Of a stretch of DNA of 64,000 nt, positions 1-64,000 are shown in pieces. Within the stretch, counting starts at the first letter, position 1. Each line of letters begins with the position of its first letter. The position numbers and the translations under genes are program-made. The notes beneath the pieces were generated by a model. It had not been told where the DNA came from, searched no databases, and saw only the letters and a list, made by a program, of their open reading frames with translations. This DNA is from Loxodes magnus (Eukaryota > Ciliophora > Karyorelictea > Loxodida > Loxodidae), in the NCBI GenBank assembly GCA_946699065.1, contig CAMPDV010000368.1:62001-126000 (forward strand), read 5' to 3'.

Positions 1-1290
1 AATGTCCAGTTAAAGTTCTATCTAAAACATTAATGAATTACCTTGAACTTAATCGTAAGCTATTTTGTTTACCAGTTTTTAGAAGCATAAGTTGGGCAGA
101 ATTTCATATTTAAATAAAAGTAGCGGAATTTTTCCAAAAGAATGGCTTCGCTTTCTTAAAAGTTTTCGTAGAAAAATACTTTTAGTAAATTGTGTTTATT
201 TTTTCTCCATTTTTAACATTTAACTCACTTTAATAATTTCAAAATTAAAGAAGCCCATCTTAAGAAAATATCTTTCCTGACTTAATTTCAAAACAATTAA
301 ATGATTAAATTATTTGCTTATTAAGATACTTATAAATACTCTATTATTAATAAAACAATTTAAAAATTCTACTTTTTTTACCTTAAATCCAAGCAAATCT
401 AAAATAGTTTTTAAACGGTCCATTAAGCAAGGCTTTTACAATTTTAATCATTTTATATCCTTTTACATTTAAATAAAAAGATAAATGATTATATCAAAAG
501 TTTTATAACGAAGAATTTATATCCTTATTATAATAACTTTGCTATGCATTTATTATTGATAATTTATTTGTCTTTTAATCAAAAATTTTCTTAATGATAA
601 CTTATTTATTTCTTTATAAACCCTTTTAACTGATAAATAGAATGTAATAAAACATTACATTTGTTTTAAAAAATACTGTTATTAATTATTCTTTTTCCCT
701 TAAAACTAATCAAACAAATTAATTCTTTAACTTTTACTATTTAGGAGGTAAAAATAATATATATAGAGCATCAGATTATTTTAAACCAAAGTATTTTACT
801 TTCGAACTTATAAGATAAAATAATCTAATTATCCCTTTTCTTACTACCATTTCCTTATCTTTTTTTACTTATAAAGGTCCCTCATAAAATACTTAACTTT
901 TATTTAATGCTTATTTTAATCTAAATGGTTATAGAAGTTTAATAAATATAAAAAAGTTGCAGAAAGTAAATATTTAAACTAACTAGAAAGGAAGTGTTTA
1001 CACTATCGCCAATTTTAGTTTTCAATTTTTAAATTGTAATATTTTATTTTTCAAATAAGCTTTAGTATGTTTAATTAAGTCTATTGAAGTATTTCAAATA
1101 ATTATTTATAAATTTATAGTCCAATTGTGAACTTTTAACTAACTGGAGATGAAAAAATATCTTGTATAATTGAAAAAAGTAAGCAAATAAGCAAACGAAA
1201 TAATTAATGTCATACTAGGCTTTTATTATCTAAAGTAAGAAAAAATTACCTGGTTATAGTTCAGCCTAATGTTAATCAATAGAAGCATTT
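1..1290. other. AT-rich stretch, nothing supported
   Basis: I see no motif, repeat or RNA signal here. It is A+T-rich with short homopolymer runs. A reading frame alone is no evidence in this code, since nearly every frame is open. Confidence 0.5.
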
Positions 1291-1559
1291 GCCTTTATGA
1301 AAAATATTGTTATTTAAACTCACTACATAGTTACTTTTAATTTAATTAGAAACATTTCCTATGAAATCATAGAAAACTACTTACTTCAACCATTTATAAA
1401 CTCATAAACCTTTCATTATAATATTTCTAAACATTGTGTCAGATCATTAAATTTGACAAGGTTTTAAATCTATAGCTCCATAAACTCAAATTTAAGAATT
1501 AAGTTTAACACATTTAGCATGAATTTTAGTTATATAACCCAAATGCATCAAAAAATGAG

Positions 1560-2219
1560 TAAATATCCTAAATTTCACATTAATTAAATAAAATAATATA
1601 TTTGCTAACTTACTTTCATATAATTATCGTAAATCATTTTCGAAATCAGGGTTAGAAAATAAAGTGCATATTAGCTTCTTCCTGTATAGAAATTACTCCT
1701 AAATCTTAGAAGATCTAATTGTGTTTATAGTTCCAATAATATACTGCTTAGTAAGTACATAAGCATGCTATCTAAATAAGAAGCTACATTAATTTAGATT
1801 ACATATTGAGCTTTAGCTTCGAGAAACATATTTAGCATATAGAGCTCACAAAATGAATTAAAAATCCTCAGACTGCTAAACCTAAATTTAAATCACTATG
1901 TTAATACAATTTTTTCATAACTGTGAATTCTCATCATGATCCGTAATAACTATCTTCCGAAGTTAAAAATCAGAAATTTGTACTGCTTTTGAATCCTTTT
2001 CCTTCACTTACAGCAATTTCTGAACCTTCAAATTCATATATTATGGGCATAAGCTTTGGAAGATAAGATGTATTATAATGACCTTTTAAAAAAATAAACA
2101 GCTGGATCTATAGGAACATAATGCATTTAAGCAACAACTTCTCCTGAGTCAGGTTTAGAAAGTTAAATATCTGTTTTTAATTCAAATTTTCTATTTTTAA
2201 TTATAATTAAAACTTCCAT
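1560..2219 (-). pseudogene. relic of an unrecognised protein gene (repeat A, copy 1)
   Basis: I do not recognise the family. Read with TAA/TAG as Gln and TGA as Trp, a minus-strand frame starts at an ATG (complement of 2217-2219) and runs through segments such as LSKPDSGEVVAQMHYVPIDP. After a one-base shift at a homopolymer near 2084-2093 it continues with KLMPIIYEFEGSEIAVSEG and then GSWWEFTVM, where both tryptophans are TGA (complement of 1931-1936). Downstream residues become hydrophobic, as in a membrane protein, but the C-terminal limit is undefined. The second copy near 5.1 kb aligns weakly at protein level (LSKP, then K-L and F-E positions) and much better at DNA level upstream of the ATG. 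The homopolymer shift and the degraded second copy suggest a mobile or duplicated sequence in decay. A real gene with a sequencing or assembly indel is the alternative. Confidence 0.35.
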
Positions 2220-2430
2220 GATTATCCTTTTTAGCTTTTTAAGATTAGTGAGTTTTTAATTTAAATTAAATTTCTTTTTATTTTAAACTATAAAGATATT
2301 AGATTAGCTACAATTAATATTTAATACATTATTCTAGATCACTTTCTCTTTTTTATAGCATACTAATATTTATTATTATTACTATTGATGCTACTTTTGG
2401 AGTTATCATTTAAAATTAATAACATATTTA
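2040..2430 (-). repeat. dispersed repeat A, copy 1
   Basis: This segment is repeated in the same orientation near 5120-5490. Shared blocks, read on the plus strand, include ATCCTTTTTAGCTTTTTA, TTAATTTAAATTAAA, AGATATTAGATTAG, ATCACTTTCTCTT and GGAGTTATCATTTAAAATTA (GGAATTATC in the other copy). By eye the two are roughly three quarters identical or better over about 250 bases, with small indels. The more conserved half lies upstream of the putative minus-strand ATG, so it may be promoter or 5' leader, or an N-terminal part I cannot phase. Confidence 0.7.
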
Positions 2431-4030
2431 TGATTTAACTTAATGCTTATAGCAGTTACTGCTTTCGTTTTTATTCTATACTCATTTAAAAAAAATCTAG
2501 TTCCCACTATTAATACTCTCTTACTTAAAAAGCGCTGCTTTCTACTAAGAAAATTATAAGCTTTTAAGAAAGAAAACATTTTTAGTATCTTCAATTATTA
2601 TTTTCAGAATTAATAGAAATCGTAATCTTAGCATCATTATATATCTTTGTAATAAGTGCGAGATAGTATAAGTATTAGATAAGCTTATAACAAATGCTTA
2701 TAGCTAATGTACCAGATTACTATTTACTCTTAATACATTTTATTTAATTAAACTACTATTATTCTATATCTTATTGCTTCTAGTCAGCATTTCATCATAT
2801 TTTGCATTATACCAAATCATAAACTATTAATATTATACATTACTTAAGATTAAAGTATAAAATGAAGAGTTAGATAACCATAGAATTATTTGACTCTGAG
2901 GCTTTAAAAAGAGCTAGGTTTTTAGATTATTTATAATTTTCCTAAATCTAATTATGATATATTTATATATCCCTTTCTATTAATTTCCTTTTTGCTTATT
3001 CTTATAAACTTTCATTTAGAAAACTGGTAAACAAGGAACACTTTTAAAAATAATAAAGTCTTACATTATCTTAATTTTGAATATTTCTTAGTATGAGAGT
3101 ATATTAAATTTAAAGTAATGAGGATCCTAGTTCTAAAAATAAAGCATTTAGTTAATTATATGGACTATAGTAAAGATTAATGCTCTTTTATATATAATGA
3201 TAAGAATAAAGAGAAGCTAATTTAAAGCTACAATAGAATTAAGTACTCACATATCTAAAAGCCTTTATTTAGCTTACATTAAAGTGATGATAGATTATAG
3301 CCTCCTTTACTAGCTTATTTAGTAATATTTTCAAAAAATCTGAAGAGAAAAATTCTTTTTGACTTTAACTGTTCTTGCGAATATTCTAGGCTACGTTCGC
3401 TAGCTATTAATATAGTAACCTTATATGCTCTGCCTTATTTTAAAAAAATGAATTTGATGCAAAGAGTAAAAAGCATTAATAGCAGCAAAAGTTAAATCAC
3501 ATAAAAAAGCTAACTAAAGTGAATAATTTAATTTTAGTAGAGAAAATTGCGAAACTAAACTCCAATTATTAAATAATTAGATCAATTAAGAGAAAAAAAG
3601 AATGCTGAACGATAAAAAATGCCCATTAAACTTCGTACAGTAGTAATTATAAGTACACAAGAGATGATTATATTTCAAATGAGCAAACATATCATAAATT
3701 TTTTAAGTAAAGCTAGATAAAATCTAATTATGATTGCGACATACAAAAAATATTTACAAAAGTAGAAATTATTAATTATTAAAATTTATTTATGGAATCT
3801 CTAGTTCTAGATTAGGTTATTTTGCTTTTCGTAAACATTCGAAATTTATTAATTTAAATCATTATAACTATTAAACTATTCAATACAAATTCTGTATTAT
3901 TTAGGACCAGCAATATAATTAGGATCTTTTAATAGCAAAACTATAGCTACTTATCACTTAGTTATGCCTAATTTATTTATTAAGTACAAATTCTTTATTT
4001 TAATGAGTATCTAAAGTATTATTATCTATT
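2431..4030. other. AT-rich stretch, nothing supported
   Basis: No recognisable domain or RNA. It lies between repeat A copy 1 and the first SINE-like element. Confidence 0.5.
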
Positions 4031-4546
4031 TTTTAAAACCGCCATAGTTGTTCGAAGGTGAGTAACAAGGTCATCTTCATCAGAGGTTTGGGAAGTTAAA
4101 TACCCATAATCGACTTGATGTCTTCCTCTGCTTTGGTTTGGCCTCGAGACATAAGATTCTTAGACCTTCGTTGGCTTGACTTGGATTCGTTTATTTTTAA
4201 TACTGGAACGAAAAAGAAATAATATTGCGAGCTTCATCAGAGGTGGGGAGTTTAAGTACCCATAATTGACACATGTCGTCCTCTGCTTTGGTGATGCAAT
4301 GAGACACAATCCTGCCATGTCCTTGGACCTCCAGCAAGTATTAAAGATTACGAGTATTCTAAAATTATATCAGTATTGAATATTTTTATCAGTACTAAAT
4401 AATTATACCAGTATTGAACAAGGTTTATCAGTATCTGATAATTTTATCAGTAACAAACATTCTTGTCAGTATGAAATTTTTTTTTAAAGAGCTGCGCACC
4501 AATGAGAGTGCTACACGCTCTATAATCAAATTTATTTATTTATCTA
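4031..4546 (+). mobile_element. SINE-like element with structured modules, copy 1
   Basis: This copy is nearly identical to 26408-26922. Both start abruptly at TTTTAAAACCGCCATAG and end with a hairpin and a short (TTTA)n tail, while their flanks are unrelated, so this is a dispersed element of about 515 bases with no obvious protein. It is richer in GC than its surroundings. Two tandem modules start with CTTCATCAGAGG and end with CCTCTGCTTTGG. Each can fold with an outer stem CAGAGG/CCTCTG enclosing two small hairpins, GGG..CCC and GAC..GTC. A 19-base tandem repeat follows. The 3' end has the terminal hairpin AGAGTG-CTACA-CGCTCT, then ATAATC and the tail. An oligo(TTTA) tail and variable flanks are typical of short elements mobilised by a LINE. 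The master LINE and the promoter type are not known. Confidence 0.75.
4367..4478 (+). repeat. 19-base tandem repeat inside SINE-like copy 1
   Basis: About six degenerate units of roughly 19 bases, each centred on (A/G)TCAGTA followed by an A/T-rich spacer. The same array sits at the same place in the second full copy (26747-26857), so it belongs to the element. Confidence 0.7.
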
Positions 4547-5119
4547 TTCTTTTCTTCTTCGTATAATTATATTCTTTTTTATATATATTAATCAGCCTCT
4601 TTATCTATACAATTATAGTTGATTAGCAATTATTTAAAATTAAGTCTAGATATATATTAATTATAATTTTAGATCTTTTTCATTTAAATATGATAAAAGT
4701 TGTGAGCATTTTTATTAAAATGTTTTACCATATTTCATATAGTTAATAAAAATTGTTTCGCAACTTCCATCTCGATTATCTTGATTCAATTTTTTTAGTC
4801 ATTTCTTCTTCGCTTGCTCACTAACCAAATTGTTCCAATAACTTTTCCACTTGTTTGTCTTTTTGCTCTAAAATTTAAATTCTTCTTCGAAGCAACTTTG
4901 AATGAAAGTATTTAATTCTAAAGTAAATTTATTAAAGTTATCTTCGATTAGGAAAGTTAAGATTAATGTAATTTGGATTGTAAGTTATAAGTTTAAGTAA
5001 ATCGTAATTCCTGAAATCTTTAAATACTTCTATTAAATCTTGCATAGCTTCGCATTAAGAAATATATTAATAGGTATTTATTCTCTGCAAATGCAAATTT
5101 CAAAACAAGGTTGTGAAAG
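4547..5119. other. AT-rich stretch, nothing supported
   Basis: No signal found. It separates the first SINE-like element from repeat A copy 2. Confidence 0.45.
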
Positions 5120-5490
5120 TAGAAGTTTAGTTTTTTGAAGATAAGCTGTATTGTTTAAAAAAAAGGATGGATTTATAGGTATATAATATACTTAAATATT
5201 AGCTCTATTGACTAAGGCTTTGAAAGTTAAGCATCTTTCCCTCATTAAGTTTAACTATTTTGATTTATAAATAAAAGTTTTGTATTTTATCCTTTTTAGC
5301 TTTTTAGTTTATTGAGCTATTAATTTAAATTAAACTTCTCTTAATTTCAAATTTACTAAGATATTAGATTAGTTATAATTAATACCTATTACATCTTATT
5401 AAATCACTTTCTCTTTATAGCAAACTAATATTTGCTATATTGACTATTTATTTTATTTTTGGAATTATCATTTAAAATTAATAAATAAGT
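5120..5490 (-). repeat. dispersed repeat A, copy 2 (degraded)
   Basis: Direct-orientation partner of 2040-2430. The minus strand still carries LSKPQSIEL, matching LSKPDSGEV of copy 1, but lacks an ATG at the equivalent place and loses similarity quickly afterwards. It is therefore a decayed copy. A short palindrome, GGTGGTCCACC (5493-5503), follows immediately at its upstream end. Confidence 0.65.
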
Positions 5491-5503
5491 TAGGTGGTCC
5501 ACC

Positions 5504-7059
5504 ATTATTTGGTTCACAGCAAAAAAGCAAGAAACAATTTTTTATTGCTAATATAGGTTAGAAATGTCTCTAGCTTCATCTGATCACTTTGGTTTTCTTG
5601 TGCTGCTTCCAGTTCTCTTCTACTATTTCTAAAACCAATTAATTTGAAAGGTTTGAATCAATTCCTTCTAAAAAATACTCTAATAAATTATTAATTAATC
5701 CACTCTTAATCTATTTAATTAGGCTATATTATTCTTTTAGCTTATTGTTCATACTATACATTTCTTAATATTTTATAGCTTATCAACAATTGTTTATATT
5801 ATACATTATAAAAGCTAAAAATATAAATTTCTATTCTTAAACTAAAAGAGTTTTTTGACGTTTTTAATTGCGAGAATAGCTTCCTTCAATTATAGATGTT
5901 AGTAAATCTTTTTAATGCTTTTTAAGTATAATATTGATTTCCTCGATTTTAATTACTCTTGCTTAGTCTCATCTTTTATTTCCTCCTTTTCTTGCTTTTT
6001 ACATTTCTAATAAATTCTGTCTTCTTGATATAAACTTATTGTGGAATATTTTTATTTATAAATCTAAATATTCAAATAAGACTTCTTAAGTCATAATTCG
6101 AAATCCTTTACGATGTTCAATCCCTTATATTAGAAAAGTATATACATTTAAAAATGTGATTGAATGTATCATACTCAAAACAAATACAATAGGGATTATC
6201 AATGGGATAATGACGATCTTAAAGATCTTTTCGAAAATTATAGGATTGAGCTCGAAGTTTAATATACACTGATAATTGTTGTCTAAATTATTTGTTCAAC
6301 TTATTGTAAGTAATTACTGGAAATTAGTTAAGATTACTAAACTGCTCATTATATTTTAGGTACTTTAATTCTCTTAACTTTGAGTAGCTATATTATAGTA
6401 TCAATGTTGCATTTATCTCTTATATATTTGTAAAGGTTTTAATATTGGTTTTATTCTATGAATTCTGCAGATCGATATTATTAAGGTATGATAATGGCTA
6501 CACTTAATCATAGCATTGAAATACCTTTTTTTCCAGATATTAATGAAAAGAGAGCCTATTGTTGATCTTGAAAATTAAATGCTTTCTTATTTCATTTTAT
6601 AGTAGCATCTGAAGATCTTTATAGCCATAATGTGCTTAGCAGGTAATTAATTCAGGTCTATAGCATCACTCATTAAATATAGAAGTTGCTACTTAAAAAG
6701 CTTTTCTTGAAATCAAACTCATTCTTAACTCAATTCTGTTCAGAACTCCAGTTAATCCTTTTTAAATTCTTCTTGGTGCAAAGTCTCCTCGATATTTATT
6801 TTAGGTTATGTAAAAGTTTTCACATGTAAAGGAGTTACATTCTTATATATCATCAGTTAAAAATAGCTTTCCTTTATTGTATTTATATACTTTATAGAAA
6901 CTTCTTTTCAATGGAGAATCAAATTCTTCTTCTAATGTAGAATAACTCCTAAATATGGAACTTTTCCTTTTTAAGTAATTGGTTACTTTCTAATAATGAA
7001 TTTAAGTATTATTATTTCTAATATTCTTTAGAATTCAGAAGTGTTCGATTTATTTACAT
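5504..7059 (-). other. probable 3' part of the neighbouring LINE pseudogene
   Basis: This stretch lies where the C-terminal part of the minus-strand LINE should be. I find no diagnostic motif in it beyond a weak, frame-shifted LAEDRQIIL at about 7.1 kb, where the YADD box would be expected. Its 3' terminus is not visible. Confidence 0.3.
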
Positions 7060-9560
7060 TGATCTTTAAGTGAATTTATGCAAAAACTTTACTTGCGTCA
7101 ATTTTTTATTTCTACATCTGCTTTGCAGATTTGGAAAGAAGAATAAAATTATCTGTCTATCCTCTGCAAGCTAAACTATCACTCAAATCCTGGCATTTGA
7201 ATCCCAATATGGTATTTTAACTTCTAAATATTTAATTACAATGCCATAATTCAATAATGCTAAAATTGATCGGTGCGAGCTTCCTTACAAACTTCATTGT
7301 TGATTATAATGTTCTAGTGCTTTTTCCATCTGTAGTAAATGAAGAACTTAGGCTTAGTATAACGATTCTATTGCTTTTATTATTGCAAGCGGCAATTTAA
7401 TTCTCTTAAGTTAATCAAACAAAAGTCTTCTTTCTATTGAGTCAAACATTTTTCGAAATCTATCAGTTTTACTATCATTTTAGTCTTACCTTTAGCATGT
7501 TTCTGATACTTATCAATAATTTGTTATATTATTCAGATCTATTAAGTTTTTTATCTGTTTTTCATGAATCCCATTTATGAAGGGTGAATCAAATTTCTCT
7601 AATAAATCAGATTGTATAGTCTTTTTGTTAAAGCTTTATCATATAGTTTTAGAATAGCATTAATAAGAGAAATTGATTATCAGCTTCTCCAATTATTTTT
7701 ATTTCCTTTTTTAAATATACGAATTATTATCGAAGTGTTTAATTCCTAAGGGATTCTTCCAAGTCTTAACATATTATTCAGAAAATTAATAGCAGATATT
7801 ATCTACTATATTTGAGAATTTCACCTTTTATTTCTTCGAGATCATCTGTTTTTTCATTCTGAATTTCTTTTATAATTTCTTATATTTCTTCTATGTGAAA
7901 GATCAAATCCTTATAATATGAGAGTGTATAGTCTTTAATTTCTTAAATTCTATCGTATATTTTATCTATTTTTTAATTACTAAAATTTATCTATTAATGA
8001 GTTAGACTAGAATGCTTGTTAAAAACGCAATTTTCCCATGGATCAATGAATTTATTTTGATTTCTTAATTAAAGTTCATTTAATTTCTCTTCATAGGATT
8101 TAGAATTTCCTTAGCTTGTGAAAAAATTTCTATTAGCATCTCCATTTAGAAGTGAAAATTTATTTTTTGCTTTATTTTTTTAGTTTTCACAGATTATGTT
8201 TGAAGTCTTTCCAAAGTTGTCTTGCTATCTCATGAAGATTAATAACTTGTTAGCTTATTCTTCTAAATTTAATGCAAGCTTCCTTATATTCTGAATCTGC
8301 TCTTTTAGCCTCTATATGTTTCTTAGTATATCTCGAGGAAATTTGTTATCATTTGAATCTGGAATAAACGATTCCGATGTTAAATCAATATTGTTTTAGA
8401 TGCTATTTTGATACTTTCATATTAATCTTCAAGATTATCTTAATCTATATAAAAGAATTCTAGATAAGTTTGTAGGAAGACTCTTAATTTTTTGACTATT
8501 TGTTGCGTCTTATAACCTTTTTATTTTATATTTCCATTGAATTATCTTTACCCAATAGATTATAGAATTATAATAAAGTTAACAGTGATTGGAATATGAT
8601 CAGAAAATAAACCATTATTTTGAGTAGTGAAATGTGTAAACTGTTTAACGTTCAAATAGTAGCTTATAATGATGCAATTATTACAATATATTTTTCCTGT
8701 TTTACTTTGTATAAATGTACTAATGTTACTATCATTCACTATCTCAAGATCATTTTATAATAAAAAACTAAGATTATAGAGCACATAGCACTACGATAGC
8801 ACAGCTCTTTAATTAAAGTCTTTTAAAGTTTAAAAGCGTATTACGATACATTCTTCCCTGTGCTAGCATCCCTTGGAAATTCTTTTCTTCTATAGGGCCA
8901 GTGTCGGAGTGCTTCCCTAAGGAGACTTAATCTCAGGCATCGTTCAACATATTGTTACTTGATGCCTCGGTTTTGATATACTTGGCTCCAGCTAAGATTC
9001 TTGTTCATGTCTTCACACAGAGTACTTCCTAGTTATTGAGTTTCTTTCAATCATAGTGATAAGATTTCTCCTCTCTATTTAAAATAAATTATAATACAAA
9101 TTCTAATAACTATAGGCATTATAATATTTTCAGAATTGTCCTCAAAACCTTATAAAAGAGCGTTAAAGTCTACCATCAATATTTATGTATTATCATTATA
9201 TTAATTCAGTAATATAATTGGTTGCTCATTGGCTTATTACGTCTTAACTTTTCCCGTTATTAGGCATGTAACAAGACGTGATTAAAATATAGTTCAGTTT
9301 AATTTTAACGAATCGATTTATTACTTTTTCAACTTATGTATGCATTCTGTAATATTAAATTCTTCTCCTACTAATAGATATACACTTTCTTCCCTTTCCT
9401 GAATTCTTAATTAATGTTTTAAATCCATTAATCTATATCGGAGTAAATTCTTCTTTTTAAGATATAAATTTGATTATAATAATTTTAATTGTACTCAACT
9501 TCCCTAATTCTTATAAATCTATCCCTATACTTTTGCATGCAAGATAATTTTAATTATTTG
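7060..9560 (-). pseudogene. non-LTR retrotransposon ORF2 (endonuclease-reverse transcriptase), decayed
   Basis: LINE ORF2 protein: an APE-type endonuclease nicks the target and a reverse transcriptase copies the element RNA there. On the minus strand, from high to low coordinates, I read LITSCYMPNNGK, then ILMVDFNALL (the endonuclease GDFN box, with V for G, complement of about 9150-9180), a SINE-like insertion, then NDLEIVNDSNIST and SDHIPI (the endonuclease SDH box, about 8.6 kb). KFSLLNGDANRNFF follows in another phase, then LRLGRIPQELNTS and IRIFKKGN, and the RT core (7700-7441): ISLINAILKLYDKALTKRLY, QMGFMKNR and VKLIDFEK. The catalytic FD lies one base out of phase (SIERRLLFDQL follows), so a one-base deletion breaks the enzyme. 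The YADD box is degenerate. TGA occurs at Trp-compatible positions (for example QQIWIIQQ). Several frameshifts plus the insertion make it a dead copy. Its source family resembles the germline LINEs known from ciliates. Confidence 0.85.
8765..9065 (-). mobile_element. SINE-like element inserted in the LINE endonuclease
   Basis: Read on the minus strand, this GC-richer segment ends with AAAGAGCTGTGCTATCGTAG and TGCTCTATAATC, the same terminal hairpin and ATAATC that close the elements near 4.5, 26.9 and 27.4 kb. Upstream it carries its own strong stem, AGGCATC..GATGCCT, enclosing AACAATATGTT. Endonuclease sequence resumes at once on both sides (DFNALL before, NDLEIVND after), which fixes the insertion point. 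Its body differs from the copies with tandem modules, so it is a different subfamily sharing the 3' end. I could not find a clear target-site duplication. Confidence 0.65.
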
Positions 9561-9720
9561 AATGGACATATTGAATGATTCTATTGCTTCTTCTTACTTT
9601 ACTATATTAAATGAAGCATTTCCTTTATGGTAATGTGGTTTGTCATCTTTAGGATTTATTTGAATAGACATGTTATAAGACTCTATAGTTTCCTCAAACA
9701 TTCCCGAATCATGTTGTGCA

Positions 9721-12650
9721 TTTGCCTTTTTTTAAGTATTGGTTATAATTTCCCATTTTGTTAATAAATTTTACAATCAATAGAGTGTTAATAAGGAAAT
9801 CAATCTGATAGAAGGTTAAATAATTGTAAGGTCTATTTAAATAAATAGTTCTGTTGATATAGAGTAATGAAGTGTAACTTATAGTGCTAAATAGCTTTAT
9901 TCTATTTCACCTCACTACTTCTTTATTACGCAAAATTTAGACTCTAGATAGTTATACTATTAAGAGAGTATAATACTTAGTAAATCATATTAAGAGGATA
10001 TATTAGATAACATTAGAGCTTCAAGTATAAGATAAAGTGATAAAGAAATAGCTTAGCTTAATAAAGGATTCTATTTAAATAGAACTAATAGAACTAAAGT
10101 TAAACTATTTGTTATATACTTATGTTAGTATCCTTTCTTAATAATTGTCAGGCTTTGTTTATTTTCTTTTTAATACTCTATTTTTAATATTGAGATTACC
10201 TTATAGATAGCTTTATATTATATCTTTGAAGCTGCTTTTTAATGGAAGTTCTTATTTTATAGTGTGACTATATAAGTTATAGTTTCTTTATTTTAGATGT
10301 ATTTGTCTTTTCTTATTACTTGTAAATCTATTTTAGAGACTAAATCCAATTTTTTTCTTTATAAATCCTTCAGTCAGCTATTCTATTACCCAAATTAATC
10401 TATCTTCAAGAGTAAGTATTTTCATTAATAATTTCCTCTTTCTTAAAATTGTTAAAGCATTTACTATAAAATCAAACAATACAATGTTCTCCACACATCA
10501 TCATATATTACAATCTACATCCTATATTTTAGCTGCTCTTCAATACTAGAATTTTCAATAGAACGCTGATATAATTAAGCTAAACCATCACATTTTAAAT
10601 ATTTTCTTGCTATTAGATAGTAAATATTAATTCAAAGCTAGCAATATGACTATTTCCTTGTTCTAGCTAGTTACCATTTAAGTAATACCTATTATAATAA
10701 GCATAATTAACTTACATACTAGTAACTAATCTAAGCTTAGCTATTTAATTACTTTATTAGTCTATTTGAGTATCCAACCACATTAATACCTTTCTTATTA
10801 CTTTATTTCAAATAACTGTTACTATTAACTAATTTATTGCCTTTATTATCTACATTACTAAGAATATCCTTATATCTTATCTCTTATATACTGAGCAGCT
10901 TAAGTAACTAATAAGCATATACCATAAGCTAAGAGGTAGTTTAGCCTTGCTAATTAAACTGTATATAAGCCTAGTTGTTGTAAGAAGCATGACTAATGAC
11001 TAAATAAGAGTTATTTTTACTTAGGAAAGAATAAGTAAAAAATACCTCAACTACTAAGCAAGTTAAATGCCTCTACTTACTTAACCTATACACATCTAAT
11101 ACCTTATTATTATAACTCTATAAGGTCTAATAATCCTTCTAAGTAACTGTATTATTAGTTTTCTAGGTATAACATTCTTTTATCCTTAAAGTGTAGGTTA
11201 TAGAAATGAAATTAAGCATACTATATAATAATTAAATAATATATTACCAAATATCAAAAAAGAGACTTTATGATTTATTTGTAAGGATGGAAATATAATA
11301 GGAATTAGCTATAATATTTGCAATAAGAAAAATCCATTTTGCTGTTATACTCTGTAAGACCAGAAGAATTTCAAAACTGTTATGTATCGAACCTGAATGT
11401 AATAACACTCTAACTACTAACTTAATTTAAGTATCTTCGCTAGCTATAAATAGATTCCTTCTAAGCTATAGAATCATAGTATTCTTAAAATATACCTTAA
11501 GTGTATAAGAAAGCTATGAATATATGAATATTCAGATTTAATAGCCTTTTTTATATGATTGTATATGATGAGATAAGAAGGACCAGAAGCATCAAAATTA
11601 AATCCTTTGAAGTTGATACCAAGTATTTTAGAAGTAAAAAAGATTCCCTACTGAAGGGGTTCTTATATAAGATTATTCTTAAGGAGTTTAAACTTTTACA
11701 TAACTTGAAATTTTCCTCATTAAAAAGATCTTAAATTAACTGTTTAACTTTGTACAAAAAGGGTGTTAACTCAAAAATCTCGAAGTATCATAAATATATA
11801 ATAGAAGCAAAGACCTACTTAGATTAATAATAATTTTTAGTATAATACTTCCAGATTGCATAAACTGAATAGACTAATAGATTTAAGAACTTATCAAATT
11901 ACGAAGAATTTGAATCAATTAGAAGAGGAATATTAAATAAGCTATTACAGTAACTTAATAAAGAGATAGATTTATTAAATAAATAATAGAATAGATTGAA
12001 AGAATTGATACTAAAGTAAAAATTATGAAGCTGAAATATTAGAAAAACAAGTTCTTTTAAGGTATATATTTGGCATGTTTTTCTTTATATTGAGAACCTT
12101 CTAAATACCAGAAACCCTTGTTATAACAGAAGTCAGTTTTCTACAACCAGATATATATACATAATTTCTAAAACTATAATTATAGGAACTAAATAAGTGA
12201 TAATATATAAATAGAATTTCATCCCTTAATTTAAATAATTGGTTTGCGAAAGTAACTATATAATTAGATCTCTTTCGATATTATAGAGTAGCAATAAAAT
12301 AGACTTCAGATTATAAAAAATTCCAGAAATCGATATATATTATAAAAATGCCTTCATAAGAGGAAATAATACAACTCAAGATGAGTTAATTTCTCACCTT
12401 TAAGTAATTTTTGAATGATCGTTCATATTATATGTTGAGCATTTTATCAAGCTTGGTAAAACATCCTTACACCACATTTTGGCTGATTTTCATCCTTGTT
12501 AAATCTTAATTACTCTGCTTATTTTTTTTATGCTTATACTTATACAAAAATCGTTCCTCAATTTCTCTTATATCTCTAAACTTAAAAATCTCGGCTTTTC
12601 TCTTAACTGATACTCTCTTTTTAAGCTTGTTAAATCGTAATTTTAAAAAG
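9721..12650. other. AT-rich stretch, nothing supported
   Basis: No domain, array or RNA gene is visible. A GGTTCGA-like box on the minus strand near 11.38 kb has no tRNA arms around it. Confidence 0.45.
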
Positions 12651-12699
12651 CTTAAGGTCTTAATAACTCTAAGTTCTTCAAAGGGTAAAAGTATTTAAT

Positions 12700-13450
12700 T
12701 TGAATTAAAGGATATTTAACTAAGACTGCAAGGAATCGAATATTACCTATCTAAATTTAGACTTATAAAGATAAATAAGAGAATGAGCTTAATGCTTGAG
12801 TATTTAGCTAGTAAATCTAATTTATTTAAGAGTTGTAAAGCTTTTATAACAAGAAGAAGAGATATAATGAGATTGGCTTGATGAGATAGATAAAGTGAGT
12901 ACAGGAATTAAACATGATGGAAGGTTAACTATTCCTTTGCTTGGAAATATATAAATAATGCTACCAAGTTCTAGCTCTATATTACTAGAGAATGACTAAG
13001 ATTAATTCATCCAGTAAGGTGAAGAAAAAATGTATTAAACTAAATTCAGATATTTGAAAACAGAACGTACAATGCTAGAGTAAGATTAAGTATTGTGGGA
13101 TTATAAGGCTTATTTGGATATAAGGTAAATTGAATAACAGCAAATCAATTTAGATCGAATCTAGTTTTGAAAAAATTATGGGTACTAGATAGTTGTAGCT
13201 TTAACAAATTTCTAAAATATCTAAATTTTCCTCATATAAGATCAGGCTGTAGCTAGTTTAGGATATTGCTTAAAAAATAAAAAATTTTTACCGTTGATAA
13301 GCAAGATATCATTAGACCTGTAGGCTATTTAAGTTTATATGATGATAGATTTTTAGTTTAAGCAAGCAAAAATATAAGAGCTTAAGAAAGATCAGAGATT
13401 GAGAGCAATACTTTTGAAGGGTAAACTAATGGTGATGAATAGAAATTAAA
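12700..13450 (+). other. coding-like island, product unknown
   Basis: Composition rises in G and purines on the plus strand, and stretches such as KHDGRLTIPLLGNIQIML and DQAVASLGYCLKNKKF appear, but I recognise no family. Other frames here also look plausible (for example RVRLSIVGLQGLFGYK), so neither the frame nor the ends are settled. It may be a decayed transposon gene or a real gene with introns I cannot place. Confidence 0.25.
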
Positions 13451-16400
13451 GTAAAATTGTATTTAAATCATAGCAAGCAATCATAATACAAGAAAGAACT
13501 TAATTTCTATATCCTTTGAAATTAATTAATACCATCTACATAATAAAGTATCTCCCTTTAATAATTAGCTAGCTATGAACTAATAAATAAAAGGATAAAG
13601 ATATTTAAGATATTCTGAAGGTAATTCTATGCTTTCAAGAAGTAAATCATTTAAATATTGATAAACAGGATAAGGATAGTAAGAGAATTATTTTAGATAT
13701 GGTTTCTTTTAGGTTAGAGAAGGCGAATTCATACAATGGTTTAGATTGGAAATCAAGCTATTTTTCGTCTAGTAAGAATTGCTAAAATATTGGTTCAAAC
13801 AAATTAGCTAATTTTAATAACTTAAACTAGTCTAAATTTTTAAAGGTAGAATATGGCTATTAGAACATTAATAAAAAGGCATATTAAAAGAGGTTAAGCT
13901 TGCTTTATTTCAATAAAGCAATCCTAAAAATAATCAATAAAAAGACTAAAATCTAAGTCATAATAGAATCAACGTGATATATATCTAAGTTTAGTCCATA
14001 GAAGCAAAGATAAGTTCTTAAATATAATGCTCGCAAGATGAAACTTAGCATCTAAAGAATATAATAATTTATAGTATGATATATCTTTAAAATCTTATTG
14101 ATTAGTTATTAGTTCAAACTTTAAGAAGCAAAGGAAAGTATTAGTATTGAAATTAAATTAAGCAAAAAATTAAGCTATTATGGTGCAATGGATAGCATTT
14201 TAGCCAAACAATTTAAAATAAATCTGAAATTGTATTAATAAGTATAGGCTTTATAATTAATTTAATTGAGGTTTAGACTTATAAAGTATGCTTTTGGTTT
14301 AATTCCAAATATAGGGTAACTTTAAGAACTATTCTCTATATTTTGTGATAAAAATTTATTTTTAATCCAAAGGATTATTTAGATACTAATTATTAATTAA
14401 GCTATTAGCAGCTTATTAGCAATAACCCTTTGATTCTTTTAGTTTGCTTAGCATTTATAATATGCTTTATCTGCCTCAAATTATCATTTCTTTGGTATTA
14501 CTTTCAAATAATTCCTAATATTTGACTTATCTACAAGAAGTCTAAAATTCGTACTTTGTAACAATAATTTCTGGCAAAATTTCTTTCCGAATCCATAGTT
14601 TTCAGACAGTTTCTTTCTTTAATTTATCCAATAAATTGAATTAGTTCAGTATTCTCCTTCTTTATCTATTTATTATCAAATCTAATGCTACATAATTACC
14701 TAAGCCTTTAAGATTTATAGCATACATTTCTGCAACTAATTCCTCTTAAACTACAAAATGAAATTTCTTATTAAGAGAAAGACTAATTTATATAGCTTTA
14801 GCCTCAAGTATCAGTATTAATAAGAGCAAGTAACTAGCTCCTGTTTTAATTCATTTAGCCCTTTAAATTTAAATCTCAAATGTATTAATTAAATTATCTT
14901 CTGATTCTCTCTTCAGTTACTTCTCTTTAAGGCCTTTTATTTACTAATAATTTTGATGCATTTATTCTCTCTAGTCATATTCCTTTATCTCTTGGTTAGA
15001 AAGCAAGAATATTAAAGATCTTTGGTAGCTAATTTTACTTGGCTTGTGTGTATAATGGAACTTTTTTAAGAAACTGTCTGATAGCCTTCTGAATCTTTAT
15101 TTTATTATTACTAAGAAGAAATAAAAGAAAGGCTAAGATTAATTCTGATGCAGAAGGGATTCTCGATGAGCTATTCTCAAAGATTTTACAAAAGAAGGTA
15201 AGAACTAAGTAAAAATACTTAAGCAGAAAAGGACTTATAACTTTATCCTAAACTCTAGATACTGGATCTTTAGAATGGATATTGCAAAGAAGTCCTTAAG
15301 ATAGAAATAACTCAGTGGATCTTAGAATATTAATTAGCTAGCTTTGAAAATAATGTTTTCATATTATAATACAAGAGTTAATACCTTGAGTAAATTAATA
15401 GTCAAATCTAGTTGAAGTAGTTTAGAATAGCTCTCCTTAGTAGCTTAAGGCTTTTATTGCTAGAAACTATATTTAATGACTTGTAACTTTAAGAAACTAG
15501 TTATTAAGACTTTTATAATGAGAAGGCCTAATTAAGTATAAATTCTGGAACTTAATTACCTCTAATTAATAAGTAGAACAGTAGCCTAGTTAAAATTATA
15601 TTGCTTAGCTCTCTTCTAAATTATCAATTAGAATCAAATTATAGTATCTTCCTCGAAACTTAGTTTAGATATATTTTTACAGCTCAACTACTTCAAGTTG
15701 ACTTTAAAGCTTTCAAAAACCCTAAAATTTTAGAATTTTTCTCATTTGCTTTTTGTCTAAATGATCTGAACTATTCTCTTTGTATTTTTCGAAATTTTTT
15801 TTAATTTATTTTTTTACTTTTAGCTAAAGCTAATTTTTTCAGTTTTTTTTCTTATAGCAGTCTTTCACTTTGCTGGATTGAAACTTAAATCTCTCATAAA
15901 TTCTGAAGATTAAATGTTTATCTTTTTAATTGTAACCAATTATTCTTTTAAGCAACAAAAGAGATTAACTTAATTCAATTTTTGGAACTAGATCTAGTAA
16001 TATTGTTAAGGTTCTAGATTATGCTTGAATCGACAAAAGCTTAATTTTCTTCTGAGCTTTCATCTAAAATTTAAAAAGCGCAGTTTATTTCTTGTCTCAT
16101 TTCTATTTTATGGAGATTCTTATCTCACTTCTTTTGGCTCTTTATTCTGGTTTAGGTTTTACTTCTTCTATTAAATTTAAATTTGTACAATTAATTCACC
16201 TTTATCAGGATTTTTTCCCCAGTTATTACTTCAGTTTTTATTTATTTTTCATTTCACAGCCTTTTATCTTTTAACTTTTAATACTTTGATGAAATTCTTA
16301 GATTTGCTAGTCAAAAATACCAGTGATATTTGCGAAATGAGCCCCAGTTTCTTAAAATTATGCTAGAATTAGTAACTTTCTTTAGAAATTGAGTTTGGGT

Positions 16401-19400
16401 GTAAAAAGATAAATCTATGGTATCTTTATCCACTAGAATTTGTAGAGATCTAACTAGTTTTAGTTAGTTTATTGAATCAGTCTTTTATTTTTATCCTTCA
16501 TTTAGTAGATTGATAAAAATCGTTGAATAGCTACAAAAGAATAAGAAATGAAGGATTCTTTTTTATTAACTTAGTAAAATACTAAAGACCTTCTTTTATA
16601 TCCCTTCGAATCTCTATATAAGTCCTTTGTAAAGTTAAGATCTGCAATTTAAGATTTTATATTTATTACCTTGCTAAAGCATTAGAATAATTCTTCAAAG
16701 CTTTCTTAAATATTGATATAATATTCTTTGCTGCAGCATTATTAAGACTTACTAAAGTGTTTTTCTAAGTTTTGTCAGTTGTTCTTCTTTTTCCGTTTGT
16801 AGCAATAATTCTTAGTTTTCTTGAGCTTATTATTTTCTAAATTTAAATTAGATTTCTTAGTCAAAGTTTATTTAGCTTTCTCATTTTATCCTAAGCTTCT
16901 GCTCAAATCTTTTCTCTATCATTATTTTCATTATTGTTATCTTAGATCCAGCCCTAAATACTAGTGGATAATATCCATAATATGAGAATTTATAGATTAC
17001 TTTTCAAGTCTTTCCAAGTCTTTCCAAGTCTATCTCTTGATAGCATAAACTTATAAACTTTAAGATAATCTTAGATGAAGAATCTAAATATTTTAATTCT
17101 TCTATTTTCCCTAATGTATCTCTGTTATTCCTATTTTGTTTTAGACTTTCTTATTATTTATTTTAAAAGCCTTAGTAAATCCCTCGATTGATTATTATAC
17201 TTTTACTACTATCTAAGCAAATTTCCTTTGTATTTTGTGATTATAATCATTTGGGTTAATTTTTATTACTTTGATAAATTACTTTTTAGTATCCTGGTCG
17301 ATTTCTATAAATCTCTAAGAAGTTACTTGATAGTTTTAAGATTTGACCATTATTGAGCTTTCCTAAACTACCTTTTTAAATCATTCAATAGTCTTTTAGT
17401 TTTTCTCTCTATAATTGAGATGTTCTCATTTAGATTACCGCTTATTTTTCAATCGGATTTATGTTTGTTGCAAGGTCTAACATTCAGATTCTTTTTTTGC
17501 TTTTTTCTTGCTCTCTAAGATTTTCTTTTATTGATATAAACTTCAGTTTATTTTTATTTTATACTGATTGTCATTTTCTAAACCTTCAATTACTAGTTTA
17601 TTTTTCTATAGTTAGCAGATTAATTTAATTTAATGGAGGTGCTTACATATTTAAGAGTCACTTAGTGAGAAAATTACTTTAACAAAATTTGTTTTTTTGC
17701 TAATACTAACTAATCTCATCAGTCCTTTCTTATGTATACATAAGAATAACTAGAGTTTATCTTTTGAATATAAAAGCTAATATCTGCTTTATTGAAATAT
17801 AACTCTTTAAATAAAGGTTTAATCTTTTGTAATTATTGCTGAAGTTTATAAGCCAAGAGAATTGTTTCAGACTAATTTGAGAAAGAGAGGATAAGTATTT
17901 TAGAGTTTTAACCAGGTATTTCACTTTCAGTTCTAAAACCATTACTTTAAGGATAAATTATTCTTACTTTCTTAAACCATTTAATTGCTTATTACTTTTT
18001 TCTCATTTTATTTTATCAAATTTTTGAAAGCCGTTAATATCAACAGATAGTCTTGATTCATCATATGATTTAAGAAATAATTTACCACTTTCAGGTCATT
18101 TCCTTTTTAGAGAAATTCCTTTCTAAATACAATTCTTTTTGTTTTTTTTAAATCTTTACTTTTATGGATTTTCGAATCTTCATTTAGAGATTTATTTTCA
18201 GAAATGCAGTCATCTTTATCATCAGAGCTAGTTAGGTAAGCTTTGCTTTTCCATTAATTGTTTAGAAGAATTTTTCCACATCTCTAGTTAATTTTTCTTA
18301 CTTATGTGCCTTCTGTATTCTTAAGATTTAATTTGATAAATAACTAAAACTCTATTGTTTCTTCCTTATTTTAAACTTGTATTCAAATAGATTTTAAGGT
18401 TATAAACTTAATTCCTTTAAGGTTTTTCAAAAAACTAAACTAAAACAGTTGTCTAGTTCCTTTTTTTCCAATTCTTATTAAAAATTTTTTGCTATTAGAG
18501 GGACTTAAAAGTTATTATTTAAACTAATCTCTGTGTTAAAACACTGTCTCACTCCTTAATTCTTTACTAACTTTCTAATAAAAACTCCTTAAATATTGTA
18601 TATTCTTTAGAGTTAATGATTAACAGTATATGTAGCACTAATTTGTTTATATACTCATAATTGTTTTCTATTTCTCTTAATAAAAGCCCTTATTGATTAA
18701 AACATCTATATTCTTAGTATTTTTTTATAATACTAGTGAACTTTATTTATTGCTTCTTCTTTCAACCAGAGTTAAGAGATAGTTTTTTTTGTTGTAGCAT
18801 AAAGGTCTTAAGGTTTTAATTCAATTGCCTTAATAAAGCATTATAATATTTATCCATCTCCAATCATTCTTTGTAAAGATAGTTATTTTTCAAAGCTTGA
18901 TTTAGCACTTAATTAATAATAGCATCTCCGTAGATCTTAGACATAGTTTTTAAGATTTGCTTTAAGATCCCTCGACTTAAAGCTTAATTCATTAAGATAT
19001 GTGCTAATTTTCCTTTCCATGTTTGTTTATTCCCTTTTTAACTAGAGTAAAGGATTTTGTCATAAAATCAATCTAGACAATCCTTTTATAGTTTTTATCT
19101 TAATTTAATTTAGTCAGAATAAGATTCAGTACCATTTTAAGAAAACCTATCTATCAAATAGACCCAGATTTTTATCTCCACTTAACTATTGACTTGATTG
19201 AACTGAGTTACTAGATTATTTTCGTTTCTCTAAAGTTATTTTCTATTCTATTATCTCAAAAGATTAATGATTTCATAAAAGGATTTTATCTTAATACTTG
19301 TAAGATATACCAGAGAAATATTATAATCAAACTATAAAGCATTTACATATTATTTACTTTGTAGGAAGGTAAAGTTTTAATCTATCTTTTAATTTTAATA

Positions 19401-20050
19401 TCCGATTTAATATAAATATTTGCTTTATCCTTAACTCCTCTATTATACTAGCAAGCTTTCTTATAATATTCGCTTTTTTATAATAGCTAGATATTTTGCT
19501 TTTCTTTGATTTAGTGCAAAGCTTTTCTTTTTATATTCTAAGTGTACTATTAAATATTGAAAGCTTTTTCCTTGTATAATGTATCTTTTCTTGCAATTTT
19601 TTAGTGGTAATAACAACTTTTATTTTAAGCTCTTTATTTCTTCTCGAAACTACACCTTACAACCTCATCTATGCCAACTCTTAGATCTGTTTTTAAATCT
19701 TTCTCTTCTTATTCTGAACTTAAAACCTGATGCTATATAATATCCTTTATAAAATTAATTATAGTTTTTTATTTATCTATAGCTCTATATTAGCTTGATG
19801 CTAATGAGAATAATTCAGGATTATAAATAAAATCATTATTATGTATCCTTAGTTTTCCTTTATAGTCTTATATCAATATAGAGCAACTTAGCTTTGCTAT
19901 TATCCATTTTGTTACTTTTATTGATTATGCTTCATTTTTTGAATATATCAGTCTTTCTATTAACTTCTTTATAGTTTATAATAGAGCTTTGCTTTATTTC
20001 AAAGGTCTGTACTATACTAGGGATTAACTCTATTACTAAGAAGCTTTTGC
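13451..20050. other. long AT-rich stretch, only a short tandem repeat
   Basis: About 6.6 kb without a family motif I can name. Apart from the 10-base tandem repeat at 17001-17030 I see nothing to annotate. Degenerate transposon sequence is likely but not demonstrable by eye. Confidence 0.4.
17001..17030 (+). repeat. 10-base tandem repeat, three units
   Basis: Three head-to-tail units of TTTCCAAGTC, the first imperfect (TTTTCAAGTC). Confidence 0.85.
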
Positions 20051-20059
20051 TTATTCTTA

Positions 20060-20740
20060 ATTCAAAAGAAAAAAAAGAAAGTAGATGAAGACAGAAGTTC
20101 CTTTAAAGCTTGGACTTGATACTCTAATGAGCTATAAAATGAATTTTGTGCTTATTAAGAAAAAAGAAGGAAGTAGTAAATCCTATGACAATGCTATAAA
20201 CTTTGCTTATATATTATAACAAATTTTTCAATACCCTTAACTAAATGTTGCTTATGAAGTAGAAAATGATTAAACAATCCCTTTTAGAAATTTTGTAAAT
20301 AGGAGCAAATGTGAAACGATTACTTACCCGATATAACCTTATATGTACTAGACAGAACGTACGATACAATGAAGAAAAAAGGAGATTTAAGTTTAAGCCA
20401 TTTCAGTAATCTATTAACTGCATTTTAGTTGAGATTAATTCTTAAAATTCTTAATCATAGACTAGATATTCTTTTGCTGGATTTAACAACTTAAGTGGAT
20501 AAATTTCCTACTAGCAAATATACAAATTGCTACTTATCTATTTTAAATAATCAGATGAAGATTTAGATTAAAGTTAAGCCTTATAATTTAGAGAAAGGGA
20601 AAGTAGTAACAATGGTATCTAGATTATCCTAAGGAGGAGTCGTTAACACATTTATTTGCAAACGAAATAAATTATTTAAAAAGAAAAGCTTAGTAATGGG
20701 TGTTTAACCTGACTTAAATGAAAGATTTGTGAATCAACAA
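20060..20740 (+). other. coding-like island, product unknown
   Basis: A plus-strand stretch with protein-like segments in two different phases: NVAYEVENDQTIPFRNFV, then LPDITLYVLDRTYDTMKKKG and VKPYNLEKGKVVTMVSRLS. I recognise no family. The phase change implies a frameshift or an intron, so it is either a relic or a spliced gene. Confidence 0.3.
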
Positions 20741-21479
20741 CTAACATATTTCTCCATATTAGTTATGAATTAGTTTTTGGACTTTCTCAATGTACATATT
20801 ATTTCAATTTCTTTAGTTTTATTGTATTATCGATTATGTATATAAGGTATACTGGCTGAGTTTCTACTCTATTTATTTTAGTTGGAAATTAATCTATTAC
20901 ACTTTTGATTTGCTGCTTATTTCCTTAATCATTCCCTTGTTAAACTTTCACCACTGTTTTAACAAGTTATTAAACATTTCGTTTAAATGTATAACTCAAG
21001 ATCTTTAAAGTCTGATTTTCAGAATAAATTGCTATAGCTCTTTTTTGTATTTCATAGTTATGGTTGCCTATTTTTTTGAAGAAGAGGCTTAATATATTTT
21101 TATATAATCAACGTAAGTATGAGATTTATATCCAGGAAATCATTTCTAACTATTAGATAAGCTTTTAATGAATCAGGCTTTATAGATCTTAATTGAATGT
21201 CTTTCAATTATATAATAGCCCTGATGTTTTTTAATTTGTTTATAAAATGTGAAGAGAGTATCGAATTTCCTTACCGAATAATGGATTTATTAAGAAATAA
21301 TTAAAAATAATATTAATACTTCAATGATATCCAACTATTATCTCCATTTTATAATATCGAATTTGACAGTTAAAAATACAATTACAATTTAAAGTCTTTT
21401 TTGCAACGGTTTTTCATTCGTATTCCTTTTTTGACTTTCACAATGTACCTTCTCAGCATCTAATTACCTCCAAAAATCT

Positions 21480-21840
21480 CTTTTTAAAAGAGGAATCTCC
21501 AAAAATTTCGGTAGATATGCCATCCACTTTCGCAGTAAAAGCATTACTTTTAGATGGCTTTATTATTTTTAGGAGGTTGGTTTTGCTAATAGGAAGGGTA
21601 CTTTTAGCCTAAATCAAAAGGTGTCCAAGTTAGAGTTGGTTGGAGGATACCTTAAAGGCTTTTCTTGTGACTCAAGGTAGCCAATTCTTACTCCAGATTG
21701 CTACTCTAAGATCTTATATTCTTCTTAGCCAAGCTGAACTCCTCCAGCAATCTCTTGCATTTCATTCTTCAGATCAATTTTTGCATGCAAAAGTTCATAA
21801 CTTCTATTGAAAAATATCCTCTAACTTTAAATGTTTTTAG
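21480..21840 (-). pseudogene. retrotransposon ORF1 fragment with CCHC zinc knuckle
   Basis: ORF1 of a non-LTR element encodes a nucleic-acid-binding protein that coats the element RNA. On the minus strand one phase gives a leucine-rich helical segment (KRLLEEFSLAKKNIRSQS, NLEQELATL), a Pro/Gln-rich linker (YPSYQQNQPPKNNKAIQKQ) and a zinc knuckle CFYCESGWHIYRNF (complement of 21502-21543). The spacing is C-x2-C-x4-H-x4-, but the last cysteine is replaced by Phe (TTT for TGT), so zinc binding should be impaired. The ORF start is unclear. The order coiled coil, linker, knuckle matches the intact ORF1 at 32.9 kb. Confidence 0.6.
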
Positions 21841-22925
21841 ACTTGAATAATTATATCTCTTATTGTAGCTCAGTTAGCTAAAGAGCCAATTATTCCTTAA
21901 ATTTACAGAGCTGAGTAAGAAGAACTCTCTGAATTCAAAAATAGGAATTTTTTGTTTTTGAATGACTGCTCTTACTCCTATGGAGTTCTAGAAGTGAGAT
22001 TTACATTCTTCTTGGACTGGAAGATGGAAATTTATTCTATTTTATTTCCTTCAAGCTTTTTACTTTCTTTCCTCTTCTTTGCCTATTTTGCAGTCAAAAA
22101 TCCTTAACATAGATCTCACATTTTTTAATTTTTCCTTTTCCCAAGTAATAATTAGAATTTCTGAATTTGTAAAAAAAATATACGACAAATTTTACTTGAC
22201 AGAAGACTAGAATTATTCACACTAAAAAGCTGAATAAAAAGACGATGAAAAGAATGGTTGTGGAAGAAAGCAATTTAGTGATGAGCATTTGAAAATTAAC
22301 TTTTTAATAAAAGGAAATAATTCGTTTAATTAAAGATGCAAATATTTCTTTTTACTTCAAGTTTATATTTAAGCATCTATGAAAGCTTTTTTATTAAACT
22401 TTGGATTTAAGTTTATTGTACTCAAAATTGAGAGTATAAATATCCTTTAATTTATTAATTAGAATTATATAGCTCGTAATTTGAAGTTTTCAAATATTAA
22501 AAATAAAATGAAATAAAAAGATAAATCTAAAACCAATATAACTAGAGTTCAAACTAGAAAGAAGTAGATTTTGGTCTAAAAGCACTCCTGCGTTCTAATC
22601 TGAAAAAGTAATGGAAGACTATGTTATGTCTGTTAAAGAGAAAGTAAAGCTGCTTCTTTTAAAGCGATGAAAAAATTAAGCCTGTTATATTTATCACAAG
22701 ATTGATAACTCTTCTACTTTCTTTACTTTCCAGCTTTAAAGAAATTTAAGATTAAAGTAGAAGAAAATAATCAATTTAAGTTTTAGAAAAGCAACCAGAA
22801 AAAATTAAGCTTTAAGCATGAAGAGCCTAATCAAGGAGATTTCGCTTTTATAAGTTTTAGGTAAGAGCATATTATGCATGTTATCAGTTATTATTATTAT
22901 TAAAAAAAAACGTTTTTAATAATCT

Positions 22926-25220
22926 TCATATTGCACAGGCACAAAATCTTTCTATTTCTTGATGATATGCAGAGCATTTTTAAAATTAAGTATCTGAATT
23001 TGTATAGCATCGACCTTCTAGCTTCATTGGAATCAATTAACTGTATTTTCCTTCATATTTTTCTATACATTGTTCACAATTAAGAAAGGAGCAATCACTG
23101 AATGCTTTTAATGAATAATCTTTGCACGCTGCTGATTTTTATTGGCAGAATTAAAAGCAACTACGTCCTTTTTCAGCTCATCCATAGACATAAAATTTCC
23201 TGAATAGATTAAGATAAGTGGAATTTATATTTTTTTAATTTTAGCAAACACACAATTATTAATTTGCGCCTGTAATTGAAGCTAAATCTTCACATATGCC
23301 AGCGTATAAATCCTATCTATATATGTAATTAATATAACCTGTTCAATCACCTTAATTATCGACTAAATTTATGCTAAAATGTTTATTTGTAAGACTTAAA
23401 ATATTAGTTGATTATTGCAAAGTAATTCAGCATTGGATTAAAACTTCTTTTTAAAACTCAAGAATAAGCTTATAATTATATCTGTTATTTTCAACTAGCA
23501 ACTCAGCTCTCACACATCTTTTCAGCTCTAAATTTTCACACAGATATTCAAAAGGATCTTATTCTCTTATTTATTGATTCAAATATCCCATAGCATGTCT
23601 TGAAATTTATAATACTTAGCTTGAATTCACATCTATAATCTTATATTTACTACATGAGCATGCTGCAGTATGGACTTTTATGTCTTCACAAGTCCTATTA
23701 TTTGGAATTTTTTAATTTAGGATACTAATATGCGATTTTTTGTCTTAATCTTTAGCTTTTCAGGTTAAGGTTTAGTTTGACAGATTTTTTTCGAAAGGAA
23801 TAGTAATGAGGTGCTAAAATGTTGCGTATAGGTCATATTTGCCTACAAGTTACATAGAATTATGAGATAAAATATCCAAACTATTTGGAAGTTATTTTAG
23901 TAGTTAAGTGTTTCCTACCATCATGAGTAGAGGAAGATAAACTTCGTATACCATTTCCTAGTGGATTATCTTTTTGTATTTTGTTCCATGATCACCAATT
24001 AAAAATAAAATCTTATTTTTATTTGGTTCTAAGAAACTACGCATAAAATTTACTAAATCGTAGTCCATTACTTAAGCGAAAGAAGAATGAGGTAAATGTG
24101 TTGCTGTAAAATGAACAAATGCAAACCTGTTAGTATTTTTGTAATTATTTTCGTATTAAAGCAAATAATTTAGCAATCATGTATGTGCATATTTTCCAGC
24201 AATGCATTGTTCTTCATCTTTCGCTCCAATTTATTCTGATTTGCAAAAGAAAGAATTTATCAAATGCAAAGCATTTGGCTTTCTACCAAAACACTTTTAA
24301 CTATATCTTCAGCATCTATCAAAACCAATTAAAGTCGCCCATCCATATTAACTCAATCGTTTTAGAATCGATTCTGTTCCAGTTTCATCTATTTTCAATT
24401 TACCAATTGGTATTGTATCATTCAAATACCCGGAAAATAAAGGAAATAAATTTTAAATTGTCTTTCCACCTAAAAAATTATGTAACACGAAATCGAACAC
24501 TCTGTAAGACGAAAGATTGTTGAGAAATTCAATTGATTTTGGCATACTCCTATAAAAATGTTTTCTGGAAATACCATCTAAACTTAGGATAAAAACAGAA
24601 ATATTTCTAACGCTATTTTTAATTTTAAAATTTTCCCTAGGCATCAAATTTCAATGAGCTGATCAAGGAGACGAAGAACTACATTTAGCAAACATGAATT
24701 CAGTATTCGAAGTATTCACTCACAATCCCTTTAACATTTTATCAGAAAGTTTTTGAATACCTATAGTTTCTTTTAGGTAATGCTTTCCTAGATAATAATA
24801 AGCGTAGTTCTAACATTTGATTTTAGTATTTTAAGAGGCTCATCTTATAATTTTAGGTAATTAAGGACACTTTTTGACATTTATTTTTGGAAAAAGATTA
24901 ATTGAGTCATTTAAAGGAATACCAAAACTTGACGGAATGCATTTGAACTCTCCTTTCTATTCATATTAGTAAATTTGCTTATAAAAGTCATCGTGCAAGT
25001 AAATCTTATTTTATTTATTACCTAAAGTCTCATCATTTAGTTTAGAACTGTTCTAAAAAAAGACAATGCTGCTATTTATCTTATATTCCTTTAGTTCTTA
25101 AATTTCAGTTAAACTTCAGAATCCAATTAAATCATTTACAAGAAAATAAATTCATCTAAATATAATAATAAAAATCGCCATCAGTAGAATTATATACATA
25201 GTCTTTCTTTTGTAGTACAT
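22926..25220 (-). CDS. DUF229 family protein (sulfatase/phosphatase-like fold), membrane-anchored
   Basis: A single phase runs 764 codons from ATG (complement of 25218-25220) to a TGA (22926-22928), after which sequence turns low-complexity. DUF229 proteins have an alkaline-phosphatase/sulfatase-like fold; the substrate is unknown. An N-terminal hydrophobic anchor (MYIILLMAIFIIIF) predicts a type II membrane or secretory-pathway protein. Family landmarks in order: FKCIP and KKCPQLPK, EFMFAKC, the metal-site-like ISVFILSLDGISRKHF (D-G where most members have D-S), MPKSIEFL, a CW dipeptide in GFDRCWRYS, QCIAGKYAHTWLLNYL, RFAFVHFTATHLPHS, the second metal-site motif FLIGDHGTKY, then YLPLL. The C-terminal third is Cys-rich (RTCEDIKVHTAACSCSKYK; FLNCEQCIEKYEGKY). 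Twelve internal TGA occur, several at aromatic or family-typical positions, against one TGG, and there is no frameshift. That supports TGA as Trp rather than decay. No intron was needed. Confidence 0.85.
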
Positions 25221-25359
25221 ACTAAATGATTCTTAAGGACATAAAAAAAACAAATAAATAGTTTACAAAATAATTTAAATATTAAAAATTAAAAAAGTTA
25301 TATAAATTTAAAAATAATATAAAATTACTTTAATTCAATAAATATACTGATTTACAAAC

Positions 25360-25720
25360 ATATACCCATTATAGAGCAAGAAGCATCTAAAAGGCACATA
25401 TATAATTAAATAGACTTTAAAAGTTTTAAGAGCTCTCTTTGAAGGCTATTCCAGTTCTTTCACTCTCTTGATATTCTTGTCTTCCAAAGGGTTGATTTAG
25501 GAGTTCTGATAAAGAGATCTTATCATCTGGCATCTTTCATCTATAGTGTTTTTTGATGCCTCCAATCTAAACCTTTTGGCTCGTGCGAAGATATTTGATC
25601 TGTTCCTCGTATCCATTGTACTTCCTTGCTCCAAAAAATTTTGTAAATCACAGCTAGAAGATCCTTAACCGCTATTTAAATTATATGCAATATAACAATA
25701 AAAATAAAAGAAAGCGCTTC
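25360..25720 (-). mobile_element. short retroelement relic with the shared 3' tail
   Basis: On the minus strand the segment ends with TTGCTCTATAATGG, matching the GCTCTATAAT end of the SINE-like elements. Upstream it is GC-richer and reads as MDTRNRSNIFARAKRFRLEA and KRVKELEQPSKRALK in one phase, so it may be a truncated protein-coding element rather than a SINE. No match to the body of the other copies is evident. Confidence 0.4.
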
Positions 25721-26407
25721 CACTTTCATTAATTTCACACAGTTTTAAATATTTATTAACTATGTAAATTATTATATTTCCAATCTTTTTTTAATCATTT
25801 TCTTAAAACATATATTAACCCGTACTGCGTTTACTCTATTTAATTACACTCATTTTACTTCAGTTGAGTTCAATTCCATTCATTTGGTTTTTTGCTTATT
25901 TCACAAATACATTTTCTATAAAGATTTCACACCCTTTAAACATATTTTTTATACATTAGTCAAAAAATTACTACCTTTGTAAACTTAAATTTTTTTATGT
26001 AAAATACATTAAATTTCAATAAATTAAATATTACCTTTAGAAAGTATCAAAATTCAAAAGATATAAAAAGATAAAAAATTAAAATATTAATATCCCAAAA
26101 ATAAATGGATGGAGCCTTGAAATAAAAGCATTTTACAGAAAATATTTAAAGAAAAAGAAGGTTAAATAGCAGAAAAATCATCACATTTAATTAAAGTTAA
26201 GAAAGAAAAAATTAGAAAAATTGAGAAAGAATGTCGAAAAATAAAAAATGAAAAACGATGTTTTAACTCTCAATAAGAATTAAAATCAAGAATTTCATTT
26301 AGAGTAGCAGCTTCTTATTTTTAAATTTTTTGTGAATTTGATAATTCACAGTATTTTTATTTTATAAAACAAAGTTAAATATTTAAATCATATAAATATT
26401 ACATTTC
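25721..26407. other. AT-rich stretch, nothing supported
   Basis: Low-complexity A/T DNA between two elements. No signal found. Confidence 0.45.
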
Positions 26408-26922
26408 TTTAAAACCGCCATAGTTGTTCGAAGGTGAACAACAAGGTCATCTTCATCAGAGGCTGGGGAAGTTAAGTACCCATAATCGACTTTATGTCTT
26501 CTTTTGCTTTGGTTTGGCCTCGAGACATAAGATTCTTAGACCTTCGACACTGACTTGGCTTGGCTTCGTTTATTTTTAATACTGGAACTAAAAAGAAATA
26601 ATATTGCGAGCTTCATCAGAGGTGGGGAATTTAAGTACCCATAATTGACACATGTCGTCCTCTGCTTTGGTGAAGCAATGAGACACAATCCTGCCATGTC
26701 CTTGGACCTCCAGCAAGTATTAAAGATTACGAGTATTCTTAAATTATATCAGTATTGAACATTTTTATCAGTACCGAATAATTATACCAGTATTGTACAA
26801 GGTTTATCAGTATCTGATAATTTTATCAGTAACAAACATTCTTGTCAGTATGAAATTTTTTTTAAAGAGCTGCGCACCATTGAGAGTGCTACGCGCTCTA
26901 TAATCAAATTTATTTATTTATG
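26408..26922 (+). mobile_element. SINE-like element with structured modules, copy 2
   Basis: Full-length partner of the element at 4031-4546, aligned end to end with only scattered substitutions and short indels, which suggests recent activity of the family. It has the same start (TTTAAAACCGCCATAG), two modules, the 19-base repeats, and the terminal hairpin AGAGTG-CTACG-CGCTCT followed by ATAATC and a (TTTA)n tail. In module 1 the outer stem is weakened (CTTTTG for CCTCTG). The flanks do not match copy 1. Confidence 0.8.
26747..26857 (+). repeat. 19-base tandem repeat inside SINE-like copy 2
   Basis: The same array of about six ATCAGTA-centred units as in copy 1, with a few substitutions. 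Confidence 0.7.
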
Positions 26923-27039
26923 TGATATTGCTCAAATGAAAAGATCAAAAGTTTTACTAAGTTTTATAATATGGTTTATAGAAATTAATATGAATATTCT
27001 ATTATTATTATATATATATTTAAATAGAGTAAAAAGCCC

Positions 27040-27386
27040 TTTTCTTCTGATGCTGTTTGGAGGCCCAGCAAGTCAACAAAAAATGATAGAGAACGGAGGA
27101 TAAATCGGAGGAAGAGAAACTAATTACAAGAGAAGGAAGATGTGACAAGCTGGAAAAATCTGAATGCTAGGAGGAAACTTTCTTCATCATAGGTCGGGAA
27201 ATGTATCCGTAATCGCATATTGCATCCTATGCTTTGGAAGGAAAAATTACAGGGACGTACTGCAGGAAGAGGAAACAAGGAAAGAGAAACCTATAAAAAA
27301 AATTTTCGACATTAAATAAAATTAATTTAAAGAACTGCGCACCAACGAGAGGGTTACACGCTCTATAATCCAATTTATTTATCTAT
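27040..27386 (+). mobile_element. SINE-like element, divergent copy 3
   Basis: It shares one structural module and the 3' end with the full copies, but has a different purine-rich 5' body. The module starts TCATCATAGGTCGGG and ends CATCCTATGCTTTGG: its outer stem is CATAGG/CCTATG where the other copies have CAGAGG/CCTCTG, a compensatory change. The inner stems also change on both sides (CGG..CCG; GCA..TGC). The end is AAGAACTGCGCACC, a terminal hairpin with one mismatch, CTCTATAATC and a TTTA-type tail. The 5' boundary is uncertain. Confidence 0.65.
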
Positions 27387-27399
27387 TATTATTAATTAA

Positions 27400-28300
27400 C
27401 TTAAGAAAGTTTTACGATAGAAGAATCTAAATCCCGTCATGAGGACAGAAGCTCATTCTCCCTTTTGCTTAATTTAAATGTTCGGGATAACCAATTTTGG
27501 TTAGATTGATAATTCAGGTTTCTTATAGTTTTCTTTATTTTCATTTGTGATCGTTTTTATTCTCATCTTTCTTTATTATGTAGATTGCTCCACTAAGGCG
27601 GCAATACATTCTATTCATTCTGTCTTCTTCTTTTTTATCCTCTTTTTCTCTTGAATCCAATAATTTTGTTGCTTCTATTAAGATTTCCAACATTTCCTAT
27701 ACAAAATCGTGGGCTTCTGCAGCAGAAGTATTACTTCCTAATCTTTAATTGTTTATCTTTATCTAGATGTTCTTTAGATTCCATATCCATAGGAATTGTT
27801 TCGTTCAAATTTGACTAGTTTGGTTTTAATTACTATAGTTTTTATTCCTATTTACTCTCTAGTTCATTCAGCTCGGTTGAAACACGATTTTGATAATTCT
27901 AAATATTAAAAAATGTATCTATTTTTTGTTTGAAATTATCGTTTCTGGATACAATTGTGCTGATTTTTAAATTCAAGCTTTTATGTGAGTTTCTGGTTAA
28001 GAAATTTAAGCTTCTGTACCTCTTCCAGAAGTTAGCAACCATTAATCCAAGTTGAGTAACATTGCCTTGCCCAGTCCCAAAGTCTAAGATTCTTACTTCC
28101 TGGTACATGAAGATTTCCTATAGTTTGCGTTGTTTTTCTTCCGAAGTCAGTGCTCCTGATGTGTTTATTAATAACTTCTTATTTAATCATTTTAATTTAT
28201 CCCCCTCGATGTCAGGTTGGGAATACTTGCATTGCCTAATCTCTTTAATATGTTTTCAAGGGTTTTAGAAGAAGGTTAAGTCGATTTAAAATAAAACATA
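27400..28300 (-). pseudogene. coding-like relic, possibly ORF1
   Basis: The minus strand carries a coherent phase with SGALTSEEKQRKLQEIFMYQ, RILDFGTGQGNVTQLGLMVA and VSTELNELESKQEQKLQQL. A one-base phase change follows, and then TSAAEAHDFVQEMLEILIEA. The second part is acidic and helical, like the coiled-coil part of the ORF1 proteins nearby, and it abuts the tail of the SINE-like copy 3. I see no clean zinc knuckle. The family is unproven. Confidence 0.35.
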
Positions 28301-29180
28301 CGGTTAATAATTAACATTTCTGATCTTTATCCTACTATAATGAAAAGCCAAACAAGTCCTTTTAGAAATTATAAGCCATTTTTAATCCTTAGTTTTCATG
28401 TTAACGAGATTAAAAAAAAATCATCAATTTAGATTTTAATCTTTAGCTATAATCAAACTGTATTAAATCTGATTTAAAGAGAATTACAAACTTATTTATT
28501 TAAATTACATAATATATCTTCTAAACAATATTCAATGGAAAAATCCAAATTTTTAACTTGTATCTAAATAATTTACAGCGATAAATGTTTCTATAATTAA
28601 AAGTAAATTAATTTAAACCACCAAAAATGCTTTACACTTAATTCCTTTTAAATCTAATCCTTACTATCTAGAATTTTTGAACTTAATTATCGAACTTCTT
28701 CGATTTTAATATTAGACAGATCTTCCAACTTTTACTTTTCTTTTCTTTTCTTTTCTTTCTATTTTCAAAATTTAATTTATTTGATTTAATGAAATTTAGT
28801 TTCAGCTTTCCGTTTTATTTATCACAAAACAACATAATTGTATAAAGTATTAATTTTTAGGTAAATAAAGATGAATTAATTATTTAATAAGATAGCTTTA
28901 TTTCCATATTTATAAAATGTATTACCAGCATATTATCAATAGGTATTTTAAGACTGCTATATGAAAAAGCTTATATTTGCATTAATATGATGATATTGAG
29001 TTTAGGTTTGTGAAAAATGAAGTAATTAATACTTATTTGCTTGAACAACCATTGGAAGTATTGTTATGAACTATTTCATTAGTTTATATTTTGTTAATTA
29101 TTATAGTTTTTCCTTTAGATGGAATTTAATATTGGACAACATCTTATAAAAGGAAAAATCAAGAAGGTTAGATGAAAAGT
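28301..29180. other. AT-rich stretch with a pyrimidine microsatellite
   Basis: Nothing supported apart from the CTTTT run at 28735-28759. Confidence 0.5.
28735..28759 (+). repeat. CTTTT microsatellite
   Basis: Five consecutive CTTTT units, all pyrimidine on the plus strand. Confidence 0.85.
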
Positions 29181-29189
29181 TCTTAAGAT

Positions 29190-29840
29190 CAAAAATAAAA
29201 AATGAAAGCTATTGATTAATCAAATTTTTCATCTCCTTCTTAAGGCAAGCGCATGACAAATCCCAAGCCTGATAATCTAGTAAGGGAAAAATTAAAGAAC
29301 TTAAATAAGTGATAATTAAACAAGAAAAAGCAGTCTTTAATCTTTCCAATTAGATAAGAGAGGATTTGACCAATTATGATAAACTAAGCATTGAAATTAA
29401 TTAGCTTAAAGATCTACTAATAAAAAATTATATTACGCGAGAAAAAAACTGATCTCAGACTTAACTTCCAACATCTCTGTATGAAAAAATGGAAATGGAA
29501 GTTAACTAAAATTAATTATCACACGAACTAACTCCTCAATATCAAGATTAATAAGAGATTATTAAAGATTAAGGTATATTTATTAAAAAAATAGAAGATA
29601 TAAAAATCAATTAAGCAAAAAAATACAAAGAACAATTAGCAGGAAGAAATGCTGATAATGTCAATCAAGCTGGTACAAATTAAAAACTGTTAAACATTTA
29701 AAAAATTGCAAAAATAGGAGGAAACAAAAGCATTAAAAGAAACAACAAGAATATATTGCTAAAAGTACTTATATTTTTCTCTTAAATAAGTAGAAAAAAT
29801 TGGGAACGAAATTATATCTTATTTTAAATAAAACATCTAA
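29190..29840 (+). pseudogene. retrotransposon ORF1 relic with degenerate zinc knuckle
   Basis: An ATG-started piece (MKAIDQSNFSSPSQGKR) gives way after a one-base shift to a long helical phase: LKQVIIKQEKAVFNLSNQIR, YDKLSIEINQLKDLLIKN, KKIEDIKINQAKKYKEQL. From 29650 in another phase lies CWQCQSSWYKLK followed, one base out of frame, by a Cys codon. This matches the C-x2-C-x4-H-x4-C knuckle with His changed to Tyr (TAC for CAC) and a base lost in an A run. The second residue is TGA, as in the knuckle at 31.0 kb, where the intact ORF1 has Phe. Order and composition match the other ORF1 proteins here; two frameshifts mark it as a relic. Confidence 0.5.
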
Positions 29841-30720
29841 AATTATAAAAATTTATTAAAAATGGAATAAAGAATAAAATTTTAATTTTTGTTGAATTTT
29901 ATTAACTTTATTATAATTTTAAGATAATACACCATTTTCTACATAAATTATTCCATTATATGAATAATTAAATATAATATATTTTAATATTATCTAATTT
30001 TTGGTGTCATTTTTAATTGAGACTTTTATATTTTTTGTTTTGCTAAATTTATTTGAATTATAAGCTTTCAAGTATTTTTTCTTTTCATTTTTTTAGTTTT
30101 TTTTATCTTTTATTTCATTTTTTATATTTTAATTATTTTAATTTTTGTCTTATTTATTGCATTTTTTTTGAAATTGCATTATATTTTCGAAAAAGATATT
30201 TAATTTGATTTTTCTGATTTAATTATCGAATTTATTTATTTAATTTTTTAGATTTAGATTATTCTTTAGATCTTCTTGAGCTTACCTTTTTATCTTACGT
30301 TCAAGCATAATTTAAATATTTTCCTTAACTTAATTTTACTGAAATCTTTTATCTATTAAACATTAGCAAGTTTGCTATTTGCAATTTCTTCTAAATTTAC
30401 CTTTCTCTTTTATTCCCTTATATAAATACTTTATAGTATAACTATAAAATTTTCTGATTTACAGTATATTATCCATTGAATGTATGATTACCTTAAAATC
30501 TATAATTTCATCTCACCTATTTACTCTATAATTAACATCTAAACTTCTTTGCTTTATTTAAAGCTTTTTTCACAATTCTTATCCTAAGTATATATTCAGT
30601 CCTTTGATATTATTTAAGAAGTTCTTTGCTCATTTAACTAGCTTTGAAAATCTATCCATTATTGAATAAATAAATATCTTTGCTTTGAATCTCTTCACTT
30701 CTATTATATAAGCTTATAAT
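29841..30720. other. very AT-rich stretch, nothing supported
   Basis: Long T and A runs, with no coding or structural signal. Confidence 0.5.
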
Positions 30721-30734
30721 AATAATAATGCAAA

Positions 30735-31527
30735 CTAAATGTTAAGAGTTTTGAAGTTCTTCGGGATTCCAACCGATTTCGCTCTGCCTTTTTTTTAACG
30801 TGGATATACCACGGCCTTTTTTTGAATGTGGGTAGCTACCACAATGAATTTTCCATGTTACCACTAAATAATTTCTATTTATAAATTCCTGAGTCGGTTA
30901 TTCAAAGTTTGTTTAACATCCTTCATGTTTTTATTTCTTCTCTTTTTTTCAATTTTTATCATTTTTAACAATTTTTTAATAAGTGATATTTCGACCTACA
31001 ACATCAACAATTTTTTGTCTATTTTTTTTATTCAACTAAGGTAAAACTAATTTTTCTATTTGATCTATTCTTTTAATTAAACTTTTATCAACATTTTATT
31101 CTATATTTATTTCTTAATCTTTTGCTTAAGAAGGGAGGACTTCAATACTCATATTTACCCCTTGTTCGAAATTATTTTAAGACTGAGTATAGAGCTATTG
31201 TTCTGTCACAATATTGTTTTATATAAGCTATTTCCTAAGAATTAATAGTTCGTTATTTTGATCCTCAATGTTATTCATAAGCTCTCTAATTCTTTCTCCT
31301 TGATTATATGTTTCTTCTTCACATTTAGAAATTAATTTTTTCATCTTTTCCATTTCAATTGAAAGCGAAGTGCTCTCATTAACTTATCCAACCATTACTT
31401 TGCCTTCTGAAGAGGAGCTTGATAAGTGTTCCATTGATTTCTACTTCTTCTCTAGTTCTTTGTTAGCTCTTCTTCTTGCGTTCCTTGCCTAATTTTTAGA
31501 TAGTCGAATAATCTATTCCATTTCCAT
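30735..31527 (-). pseudogene. retrotransposon ORF1, coiled coil and CCHC knuckle, one frameshift
   Basis: From ATG (complement of 31525-31527) a verified phase runs about 180 codons without any TGA. It has a basic N terminus (NARRRANKELEKKQK), then heptad-like helices (EMEKMKKLISKCEEE, ELLILRKQLIQNN) and an acidic/Gln linker. After a one-base shift in an A-rich run the second phase begins with the knuckle at 30968-31009: CWCCRSKYHLLKNC, a perfect C-x2-C-x4-H-x4-C, with its Trp encoded by TGA. It continues with SGIYKQKLFSGNMENSLW, which resembles GGQIYKPKWYTIQGDW in the same place of the intact ORF1 at 32.9 kb. Without the frameshift it would be a full ORF1 of about 260 residues. Two short palindromes in the tail, CGTGG/CCACG and TGTGG/CCACA, lie inside this coding phase. 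Confidence 0.7.
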
Positions 31528-32918
31528 TTTTTATTTGATTATATAAGCTTATTTTAAATTAGCTAACAGTGCTAATTTTCATCTAGTATAAAGAGTTCCC
31601 AGAAATATTTTAGTTAAATATCGTTTTAAACTAAATTTGATTTAACTTGAAATCTAATTTTTAAGGCTATTACAATAATATAGCCAATTTGCTGTAATAA
31701 GTTATAAAGGTAACTGAGTGTTACAAACTGAAAAGCAAGGTATTTGAATTAATACTGAAACTTAATATTCATAGATAGGAAAACTATGAAGTAAGGAATA
31801 CTAAAAGAAGAATCTTTATAGCATTCATTGCTTTAACTTACAGATATAAAGACTACAGAGCTACCAACTACAAGTCTATTATAGTAATATACCAGTAGAA
31901 GAAACAAATCAATTGATAAACTACAGATATTTAAATCGATAAGCTTAAGATAAGTAAGAAAGTTAGATTAATAAACTTGGCCAAAGATAGTCTAACAAAT
32001 ACAAAACTATATTAAAGTTTCTCTCCTTTAACTATGATTTGTCTCTAATGAATTTAGTTGTAAGATAGATTCACTAAGATACAAAGAAAATGTAAGGAAA
32101 AAGTTTTAAAATTACAATGTTTGAATTGGTCTGTTCCAAGAGGTATAAAGAAAGGAAAAAAATAAAGAAACTTGTGGGAAGTACAACTATCCTATGAAGT
32201 AGATCTTTAAATAAATTTAGAATTATGTTGTGATTAGAAGTTTAAGGTTTTTGACTATTAATGAAATAAACATGAAGGAGTAGAAAAAAGCTGCCTAAAT
32301 TTTATGAAGAGGCTAATGAATCAAAAATTTAAGAAAGAGAATTAGTTAAATTGAAAAACCATTAAGTTAAGGATGCTGAATAACACTCTATCCAATTAAA
32401 TGAGTAAAACACGCTAATTATCATATCGTATGTTTAAAAAAAGATAGTCTGTAGCTTGAAATTCAAGGATTTAAAAACTTATATGACGAATATAGAAAAA
32501 GAAAAGCAAGATTCAATAATTTTAGGTAAAAATTCAATATTTTACAGCCGCTCATAAAATCCTTTTACAAGCAAATTAAACAACTTGATACATAAAAAAG
32601 TACGGTTAACATTTTGAAGGGTAGTTTTTTAATTTGGAGTAATAACTAATTAAAATACTAAAGACGAAAAAACTTGGTAGAAAGAAATTTCAGTTTCTGA
32701 TTAGATTTCAAAGAGATAATTTTAATTTCTTATGTGACTATTCCAAAGAAAAAATGGTAGAAGGGTTCAAGAAAGGCTTTTATACCACCTCCTAAAAAGG
32801 GGAGAGAAAATAAGAACCCTCATCTTTAACTCACACATCTTCTTCCTAGAAATAATCTTCTTCTCAAAACTTTCAAGAATAATAGACTCGACTAAGAACT
32901 TCCAGGGTAACCACTAAG
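31528..32918. other. stretch between divergent ORF1 copies
   Basis: It holds the presumed 5' leaders of the minus-strand ORF1 (left) and the plus-strand ORF1 (right). The right part, from about 32.1 kb, is purine-rich and may be coding or leader, but I recognise nothing in it. Confidence 0.35.
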
Positions 32919-33656
32919 ATGGGACAAAAGCGCCAAAAGGCTACCCCGATGACACCAACTGAAGAGGAAGAACCTAGAAAGGTGCTGGAGACGCAAGAAG
33001 CAGCACCCGTGCGAGAGTTTGCGATGCCACAGTTCCAGGAAGAACAGGCATAAATTTTAGTCGCATTCTCTGACCTGAAGGAGGAAGTAAAGAGGCTACG
33101 ATTAGAGAATAGAGCTCTAAAAAATCAAGTTACTGAGCTCAAGGAATGGAAAGAAAGCTTCTGGGAAATCTACGATTGAGAGCAAAACATTTTCTTCAGG
33201 GAAATGGGATTGCTGCAGCAGAGAGCAACTGTGCTTGAAGAGAACAGCAAGTAGCAATAGTAGTAGGAATTCAAAGTTAGGACAATTCAAGATACAATGG
33301 ACATAGAAGGAGCTACTAATTTACCGAAGAGTCCAGATAAGAAATGAATTAGAAATAAACCAAGATGCTTTGAATGCAAACAAACTGGACATAAATATAG
33401 ACAATGTTAGAAATTAAAATTAATTAAATAATAGTACTGGAATAGAAAATAATAAGAAAAATAATAGTACTAATATTAGGATAAGATTAGACGAGAATTC
33501 TGTAACTAATTTTATCCGTCAGGAGGTCAAATATACAAACCGAAGTGGTACACAATCCAAGGCGACTGAAGAAAGAGTTTTGAAGGGAGCTGGTTCCAGC
33601 CAGGTTCTCAAACTGGTCCTGTGAACACGAGGTCGAAAGTCCTCCAAGTTCACTAA
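32919..33656 (+). CDS. retrotransposon ORF1: coiled coil plus CCHC zinc knuckle, apparently intact
   Basis: Nucleic-acid-binding ORF1 protein of a non-LTR element. One phase, checked line by line, runs from MGQKRQKATPMTPTEEEE to the region of 33.65 kb. It contains a leucine-zipper-like helix (LKEEVKRLRLENRALKNQ), more helix (REMGLLQQRATVLEENSK), a Gln tract (CAA with TAG codons), and the knuckle CFECKQTGHKYRQC at 33366-33407. A basic Gln/Tyr-rich tail follows with GGQIYKPKW and SFEGSWFQPGSQ. TGA falls in frame at 33177, 33345 and 33567, each Trp-compatible, against five TGG. The gene is clearly richer in GC than its surroundings, as expected of a recent arrival. The end is uncertain: the TAA at 33654 is chosen because sequence turns low-complexity afterwards, though TAA normally reads as Gln here. 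No ORF2 follows, so this is a 5' or solo copy. Confidence 0.75.
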
Positions 33657-35085
33657 ACTCCAATTTAAACTTTTTAATTTAGTAATATATATGTGACTAT
33701 TCCAATTTATTATTAGAGCAGTTTGGTTTGCTTGATATTAAACTCTCTTATCCTTTTAGTTGTAAATCTATTTTAATAATATATCTAAATAAAATTCTAT
33801 AGGATATGAAAGTTAAAAATAGAGGCATCTAAAGCTTCCATTCCATTGTGAGCTTATTAAAGATTTTTATCATATTCTGCAATCTCTTCTTATAATACTA
33901 GAAGCAGTAATTTAAATTAGTATAAAAGCATTCTTTTATCATTATTTTGATAACTACAATTCTATAATATCTTTAGATCTGCTAATTTTAATCAAGCTAA
34001 CACTAATTCTATTAAGATCAAACTCTTTAAGATATTGGCTAGAAATGCTATACATTTGAGTGTTAAGCATATTATATAAGTTTAATCCTCTTTATATTCT
34101 TAATTAATTTCCATCAATTTAGAGTTTAGCATCTTTTAGATGTGTATAATCTCTCCTTCCAATCAAGCTTAAATCTTTGCTTTATAGGAAACAATTTAGC
34201 TAGATCCTTTAATCCAATTTCTAAATCCCTCATATAAACTCTAGCTTTTTACTTCTAATTTTTATCAATTGAAATTTTGCTTCTACCTTAGAAGAGCTTC
34301 GTCTTTTATAGAATACTCTAATAATTCAGTCAAACATATATACAATAAGCCAGATTTCATTGATAGAGAGATATCACTAAATTTATGATCTTGTAGCTTT
34401 TAAAATCTTACTAATAGTTAAGGTAAAGATAAGAAAGTTAAATGACTTAGTCTCATTTCAATAGATTTTAAGAGAAAATGCTTAAATAATTACCATCAAT
34501 CATGGATTATAAGTACATAAATTTGAAATTTAATTGGTAATTTATTTGATTCTCAATTACTGTCTAAAGAAGAAAATAAAAAGAGAAGGGTAAGAAGCAA
34601 GGTAGTTTATCAAGCCTGATTTTTTCTATTTTTAAGAAAGAAAGTATTATAGATTGTCCCCTAAAAGGAATTTAAGGTTTTTGTGATGCTTTTAATTTAG
34701 ACTACAGTTGATTCAGAATATTAAGTTAATTGAAACTGCTAAATGGCTTTGTGCAGGACTATGTCTATTTTATAAGTATATTTGGCTTTGATTTTATTCA
34801 TTTTTTTGATTCTTCAGTTAAGAGTTAGAATTATTAAAGAGAAAATTTCTGAACTTAGCTGATAGTAAAGACTTTAAAAATGATTATATGAGTTTATTTA
34901 AATTTTTTTTGGATTTCAGCTGACAATCAAAATTATTCAGTCAGTGAATACTCAGAAAAAATTAAGTACAAATCATGACGATAAACTGCAAATCAGATTC
35001 TAAAATAGATTCATTTAAAATCTTAGAAGTAAATAAGTTTTAGAGCTTTTAGTATCATAAAAATATGGATGTCGGCTATGATCAT
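33657..35085. other. AT-rich stretch, nothing supported
   Basis: No endonuclease or reverse transcriptase motif follows the ORF1, although an ORF2 would be expected here in a full element. Confidence 0.45.
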
Positions 35086-35089
35086 GAGA

Positions 35090-35500
35090 ACTAGAAAGAG
35101 ATCTAGTTCAGTGTATACATTGCGAGTAATCTCACACTAAATGCCACCACGGGGAAGGGGGCACAAGCTCAGAAGAGACAACCTAACTTGACCGAAGGTT
35201 CTCGCTAACAGTGTGAAAGTTTGACTAACGAGCTGCTAATGACTTAACTATAATTCTTATTTAGATCTTATTCAAGAAGACTAGAGAATTTGGTTCAAAA
35301 TTTAAGATTAATCTTTAATAAGTAGATTCCCCATTTGGAGAGCTGTCGTGATTCATTGGACGAACAGAATGAAAGCAAGAAGAATGAGAACATTTTTTTA
35401 TAATTAAATATTAATATTGAAAGAGTTGTTCGCCAACTAGGTGGTATGCTCACTATAATCGGATTTATTATTATTTATTTATCAATACCTCAGAAATATA
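35090..35500 (+). mobile_element. GC-rich retroelement end with a related tail
   Basis: The segment starts near AGTGTATACATTGCGAG and includes CCACCACGGGGAAGGGGGCA, unusual GC for this DNA. It ends with GTTGTTCGCCAACTAGG, GTGGTATGCTCAC, TATAATCGGATTTATT and a TTTA-type tail. The TATAATC plus oligo(TTTA) end recalls the SINE-like family, but the body does not match the other copies, so it is probably a separate family or the 3' end of another LINE. A possible long-range stem is AGTGT..ACACT. Confidence 0.5.
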
Positions 35501-38500
35501 TATTTACCATTTCATTTATCAGAAGATAGATTGCATATTTTTCCTTTTGCTACTGGAGGCTGTTGTAAGAGTTTTAGAGATGTAGTAGTTTAATCATGAT
35601 AAATTATAATTGATAAATGCTGTTTGAGGATTTGATTTAATAATTTTTTGCGACTTTAACTAAATTATTATTAATTAATTTAAAGTTTAAGTCTTTATTT
35701 AACTAAAAATCTATTTTCCCTAGTTATAAAATTTGCTCTCCTCAATTATATCAATTTTGCTTGAATAAGAATCTTAAAAGATATTCATCGGATAAATATC
35801 TTTTATTCTTAATAGCTTTTATAATCAAATTTCTTATTTATATTTACCATTATTTTTAAAGACTTAATGCTTTATAATTAGATAAAATGCTTTTATAACA
35901 TTATATCATATTTACATTTTAGACTTATTCCCTTTTCATTTTAAGTTTTAATATTTTTATATATCATATAAAAGTCTTTTACCATAGTTTTAAATCTAAT
36001 CATCTCTGTATACTGTATAGTAAAATATAATTTAGGATTTATAAATATAAACCATATCTATTTTATTTAGCCATCGTATAAACTTTATCTTCATATTAAG
36101 GACTCCAAACTTTTTTGTCATTCAAGCAATTATTTTTAAATTAATTTTCTTATTTTAATTTTTAGCCAGTTTAGCTTCATATTTTTCTACAAGCACCATA
36201 TTTACATCTTTATAGCTCCTTTTTTATTTTCTCTACCATTGCTTTCACATATAAATTTCTTAATTTATATAAGTTATTAGCATCGTTTCATTGCTGATAA
36301 AGTTCTTACATCAGCATTTTAGATTTTATCTATTTAATAGACAACAAAATAAAGTTAATTTTAGTATTAAAGCATTTTGTTTCTTAACGAGACTAAACTC
36401 TCTTATATGTAATGCTATTTAACCTGAGTAAATATTTTAATTTCTCTTATTTCTAAAATATAGTGAGTTATGAAGCATTTGTTTAAAATTATAAAGATTG
36501 TAACTAAGTTTAAAATAAATATTTCTAGTATATTTAAAATACCTTCAGGACACACTATTACTCCGATTATAAGCTATTTATATAAGCTTTTAGTATATTA
36601 TTATGTAGCGTTTCTTAGTTAAATGGTAAAGATATAATTCCAAAAAGAAGCATTTTATTTGCTTATCTACTTACTTTAATAAGTATATTAGCTAATGCTT
36701 TAAAATATTAAGATAGTGATAGAATTATAATGCATTTAATTAAGAGGGAATGCTAATTAGTTTAATTTATTAATAATAGAATACTTGCTTTATATATAAA
36801 GAGAGAGATACATATAAGGAGATACTGATTATTTAAATATATCAGAATTTAGATAAACATATCAAATTAGAAAATAGAAGGAAAAAGCTTTGGTATAGTA
36901 GAAAAAATTCCAGCTAAAGGAATTGCTATGCATTTTAATTATCAAGAGCACCATTCCATTTGTTCAACATCATAGGTATTAGTTTTTTGTATAAATATCT
37001 TCAGTAAAGGATGGATTTAAAAATAAGAAAAATGTGATTTAACAAGGAGACTGTCTACTAAAATCCCTTAATAGCTAAAAAGAGCATTCTTGAAAATTCA
37101 GTTTTAATAAACTTATTCATCACTTAACATTATTTTAGCAAGAACAGTGAAGAATCTTTTATTTGAAGCAGGTGGTAAAATTTTTATCAAACAGAAAGAG
37201 AAAAATGGTCTAAATGAAGCAAGAGCTATCGTATAAAAGCGTAATATTGAGACATTAACTTGAAGATATTTATTATATCTTTTTTCATAACTCTTATGAA
37301 AAATTTGAATAACTTTAAAGTTCAAATGCTTATTTATCCTATCAGTGTCTTTAAAATACGCATCTATTATAAGTAATAAAATTAAATGAAAATTAATAAG
37401 TAAATTTAAGTGTTATAATGTGCTATCCATTATTGTATTTTATTGGATATGCATTAATTAATGAAGCTAAGTTTAAGAATTTATATTTATCTTTAAAAGA
37501 AGTTAATTCAAATTTTATCTATGGAAATCTATTTGAAATACTTTCACCAGCTTGTACTAAAATAACTTTAAATTTAAAACGAAGAAAGTACTTCAATTCC
37601 TTTGATTACTTATCAAACTTTAATTTGCTGCTTTTCTTCTCTTGTGGATATGAATTACACAATTATATAAGGGATTTTTATATCTTTTTGTATATTATCT
37701 TAGTAAGAACAAAATGCTATACATAACCAACTTCTATAAGCAGGTTGCTGCTACTTTAAAGTTATTTTATTTGATATGCAAATTTGAAAATTAACTGTAA
37801 TATAATGAACCTTTTATTTTAAAAAAAAGTGGTTAAGTGTTTATTATTTCTTCTTCAACTTCACTTTGAGTGTTGATACTAGAATTAGTAGATAATATAA
37901 AAAGATAAGCTTAAACTAAAAAGCATTCCTTTACTCAATTACCCTTTCTTATTTTTATAATGATTAGATTCATACGATACCATTGTGCATTGAAGTTTCT
38001 CTTTTTATCCTTCCTATGCTAATAAGTTATACAAAGGCAGAGGTGTTTAAGTATTTGAATAAGATCAAAATTTTTACATATGAACGAAAGAAGGTGAAGC
38101 TGGAGCTTGAAAAGAGGTACTATGATTCCTAGAAAAGATAAATCTATTTAATTGAATATTATAGCATTTCTTCTTATTTAGGCTAATTGATTCTTCTATA
38201 AGGATATGCCTATTACTATATCTCTTAGTTTACTAAGTAATAGTTATTATATAATAATTGATATGATCAATTTAGATTAAGTGAGGTATAGACTAAGTGT
38301 AAGAGTAAAAATGATATTAAATTTCCTTTTTTATCGAATATTTAAATATAATAATTTGATGTTTGTAATTATGTTCAAAATGAAATACAGAAATACCTTA
38401 TACTAGCTAATAATGATTATAATTTAGAATCAAGTGAAATAAATATTCAAAATTTTAATAATGAAGATAAAATGCTTTATAGCCAGGTCATATTTAATAT

Positions 38501-40600
38501 CAATTCTAAGCTTTTACCTAAATATTTTGTTTTTAATGAAGGTATTAATGCCTTCGCCGTGATATCAGCTTTTTTTCAGCTTAAAGTGTATTAAAAAAGT
38601 ATAAAAGTCTCTATGAATACTCGAGTTATGTTTTTTATAATCAATTAAAGAATTAAAATTATACTTTGTGAATTGTATTCTTCCTATCTGTTCTACACTT
38701 AGAATCTTTAGAGAAATTCTTAATTTTAGCTTGACACTTAGTAGATTCAACTTTTCCTTATTATTGAATACTTTATGACCTTTCTTAATCTTACAGTATT
38801 ATTTGGTTCTTAAATATCAGCTTTACCGTGAGACTTTACTATTTATCTTCTACATAAATTTAGTTTTCTTTACAAAGGAAAAGCTAATTCTTCTTTTTTA
38901 GCCTAATTTTTTACTTATTTGAAGCTTACCAATCTAAGCATTTAACCAAAAAAAATCAATTTTTTAAATTAAGTTTTGCTCATTTAGAACTCCAATTAGC
39001 ACAGCAAACTTCTTTGATGATTCCAATTTATATTTATTTAAGTCCAATATTTTAAGTAAAGTTATATCATCATCTTTCAAATCTTAGCATATGTAAATAG
39101 TTTTAGATTCTACTTTATGAGTTCCATTCATATTATAGCAAAATCTAAATTAGCCTAAAAAATTTAGCTGGATCCTTTATCTTTTCTTTTAAAACTATCC
39201 TTCAAATCATTAATTCCAACCTTTTCCTAGATTTTATTATACCACATAAAAGAAGTTTATAACTTAACCAAAAGTTAAATATTCTTAGCAAGATCACTTA
39301 TAAATTCTTAAACTCTCAAGCTATTTTTATCCTCTTTTAGCTAAACTAAATTCTCCTATTTTTGTTTTTATAAATAAATTAATAAAACAAGCTTAAAAAA
39401 GTGACTTAGTATTTAGCTTTAATCTAATTAAAAAAGGTACTAAAAATATATAATTTTAATAATGGTCTAATTATTTAATGTTCAATCATTATTTGTTTTA
39501 AATATCAACTCAGTAAAGAAAATAGTTAGCATTTCTTAGGGTAAGAGTAATAAGTTAATAAAGCATACTAAGTGTATTCTATAAATCATTTCACTAAATG
39601 AAGGTAATATTAACTTACCTCATATAGCATCATTCATAAATCCTTATAGGTACCTTTAAGTTAATTTAATAATTAGAATCATCAAAAGATTGGGAATTTG
39701 AATTAAAGCTAAAAAATTTAAATTTTATCAAAAATTGTAGCATTAAAGTATAGTGTGGACTGTTGATGAGTAAAAGAATCTAATCTATTTGTAAGGCTAA
39801 AATCTTTTTTAGGAAATACTACTGTTTGAAATGGAAAAATGCTTTCGATCTTAATATTCCCAAAAAAATTGAAGAAGTAATAGGATATTTTTATTTAAAG
39901 GATGACCTATATGTTGCAAATCAGTAATATGAAACAAAACCTTGATTTTCGATTTAAGTTTAAGAAAATCTAATTGATACTAAGTAAATAAGCAGCAGGG
40001 AAATAAAAAGTTCTTAATAGTATATTAGGATTTCTTGAATATGATAAGAGATTAATAGAAGAAAACCACAAGATAAAGTAAAACCTGCATAAGTATATTT
40101 AGTTAAGCTTGACACTATTAGTCGCATAAATAATAGAGTTAGATTTTCTCTGAAGGACAGCTAAATGAAAATTACCAAACACTATCAAGTTAATTAATGT
40201 CTATAGTAAAATTTCTTATAATTAGTACATTCAATTAAAGTCCAGATAGAATATTAGAGATATGATTAAGCTATAAAAATTCCGTTCTAAGAATGAATAA
40301 GGCTTTCAATATTTCAGCACTATATAGCTAAGCAATTTTTTAAGTACAAAATAGGAATTGATTCAGACCCATGAATGAGATGAATTCAAAAATACAAAAT
40401 TATTTAATACTAAGTGCAGTTTATTTCATAGTTAAAGGAAAAACGTTATCAAGCCAGTGTAAGGAACTCTAAAGTAATTAAAAATTAAAATGTGCCTCTA
40501 AGCAAATTGAAGATACATAAAATGAACAACATTTAAAATTTAATTCTAATGTGATAAAGCAAGAAATAAAATAATTATATCTCACTAATTACAAATGTGA
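35501..40600. other. long AT-rich stretch, no supported gene
   Basis: Several frames between 36.6 and 38.7 kb read like protein (for example KNSEESFIWSRWQNFYQ, and LPKYFVFNEGINAFAV near 38.5 kb). Competing frames and strands look equally good and no family motif is complete, so I annotate no gene. A composition or homology test with the right code could change this. Confidence 0.35.
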
Positions 40601-40629
40601 AGGGATAAGAAAGTTAGCTTATATAAAAA

Positions 40630-42600
40630 TTATAATTAGCTTGAAAAGAAATAACTAGCTAGTTATGAATTTAAGAAGTAATCATTTGAAAATTTAACGT
40701 AAATAGTTAGCTAAGCTTTATAAAGCTTTACATTTAGCCAGCATTTTACATTAAGCTTTTGAATTGTGAATAAGACTGAAAGTAAAAACATCTGTAAATA
40801 TTCTAATAAGATTTTTAAGAAAAGAAAAGAGAAGTTTTTGAGTTTGTTACAATATAAGTAGTGGCAATTAAATAATTCTTCTTAGCTACTCAAAGTAAAT
40901 GATAATATCAATTTAGAGTAATTAATGTTAAAACTAGGTTTTACAAAAATACTTATGATTTATAAAAATTTGAATTAGCTTTATACAAATTATCTAAATA
41001 ATTATTTAGAATTACTTTTATAGATCTGAAGAGCATCCTTAAGTGTTTTTAAGAAGCATTAATAACTCTATAATTTCGTGAAGTCGTTTAAAAAAGTATG
41101 AATTATTTACAATATTTACGGACTTTAGCATAGTACAAATTGCTATATAGCTTATGTTGAAGAAAAGCTGAAAAGGAATTTTGAATGAAGAGAGATTAAT
41201 ACCAAGATCTAATGAAATTAAAAGGTTTACTTTTTGTATGATCATGTAAGACAAAGCAAACATGTGCTAAATGTGTGATTTTGCTAAAAAATTGAAATTA
41301 TAGATTAAATGTTGAGCATTACCAATATAGATTGACTTAACCAAGTTGATTAAAGAAATTTTTTTAACCTATTTCTGAAAGCAACTTTGTGAGTTAAAGA
41401 TCGGATTTTCGATAAACATGATTAATCATTTAAATATTAATTGTTCCTTTTTTAATGATTTGAGTAATCAACCCCATATATCGGTGAGACTCTCTATTGA
41501 TAAGCATTCATCTATTATTATCTCTTTATATAACTTTATTAAAAGCCTAGGAAATAATTAAAATAGCTAAATTGTAAGATTAGTAAAAAGTATTTTATTA
41601 GAGAGTTGATAAGAGTCAAACTAAAATAGATCTATAAAAAACATTATAATCCTTTTAAATGTTTCCAGTAATATCAACCTTAAATTTATCTTCTTTTATA
41701 TAATATCCTATAAAATTCTACTTTATTAACTTATTAGAGCTAAATTAAATTATTTATAATGAATTAAAGAGACTACGAGCTAATTATTATTTACTTAATA
41801 CAATAATGTAATCTAAATCTATTAAAGAACAATTATATGAAGAAATATTTAAGTTTCAGTAATAAAGTATAAACCAAAAGTATAATTAGATCTTAGGTAT
41901 TCTAAAACCTTAAATTTTTCAGTTACACGTTTATACTATTTTTATCTCACCACTGACTATTATTTAAATTGGTGCTTCTATTTCTTAATATTTTATATTA
42001 GTTAACATTGTTAGCATATTAAAAAGGAACTATATATTTTTAAAAAACTGCAAGAATTTTACTATTCTTATTATTGACCAAATTGTATAAACTTTTGGCT
42101 ATCTAAAGCAAGACATTTATGTTTTATCTTGTTACTATAATGTTAAAGCAATTTCTTAAATAGATCTTTTTATCTCTAAACTTAGAGAATTAATTTTAAT
42201 AGTTATAAAACACTTTTTTATTTCAACTTTTATCAATTTCAGATATGTTTAACATCTTTTAATAGACTCAAATTTTTATGGCTTTATTAGAAGAGGATTC
42301 ACTACAATTTAAACTATTATAGCAAGTTTTCTTTTTCCTTTTTTAATTTAATAGATATAAAATATTTGCTTCGAATCAAATTTTTCATGTAAAAGTAAAA
42401 CTCATAGCTTTAGAAAAACGCTATGATTGCGACACCTTAAAATTATTTTCTTTTTATGAAAATTCTTCATGCTAAAATTCATCTATTTTCTCAAAGTTCA
42501 CTTGGTGCTTATGATTGAACTTTAAAATAACGAGGATTTTTAAGATAAAAATGATATTATTTTTTAAAAGAATTGAATAACTTGTTAACTAGCAATTCCA
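40630..42600 (+). repeat. dispersed protein-coding repeat B, copy 1
   Basis: This copy aligns in the same orientation with 61990-63540. Peptides shared by the two, in different phases because of indels, are: VNDNINLEQLMLKLG versus VNDNIKLEQFILKLG; NTYDLQKFE versus NTYISLKFE; FIDLK in both; IISWSRLKKY versus IILWNPFKKY, with Trp encoded by TGA in both; and LFVWSCKTKQTCAKC versus TFVQPCKNQTCAKC, where the one-codon difference is an in-frame indel. Protein-level conservation shows that the source coded for a protein with a short Cys motif (C-x5/6-C-x2-C). Frameshifts show both copies are relics. The family is not recognised. The similarity continues to 42.5 kb around AGAAAAACGCTATGATTGCG. Confidence 0.7.
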
Positions 42601-45600
42601 AATCAAAATGAAAGTATCAGATTTTAAACTTATATAGCTTCTCGATTTACTATAAAGATAATTTTTAGATGTAAAGCATTATCCTTTAAAAATAATGACA
42701 TTTTTGATAAATTTATTTAGATTTTATCTGGTTTATTTTAAAGAATGTCTTTTAGTACCATATAAATGAATTAAAGACAATGATTAAACTTATTAAAGCT
42801 ATATTACAGGCTCTTTTTAAATCTTCTATCATCCTAAATTTCCAACCTTTTATTGACTTTATTATTTATAAGTTCAGCTAAATTTATTATAGCTATCTAA
42901 CTTTTTATAGATAAGCTTATTTCTTTCTTTGTGCTATCATATTTTAAGTTCCTTTTTTCACATTCACTAACTAAAATTTAGCCTTTGCATAATCCTATAG
43001 TTTTTAGATTCTTTAATATTAAAATTAAATTTATAAATAATTTAAGATTTAAAAATATCCAAGCTGATGTTATATCTTAGCTTACTACATCACTTTAAAA
43101 TCTTAAATTTTAAAAGCGTTTAGGATTAATACATTAGCGCTATTAAAAGTAAGAGAAGAAGGTACAGTATTAATATAAGAGTTTCCTAAAGCTTGCTAAA
43201 GAACTAAGCTTGTAAATTATCATTCATAGTAGTTTCACTTAAAGGAAAAATATCCATTTGATATTATAGATTTAGATTTAGCATTCTTAGGATAAAATAG
43301 TAAACAATTTCTAAAACTGCAAGATTGCTCAAAAGTTATTTAAAAGCTTAATTAATCTCATCGAAGATATTTAATATGCTTCTTTAGTAGAGTATAATAC
43401 AGCTAATGGAAAATTAATAGTCCTTTCGCTGAAATCAAGTTTTATAGTTAAAATTTATTTATATTTAGTATCTTAATAATTACATTGCAAAGAATAATTG
43501 AATGGATAATAAATAAATATGCTATAGTAAACTTATTAAAAGGTAAATTTAAGAATTCTAATTTGATATATAAAATAAAAGCTTATTAAACGATTTTTAA
43601 TAAGAAAATATGCATTAACTAAGTAAAAACTAAAAAGAGTGGTAATAATATTCAAAGAGCTATTTATAATTTTGAAAAGATATTAAAGATATCTTAGATC
43701 TTGAAATAGTATAAAAAAGGGTTAAATAATTACTATATAAGTTAATCTCTTATAAATCATTTGGAGTTAATAGCATGAAATCTAATCTAAGCATCTCAAA
43801 TTTTTATTTTAATAATTGGGGTATATTTTAAGTGCTATACTTTTGATTTAGCTATTATAAGCATTAATATTGCTTACTAATATTAAAAGTTTAATTATAG
43901 CTTCCTAGGAAAATTAAGTGATAATGATAGAGTTTATCTGATTATCATTCATTTTTTAGGATATGATTGTCAATGGATTTGGATTTCCTGTATATAAATA
44001 TTTAGAAGAAAGGACCGCTATTCGCTATGGAAATATATCAGCTAAGCTGAGTATAATTGTAGAATGAAATACAGGTTGAACTAAAGCAGTTTTGCTAAAT
44101 AGAATTTAAAGCTATTTTGTGTTTTAGTAGATGAATTGACTAAGAAATCTTTTAGCCTTTTTTTAAATCTTAGTCTAGAAATAATTGATAAAGAATCTTG
44201 GAATAAACCGTGCTTTTTTGTTCATAAAATTAGATTACTAAAAGAAGGATATTTTAAAGAAAATAACCCTTAAGCTTTAACTAACTAATAAGAATAATAA
44301 CTTCAAATAAGAAGGGAAAGTCGAAATTATTAATATTTCTAATCTAGTTTATATACCAAAAAAATAAATTGCAGAGAAGAAATTTAGTTATCTGAGAAAT
44401 TGCTGACTAGCTTAACATTCTATTAAATAAAAACTAACTTACTACATTAATTGTTACTGTTATCCAAACCCTCTACTTGTATATTCTCCTAGCTGATTAA
44501 ATCAAGAATGATATATTGAAGAATAGTTATTAAGATTACTTATGCTTTATATTCTAATAATTATAATTCTATTTATTATTAATTATGCAAGATTAGATCA
44601 TATCTTTATTAATATTTCATATCTTTGTTATGAGGTATCAAGTTTCTTATGCTAGATAGATTTATTAATTAAATTAAAATAATTAATGCTTTGAATTTAA
44701 AATTTAAAAGGAATCTTAAAATAAAGAAGAAAATTAGATGCTAGCTTAACAAATTAATAAGAAGAAAGCAATCTTAAATGTGATATTCAGTAAAAAACAA
44801 CTTTTTTTTCTTTAGTTTTACTGCTCGTAGGGGGAGGAAATGTATGATATATGTAAGTCGCAAGATATTAGTCAAATTTAAATTAATCTATTATCGAGTG
44901 ATTGCTTATAAGGAACTATTATTACAAGGATAATAAAAGATCGTATAAAGATTTAGTAGTAAACTTACTCAAATAAATCGAGTAAAGAAAGCTTTGCACT
45001 TCAGGAATATTTATGGTTTGTTATTATAATATTATATTTAATTTAAAAAAGCTGCCTTTTGATTTAATAGCATTATCAGTTACTTAAATAAAATTATTAA
45101 TGATACTATTAATTTATCTAGTACCTCATTGCTAAAATTGCTTATACTTGCATATAGTTTAAATTATTAAGAAATTTTATTAGTTAAATATTAATAGCAT
45201 TGATTATATATTAGCCCTAAAAGCTTATAATAGTTATGCTAAATAAACAGGAAAAAGGAGAATTATTAGAATATTCTAAATAGAAATATATCTTTCTAGT
45301 TTACTTCTTATTAGCTATATTAGCTTTATCTATACTTTTAATAGCTAGTATCTATAATTGCTAAAGTATGGTCTTTATCTTATTTCTTTCATACAATTTT
45401 TGGTAAAGGTTAATTTAAGACTATTAGATTAAACTAATCTAGCTTAATAAATCTTAAGCTTATTATTAAATTGAAGTTTATAATTAAATCAGATTACTTC
45501 TAATATGCTTAATACCTTAGTTACATATAGGCTAGATATAACTTTTAGAATCTTCTTGGTTATTATTATTTTATGTGTCTTAACTTTAATTTGATTAATT

Positions 45601-45650
45601 ATAAGTATAAGTACTAAAATAGAACCTTTTATGCAAACTATTATAAAGAA
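42601..45650. other. AT-rich stretch, nothing supported
   Basis: No recognised motif or repeat. Confidence 0.4.
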
Positions 45651-47120
45651 ACCTTAGAATCAAAGAGAAATTATCAAAGATAAGTAAATCAAAATATGAC
45701 TGATAAATGTAATGCTTATGTAGCTTAAGCAATACAAAATTGAAATCCAGCATTTGAACTACTAAAAATTGGAAATAGTAATAAAGCTCTTAGAAAAGTA
45801 ATCGAAATTAGAAAATTAAAAACTATCTACAAAAAGATGCTTAAAATTACAATGATATGAGTAGTTCAAATCTGCTCTGGAAAGAAGATTGAAACTTAGC
45901 TAGATTTTACTAAAGTTAATTTAAAAATAAAATCAATAACTAAGCAAGGCAAAGGGAAAGTTACTTATTTAATATTAATGAGCTAGATTTAAAAAATAGT
46001 AGAAGCTTAATAAAATTGTTGTCTCTCTTTGTAGTTATTGATAGAAAATTAAACAAACAGGTATTATTAGTAAATTTTTATTAAGAGATTAATAATCTAA
46101 ATCTTAGAAATCAAAATAACTTATAAAATCTGAAATTTATTTTAGAATCTTACAGGCTTGATAAAGTTCTGAAAAATAAGAGTGTTGAAATGCAGGTTCG
46201 AGCATGAATAGGAGTTTTTATCGCTCAAATTTAAAGATCAAACTTAGTCGGAGATTTAAAAATTTAAAGTGCTATGACTTTAGGATGTAAAGTAATTTCT
46301 GAAGAAGAACTTCAGTTGAAGTTGAGAGGAATTTATTTTAGAGAAGGCAAAATTATATGTGGCTAAGGAATATATTGTTTTGGGGCTAAAATTTAAACGC
46401 ATGTTGTACTGAATTAGCATTAAAATAGACAAAAGAAATTGGCAATTCATTAGTAGAGAAGCCAAAAAAGTAAGAGAACGGAAAAAGAAAAGCAAACATC
46501 AAAATATAGCAAAAATTAAGAAAAATATTCTTAAAAAAATAAAGCTGAGATAAAGTGCTCAAAACTAAAAGAAATTAAAACTTATCTTAAAGCAAAAGGA
46601 TTAGAACTTATTAACTCCAGGAAAAAAAGCCTTTCAAAATTTTAAAAAGAACTATAAAAGTAAAGTATAAGATAAGAAAAAAGGCTCTTAAAATAAAATA
46701 AACTAAGCTTTATAAGGATAATAGAAATTGAAGAAAAAAGCTTAGCATTTTTCACAATCAACTTAAGCGAAGAGAAAATAATAATAATTATCCAATAAAA
46801 ATAAGGTTGCAACTACAGGGAACTTAGTCAGATCGAAATTATTAAAAAAATTATTGCTAAAGTAGAAATATAATCCAACTCTAGATAAAAGGATAGAATA
46901 ATTATAATTTATAATATTCTATAGAAAGTTTGCTACATTAGTAGTAAATGAATAAAATGCAGATTATCTGAGAATAAAGAAAGAGTGCTAGATGAAAGAT
47001 ATGAAAGAAATAAAATAAAAGAAAACTAACTTTTGATACTTAATTTATTTTTATATTCTGGGGAGTATAGAAAAGCAAATAAAGTTCGCAGTCAAAAGAA
47101 AAGCGAATGCAACTACGTTT
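45651..47120 (+). other. purine-rich coding-like region, frame unresolved
   Basis: The plus strand is strongly purine-rich, which in AT-rich genomes usually marks a sense strand. Two frames give attractive but unrelated proteins: LKLRGIYFREGKIICGQGI in one, and REAKKVRERKKKSKHQNIAK with LLTPGKKAFQNFKK in the other. I recognise neither and cannot choose. It could be a Lys/Glu-rich protein gene or a transposon relic. Confidence 0.3.
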
Positions 47121-50100
47121 CAAGTAAAGCAAACAATTACGATTTAACTTAATTTTTTCTTATTGCTATTTTCAAAGATATACTAACTTATTTAGAAATC
47201 ATAAGCACTCTAAATCACAAAACTATAGAAGGTAATTTTAAAATTTTAAACTATTTAGAAAAACAAAGCTTATTATTAAAAAGGAACTTAGCAAAGGATT
47301 ATATTAAAATAGCTTTTATTTCTATAACTAGATAATATATTTTTCATTAATGATTATTATTAGTTCAACAAGCTTTAATTATTTATTGATAATCTTAAAG
47401 TTAAAATCTTTAATTACCTATATAATTAGCTATTATTAAAGCAAGTTTCATTTATTATTATTTCCTGTATCTTCATTTGAAGAATTTTTTATAGATTTAG
47501 ATATAGGATATTGAAGATTTCAATTCAACTACTAAAAAGCATTTTTTTATTAAATTGAGCAAATTTTATTTAAGTATTAAAGAAGCGAATAAAGCGCTAT
47601 TTCTCAAGTAATCCAAAATGAAATCTATAAAGGTAGAATTAATGAAGGTACCTTTAGAAAGAAGTGTAAAAATATAAGATATAAAGAAAGATATTCTAGA
47701 GTTAATACACTTATAAATCACTTTTTAATTCGTTTAGTTGAGACATAATATATAAATATATTCGTTCTATTTGAAAGTTTAGATAGCAACTTATTAACTT
47801 TTTAGTAGTTATTATTTTGATTTATCTCTTAAAAACTAAATTATAATAATAGCTTTGTAATCAGATAAGTAATGTTAATCAATTGCTATTAAATTAATTT
47901 TAATTTATAAATATTAAAAATTATTAGATTCATTTAAGATATTAAAGATATCAATAATGATTTTATTGTTATTAAATATCTTCAAACTATTTGTATATAC
48001 AACCTTATATTATTAAAGCTTCTGCTAAATGTAATAGATTATTCTCAATTAACAAATCTTTATATTATTATTGCTAAGCGTTTATTAAAAGTGCACTAAT
48101 GTCTTTATTTTTAATTATAGAGATCTTTAACTTATAAAAATTTAACTTTTTTAAGTATCTTTCTATAGATATTTTATTAATAATCTACCTAAGAAATTTA
48201 ATCTTAGTACTTATAGATATATAGCTTTTCCTTTAAATTAATATTAATTAAACTTCCTAATCATATTTTAAGATTTTAGGATTAAAGCAATAAAGGTTGA
48301 ATAATAGTTAAATGCGTTTATTTATTCAAATTGTCTCTAGCAAACCTTAAATAAGATGATTCTATATGCTTAGATAGATTATCATATTTTAACTTTATAT
48401 TTCTCCAGCTTTTTCAGTTATAATTCTTATTACCTTCTATTAATTTATCTAAAACTAAGATAATTAAATAGTTTCTTTAGTTTGTCTTAAAGCTTTTAAT
48501 TTATTAAAACTATTTAATCAATATAAAGAACTAGCTGTACTAATGAGTTAGTTATAGATTATATAATACAATTAATTTAATTTATATATGCCTAATAGCT
48601 TTATATATCTATTAAAGTTTAGTTTAATAATACATTAACTTCATTAGAGAAACTAGAGAAATATTAGTCTTTTCTTTAACTATTTAAAACTAGTACTAGT
48701 ACAATTAGTAAATTTTAATCTCGTTTCTTCATTTCTCAAAAAGTAAGTAACTATTAATTATACGATTTTTCTATTATTAATTATTTAATTAAGACTCCTA
48801 TGCTTCATACCAATTTTTGTGTTTTTTAGCTCTATTTTTCTATCTTAAAATATCAAATTTAAGTGCATACTTATAATTATTCTTCTTAAAATTGTGGTTT
48901 ATTAAGGATATAGAATATTAAGATCTGCTAGTAGTATTTTAATTTTAACTTATATTCATGGAAAATCAAACAAAAGTGGCTCAACGTTAATCTATTATTA
49001 CTATTATTATTTACTTATAATAAGGTTTTTTAAATAAAAGCTCTTGCTTTCTTCTTGCATATATTACTATAGTTTTTTAATTCGAGCTTATTAATAAAAC
49101 TTTTAATAAAATTAACTAAACAATATTAAGTCTGAAGATAATAATTTTATTAGTTTTGGTGTATTTAATAAACCCTTTAATAAAAAACATTGGATTGACA
49201 ATAAAAATTTCATAAAACTTGATCATTCATAATTGAAATTTTAAACTCTTAACTAAAATGATTTATAATACGGAAATATTAATATAATTTTAACTTAACC
49301 TGTTTTCATCATTCCTTAGAATTAATAAAAACTCTAATTTAAACTTTGCATTGGAGTTATTAATATTTTTAGTTTTTGAAATGTTTAAATAATAAAATTA
49401 TTTTTTATAAGGTAGACTTTGATTTATAAGTAATTGTTATAATTATAAGCTTTTATTAATTAGTTTCGTTTACTTTTAAGTTATTTGTAATATTTTTTAT
49501 CACTGCTTTTTTACTTATACTTTTCGCTTTTTATTTTGTTGTTTCTTGTTAGTTAACTATTTACTCGTTTCCCTTGTTAGTTCTTATATGTTAGGTATGT
49601 AAATGTTTTCCTCTTTTAGCAAAGAACTTTAAATAATTTATTTGATACTAAAATATCAAAATTAAATTATATAAGAATTAGATTATTCTATCTCTTTTAA
49701 AGCCAGCTTTAAAAGGTTGTAAGATACTTAATCTTATTAAGAATTATGTGATATAAAAATGCTCTAAATTAGTTTTTGTCTTAATTTCTTTATAAATTAA
49801 ATATTTTACACCAATCTAATTTATTATAATTTTCTATATAGAAGTGCCTGCAAACTTATACATCTCTTCTTATTTTAATCTCTGGCTTTTCTATTTTAAA
49901 AACTAAATAAGAAGCTTTTCTTTGATTATGTAATAAGATAGTAACTAGCTAAATGAAATTCTTTAATTTTCATTTAAGTTGCTATAGATATAATGCTTTA
50001 CATTTCTTTTGTAGCTCAGAGATATTTAGCTAATGTTAAAGTTTAATGAAATCAAAATGATATAATATAACTATTTACTCTTTTAAAAATAAATCAAAAA

Positions 50101-50300
50101 AATATATGATTGTATTAAGTTGAAAATTCAAAAAGGTGTGAAGGGGTGCACGTGGCAAACTTGATAAACTAAAATTGTAATAATAAATCTATTTGATCCA
50201 AAAGAAATAAAAATATAAATGTTTTAAAAGATAGAATCTCATAGTAACTGAAATAAATTAACTGACCAGCAAGTAAAACCATTTAAGTTTGTTCTTTTTA
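47121..50300. other. AT-rich stretch, nothing supported
   Basis: No motif found. It presumably contains the promoter side of the GTPase-SecA gene. Confidence 0.4.
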
Positions 50301-50436
50301 TTTTTCATCCCTTTATTTACTAAATTAATTTATTGAAGCGCTTATAAAATATAATATTAAATTTATTATTAATATACTGAAGAAATTCGAAGATTACTTT
50401 ATAAAAATATTATTTATAAATATTACAGTGTATTTG

Positions 50437-53400
50437 ATGTTTGAGTCTTATGAAGAATGTTCTATTTTATTAATATAACAGATCATAATTTATTTATAAT
50501 GGCATTGCAAAGTTAAAATTTAAATAGCTTTTTTAAATAAATTGCTAGCTTTATTTAATAACATCATAATATTTACGTATTCTTCAAATTTTTTCATCTA
50601 TTAAATCTTAATATCGTCGTTTATTGAAGTTTATGATAAATTAAACGAAATAATTTCTAATAAATTCTGTAAATTAAATGCTTCTAAATAAATGATTATC
50701 TAAGCTCCTTTAAAATGGGCTAATAGAGATGCTTCCAATTTAAGGTTGGTAAAGCCTATCTCTATACCTTTAATCATCTCAAATTAAAGCTTTTCGAGCT
50801 AGTTTTGAGGAATAGAAACTCTAAAAATGGAGATTGCGTAAGAAAAGAATTTATCAGGGAATGAAAAAGCAATTTATAAATCCTTAAAATCAAAAATGCT
50901 TGACTTAGAACATTCTTAAGACCACAAAGAGTGTGACATAAATGAAAATCAGAAATTAAACAAATTGCAAAAAAATTCTTATTAATAGGAAGATTTGCTA
51001 TTTTTTGAGAGAATTACGTCACAATAAAGCAAATCTAAGATATTTTAGAATTTATAAATTAACAAAAAAATTCCTTAAAGCACCAGTTTTTAAATCAATA
51101 AAACAGGAAATAAAGTCTAAATAAATTAAATCATTTACTTTTTCTAAAGCCAAAAGCTTTTAGGAGGAGGATAATCTGCTTCTAAATAAAAAGAGATAGA
51201 CAAAAATGAATAATGAGAAGAGGAACTAACAAAAGAAGAAAAAGAAAACATTTAGCATAAATTATTTGAGTAATGAGCTTCTTAATTAAAAAAGAAATAG
51301 AAAATATAATTAGCTATTCATACTAAAATTCTAAAGCCTATGCCTTTTATACTGTGTTAGATATTTTAAAATTATTTTAGTGAAAACGTAATAAATTAGA
51401 TAAGAGAAAACTAGTATATAAATCTTTCTTAATTCTGCTCGTATATGACAGATTTCCTTCTTAACACTGAAGTAGAGTAAGAAAAATAAAACGCTGATTA
51501 ATAAAATCTTTTAGAATTTTTAATCTAAGATGATATTTAAGATCTCTATATTGATGCAATTAAAGAAAACTTTCCAGGAAATTGCTTAGAAATAAGATCG
51601 ATCGAAGAAATTTATAAATGTACCATTGTAATAAAAACAAAGTGAGATAAATGAGTAAATAGTCTTGGAGAGGATTATGATTTAAATATATAAGATGTAA
51701 TTAAAATACAAGAGGTAAAGCCTGGATACTTTGATGTCTGACATGAAGAAACATTAGGAAATTAAAAAAAATAATAGAACAATTCAGTAATCAGCGTAAT
51801 ATAGGAAATGGCCCAAAAGATAGAATAATTTAAATTAACTTAGTTAGCTTTATTATCTGAATCTGATATAAGATATGAAACAGCAAATTTTATAAAAAAA
51901 TAAAAAAATAAAGAAATTTAACTTTAGCTTTACTTCTGATGAACTTAATACCCTAAACTGATTCCGGAAGTAATGAAAGAAGAATTTAAGCTATTTAAAA
52001 TAAACAAGCAGAAAGTCTAAAATTAAATAAAGAGCCAGACTAAATCTTAGGAAATTACTGAAGAAGATATTAATAAACTAAAAGAATACATAGATTAGGG
52101 AAGACAAATGGCTTTTAAAGCAAGAAAATAAGATTTAGTTGTATTTTTAGGAAACACTGGAGTTGGTAAAAGTACTTATATAAATTATCTCCATGGATGT
52201 TCCTTTGAAATATAAAAATAAAACAATCAAAATGTTGCTGAAGTATCTTCTACAGGAAAAAAATCGATTGTAGAGCTTGGTCATGGAAACATTTCAAAAA
52301 CATTATTTCCTGAAGTGGTGAGTGACGAAAATTTTACATATTGCGATTGTCCCGGATTTTTTGATAATAGAGGTGTTCATATTGATATTGCTAATTCTGT
52401 AAACATAGTATAAACTTTTAGTTAAGCTAAAAGCATTCGAATAATTTTACTAATTAGCTATTATAGTCTTCTAGCTGACCGTTAAAATTTAATAAAAGAA
52501 TTTTTTAAATAAATTGAGTTTTTATTTGGGTCAGCTTCAACTGCAAGATAATATTAATCTTAAATTCTACTAGGAATTACCTAAGTTCCTTCTAATTCCG
52601 CAAATTTACCAATTGATCCTAACTTAGATTCAATTAAAGAATTTTTACGTACAAATGCATGCTAAGCAGGCAATGATATTCTTGAATATTTTTTAGATTC
52701 TGTATTTATTTTTAATTTATTTGGAGAAAGTCTACAAGGAGAGCTCAGCAGAAGCGAGTAGATTTAAAAAATAAAAGGGATGCAATCTATTCAAAGCACA
52801 TAAAATATATTTAAACCCCCTTTGAGTAAAGATGGATAAAAATTTCTTTTATAAATAGGGAATTTGTTTAGAAATCGTATAGATAATTGAATTAAAAAAC
52901 AGAAGTATAGTCTACTAAAAAAGGATTTATGCTTATTAGAGTAACTTCACATCATTGAAATGGAAGAAATTAAATAATTGCACTAAGAAAAGATTAAAGA
53001 AACTATGTAAAAAGTAGATGAATGTTTAAAAAATTTCTCTGAATTTCTTTCAAATAAATAGTTCTTTAAAGCTAAAATCTATTTTAATTTGCTTAGTGAA
53101 CTTTAAGAAGCTTAAGTGCCCTAATTAGAAGACTTCATTAATAAGAAATACACCCAAATGGCAACTTAATTGAACGAAATTTTGTAGAAATATAAAGCTT
53201 AAATAGAAAAATAAATTTAATTAAATGAGACTATGGATGCTATTTTTACACTTTAAAGTCTTATGTATTTAGAATAAGCATTCTTGGATAAAATAAGTGA
53301 TATAAAAGTGCAAGTAGAGCAAATTATATTTAAAGCAAAATAATAATAGGAAAGCATAATAAAGTAATGAATCAATCAAAAGGATCCAACAGAGGTAACA

Positions 53401-56400
53401 ATGAACTTTATTAATCTAGCATTAATTGAAAAATATGATTTTCTATAGCTATACAATACAGCAAATAATGCAATGTTGTCAATTATTAATAAAAATGAGA
53501 CTAATCCAAATATTCTTTTTGTTGCTAACCAATTAAAAATTAAAAATAATTGCACTATAATTCAGCGCTTTTTCAAAATACCTGCTCCCATAGATTAATG
53601 AAGAATTTATGAAGTTAGTTACATTGTAATTCAATTCAACAAAATCGTAGATAAAAAATTGGAAGATTTAAATGATGCATATGAAGAAGAAGATTTTGAA
53701 AAAGGAGATAAATTAATTCTATCATGCTAAACCATGCTATAATATTATGACTGAGAAAACTACTTAAAAGATTAGTTAATAGATATGGAATTGCTAAAAA
53801 AATCCTGTATAATGAGGTAAAAATAAAAATGAAAAGAGAGTACAACAAATATATAAGAAATTATATAATTTATTTAATAAAAATAAATAAATAGTTAAGA
53901 AAATTATTTTGATTAATTAAAAGAATAATTTTAAATGTGAGTAAAATAAAAGGAAAAAAATTGACTAGAAGCAAACACTAAATTTTTATATTACTTATAA
54001 TAAATACTAAATAAAACTTTTACTTTTTGTAATAATGCCTGCTAATAGTAAGAGTTTGATACTGTTATATAATTAAATTAAATATTGAGTCAAATGTAGT
54101 TTGAAGAGTGATTTATTTAGAAAGTCGATATTAAAATAAGGATGCAAAAGATGTAAGATGAAATGATATAGCAGCATAAAATGTTTTACTAAGATTTATA
54201 AACGTATTAAATAAAGTGTGTTTAATCAATTGAATCAGAAAAATTTCCTGAAGCTTACAATTTCTTTGAAATCATAGAAAAGAAATGAAAATAATAAGAA
54301 GGAGAAACTAAATAGTAAATCTGGCAATAATTATAAAATATTTATAAGCATTTTACAATAAAACTAGAAGATTTTAAAAATAGATTACACTTCTATTTAA
54401 AAGAAACAATTTATAACTAAAGCAACTGATTAGAGAGTTTAGAAATATACAGCAAATTTAAATTTGCTGTATAAATTTTAGAATCCTAAGAGAAAAATTT
54501 ATAAAACTTTTCCTTTATTAGAACTTCAGTTGAAGAAGATTTCAAATAAATAAAAAATGGAATATTATAAAAATTAGATTGATTGAAAAACTAAATTCAA
54601 ATATTTTTATAAACTTTAGAGACAGATCAAGCATCTTAAGATTAATTTAAAAAGACTTCTAGTTAACTCTAATAATTAAAAGACTATTAAAAAAATTTAG
54701 ACAAAATTAAGTAAATAATTCCTGAAATTAGTGAAATAGAAGAAATAATTCAAAACTTTTTGTAATAAACAAACTAGAGTATTTAGCGGTTTGGCTTTTA
54801 ATTAGTTGCAGCAATTGATGCGAGAAACTTTAAAAAAATAAAAACATTGTACTGTCAATTATTATTTTCAGAATAAACCTTTTAAAAGCATGGAATATCT
54901 ACCCAAGTTCTTGAATTTGAGAGATAAATTGCTGAAAAATTAGAATAAATTGTGTAAGAAATAGAAAATGAGTTAAAAAGATATTTATATGAAGAAAATT
55001 TAGAAAAAGTCATTGATTTTGAAGAAAATTTAAAATCTCTAATCTTATTACGCTAAGCCAACAGTCTGGATGATATTATAGAATTAAAATCAATAACTAC
55101 TAAGCTAGTTTAAAATTTTTAATAATCATTTAAAGATTATATGAGTAATTTTTAAAAAACAATTGATATTTAATAATCAAAAATATATGAGAGATGTGGA
55201 GTTAGAATAATTAAGATCAAAGTTTTATGATATTTAATGTCTCATCTATAAAATTTTCAATAAGAACTAGAACATAGAATTATTTAAGAGTTTTTAGATT
55301 TTCATTGCTAATAATTTTAGATAAAAGCTTAATAAACTCAAAAAAATGATATGCTAAATTCGTTTTGGTTTTTACTGGGAAACTATTTATCCGAGATATA
55401 AAAAAATAACGATAACATAAGTCGTTATATTAGTGAACTTATAGATGACTTTCCAGAATTTAAAGCAAAAGCAAATTAAATTTTTGATGAGAAAACTAAT
55501 AATATATTTAATTATGAAGATCCATTAAAAGCCATTAATATTTTTAAATAAATTGATTAAGCCTAGATAGATGAATAGACTTTGAAATAAGTTGTGGATG
55601 AATATTGGAAAGAGTATCAAGAGAATCTATAAAAAGCTATTAAGGAAGATATTTTAGTAAACACAGCTAGAACAAGGATTTTAAAAAGAGCAAATTATTT
55701 AAAATAATAGATTTAGAATATTTTCCCTCTTGAGAGAATTTAAGGATCTAAAATTGTAATAGCTTAGATATTAGGATGCATTTTTTCTTTGTTTTCTGTA
55801 CTTAGCACTGGTGGATAAAAAATTCCTAAGCTAAAATATGCTTTTACATAACCTCGAATAATTTAAGTTTTAACAATTTTCAAATTACTTGGATTTGATA
55901 CAAGAGCTAAATTATAAAATCACTTAATATAAGTTGGTACAGGAGAAGGAAAATCATTGATTCTTGGAGGTTTAGCTGCTTTACTTAGTTTCCTTGGTTA
56001 TAAAGTAAAAATTGCATGCTATAATTCTTATTTAAGCGAAAGAGATTAATAATTATTTAAATCTCTATTCTCTAGCATCTATGAATATAGTGATATTTAC
56101 TAAAGCTTTTCTAGTTTATCTAACTCACTAATGCAAAATTATATAGGTGATCTTAGGGATTATTCTGTGAAGCTCATAAAAAGATAAAAAATTAAAAATA
56201 ATACGATTTAACTAGATAAAGAGAAATCTATTTTATTAATAGATGAAGTAGATGTATTTTTCGGATAAAATTTTTATGGAAGTACTTACGAACCATTAGT
56301 ACATATTTGCGATGAACAAATTTTTAATTTTTAGTAATTTATATGAGAATAGCTAAAACAAAATTAGAATGAAGATAAATCCTAGACTATTTCAACTTAA

Positions 56401-57645
56401 GTCTAGTAAAAAGTTTTAAATGATGTTAAAGAATCAGAAAAGTTTTAAGACTTAATTAAATAATTTAACTTAGAAAAAGTCTTAGAGAAGATTACAAATA
56501 AGATGATAAAGCATGCTTCTTAAATATTGAGTGGTAAGCATTCTTATATATGAAATAACTAATTAAAGAAAGTTGGCTATTTATAAAATGATGGGACTAT
56601 AAGCTATTATTCTTACAATGGATATCTTACAACATTCACATATTTATTTGAATATGATAAATACAATTATAATAAAAAAGATTTAATAAATGAACTAGGA
56701 TTTATTTTTACTTGTGGAAAATTTTCTTATGCTGAGGTTCCTAATTATTTTTCTTACGTTTTTGGAGTAAGTGGAACATTGGAAACTTTAAATGAAACCG
56801 AAAAAAAAATCGTTTTAAAATATGAGTTGAATAGGTAATCTATAGCACCTTCCATGTTCGATAAGCAGAAAATACTTAAAAATGGTGTGAAAGTTTTTGA
56901 TACTTCATAAGCCTATCTAGAAGAAATTAAGCAATAAACTATATAATCAATTTCTTAGTAAAGAGCTGTTATAATAGTTTTCGAATCTTTTGAAAAATAT
57001 AAGGCATTTAAAACTAATTAAAGTATTATGAAAGATTTAAAGGAAGTATGTCATGTTATAAATTCTATTAAGGAAAAAACTAGTTCGAAAGTTCGACAAA
57101 GTTTAATTAGACAAGCAGCTGTAAGTTAATAGATTACTTTAATTACTCGTGCTTTTGGAAGAGGTTCAGATTTTATATGTCATGATCGTGTTCTTAAAGA
57201 TGCTGGAGGGGTTCATGTAATATAGACCTTTTATAGTGATAGTTTAGCAGAAGAAATTTAAATAAAAGGAAGAACAGGAAGATAAGACGATCCAGGTGAG
57301 TATAGTCAAATTCTTTGATGGTAAGATTTATAAAATATAAAAGTTTATGGAAAGCCAAATAGATAAGATTATTAAAAACTAGGAATTGAAAGCTGTAATC
57401 CAAAAACTTTTTTAAATAAAAAGCGATAGCTAAATTGTTAAGATACTTTAGAATAGAGATAAAAGAATGTAGAAGAATCTAAAAAAAAACATAACAAAAC
57501 AATTGAATTAGCAGAAGCAGCAAGAAACTAATCAGAAAATTCTTAGTAGAAAGCAATGGAAATTTTACTTTCTTTCCAAGATTTTGACTATTAATATTTA
57601 AATTAATATAATTTAATCTTTTTTAAATAATTTGAAAATGGTTGA
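50437..57645 (+). CDS. giant protein: GTPase domain fused to a SecA-type ATPase motor
   Basis: One phase, read codon by codon, spans about 2400 codons. Order: helical N-terminal part; a GTPase domain (P-loop GNTGVGKST at 52150, about residue 572; switch motif DCPGFF at 52345; ITQVP near the usual specificity position); about 1100 residues rich in Gln/Glu/Lys helices; then a SecA DEAD motor with VGTGEGKSLIL (55936, compare SecA TGEGKT), LLIDEVDVFFG (Walker B, 56242), FGVSGTLE, AFGRGSDF (57157) and QIKGRTGRQDDPGEY (57268). SecA drives protein translocation in bacteria and plastids; SecA-like motors without a known role occur in ciliates, and a dual-nucleotide mechanoenzyme here is my inference. 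About 20 TGA occur in frame at Trp-compatible sites (PIDQWRIY, QYYDWENY), with 4 TGG and no frameshift. The start is uncertain: the frame looks coding to about 50.3 kb, and 50827 is another ATG. The end may extend: another phase beginning MVEHKIWKDYTLTD (57638) looks coding beyond the TGA. Confidence 0.85.
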
Positions 57646-58639
57646 ACATAAAATATGGAAAGACTACACTCTTACTGACTCTCATCTATCCTAAGATAAA
57701 AGTGTTGCCATCAAAAGTATATAGTATTTTCATGAATTCGATAACTAAAAAAATATATATTTGAATTCTCCACAACTTAAACTAATAAATTATATTATAA
57801 AAATAATAAGGAGTTTATTAAAAAAGTAGTAAAAAATGAATGAAGAAATTAAATTGCAGGAATTTATTCTTAGCAACTCTTCTTTATTTAAAAATAAATT
57901 TAGATATTATCTAAAAGGATTAGTATAGGCAGATGTTTGACTACATTAAGGAATATACTTATACAAGATTTAATTATAAGAGTTAAAGAAATTATGAACT
58001 TATAAATAAATTTATTAAGGAGCTGTAACTAGTAATCAATAAACAAATACTTTTGTATTCCTTTAAAATAACTTTATATAACTCTAAAATGTGCACACTA
58101 ATTGATGAAAGCTCCAAAAGAATAGAAGTACTCCTACAGACAAAAAATTAGTTAGCCGTCTTAGTGATATCTTAGATTTAAAAAATAAGTTATAAAGATT
58201 CATATAATTAAGATATAAAATCTTCTAAAGAGCTAGATATAATTAGTAGAATTAATATTATAATACTAATTAAGAATCGTAATTAAATACTTTAAATAGT
58301 ATTTAATCTTTGCATAAATATGTTTCTTATTAAAATTAAATAGTCAAATCAATTAAAAATCAATTGCTAGTAGCAACTACAATAATAATAAATCTAAAAA
58401 TCTTTAATTTGACTAAATAAGATTAAAAAACTATAAAGTAGTGCTCTAGAATTAAGCTTAGAAAAGGATAAGAAAAACAAATAGAACTCTGATTAGAGTT
58501 TATCAATATAGTTGTAATAAAAATAATCAACGATTTAAAGTTCGTTAGAATATAATTAATAAATATATTTGATCTAATTGAGCTTTAATCTACAAAGGAA
58601 TGCCAAATTTAAGCATCTTTTTAAGAATAAAAACTAGCA
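57646..58639 (+). other. possible C-terminal extension of the SecA-like gene
   Basis: Directly after the SecA phase reaches TGA, an overlapping phase starts MVEHKIWKDYTLTDSHLS and continues with KKQQKMNEEIKLQEFILS and RLSDILDLKNKL. The SecA gene may therefore carry a one-base indel or a tiny intron at about 57.64 kb, or a separate ORF may begin there. The boundary with the downstream LINE is not visible. Confidence 0.35.
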
Positions 58640-60700
58640 AGAGTTATAGATCCAGATAAACAAACTTAAACTTTAAATTTAGTGTTTAGATACTACAGCT
58701 AACGCATTAAAAGTGTAATAATTCGATAAATTTGGTTAAGTCAACTTTAAGATTAAAATTTACGTATCTGATGTAAAATTATCAATAGATAAACAAAAGT
58801 TTTATTCCAATTTAGATTATTGGATATAGAAATTATAAAAATTGCAATTAAAGTACAAGAGATGGTGGAATATTCTTCCTTGCTAAAGATGAGCTAGCTT
58901 CCGGTTAAATTGAACTTGATTTTGAAGAGAAGTTGATTTATTTCTTCTTAATAAGCTTAATAAAATATGCTTTACACCATGTTATATGCCAACAGATGAA
59001 AGCCTATGCCTTTTAAAGATTAATGATATTAAGATTTAGAACTTATACTTAGAGTAATAGAAGTTTAAGGACTAATACTAATGGGAGACTTTAATGCTTT
59101 CTTTGATGGCTATGGCAGCAACAATAAATTATTCAATTTTTGATACTTTTAGAAGCCATGTTAATACTAGAACTTGCTGCAATGATTAAGTAATAGCCAA
59201 TTATCATATTATTGACAATCAATTCTTTAACTTTCATATTTTACCCAGTAGTTTAGTAGACTTTAGCAAGATCATTTTCCAATACTACTATAGTTGCATA
59301 CTTAAAACATCGATAGAAATCCAACATTACTCCTTCCTAGAGTAAAAGATCGGCTCTAAAACGTTAAAATATGATAATAAGCAAGAATATTAGTTTTGAT
59401 TAATGAATAGTTAGCCGATTTTGAAGCAATTGAAGAAAATAACTTAGAAGATTAATATAATTATATTCTCCTAATTCTCTATAGTAATACTGATCAGGTT
59501 CTTAGAAAAGTTTGTTAAAATATTACTATAATAAACTTACTTGAAGGATAATAAATAGTTTTAATGCTTCGAAATAAGCATAAATAGCTTGATAGAATGC
59601 ACTTATATAGCAGGTAAGAGCAAACTTGGAAGTAATATAACTAGCATAAGAAAAAAAGTTTAATAGGTATAAGCGTAATTACTAATTATACAAGTGAAAA
59701 TAGGCTCAAAAAACAGAGAAGTAATGAATAAGTTTCCTTAAAATTTCTTTATATAAGCAAAGAGACTTTAAATTCTAGGAAAAGAAACTATATGTATATA
59801 GATCAAGAAAGATTTACTTAATTTATTAATATCTGTTTTCAAAAAACATAAGGTTATTGATGAAGAAGAACTAATAAGCAGCAATTAAAGGATGTATAGT
59901 ATTTTCAGAATTTGAACATTTGTAAAAGAATATTATGCTTCTTATTTTAAGGGTTAGATCTTATTAGTTTTGAAGAATTTTAAGAAATTATAAAGAGACT
60001 TGACAATAATAACTAATCAGGAGCAGATGGTATAAAAACAGAGCTTATTAATGATGCTAATACAGAATTTCATCTTGTATTAATAGGTTCTTTAATAATA
60101 TGTTGAGAAAATAGACCATCCCAATTTAACTCAAATAAGTAAGAATTTTTACAAAATTAAAAAAAGAATCTAAGAGTGATGGTAGATTTGAAGACAATCG
60201 CGCTAATAAATGTAATTTTAAAGATATATGATAAAATACTGACTTAAAGGCTCTATAATTATATTTACTAGCATAAAACTATACACTTCCTCATAATTAG
60301 GTTTTTTTAAGAGTAGACAAACAATGCATCAAGTTTGAATTTTATAGTCAATTATTGATTTACATAGAAAGAGAGGAAATCAAATCACTTACTTTCAGCC
60401 CTTTTAGATGTAGAACATATTTTTTATACTCGGGCAAATAACAAAGATTCTAAAAAGTTTTATGAATTTCTGGAATATGATGCGAGATTAATACTGGAGA
60501 AAAGTAAATTATAGGGAAGTCTGTTTAAGGATATAATTAAGCTTGAAATTATTATTTTCTAATATATTGAGCTCGATTTTCTTGATACATAGCTATTGAA
60601 ATTTATCAACACTAATAAAATTGATTCATATCTATAACATAGCATAATAATTTATTAACGTGACTTCACCTTTATTTGGTTTGTCACAAATTAGAGTTTG
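58640..60700 (+). pseudogene. non-LTR retrotransposon ORF2 (endonuclease-reverse transcriptase), 3' truncated
   Basis: The endonuclease start is frame-shifted: STRDGGIFFLAKDEL and CYMPTDES occur in separate phases. From 59042 one phase, checked at four anchors, holds to about 60.7 kb: LILMGDFNAFFDGYGSNN (GDFN box), a linker with EEFQEIIKRLDNN, then the RT domain NNNQSGADGIKTELI, VDLKTIALINVILKIYDKIL, TQRLYNYI and ALLDVEHIFYT, where D is the first catalytic aspartate. The YADD box, thumb and C terminus are missing, so the copy is truncated and inactive. About eight TGA lie in frame (for example KLFNFWYF, LIICWENRP) with two TGG. The match to the minus-strand LINE at 7-9.6 kb (ISLINAILKLYDKALTKRLY) shows the same clade but not a recent copy. 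Confidence 0.8.
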
Positions 60701-60734
60701 TAAAGTTTGAAAAAATATTAGAATCATTCGAAAT

Positions 60735-61444
60735 CTTCTTCAGATTTGCTTCTTCCACCATAAAGCGACTTGTGCAGATCTAACCTTTCTTGATCACCGG
60801 AATCTTGTTTCAATCTCATTTAGGTCCAAACATTTGACTTGTTCTTCTTTTTTGAGCATTTAGTATATCCAATAGTAATTAATCTCCACCGTATAGTTTT
60901 TTCTTGTAAAGTCTTCCTTCTGGAGAACAGTATAATTTTGTCATATTATTTCATATCTTTCAGTTATTAGATTCTTACTTCTTCTGAAAATGTCAGCATC
61001 TTCTAAAGATGTGTCTAACCTTTTTGCAACAAAAAAATCTTGTTTTACATTATTTCGACCCATGCTCTATTTTTAAGCATTTTTGGTAATTTTTAGAATT
61101 TTTAAAAATTGACAATTTTTTTCCGATCCGAAAAAATATTTAAATTTTGTTCTTCTATTACCATAGGATCATTATTAAGATTAGAATTGTTCGGTTTATT
61201 AATTTATACTATTTTTTGCTCCGTTTTTTCCAGTCATTAGATAAGTTAAGAATTGTATGTTTTAGAGTTGATTTCCGTTTTATAGTTGTTGCACATTAAA
61301 TGTTAGAGAATCTAATCGCTAAATCATGTCTTGCAGTGATTGTTATAATTTTTTATTTTCTGCTCCTATGGAGTATATTTCTATTAGATAATTTTATTAG
61401 TCAATTTCCTGTTGGTTTTTATTCGATTGTTTCTTAGGAGCCAT
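60735..61444 (-). pseudogene. retrotransposon ORF1 with two tandem degenerate zinc knuckles
   Basis: ATG (complement of 61442-61444) starts MAPKKQSNKNQQEIDQQN, then a helical segment (KKLQQSLQDMIQRLDSL, NVQQLQNGNQLQN). After a one-base shift the other phase reads YQKCLKIEHGSKQC, three residues, then FFCCKKVRHIFRRC: two consecutive 14-residue knuckles, each with the first Cys lost (Tyr and Phe, each one base from a Cys codon). It continues SPEGRLYKKKLYGG and MFGPKWDWNKIPVIKKG, resembling the tail of the other ORF1 proteins (GGQIYKPKW). It converges on the 3' end of the plus-strand LINE, so the two belong to different insertions. The frameshift and lost cysteines make it a relic. Confidence 0.6.
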
Positions 61445-61989
61445 TTTATTTTTTATAATATTATATTCTCTATATTACTTATATTACTAAATAGAGCCAA
61501 TTAATATTAGAAATTAGATTAAGTTTAAAAAATTATCACTATCTAAAACTGAATCAAGCTTAAAATATATAATATTATATAAGAAAGCGACATGAAAAGT
61601 ATAAAATCTGAGTTGGACTTAGTCCTAGGATGAATTTCTTTCTGGAAGCGAATAAACTATTAAATTATTTAAAATAGAGTAGAGGATTTTTCATAAGTAG
61701 AACATAACACTATCAAGCAAGTGGAGGAATTTTAAAATATATCGTTAAAATTTGGCTTTTTTCAAAACGAAGATACTTAAAATAAGCATTTCTTATAATA
61801 GTATTCTAATAAGAGAAAGCAAGGAATGAAATACTTATAATATTTGATTGTAAAGGCGAGAGCATATGAAATTTGCTTATAAAAAATATAAAGCAGCTTT
61901 AGAAGGAAAATCTGGTTGGACTTTAAATTACTTTTTTTTGTCCTTTTCATTGAATAAATTATTGTAAATATTGAGCTTTAACTTTCATT

Positions 61990-63540
61990 TAAAAACTGAT
62001 GTCACAATAAAAGTAATTAATAACTTATAGCAATATAGGAATAAGACTTAAGAGTAAAAGCATCTGATTAATATCTCTTATAAGATTGAGAAAAGAGAAG
62101 TTATTAAATCTATTCTTTTATAAATTTTCAGTGACAATTAAATAATTTTTCTTATATAATCGTTGTAAATGATAATATCAAACTAGAGCAATTTATATTA
62201 AAATTAGGTTATTTCTAAAATACTTATATCTCATTAAAATTTGAATAAGTCTTATTTAAATTTTCTTAGATTATACTTTGAATCAATTTTATAGACCTGA
62301 AAGGCAGCTTTGAAGTGTTTTTATTAATAATTCCATAATTTTGTGAAATCCTTTTAAAAAGTATGTATCATTAAAAATATTTAAGAATTTAGCATAGCAC
62401 AAATTTTGTTATGTTATATGCTATATGAATCAAAGCAAATACTTATTAGTAGAAGAATAAGTTATAGATGAATCAAGTTTTAATTACAGTTTATGCTTGA
62501 AGAAAAAAATGGAAAGAAATTTTGAATGATGAGAGACTAAAACTGACTAATTTTAAATTTATTAGTAAAATGAAAAAAGAAATTAAAATTAATAATAAAA
62601 ATGGGGAGTCGTTAGCATTACTCTTAAAAGGAATTACTTTTGTATAACCATGTAAAAATCAAACATGTGCTAAATGTGATACTTTGCAAAGAAATTTATA
62701 TTATAGATTAAAGGTTGAATACTATTTGTAAAAAATTAAAAAATCAATCACTTTTTATTTAGGTTTTAATAAAAGATAAGGTGCTTTTCAATAAAATTTT
62801 TAAATTACAAGATTAACAAATAAAAACTTTCTTTTAAATTAATGAGAGTTAAACAAAAGAAATCTTAGAAAAAGTATTATAGTCAATAAATTTCATTAAA
62901 AAAATTTCTTTAAAGAATGTCTACAGATATCGATCTTCAATTTATCTTGTTATATAAAATGCTATAAAATAAAAACCTTATAAGTTTGAAAATGTTATTA
63001 AAATTAATTTTAATTAATTTATAAGACTATGAAATAAAGAATTATTTATTTAAATAAATAGTATAATCTAAATATAATTGAAAGAGCGATAGTATAAATA
63101 GTTCTTTACGCTTCATAATAAAGCATTCTGATTAGGTATAATAAGAGCTTGGTAATTTTAAATTTTAAACTAAACAAAGAAAAATAATTTTTTCCTATTA
63201 TTGCTTTAATTGAAGTTTCTATTTTCTTTATATTTAATATGCTAAACGTAATGACTGCATTAAAAGAGGATTTTTTTCAACTTAATTTTATAATAAAAAA
63301 CTTTATTTTTCTGATTTAATAGTTATTCAATATTTGAACCAAATTAAATTCTTCATATAAAATTAAATCTACAGTTTTAGAAAAATTCAAGAATTGCGAT
63401 ATTTTGAAATTATTTTCTTTTTGAAAATTTTGTATGTAGATTTCATCTATTTGCAGAAATTACCTTCGTTAATAAATGAATTAAAATAATGATGATTTTC
63501 ACGCTGAAAATTCTTTTATTTTTTAAGATAAAGTTAAAAG
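61990..63540 (+). repeat. dispersed protein-coding repeat B, copy 2
   Basis: Same-orientation partner of 40630-42600. It keeps VNDNIKLEQFILKLG, LKFEQVLFKFS, FIDLKGSFEVF, then IILWNPFKKY (TGA for Trp) and GITFVQPCKNQTCAKC followed by RNLYYRLKVEYY (copy 1: NYRLNVEHY). It contains a longer middle part than copy 1, near ATGGGGAGTCGTTAGC, so copy 1 is internally deleted. The 3' parts match again at about 63.25-63.45 kb. Several phase changes mean it is not a working gene. Confidence 0.7.
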
Positions 63541-64000
63541 TTAAAGTTAAAAAGCTTTGTTAAAGCCTTAGTAGTCAGCCATCTGACCTATTCTATCAGC
63601 TTGTCTCCATTAGTTTGTCTTGAATTTCTACTAGGCTTAGTTAGGCGGTGTAGCACTTCATTAGCGCACCATCCTTTAATATTCTGAATAGTCTTCATCT
63701 TGCACTTAGCGTTCCTAATTATTTCTCCAAGGATTAAGATTTGAATTAAAGAATTTTGTTCTATAAATTTTTCCGCTTTATGTTGGATATATCCTAAATA
63801 GTTTTCTAAAAATATCTTATTTATTCTTTCTTTAAATTTCGCTTAGTTAGTAGCAGTATTTTCATTGGTGTTATTTATTGTACACGTAGCATTTTATTCT
63901 TCTTTTAAACTATTATTCCTGTAACACTTATTTAATTTAAATTTATTACTTATTTTAAATAAACGTTTACTGTTTATTTTAATTTGAGGCTTCATTTTCT
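63541..64000. other. window end, nothing supported
   Basis: It includes a slightly GC-richer block around AGTCAGCCATCTGACC and CTTAGTTAGGCGGTGTAGCA, for which I find no match or structure in the window. Confidence 0.4.

Follow-up and report, generated by a model that had tools for sequence, protein, structure and literature searches.

Reading the genetic code of a karyorelict contig from its own genes: glutamine at UAA and UAG, tryptophan and stop at UGA

Nuclear codes in which all three standard stop codons are also sense codons have been described in Condylostoma and Blastocrithidia; we take them to be NCBI tables 28 and 31, respectively. Condylostoma magnum reads UAA and UAG (UAR) as glutamine and UGA as tryptophan, and terminates at UAA and UAG as well. 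Blastocrithidia also makes much use of UGA for tryptophan, but there UAR encodes glutamate and UAA is a stop (PMC12153298). The syndinian Amoebophrya sp. ex Karlodinium veneficum has UAR as glutamine and UGA both as tryptophan and as stop, and its dynein heavy chains strongly favour UGG over UGA (PMC6394959). In the karyorelicts with table 27, i.e. Loxodes and Parduczia, UAR is glutamine, UGA is tryptophan inside genes and a stop at their end, and the genome is large and rich in LINEs. Table 27 is stated for Loxodes in the available part of PMC11441545, where the MAC assembly of Loxodes magnus is given as 706 Mbp, and that of PMC6935857 has UAR as glutamine and UGA as stop in Loxodes.

The stretch of 64,000 nucleotides analysed here (the window) is, with a probability of about 0.95, karyorelict nuclear DNA, almost certainly from the MAC of L. 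magnus, in which table 27 is used. What could be established are the meanings of the three codons, the presence of UGA at gene ends and two copies of a tRNA(CUA) gene. This code was already known, having been published for karyorelicts. A preliminary description, made from the letters of the window, had suggested either such a lineage or an independent origin of the code; the first suggestion holds and the second does not. The assignment fits the LINE remnants found in the window, which match a genome that carries such elements by the thousand.

The GC content of the window is 24.6%, and with table 11 no stop-free run in it is longer than 900 bases. When UAA and UAG are read as glutamine and UGA as tryptophan, two genes become open throughout, both with Pfam matches; these are also the only two that a coding-score gene finder showed clearly. 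The first is a DUF229 (sulfatase-like) gene on the minus strand (22926..25220; PF02995, 1.4e-47) that runs in one open phase from an ATG at 25220 to a TGA at 22928-22926. Its 764 codons, the final TGA excluded, include 33 TAA and 6 TAG (39 TAR), 12 TGA and a single TGG. By eye, its N-terminus is hydrophobic and its C-terminus rich in cysteine. The second is a GTPase/SecA-like gene on the plus strand (50809..57645), also in one open phase, whose start is approximate and whose end lies between a TAA at 57592 and a TGA at 57643-57645. Between 50809 and 57642 it has 2278 codons, with 179 TAA and 44 TAG (223 TAR), 22 TGA and 4 TGG. Pfam gave SecA_DEAD (1.1e-6) and GTPase families, the PDB gave SecA2 (2.1e-9), and the SecA part aligned with a profile of its own homologues as a single piece (659 columns, 532 bits). 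The earlier picture of long genes that keep one phase while full of TAA, TAG and TGA is thus confirmed, with in-frame TGA counts that had been put at about 12 and 20. For the second gene the coding part, given earlier as 7.2 kb, comes to about 6.4-6.8 kb, and the DUF229 gene, described as single-copy, belongs to a family with 55 PF02995 matches in the genome. The coding GC of the two genes is 24% and 28% as compared to 33.5% for L. magnus coding sequences (PMC11441545, available part), two AT-rich genes being no fair sample of a genome. The lower values would favour another karyorelict with table 27, such as a different Loxodes species or strain, which we regard as unlikely.

The combination of a GTPase and a SecA-like ATPase is a fusion; a protein of 2960 amino acids (P0124) shows the same arrangement with a von Willebrand domain added, and the names found among the SecA-like proteins include Rotaria, Culex and Reticulomyxa. 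DUF229 is an expanded family, with several of its matches clustered, e.g. on contigs C138 and C332. The search with the DUF229 protein gave no matches, and its comparison with the PDB no significant one. Pfam scans of both strands at 13.6-22.9 kb and 25.4-34 kb revealed no other gene that could inform on the code, the minus strand at 4-13.5 kb gave a weak TPR match only, and both strands at 58-62.95 kb a single match with an E-value of 0.087. tRNA and Rfam scans across the window found none.

The meaning of UAA and UAG was investigated with a profile of homologues of the SecA-like part. The 8000 candidates with the most words in common with it were scored, which yielded 128 homologues, and 120 of these were used; the profile was built without the query, whose stops were masked, and was aligned at 468 bits. 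The summed log-odds at 29 TAA sites were 32.1 for glutamine, 23.6 for lysine and 19.3 for glutamate, and at 9 TAG sites 9.0 for glutamine and 3.7 for lysine. As a control, the profile recovered the own amino acid of 25 out of 31 sense codons having at least 5 sites. With a longer profile (121 homologues) glutamine reached 41.3 at 36 TAA and 11.5 at 10 TAG sites, and the sum of 52.8 over these 46 sites was not attained in any of 20000 random draws (mean -3.8). A clear example is the TAA at 57259..57261 (plus strand), which falls in a column where the profile has glutamine at 0.84.

There are smaller comparisons that run against this trend. With five homologues of the GTPase domain, 18 TAA sites favour lysine (14.3) over glutamine (10.6), two TAG sites favour glutamate and one TGA site alanine. 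Likewise, when ten residues were tried with the Pfam model of DUF229, UAR as lysine scored 168 bits and UAR as glutamine 166.1. In each of the two eRF1 genes that the genome carries, the glutamine of the catalytic GGQ motif is a TAA. Together with the 120-homologue profile, this upholds the glutamine reading of the preliminary description, and as judged from the alignments UAA and UAG are shown to encode glutamine in this genome.

The first eRF1 copy (L066, 436 amino acids) has 13 TAA and 7 TAG in frame and is colinear with solved eRF1 over residues 6-432 of 436 (532 bits); by eye, 9 of its 19 aligned TAR sites stand opposite a glutamine there. The second copy (L067) likewise has in-frame TAR and the TAA in GGQ. 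The two are about 35 kb apart on contig C196 and differ in a few residues. Around the NIKS motif both read GRAQNIKS, the solved chain 4d5n_A having GTASNIKS. The best match to the eRF1_1 model, L065, has no GGQ and by eye appears Pelota-like.

As regards the tRNA-Gln genes expected for UAA and UAG, a tRNA(CUA) gene is present in two copies in the genome (58.6 bits), and no tRNA(UUA) was called among 6 pattern matches. ARAGORN labels the tRNA(CUA) gene as Pyl; its body presumably resembles that of tRNA-Gln. Contigs C78, C103 and C158 carry evenly spaced tRNA matches (about 1753, 527 and 1752 bases, respectively). ARAGORN, applied to 9 of 30 such loci, called tRNA-Lys(TTT) in all 9, with an adjoining tRNA-Ala(TGC) in 2.

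The meaning of UGA inside genes is best seen in the DUF229 family. The genome assembly (705,730,643 bases in 7843 contigs) was searched, and 28 of the 55 PF02995 loci were aligned with the DUF229 gene of the window (29 rows). TGA and TGG shared columns 693 times as compared to 21.1 by chance (1000 shuffles, maximum 56), and the tendency was the same when near copies were dropped (19 of 29 rows; 298 versus 9.8). TGA shared no columns with CGA (0 versus 12.8 by chance) or with the cysteine codon TGT (0 versus 74.8). As a counterpoint, TGA shares columns with the tyrosine codon TAT 2.4 times more often than by chance.

Six of the nine aligned TGA sites of the window gene, all on the minus strand, fall into columns that consist mostly of TGA and TGG. 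These are 24663..24665 (21 TGA, 6 TGG, 1 Asp; n=28), 24651..24653 (11 TGA, 9 TGG, 7 Tyr, 1 Phe; n=28), 24177..24179 (14 TGA, 11 TGG, 2 His, 1 Phe; n=28), 23760..23762 (11 TGA, 8 TGG, 2 Ser, 2 Thr; n=23), 23343..23345 (10 TGA, 5 TGG, 5 Tyr, 4 Phe; n=24) and 23178..23180 (4 TGG, 2 TGA, 1 Thr; n=7). The other three fall into variable columns. One such site is the TGA at 24311 (Thr 9, Ser 5, TGA 3; n=28), and the peptide GFDRCWRYS around it, which had been cited in favour of tryptophan, is therefore no evidence.

In the SecA-like gene the TGA at 56344..56346 (plus strand) stands in a column of 121 rows in which 111 homologues have a residue, tryptophan in 103 of them. Over the three aligned TGA sites of the SecA profile tryptophan leads with 5.4 before tyrosine with 2.5, a result carried by the site at 56344, and 8 of 20000 random triples equalled it. 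As for composition, TGG alone would account for 5 tryptophans in 3042 codons, far short of the 22.7 predicted by the homologues (P 9e-6); counting TGA raises the number to 39, an excess that speaks against the reading (P 0.001). The share of A-ending codons is 34/39 for TGR, 212/262 for TAR and 654/812 for five other two-fold boxes pooled.

Swapping residues in the Pfam alignment of DUF229 did not favour tryptophan. At 166.1 bits it scored below eight of the nine other residues tried (e.g. Gln 170.5, His 170.3, Phe 170.2), only cysteine (165) being lower, and site by site it was within 1.4 bits of phenylalanine and serine. We read this deficit of a few bits as the effect of non-conserved columns and of the cost of a rare residue. 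Since the swap cannot decide the meaning of UGA, the paralogue columns were relied on instead, and these comparisons show, as far as sequences can, that UGA encodes tryptophan inside genes.

The preliminary description had taken all three stop codons as sense, which is correct as far as it goes, but UGA is also found as a stop. The end of the DUF229 protein could be aligned in 7 of the 28 paralogues; for L005 the match did not extend that far, and 20 loci were taken with 300-base flanks only. In the window gene (22926..22928, minus strand) and in these seven paralogues the next TGA is 1-4 codons past the aligned end, and the GC content drops behind it. The coding score of the window gene stops at 22932. 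Both eRF1 copies also terminate in TGA, at the place where solved eRF1 ends. UGA is thus a terminator as well as a tryptophan codon, and no UAR stop was seen in these 10 genes (the window gene, its seven paralogues and two eRF1 copies). According to the available part of PMC11441545, coding UGA and UAA are depleted in L. magnus over roughly the last 20 codons of a gene. In the last 16 codons of the 8 DUF229 genes, a cut chosen after looking at the data, there are 0 TAA (4.9 expected), 0 TGA (1.2) and 2 TAG (1.5), while 5 more TAA are found 17-20 codons before the stop; a depletion of UAA near the stop is suggested by these post hoc counts.

A code of the Condylostoma type, in which all three codons are sense or stop and UAA and UAG also end genes, finds support in one place, where the SecA-like gene ends. 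The GC content drops to 13% over 60 bases starting at 57561, 12 of the 47 homologues reaching that region end within 11 residues of 57561 (some of them maybe cut by contig ends), and the TAA at 57592 precedes the first TGA at 57643. The gene could end at this TAA, a stop that table 27 would disallow. Wherever else an end was placed, i.e. in the eight DUF229 genes and in both eRF1 copies, the end codon is TGA, and we regard a Condylostoma-type code as very unlikely. A misreading of UAR as glutamate (with UGA as tryptophan, as in Blastocrithidia) or of UGA as cysteine (as in Euplotes) has a negligible probability in our view. Glutamate is a near substitute of glutamine, and the UGA frequency of 0.72-0.85% of codons in Blastocrithidia (PMC12153298) is not far from the 1.1% seen here. 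Glutamine is, however, ahead by 12.8 bits at TAA and by 8.4 bits at TAG, and glutamate would place a wrong residue in the GGQ motif of eRF1, whose glutamine is the TAA; cysteine is contradicted by the lack of shared columns between TGA and TGT.

It could also be supposed that the genes are decayed, as pseudogenes or by C-to-T changes (repeat-induced point mutation) that turn CAA and CAG into TAA and TAG and TGG into TGA. Such changes would put TAR on glutamine and TGA on tryptophan positions without any frameshift, and the window does hold two LINE remnants with a decayed appearance. Yet 46 of the 48 SecA profile columns with a probability of at least 0.6 are matched by the query, including 12/12 glycines and 4/4 arginines, TGA shares no columns with CGA, and in-frame TAR is found in every paralogue taken and in both eRF1 copies. 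Decay is thus extremely improbable as the source of the in-frame codons.

The first of the LINE remnants is on the minus strand at 5500-9800, with an RVT_1 match (6.2e-7) at 7399-7898 that continues in another frame and, by eye, an endonuclease-like DFNAL motif upstream of the reverse transcriptase piece. The second, at 58800-60600 on the plus strand, shows a GDFNAF motif by eye and a reverse transcriptase-like stretch that is 66% identical to the first over 32 amino acids. About 2,700 RVT_1 copies and more than 30,000 LINE repeats per assembly are given for L. magnus in the available part of PMC11441545. A GC-rich stretch at 32900-33500 (plus strand) resembles, by eye, a coiled coil in one part and carries a CCHC zinc-knuckle motif; it is without a Pfam match and perhaps encodes an ORF1/gag-like retrotransposon protein, to judge from these motifs. 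A dispersed repeat is found at 4029-4543 and 26405-26921, the two copies sharing 95% identity over 518 bases, and again in part at 27326-27393; its common tail could, by eye, be tRNA-derived and SINE-like. Two further repeat pairs (39998-42567/60433-63526 and 2055-2861/5133-5827) are diverged and gapped, with pieces 68-83% identical. As they are gapped and apparently non-coding, the repeat pairs were left out of the codon-swap test.

As for the mechanism, UAA and UAG would be read as glutamine by tRNAs with matching anticodons; UGA is tryptophan inside genes and a stop at the gene end. Swart et al. (2016) proposed a model with translation as the default, in which eRF1 prevails where the end of the transcript is near (PMC4967479, available part). 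A tRNA-Trp(CCA) with a 4-bp anticodon stem is mentioned for Loxodes, with reference to Swart et al., in the part of PMC13092985 at hand.

The genes analysed here use UGA more often than is given for other species with such codes: it makes up 1.1% of codons in the two window genes and likewise in the set of 28 DUF229 paralogues, as compared to 0.120% in Parduczia and 0.042% in Condylostoma magnum (PMC4967479, available part). UGA is the majority tryptophan codon in these genes, unlike in the dynein heavy chains of Amoebophrya, with a UGA:UGG ratio of 185:69 in the paralogues and 34:5 in the window genes; the eRF1 copies have 0 UGA and 4 UGG each. One could tentatively think of a two-tier use, in which essential genes would avoid sense-UGA and expanded families would tolerate it, even as the main tryptophan codon. 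We consider this rather doubtful; only a handful of genes was sampled, and the Pelota-like L065 seems by eye to hold an internal TGA.

The code reported here is a rediscovery from raw sequence, and it shows that such codes are detectable in this manner. Standard gene calling fails on this genome. A UGA that is sense or stop according to its place ranks among the strongest departures from the universal code and is relevant to translation termination. The two-tier use, if general, would show how the ambiguity of UGA is paid for.
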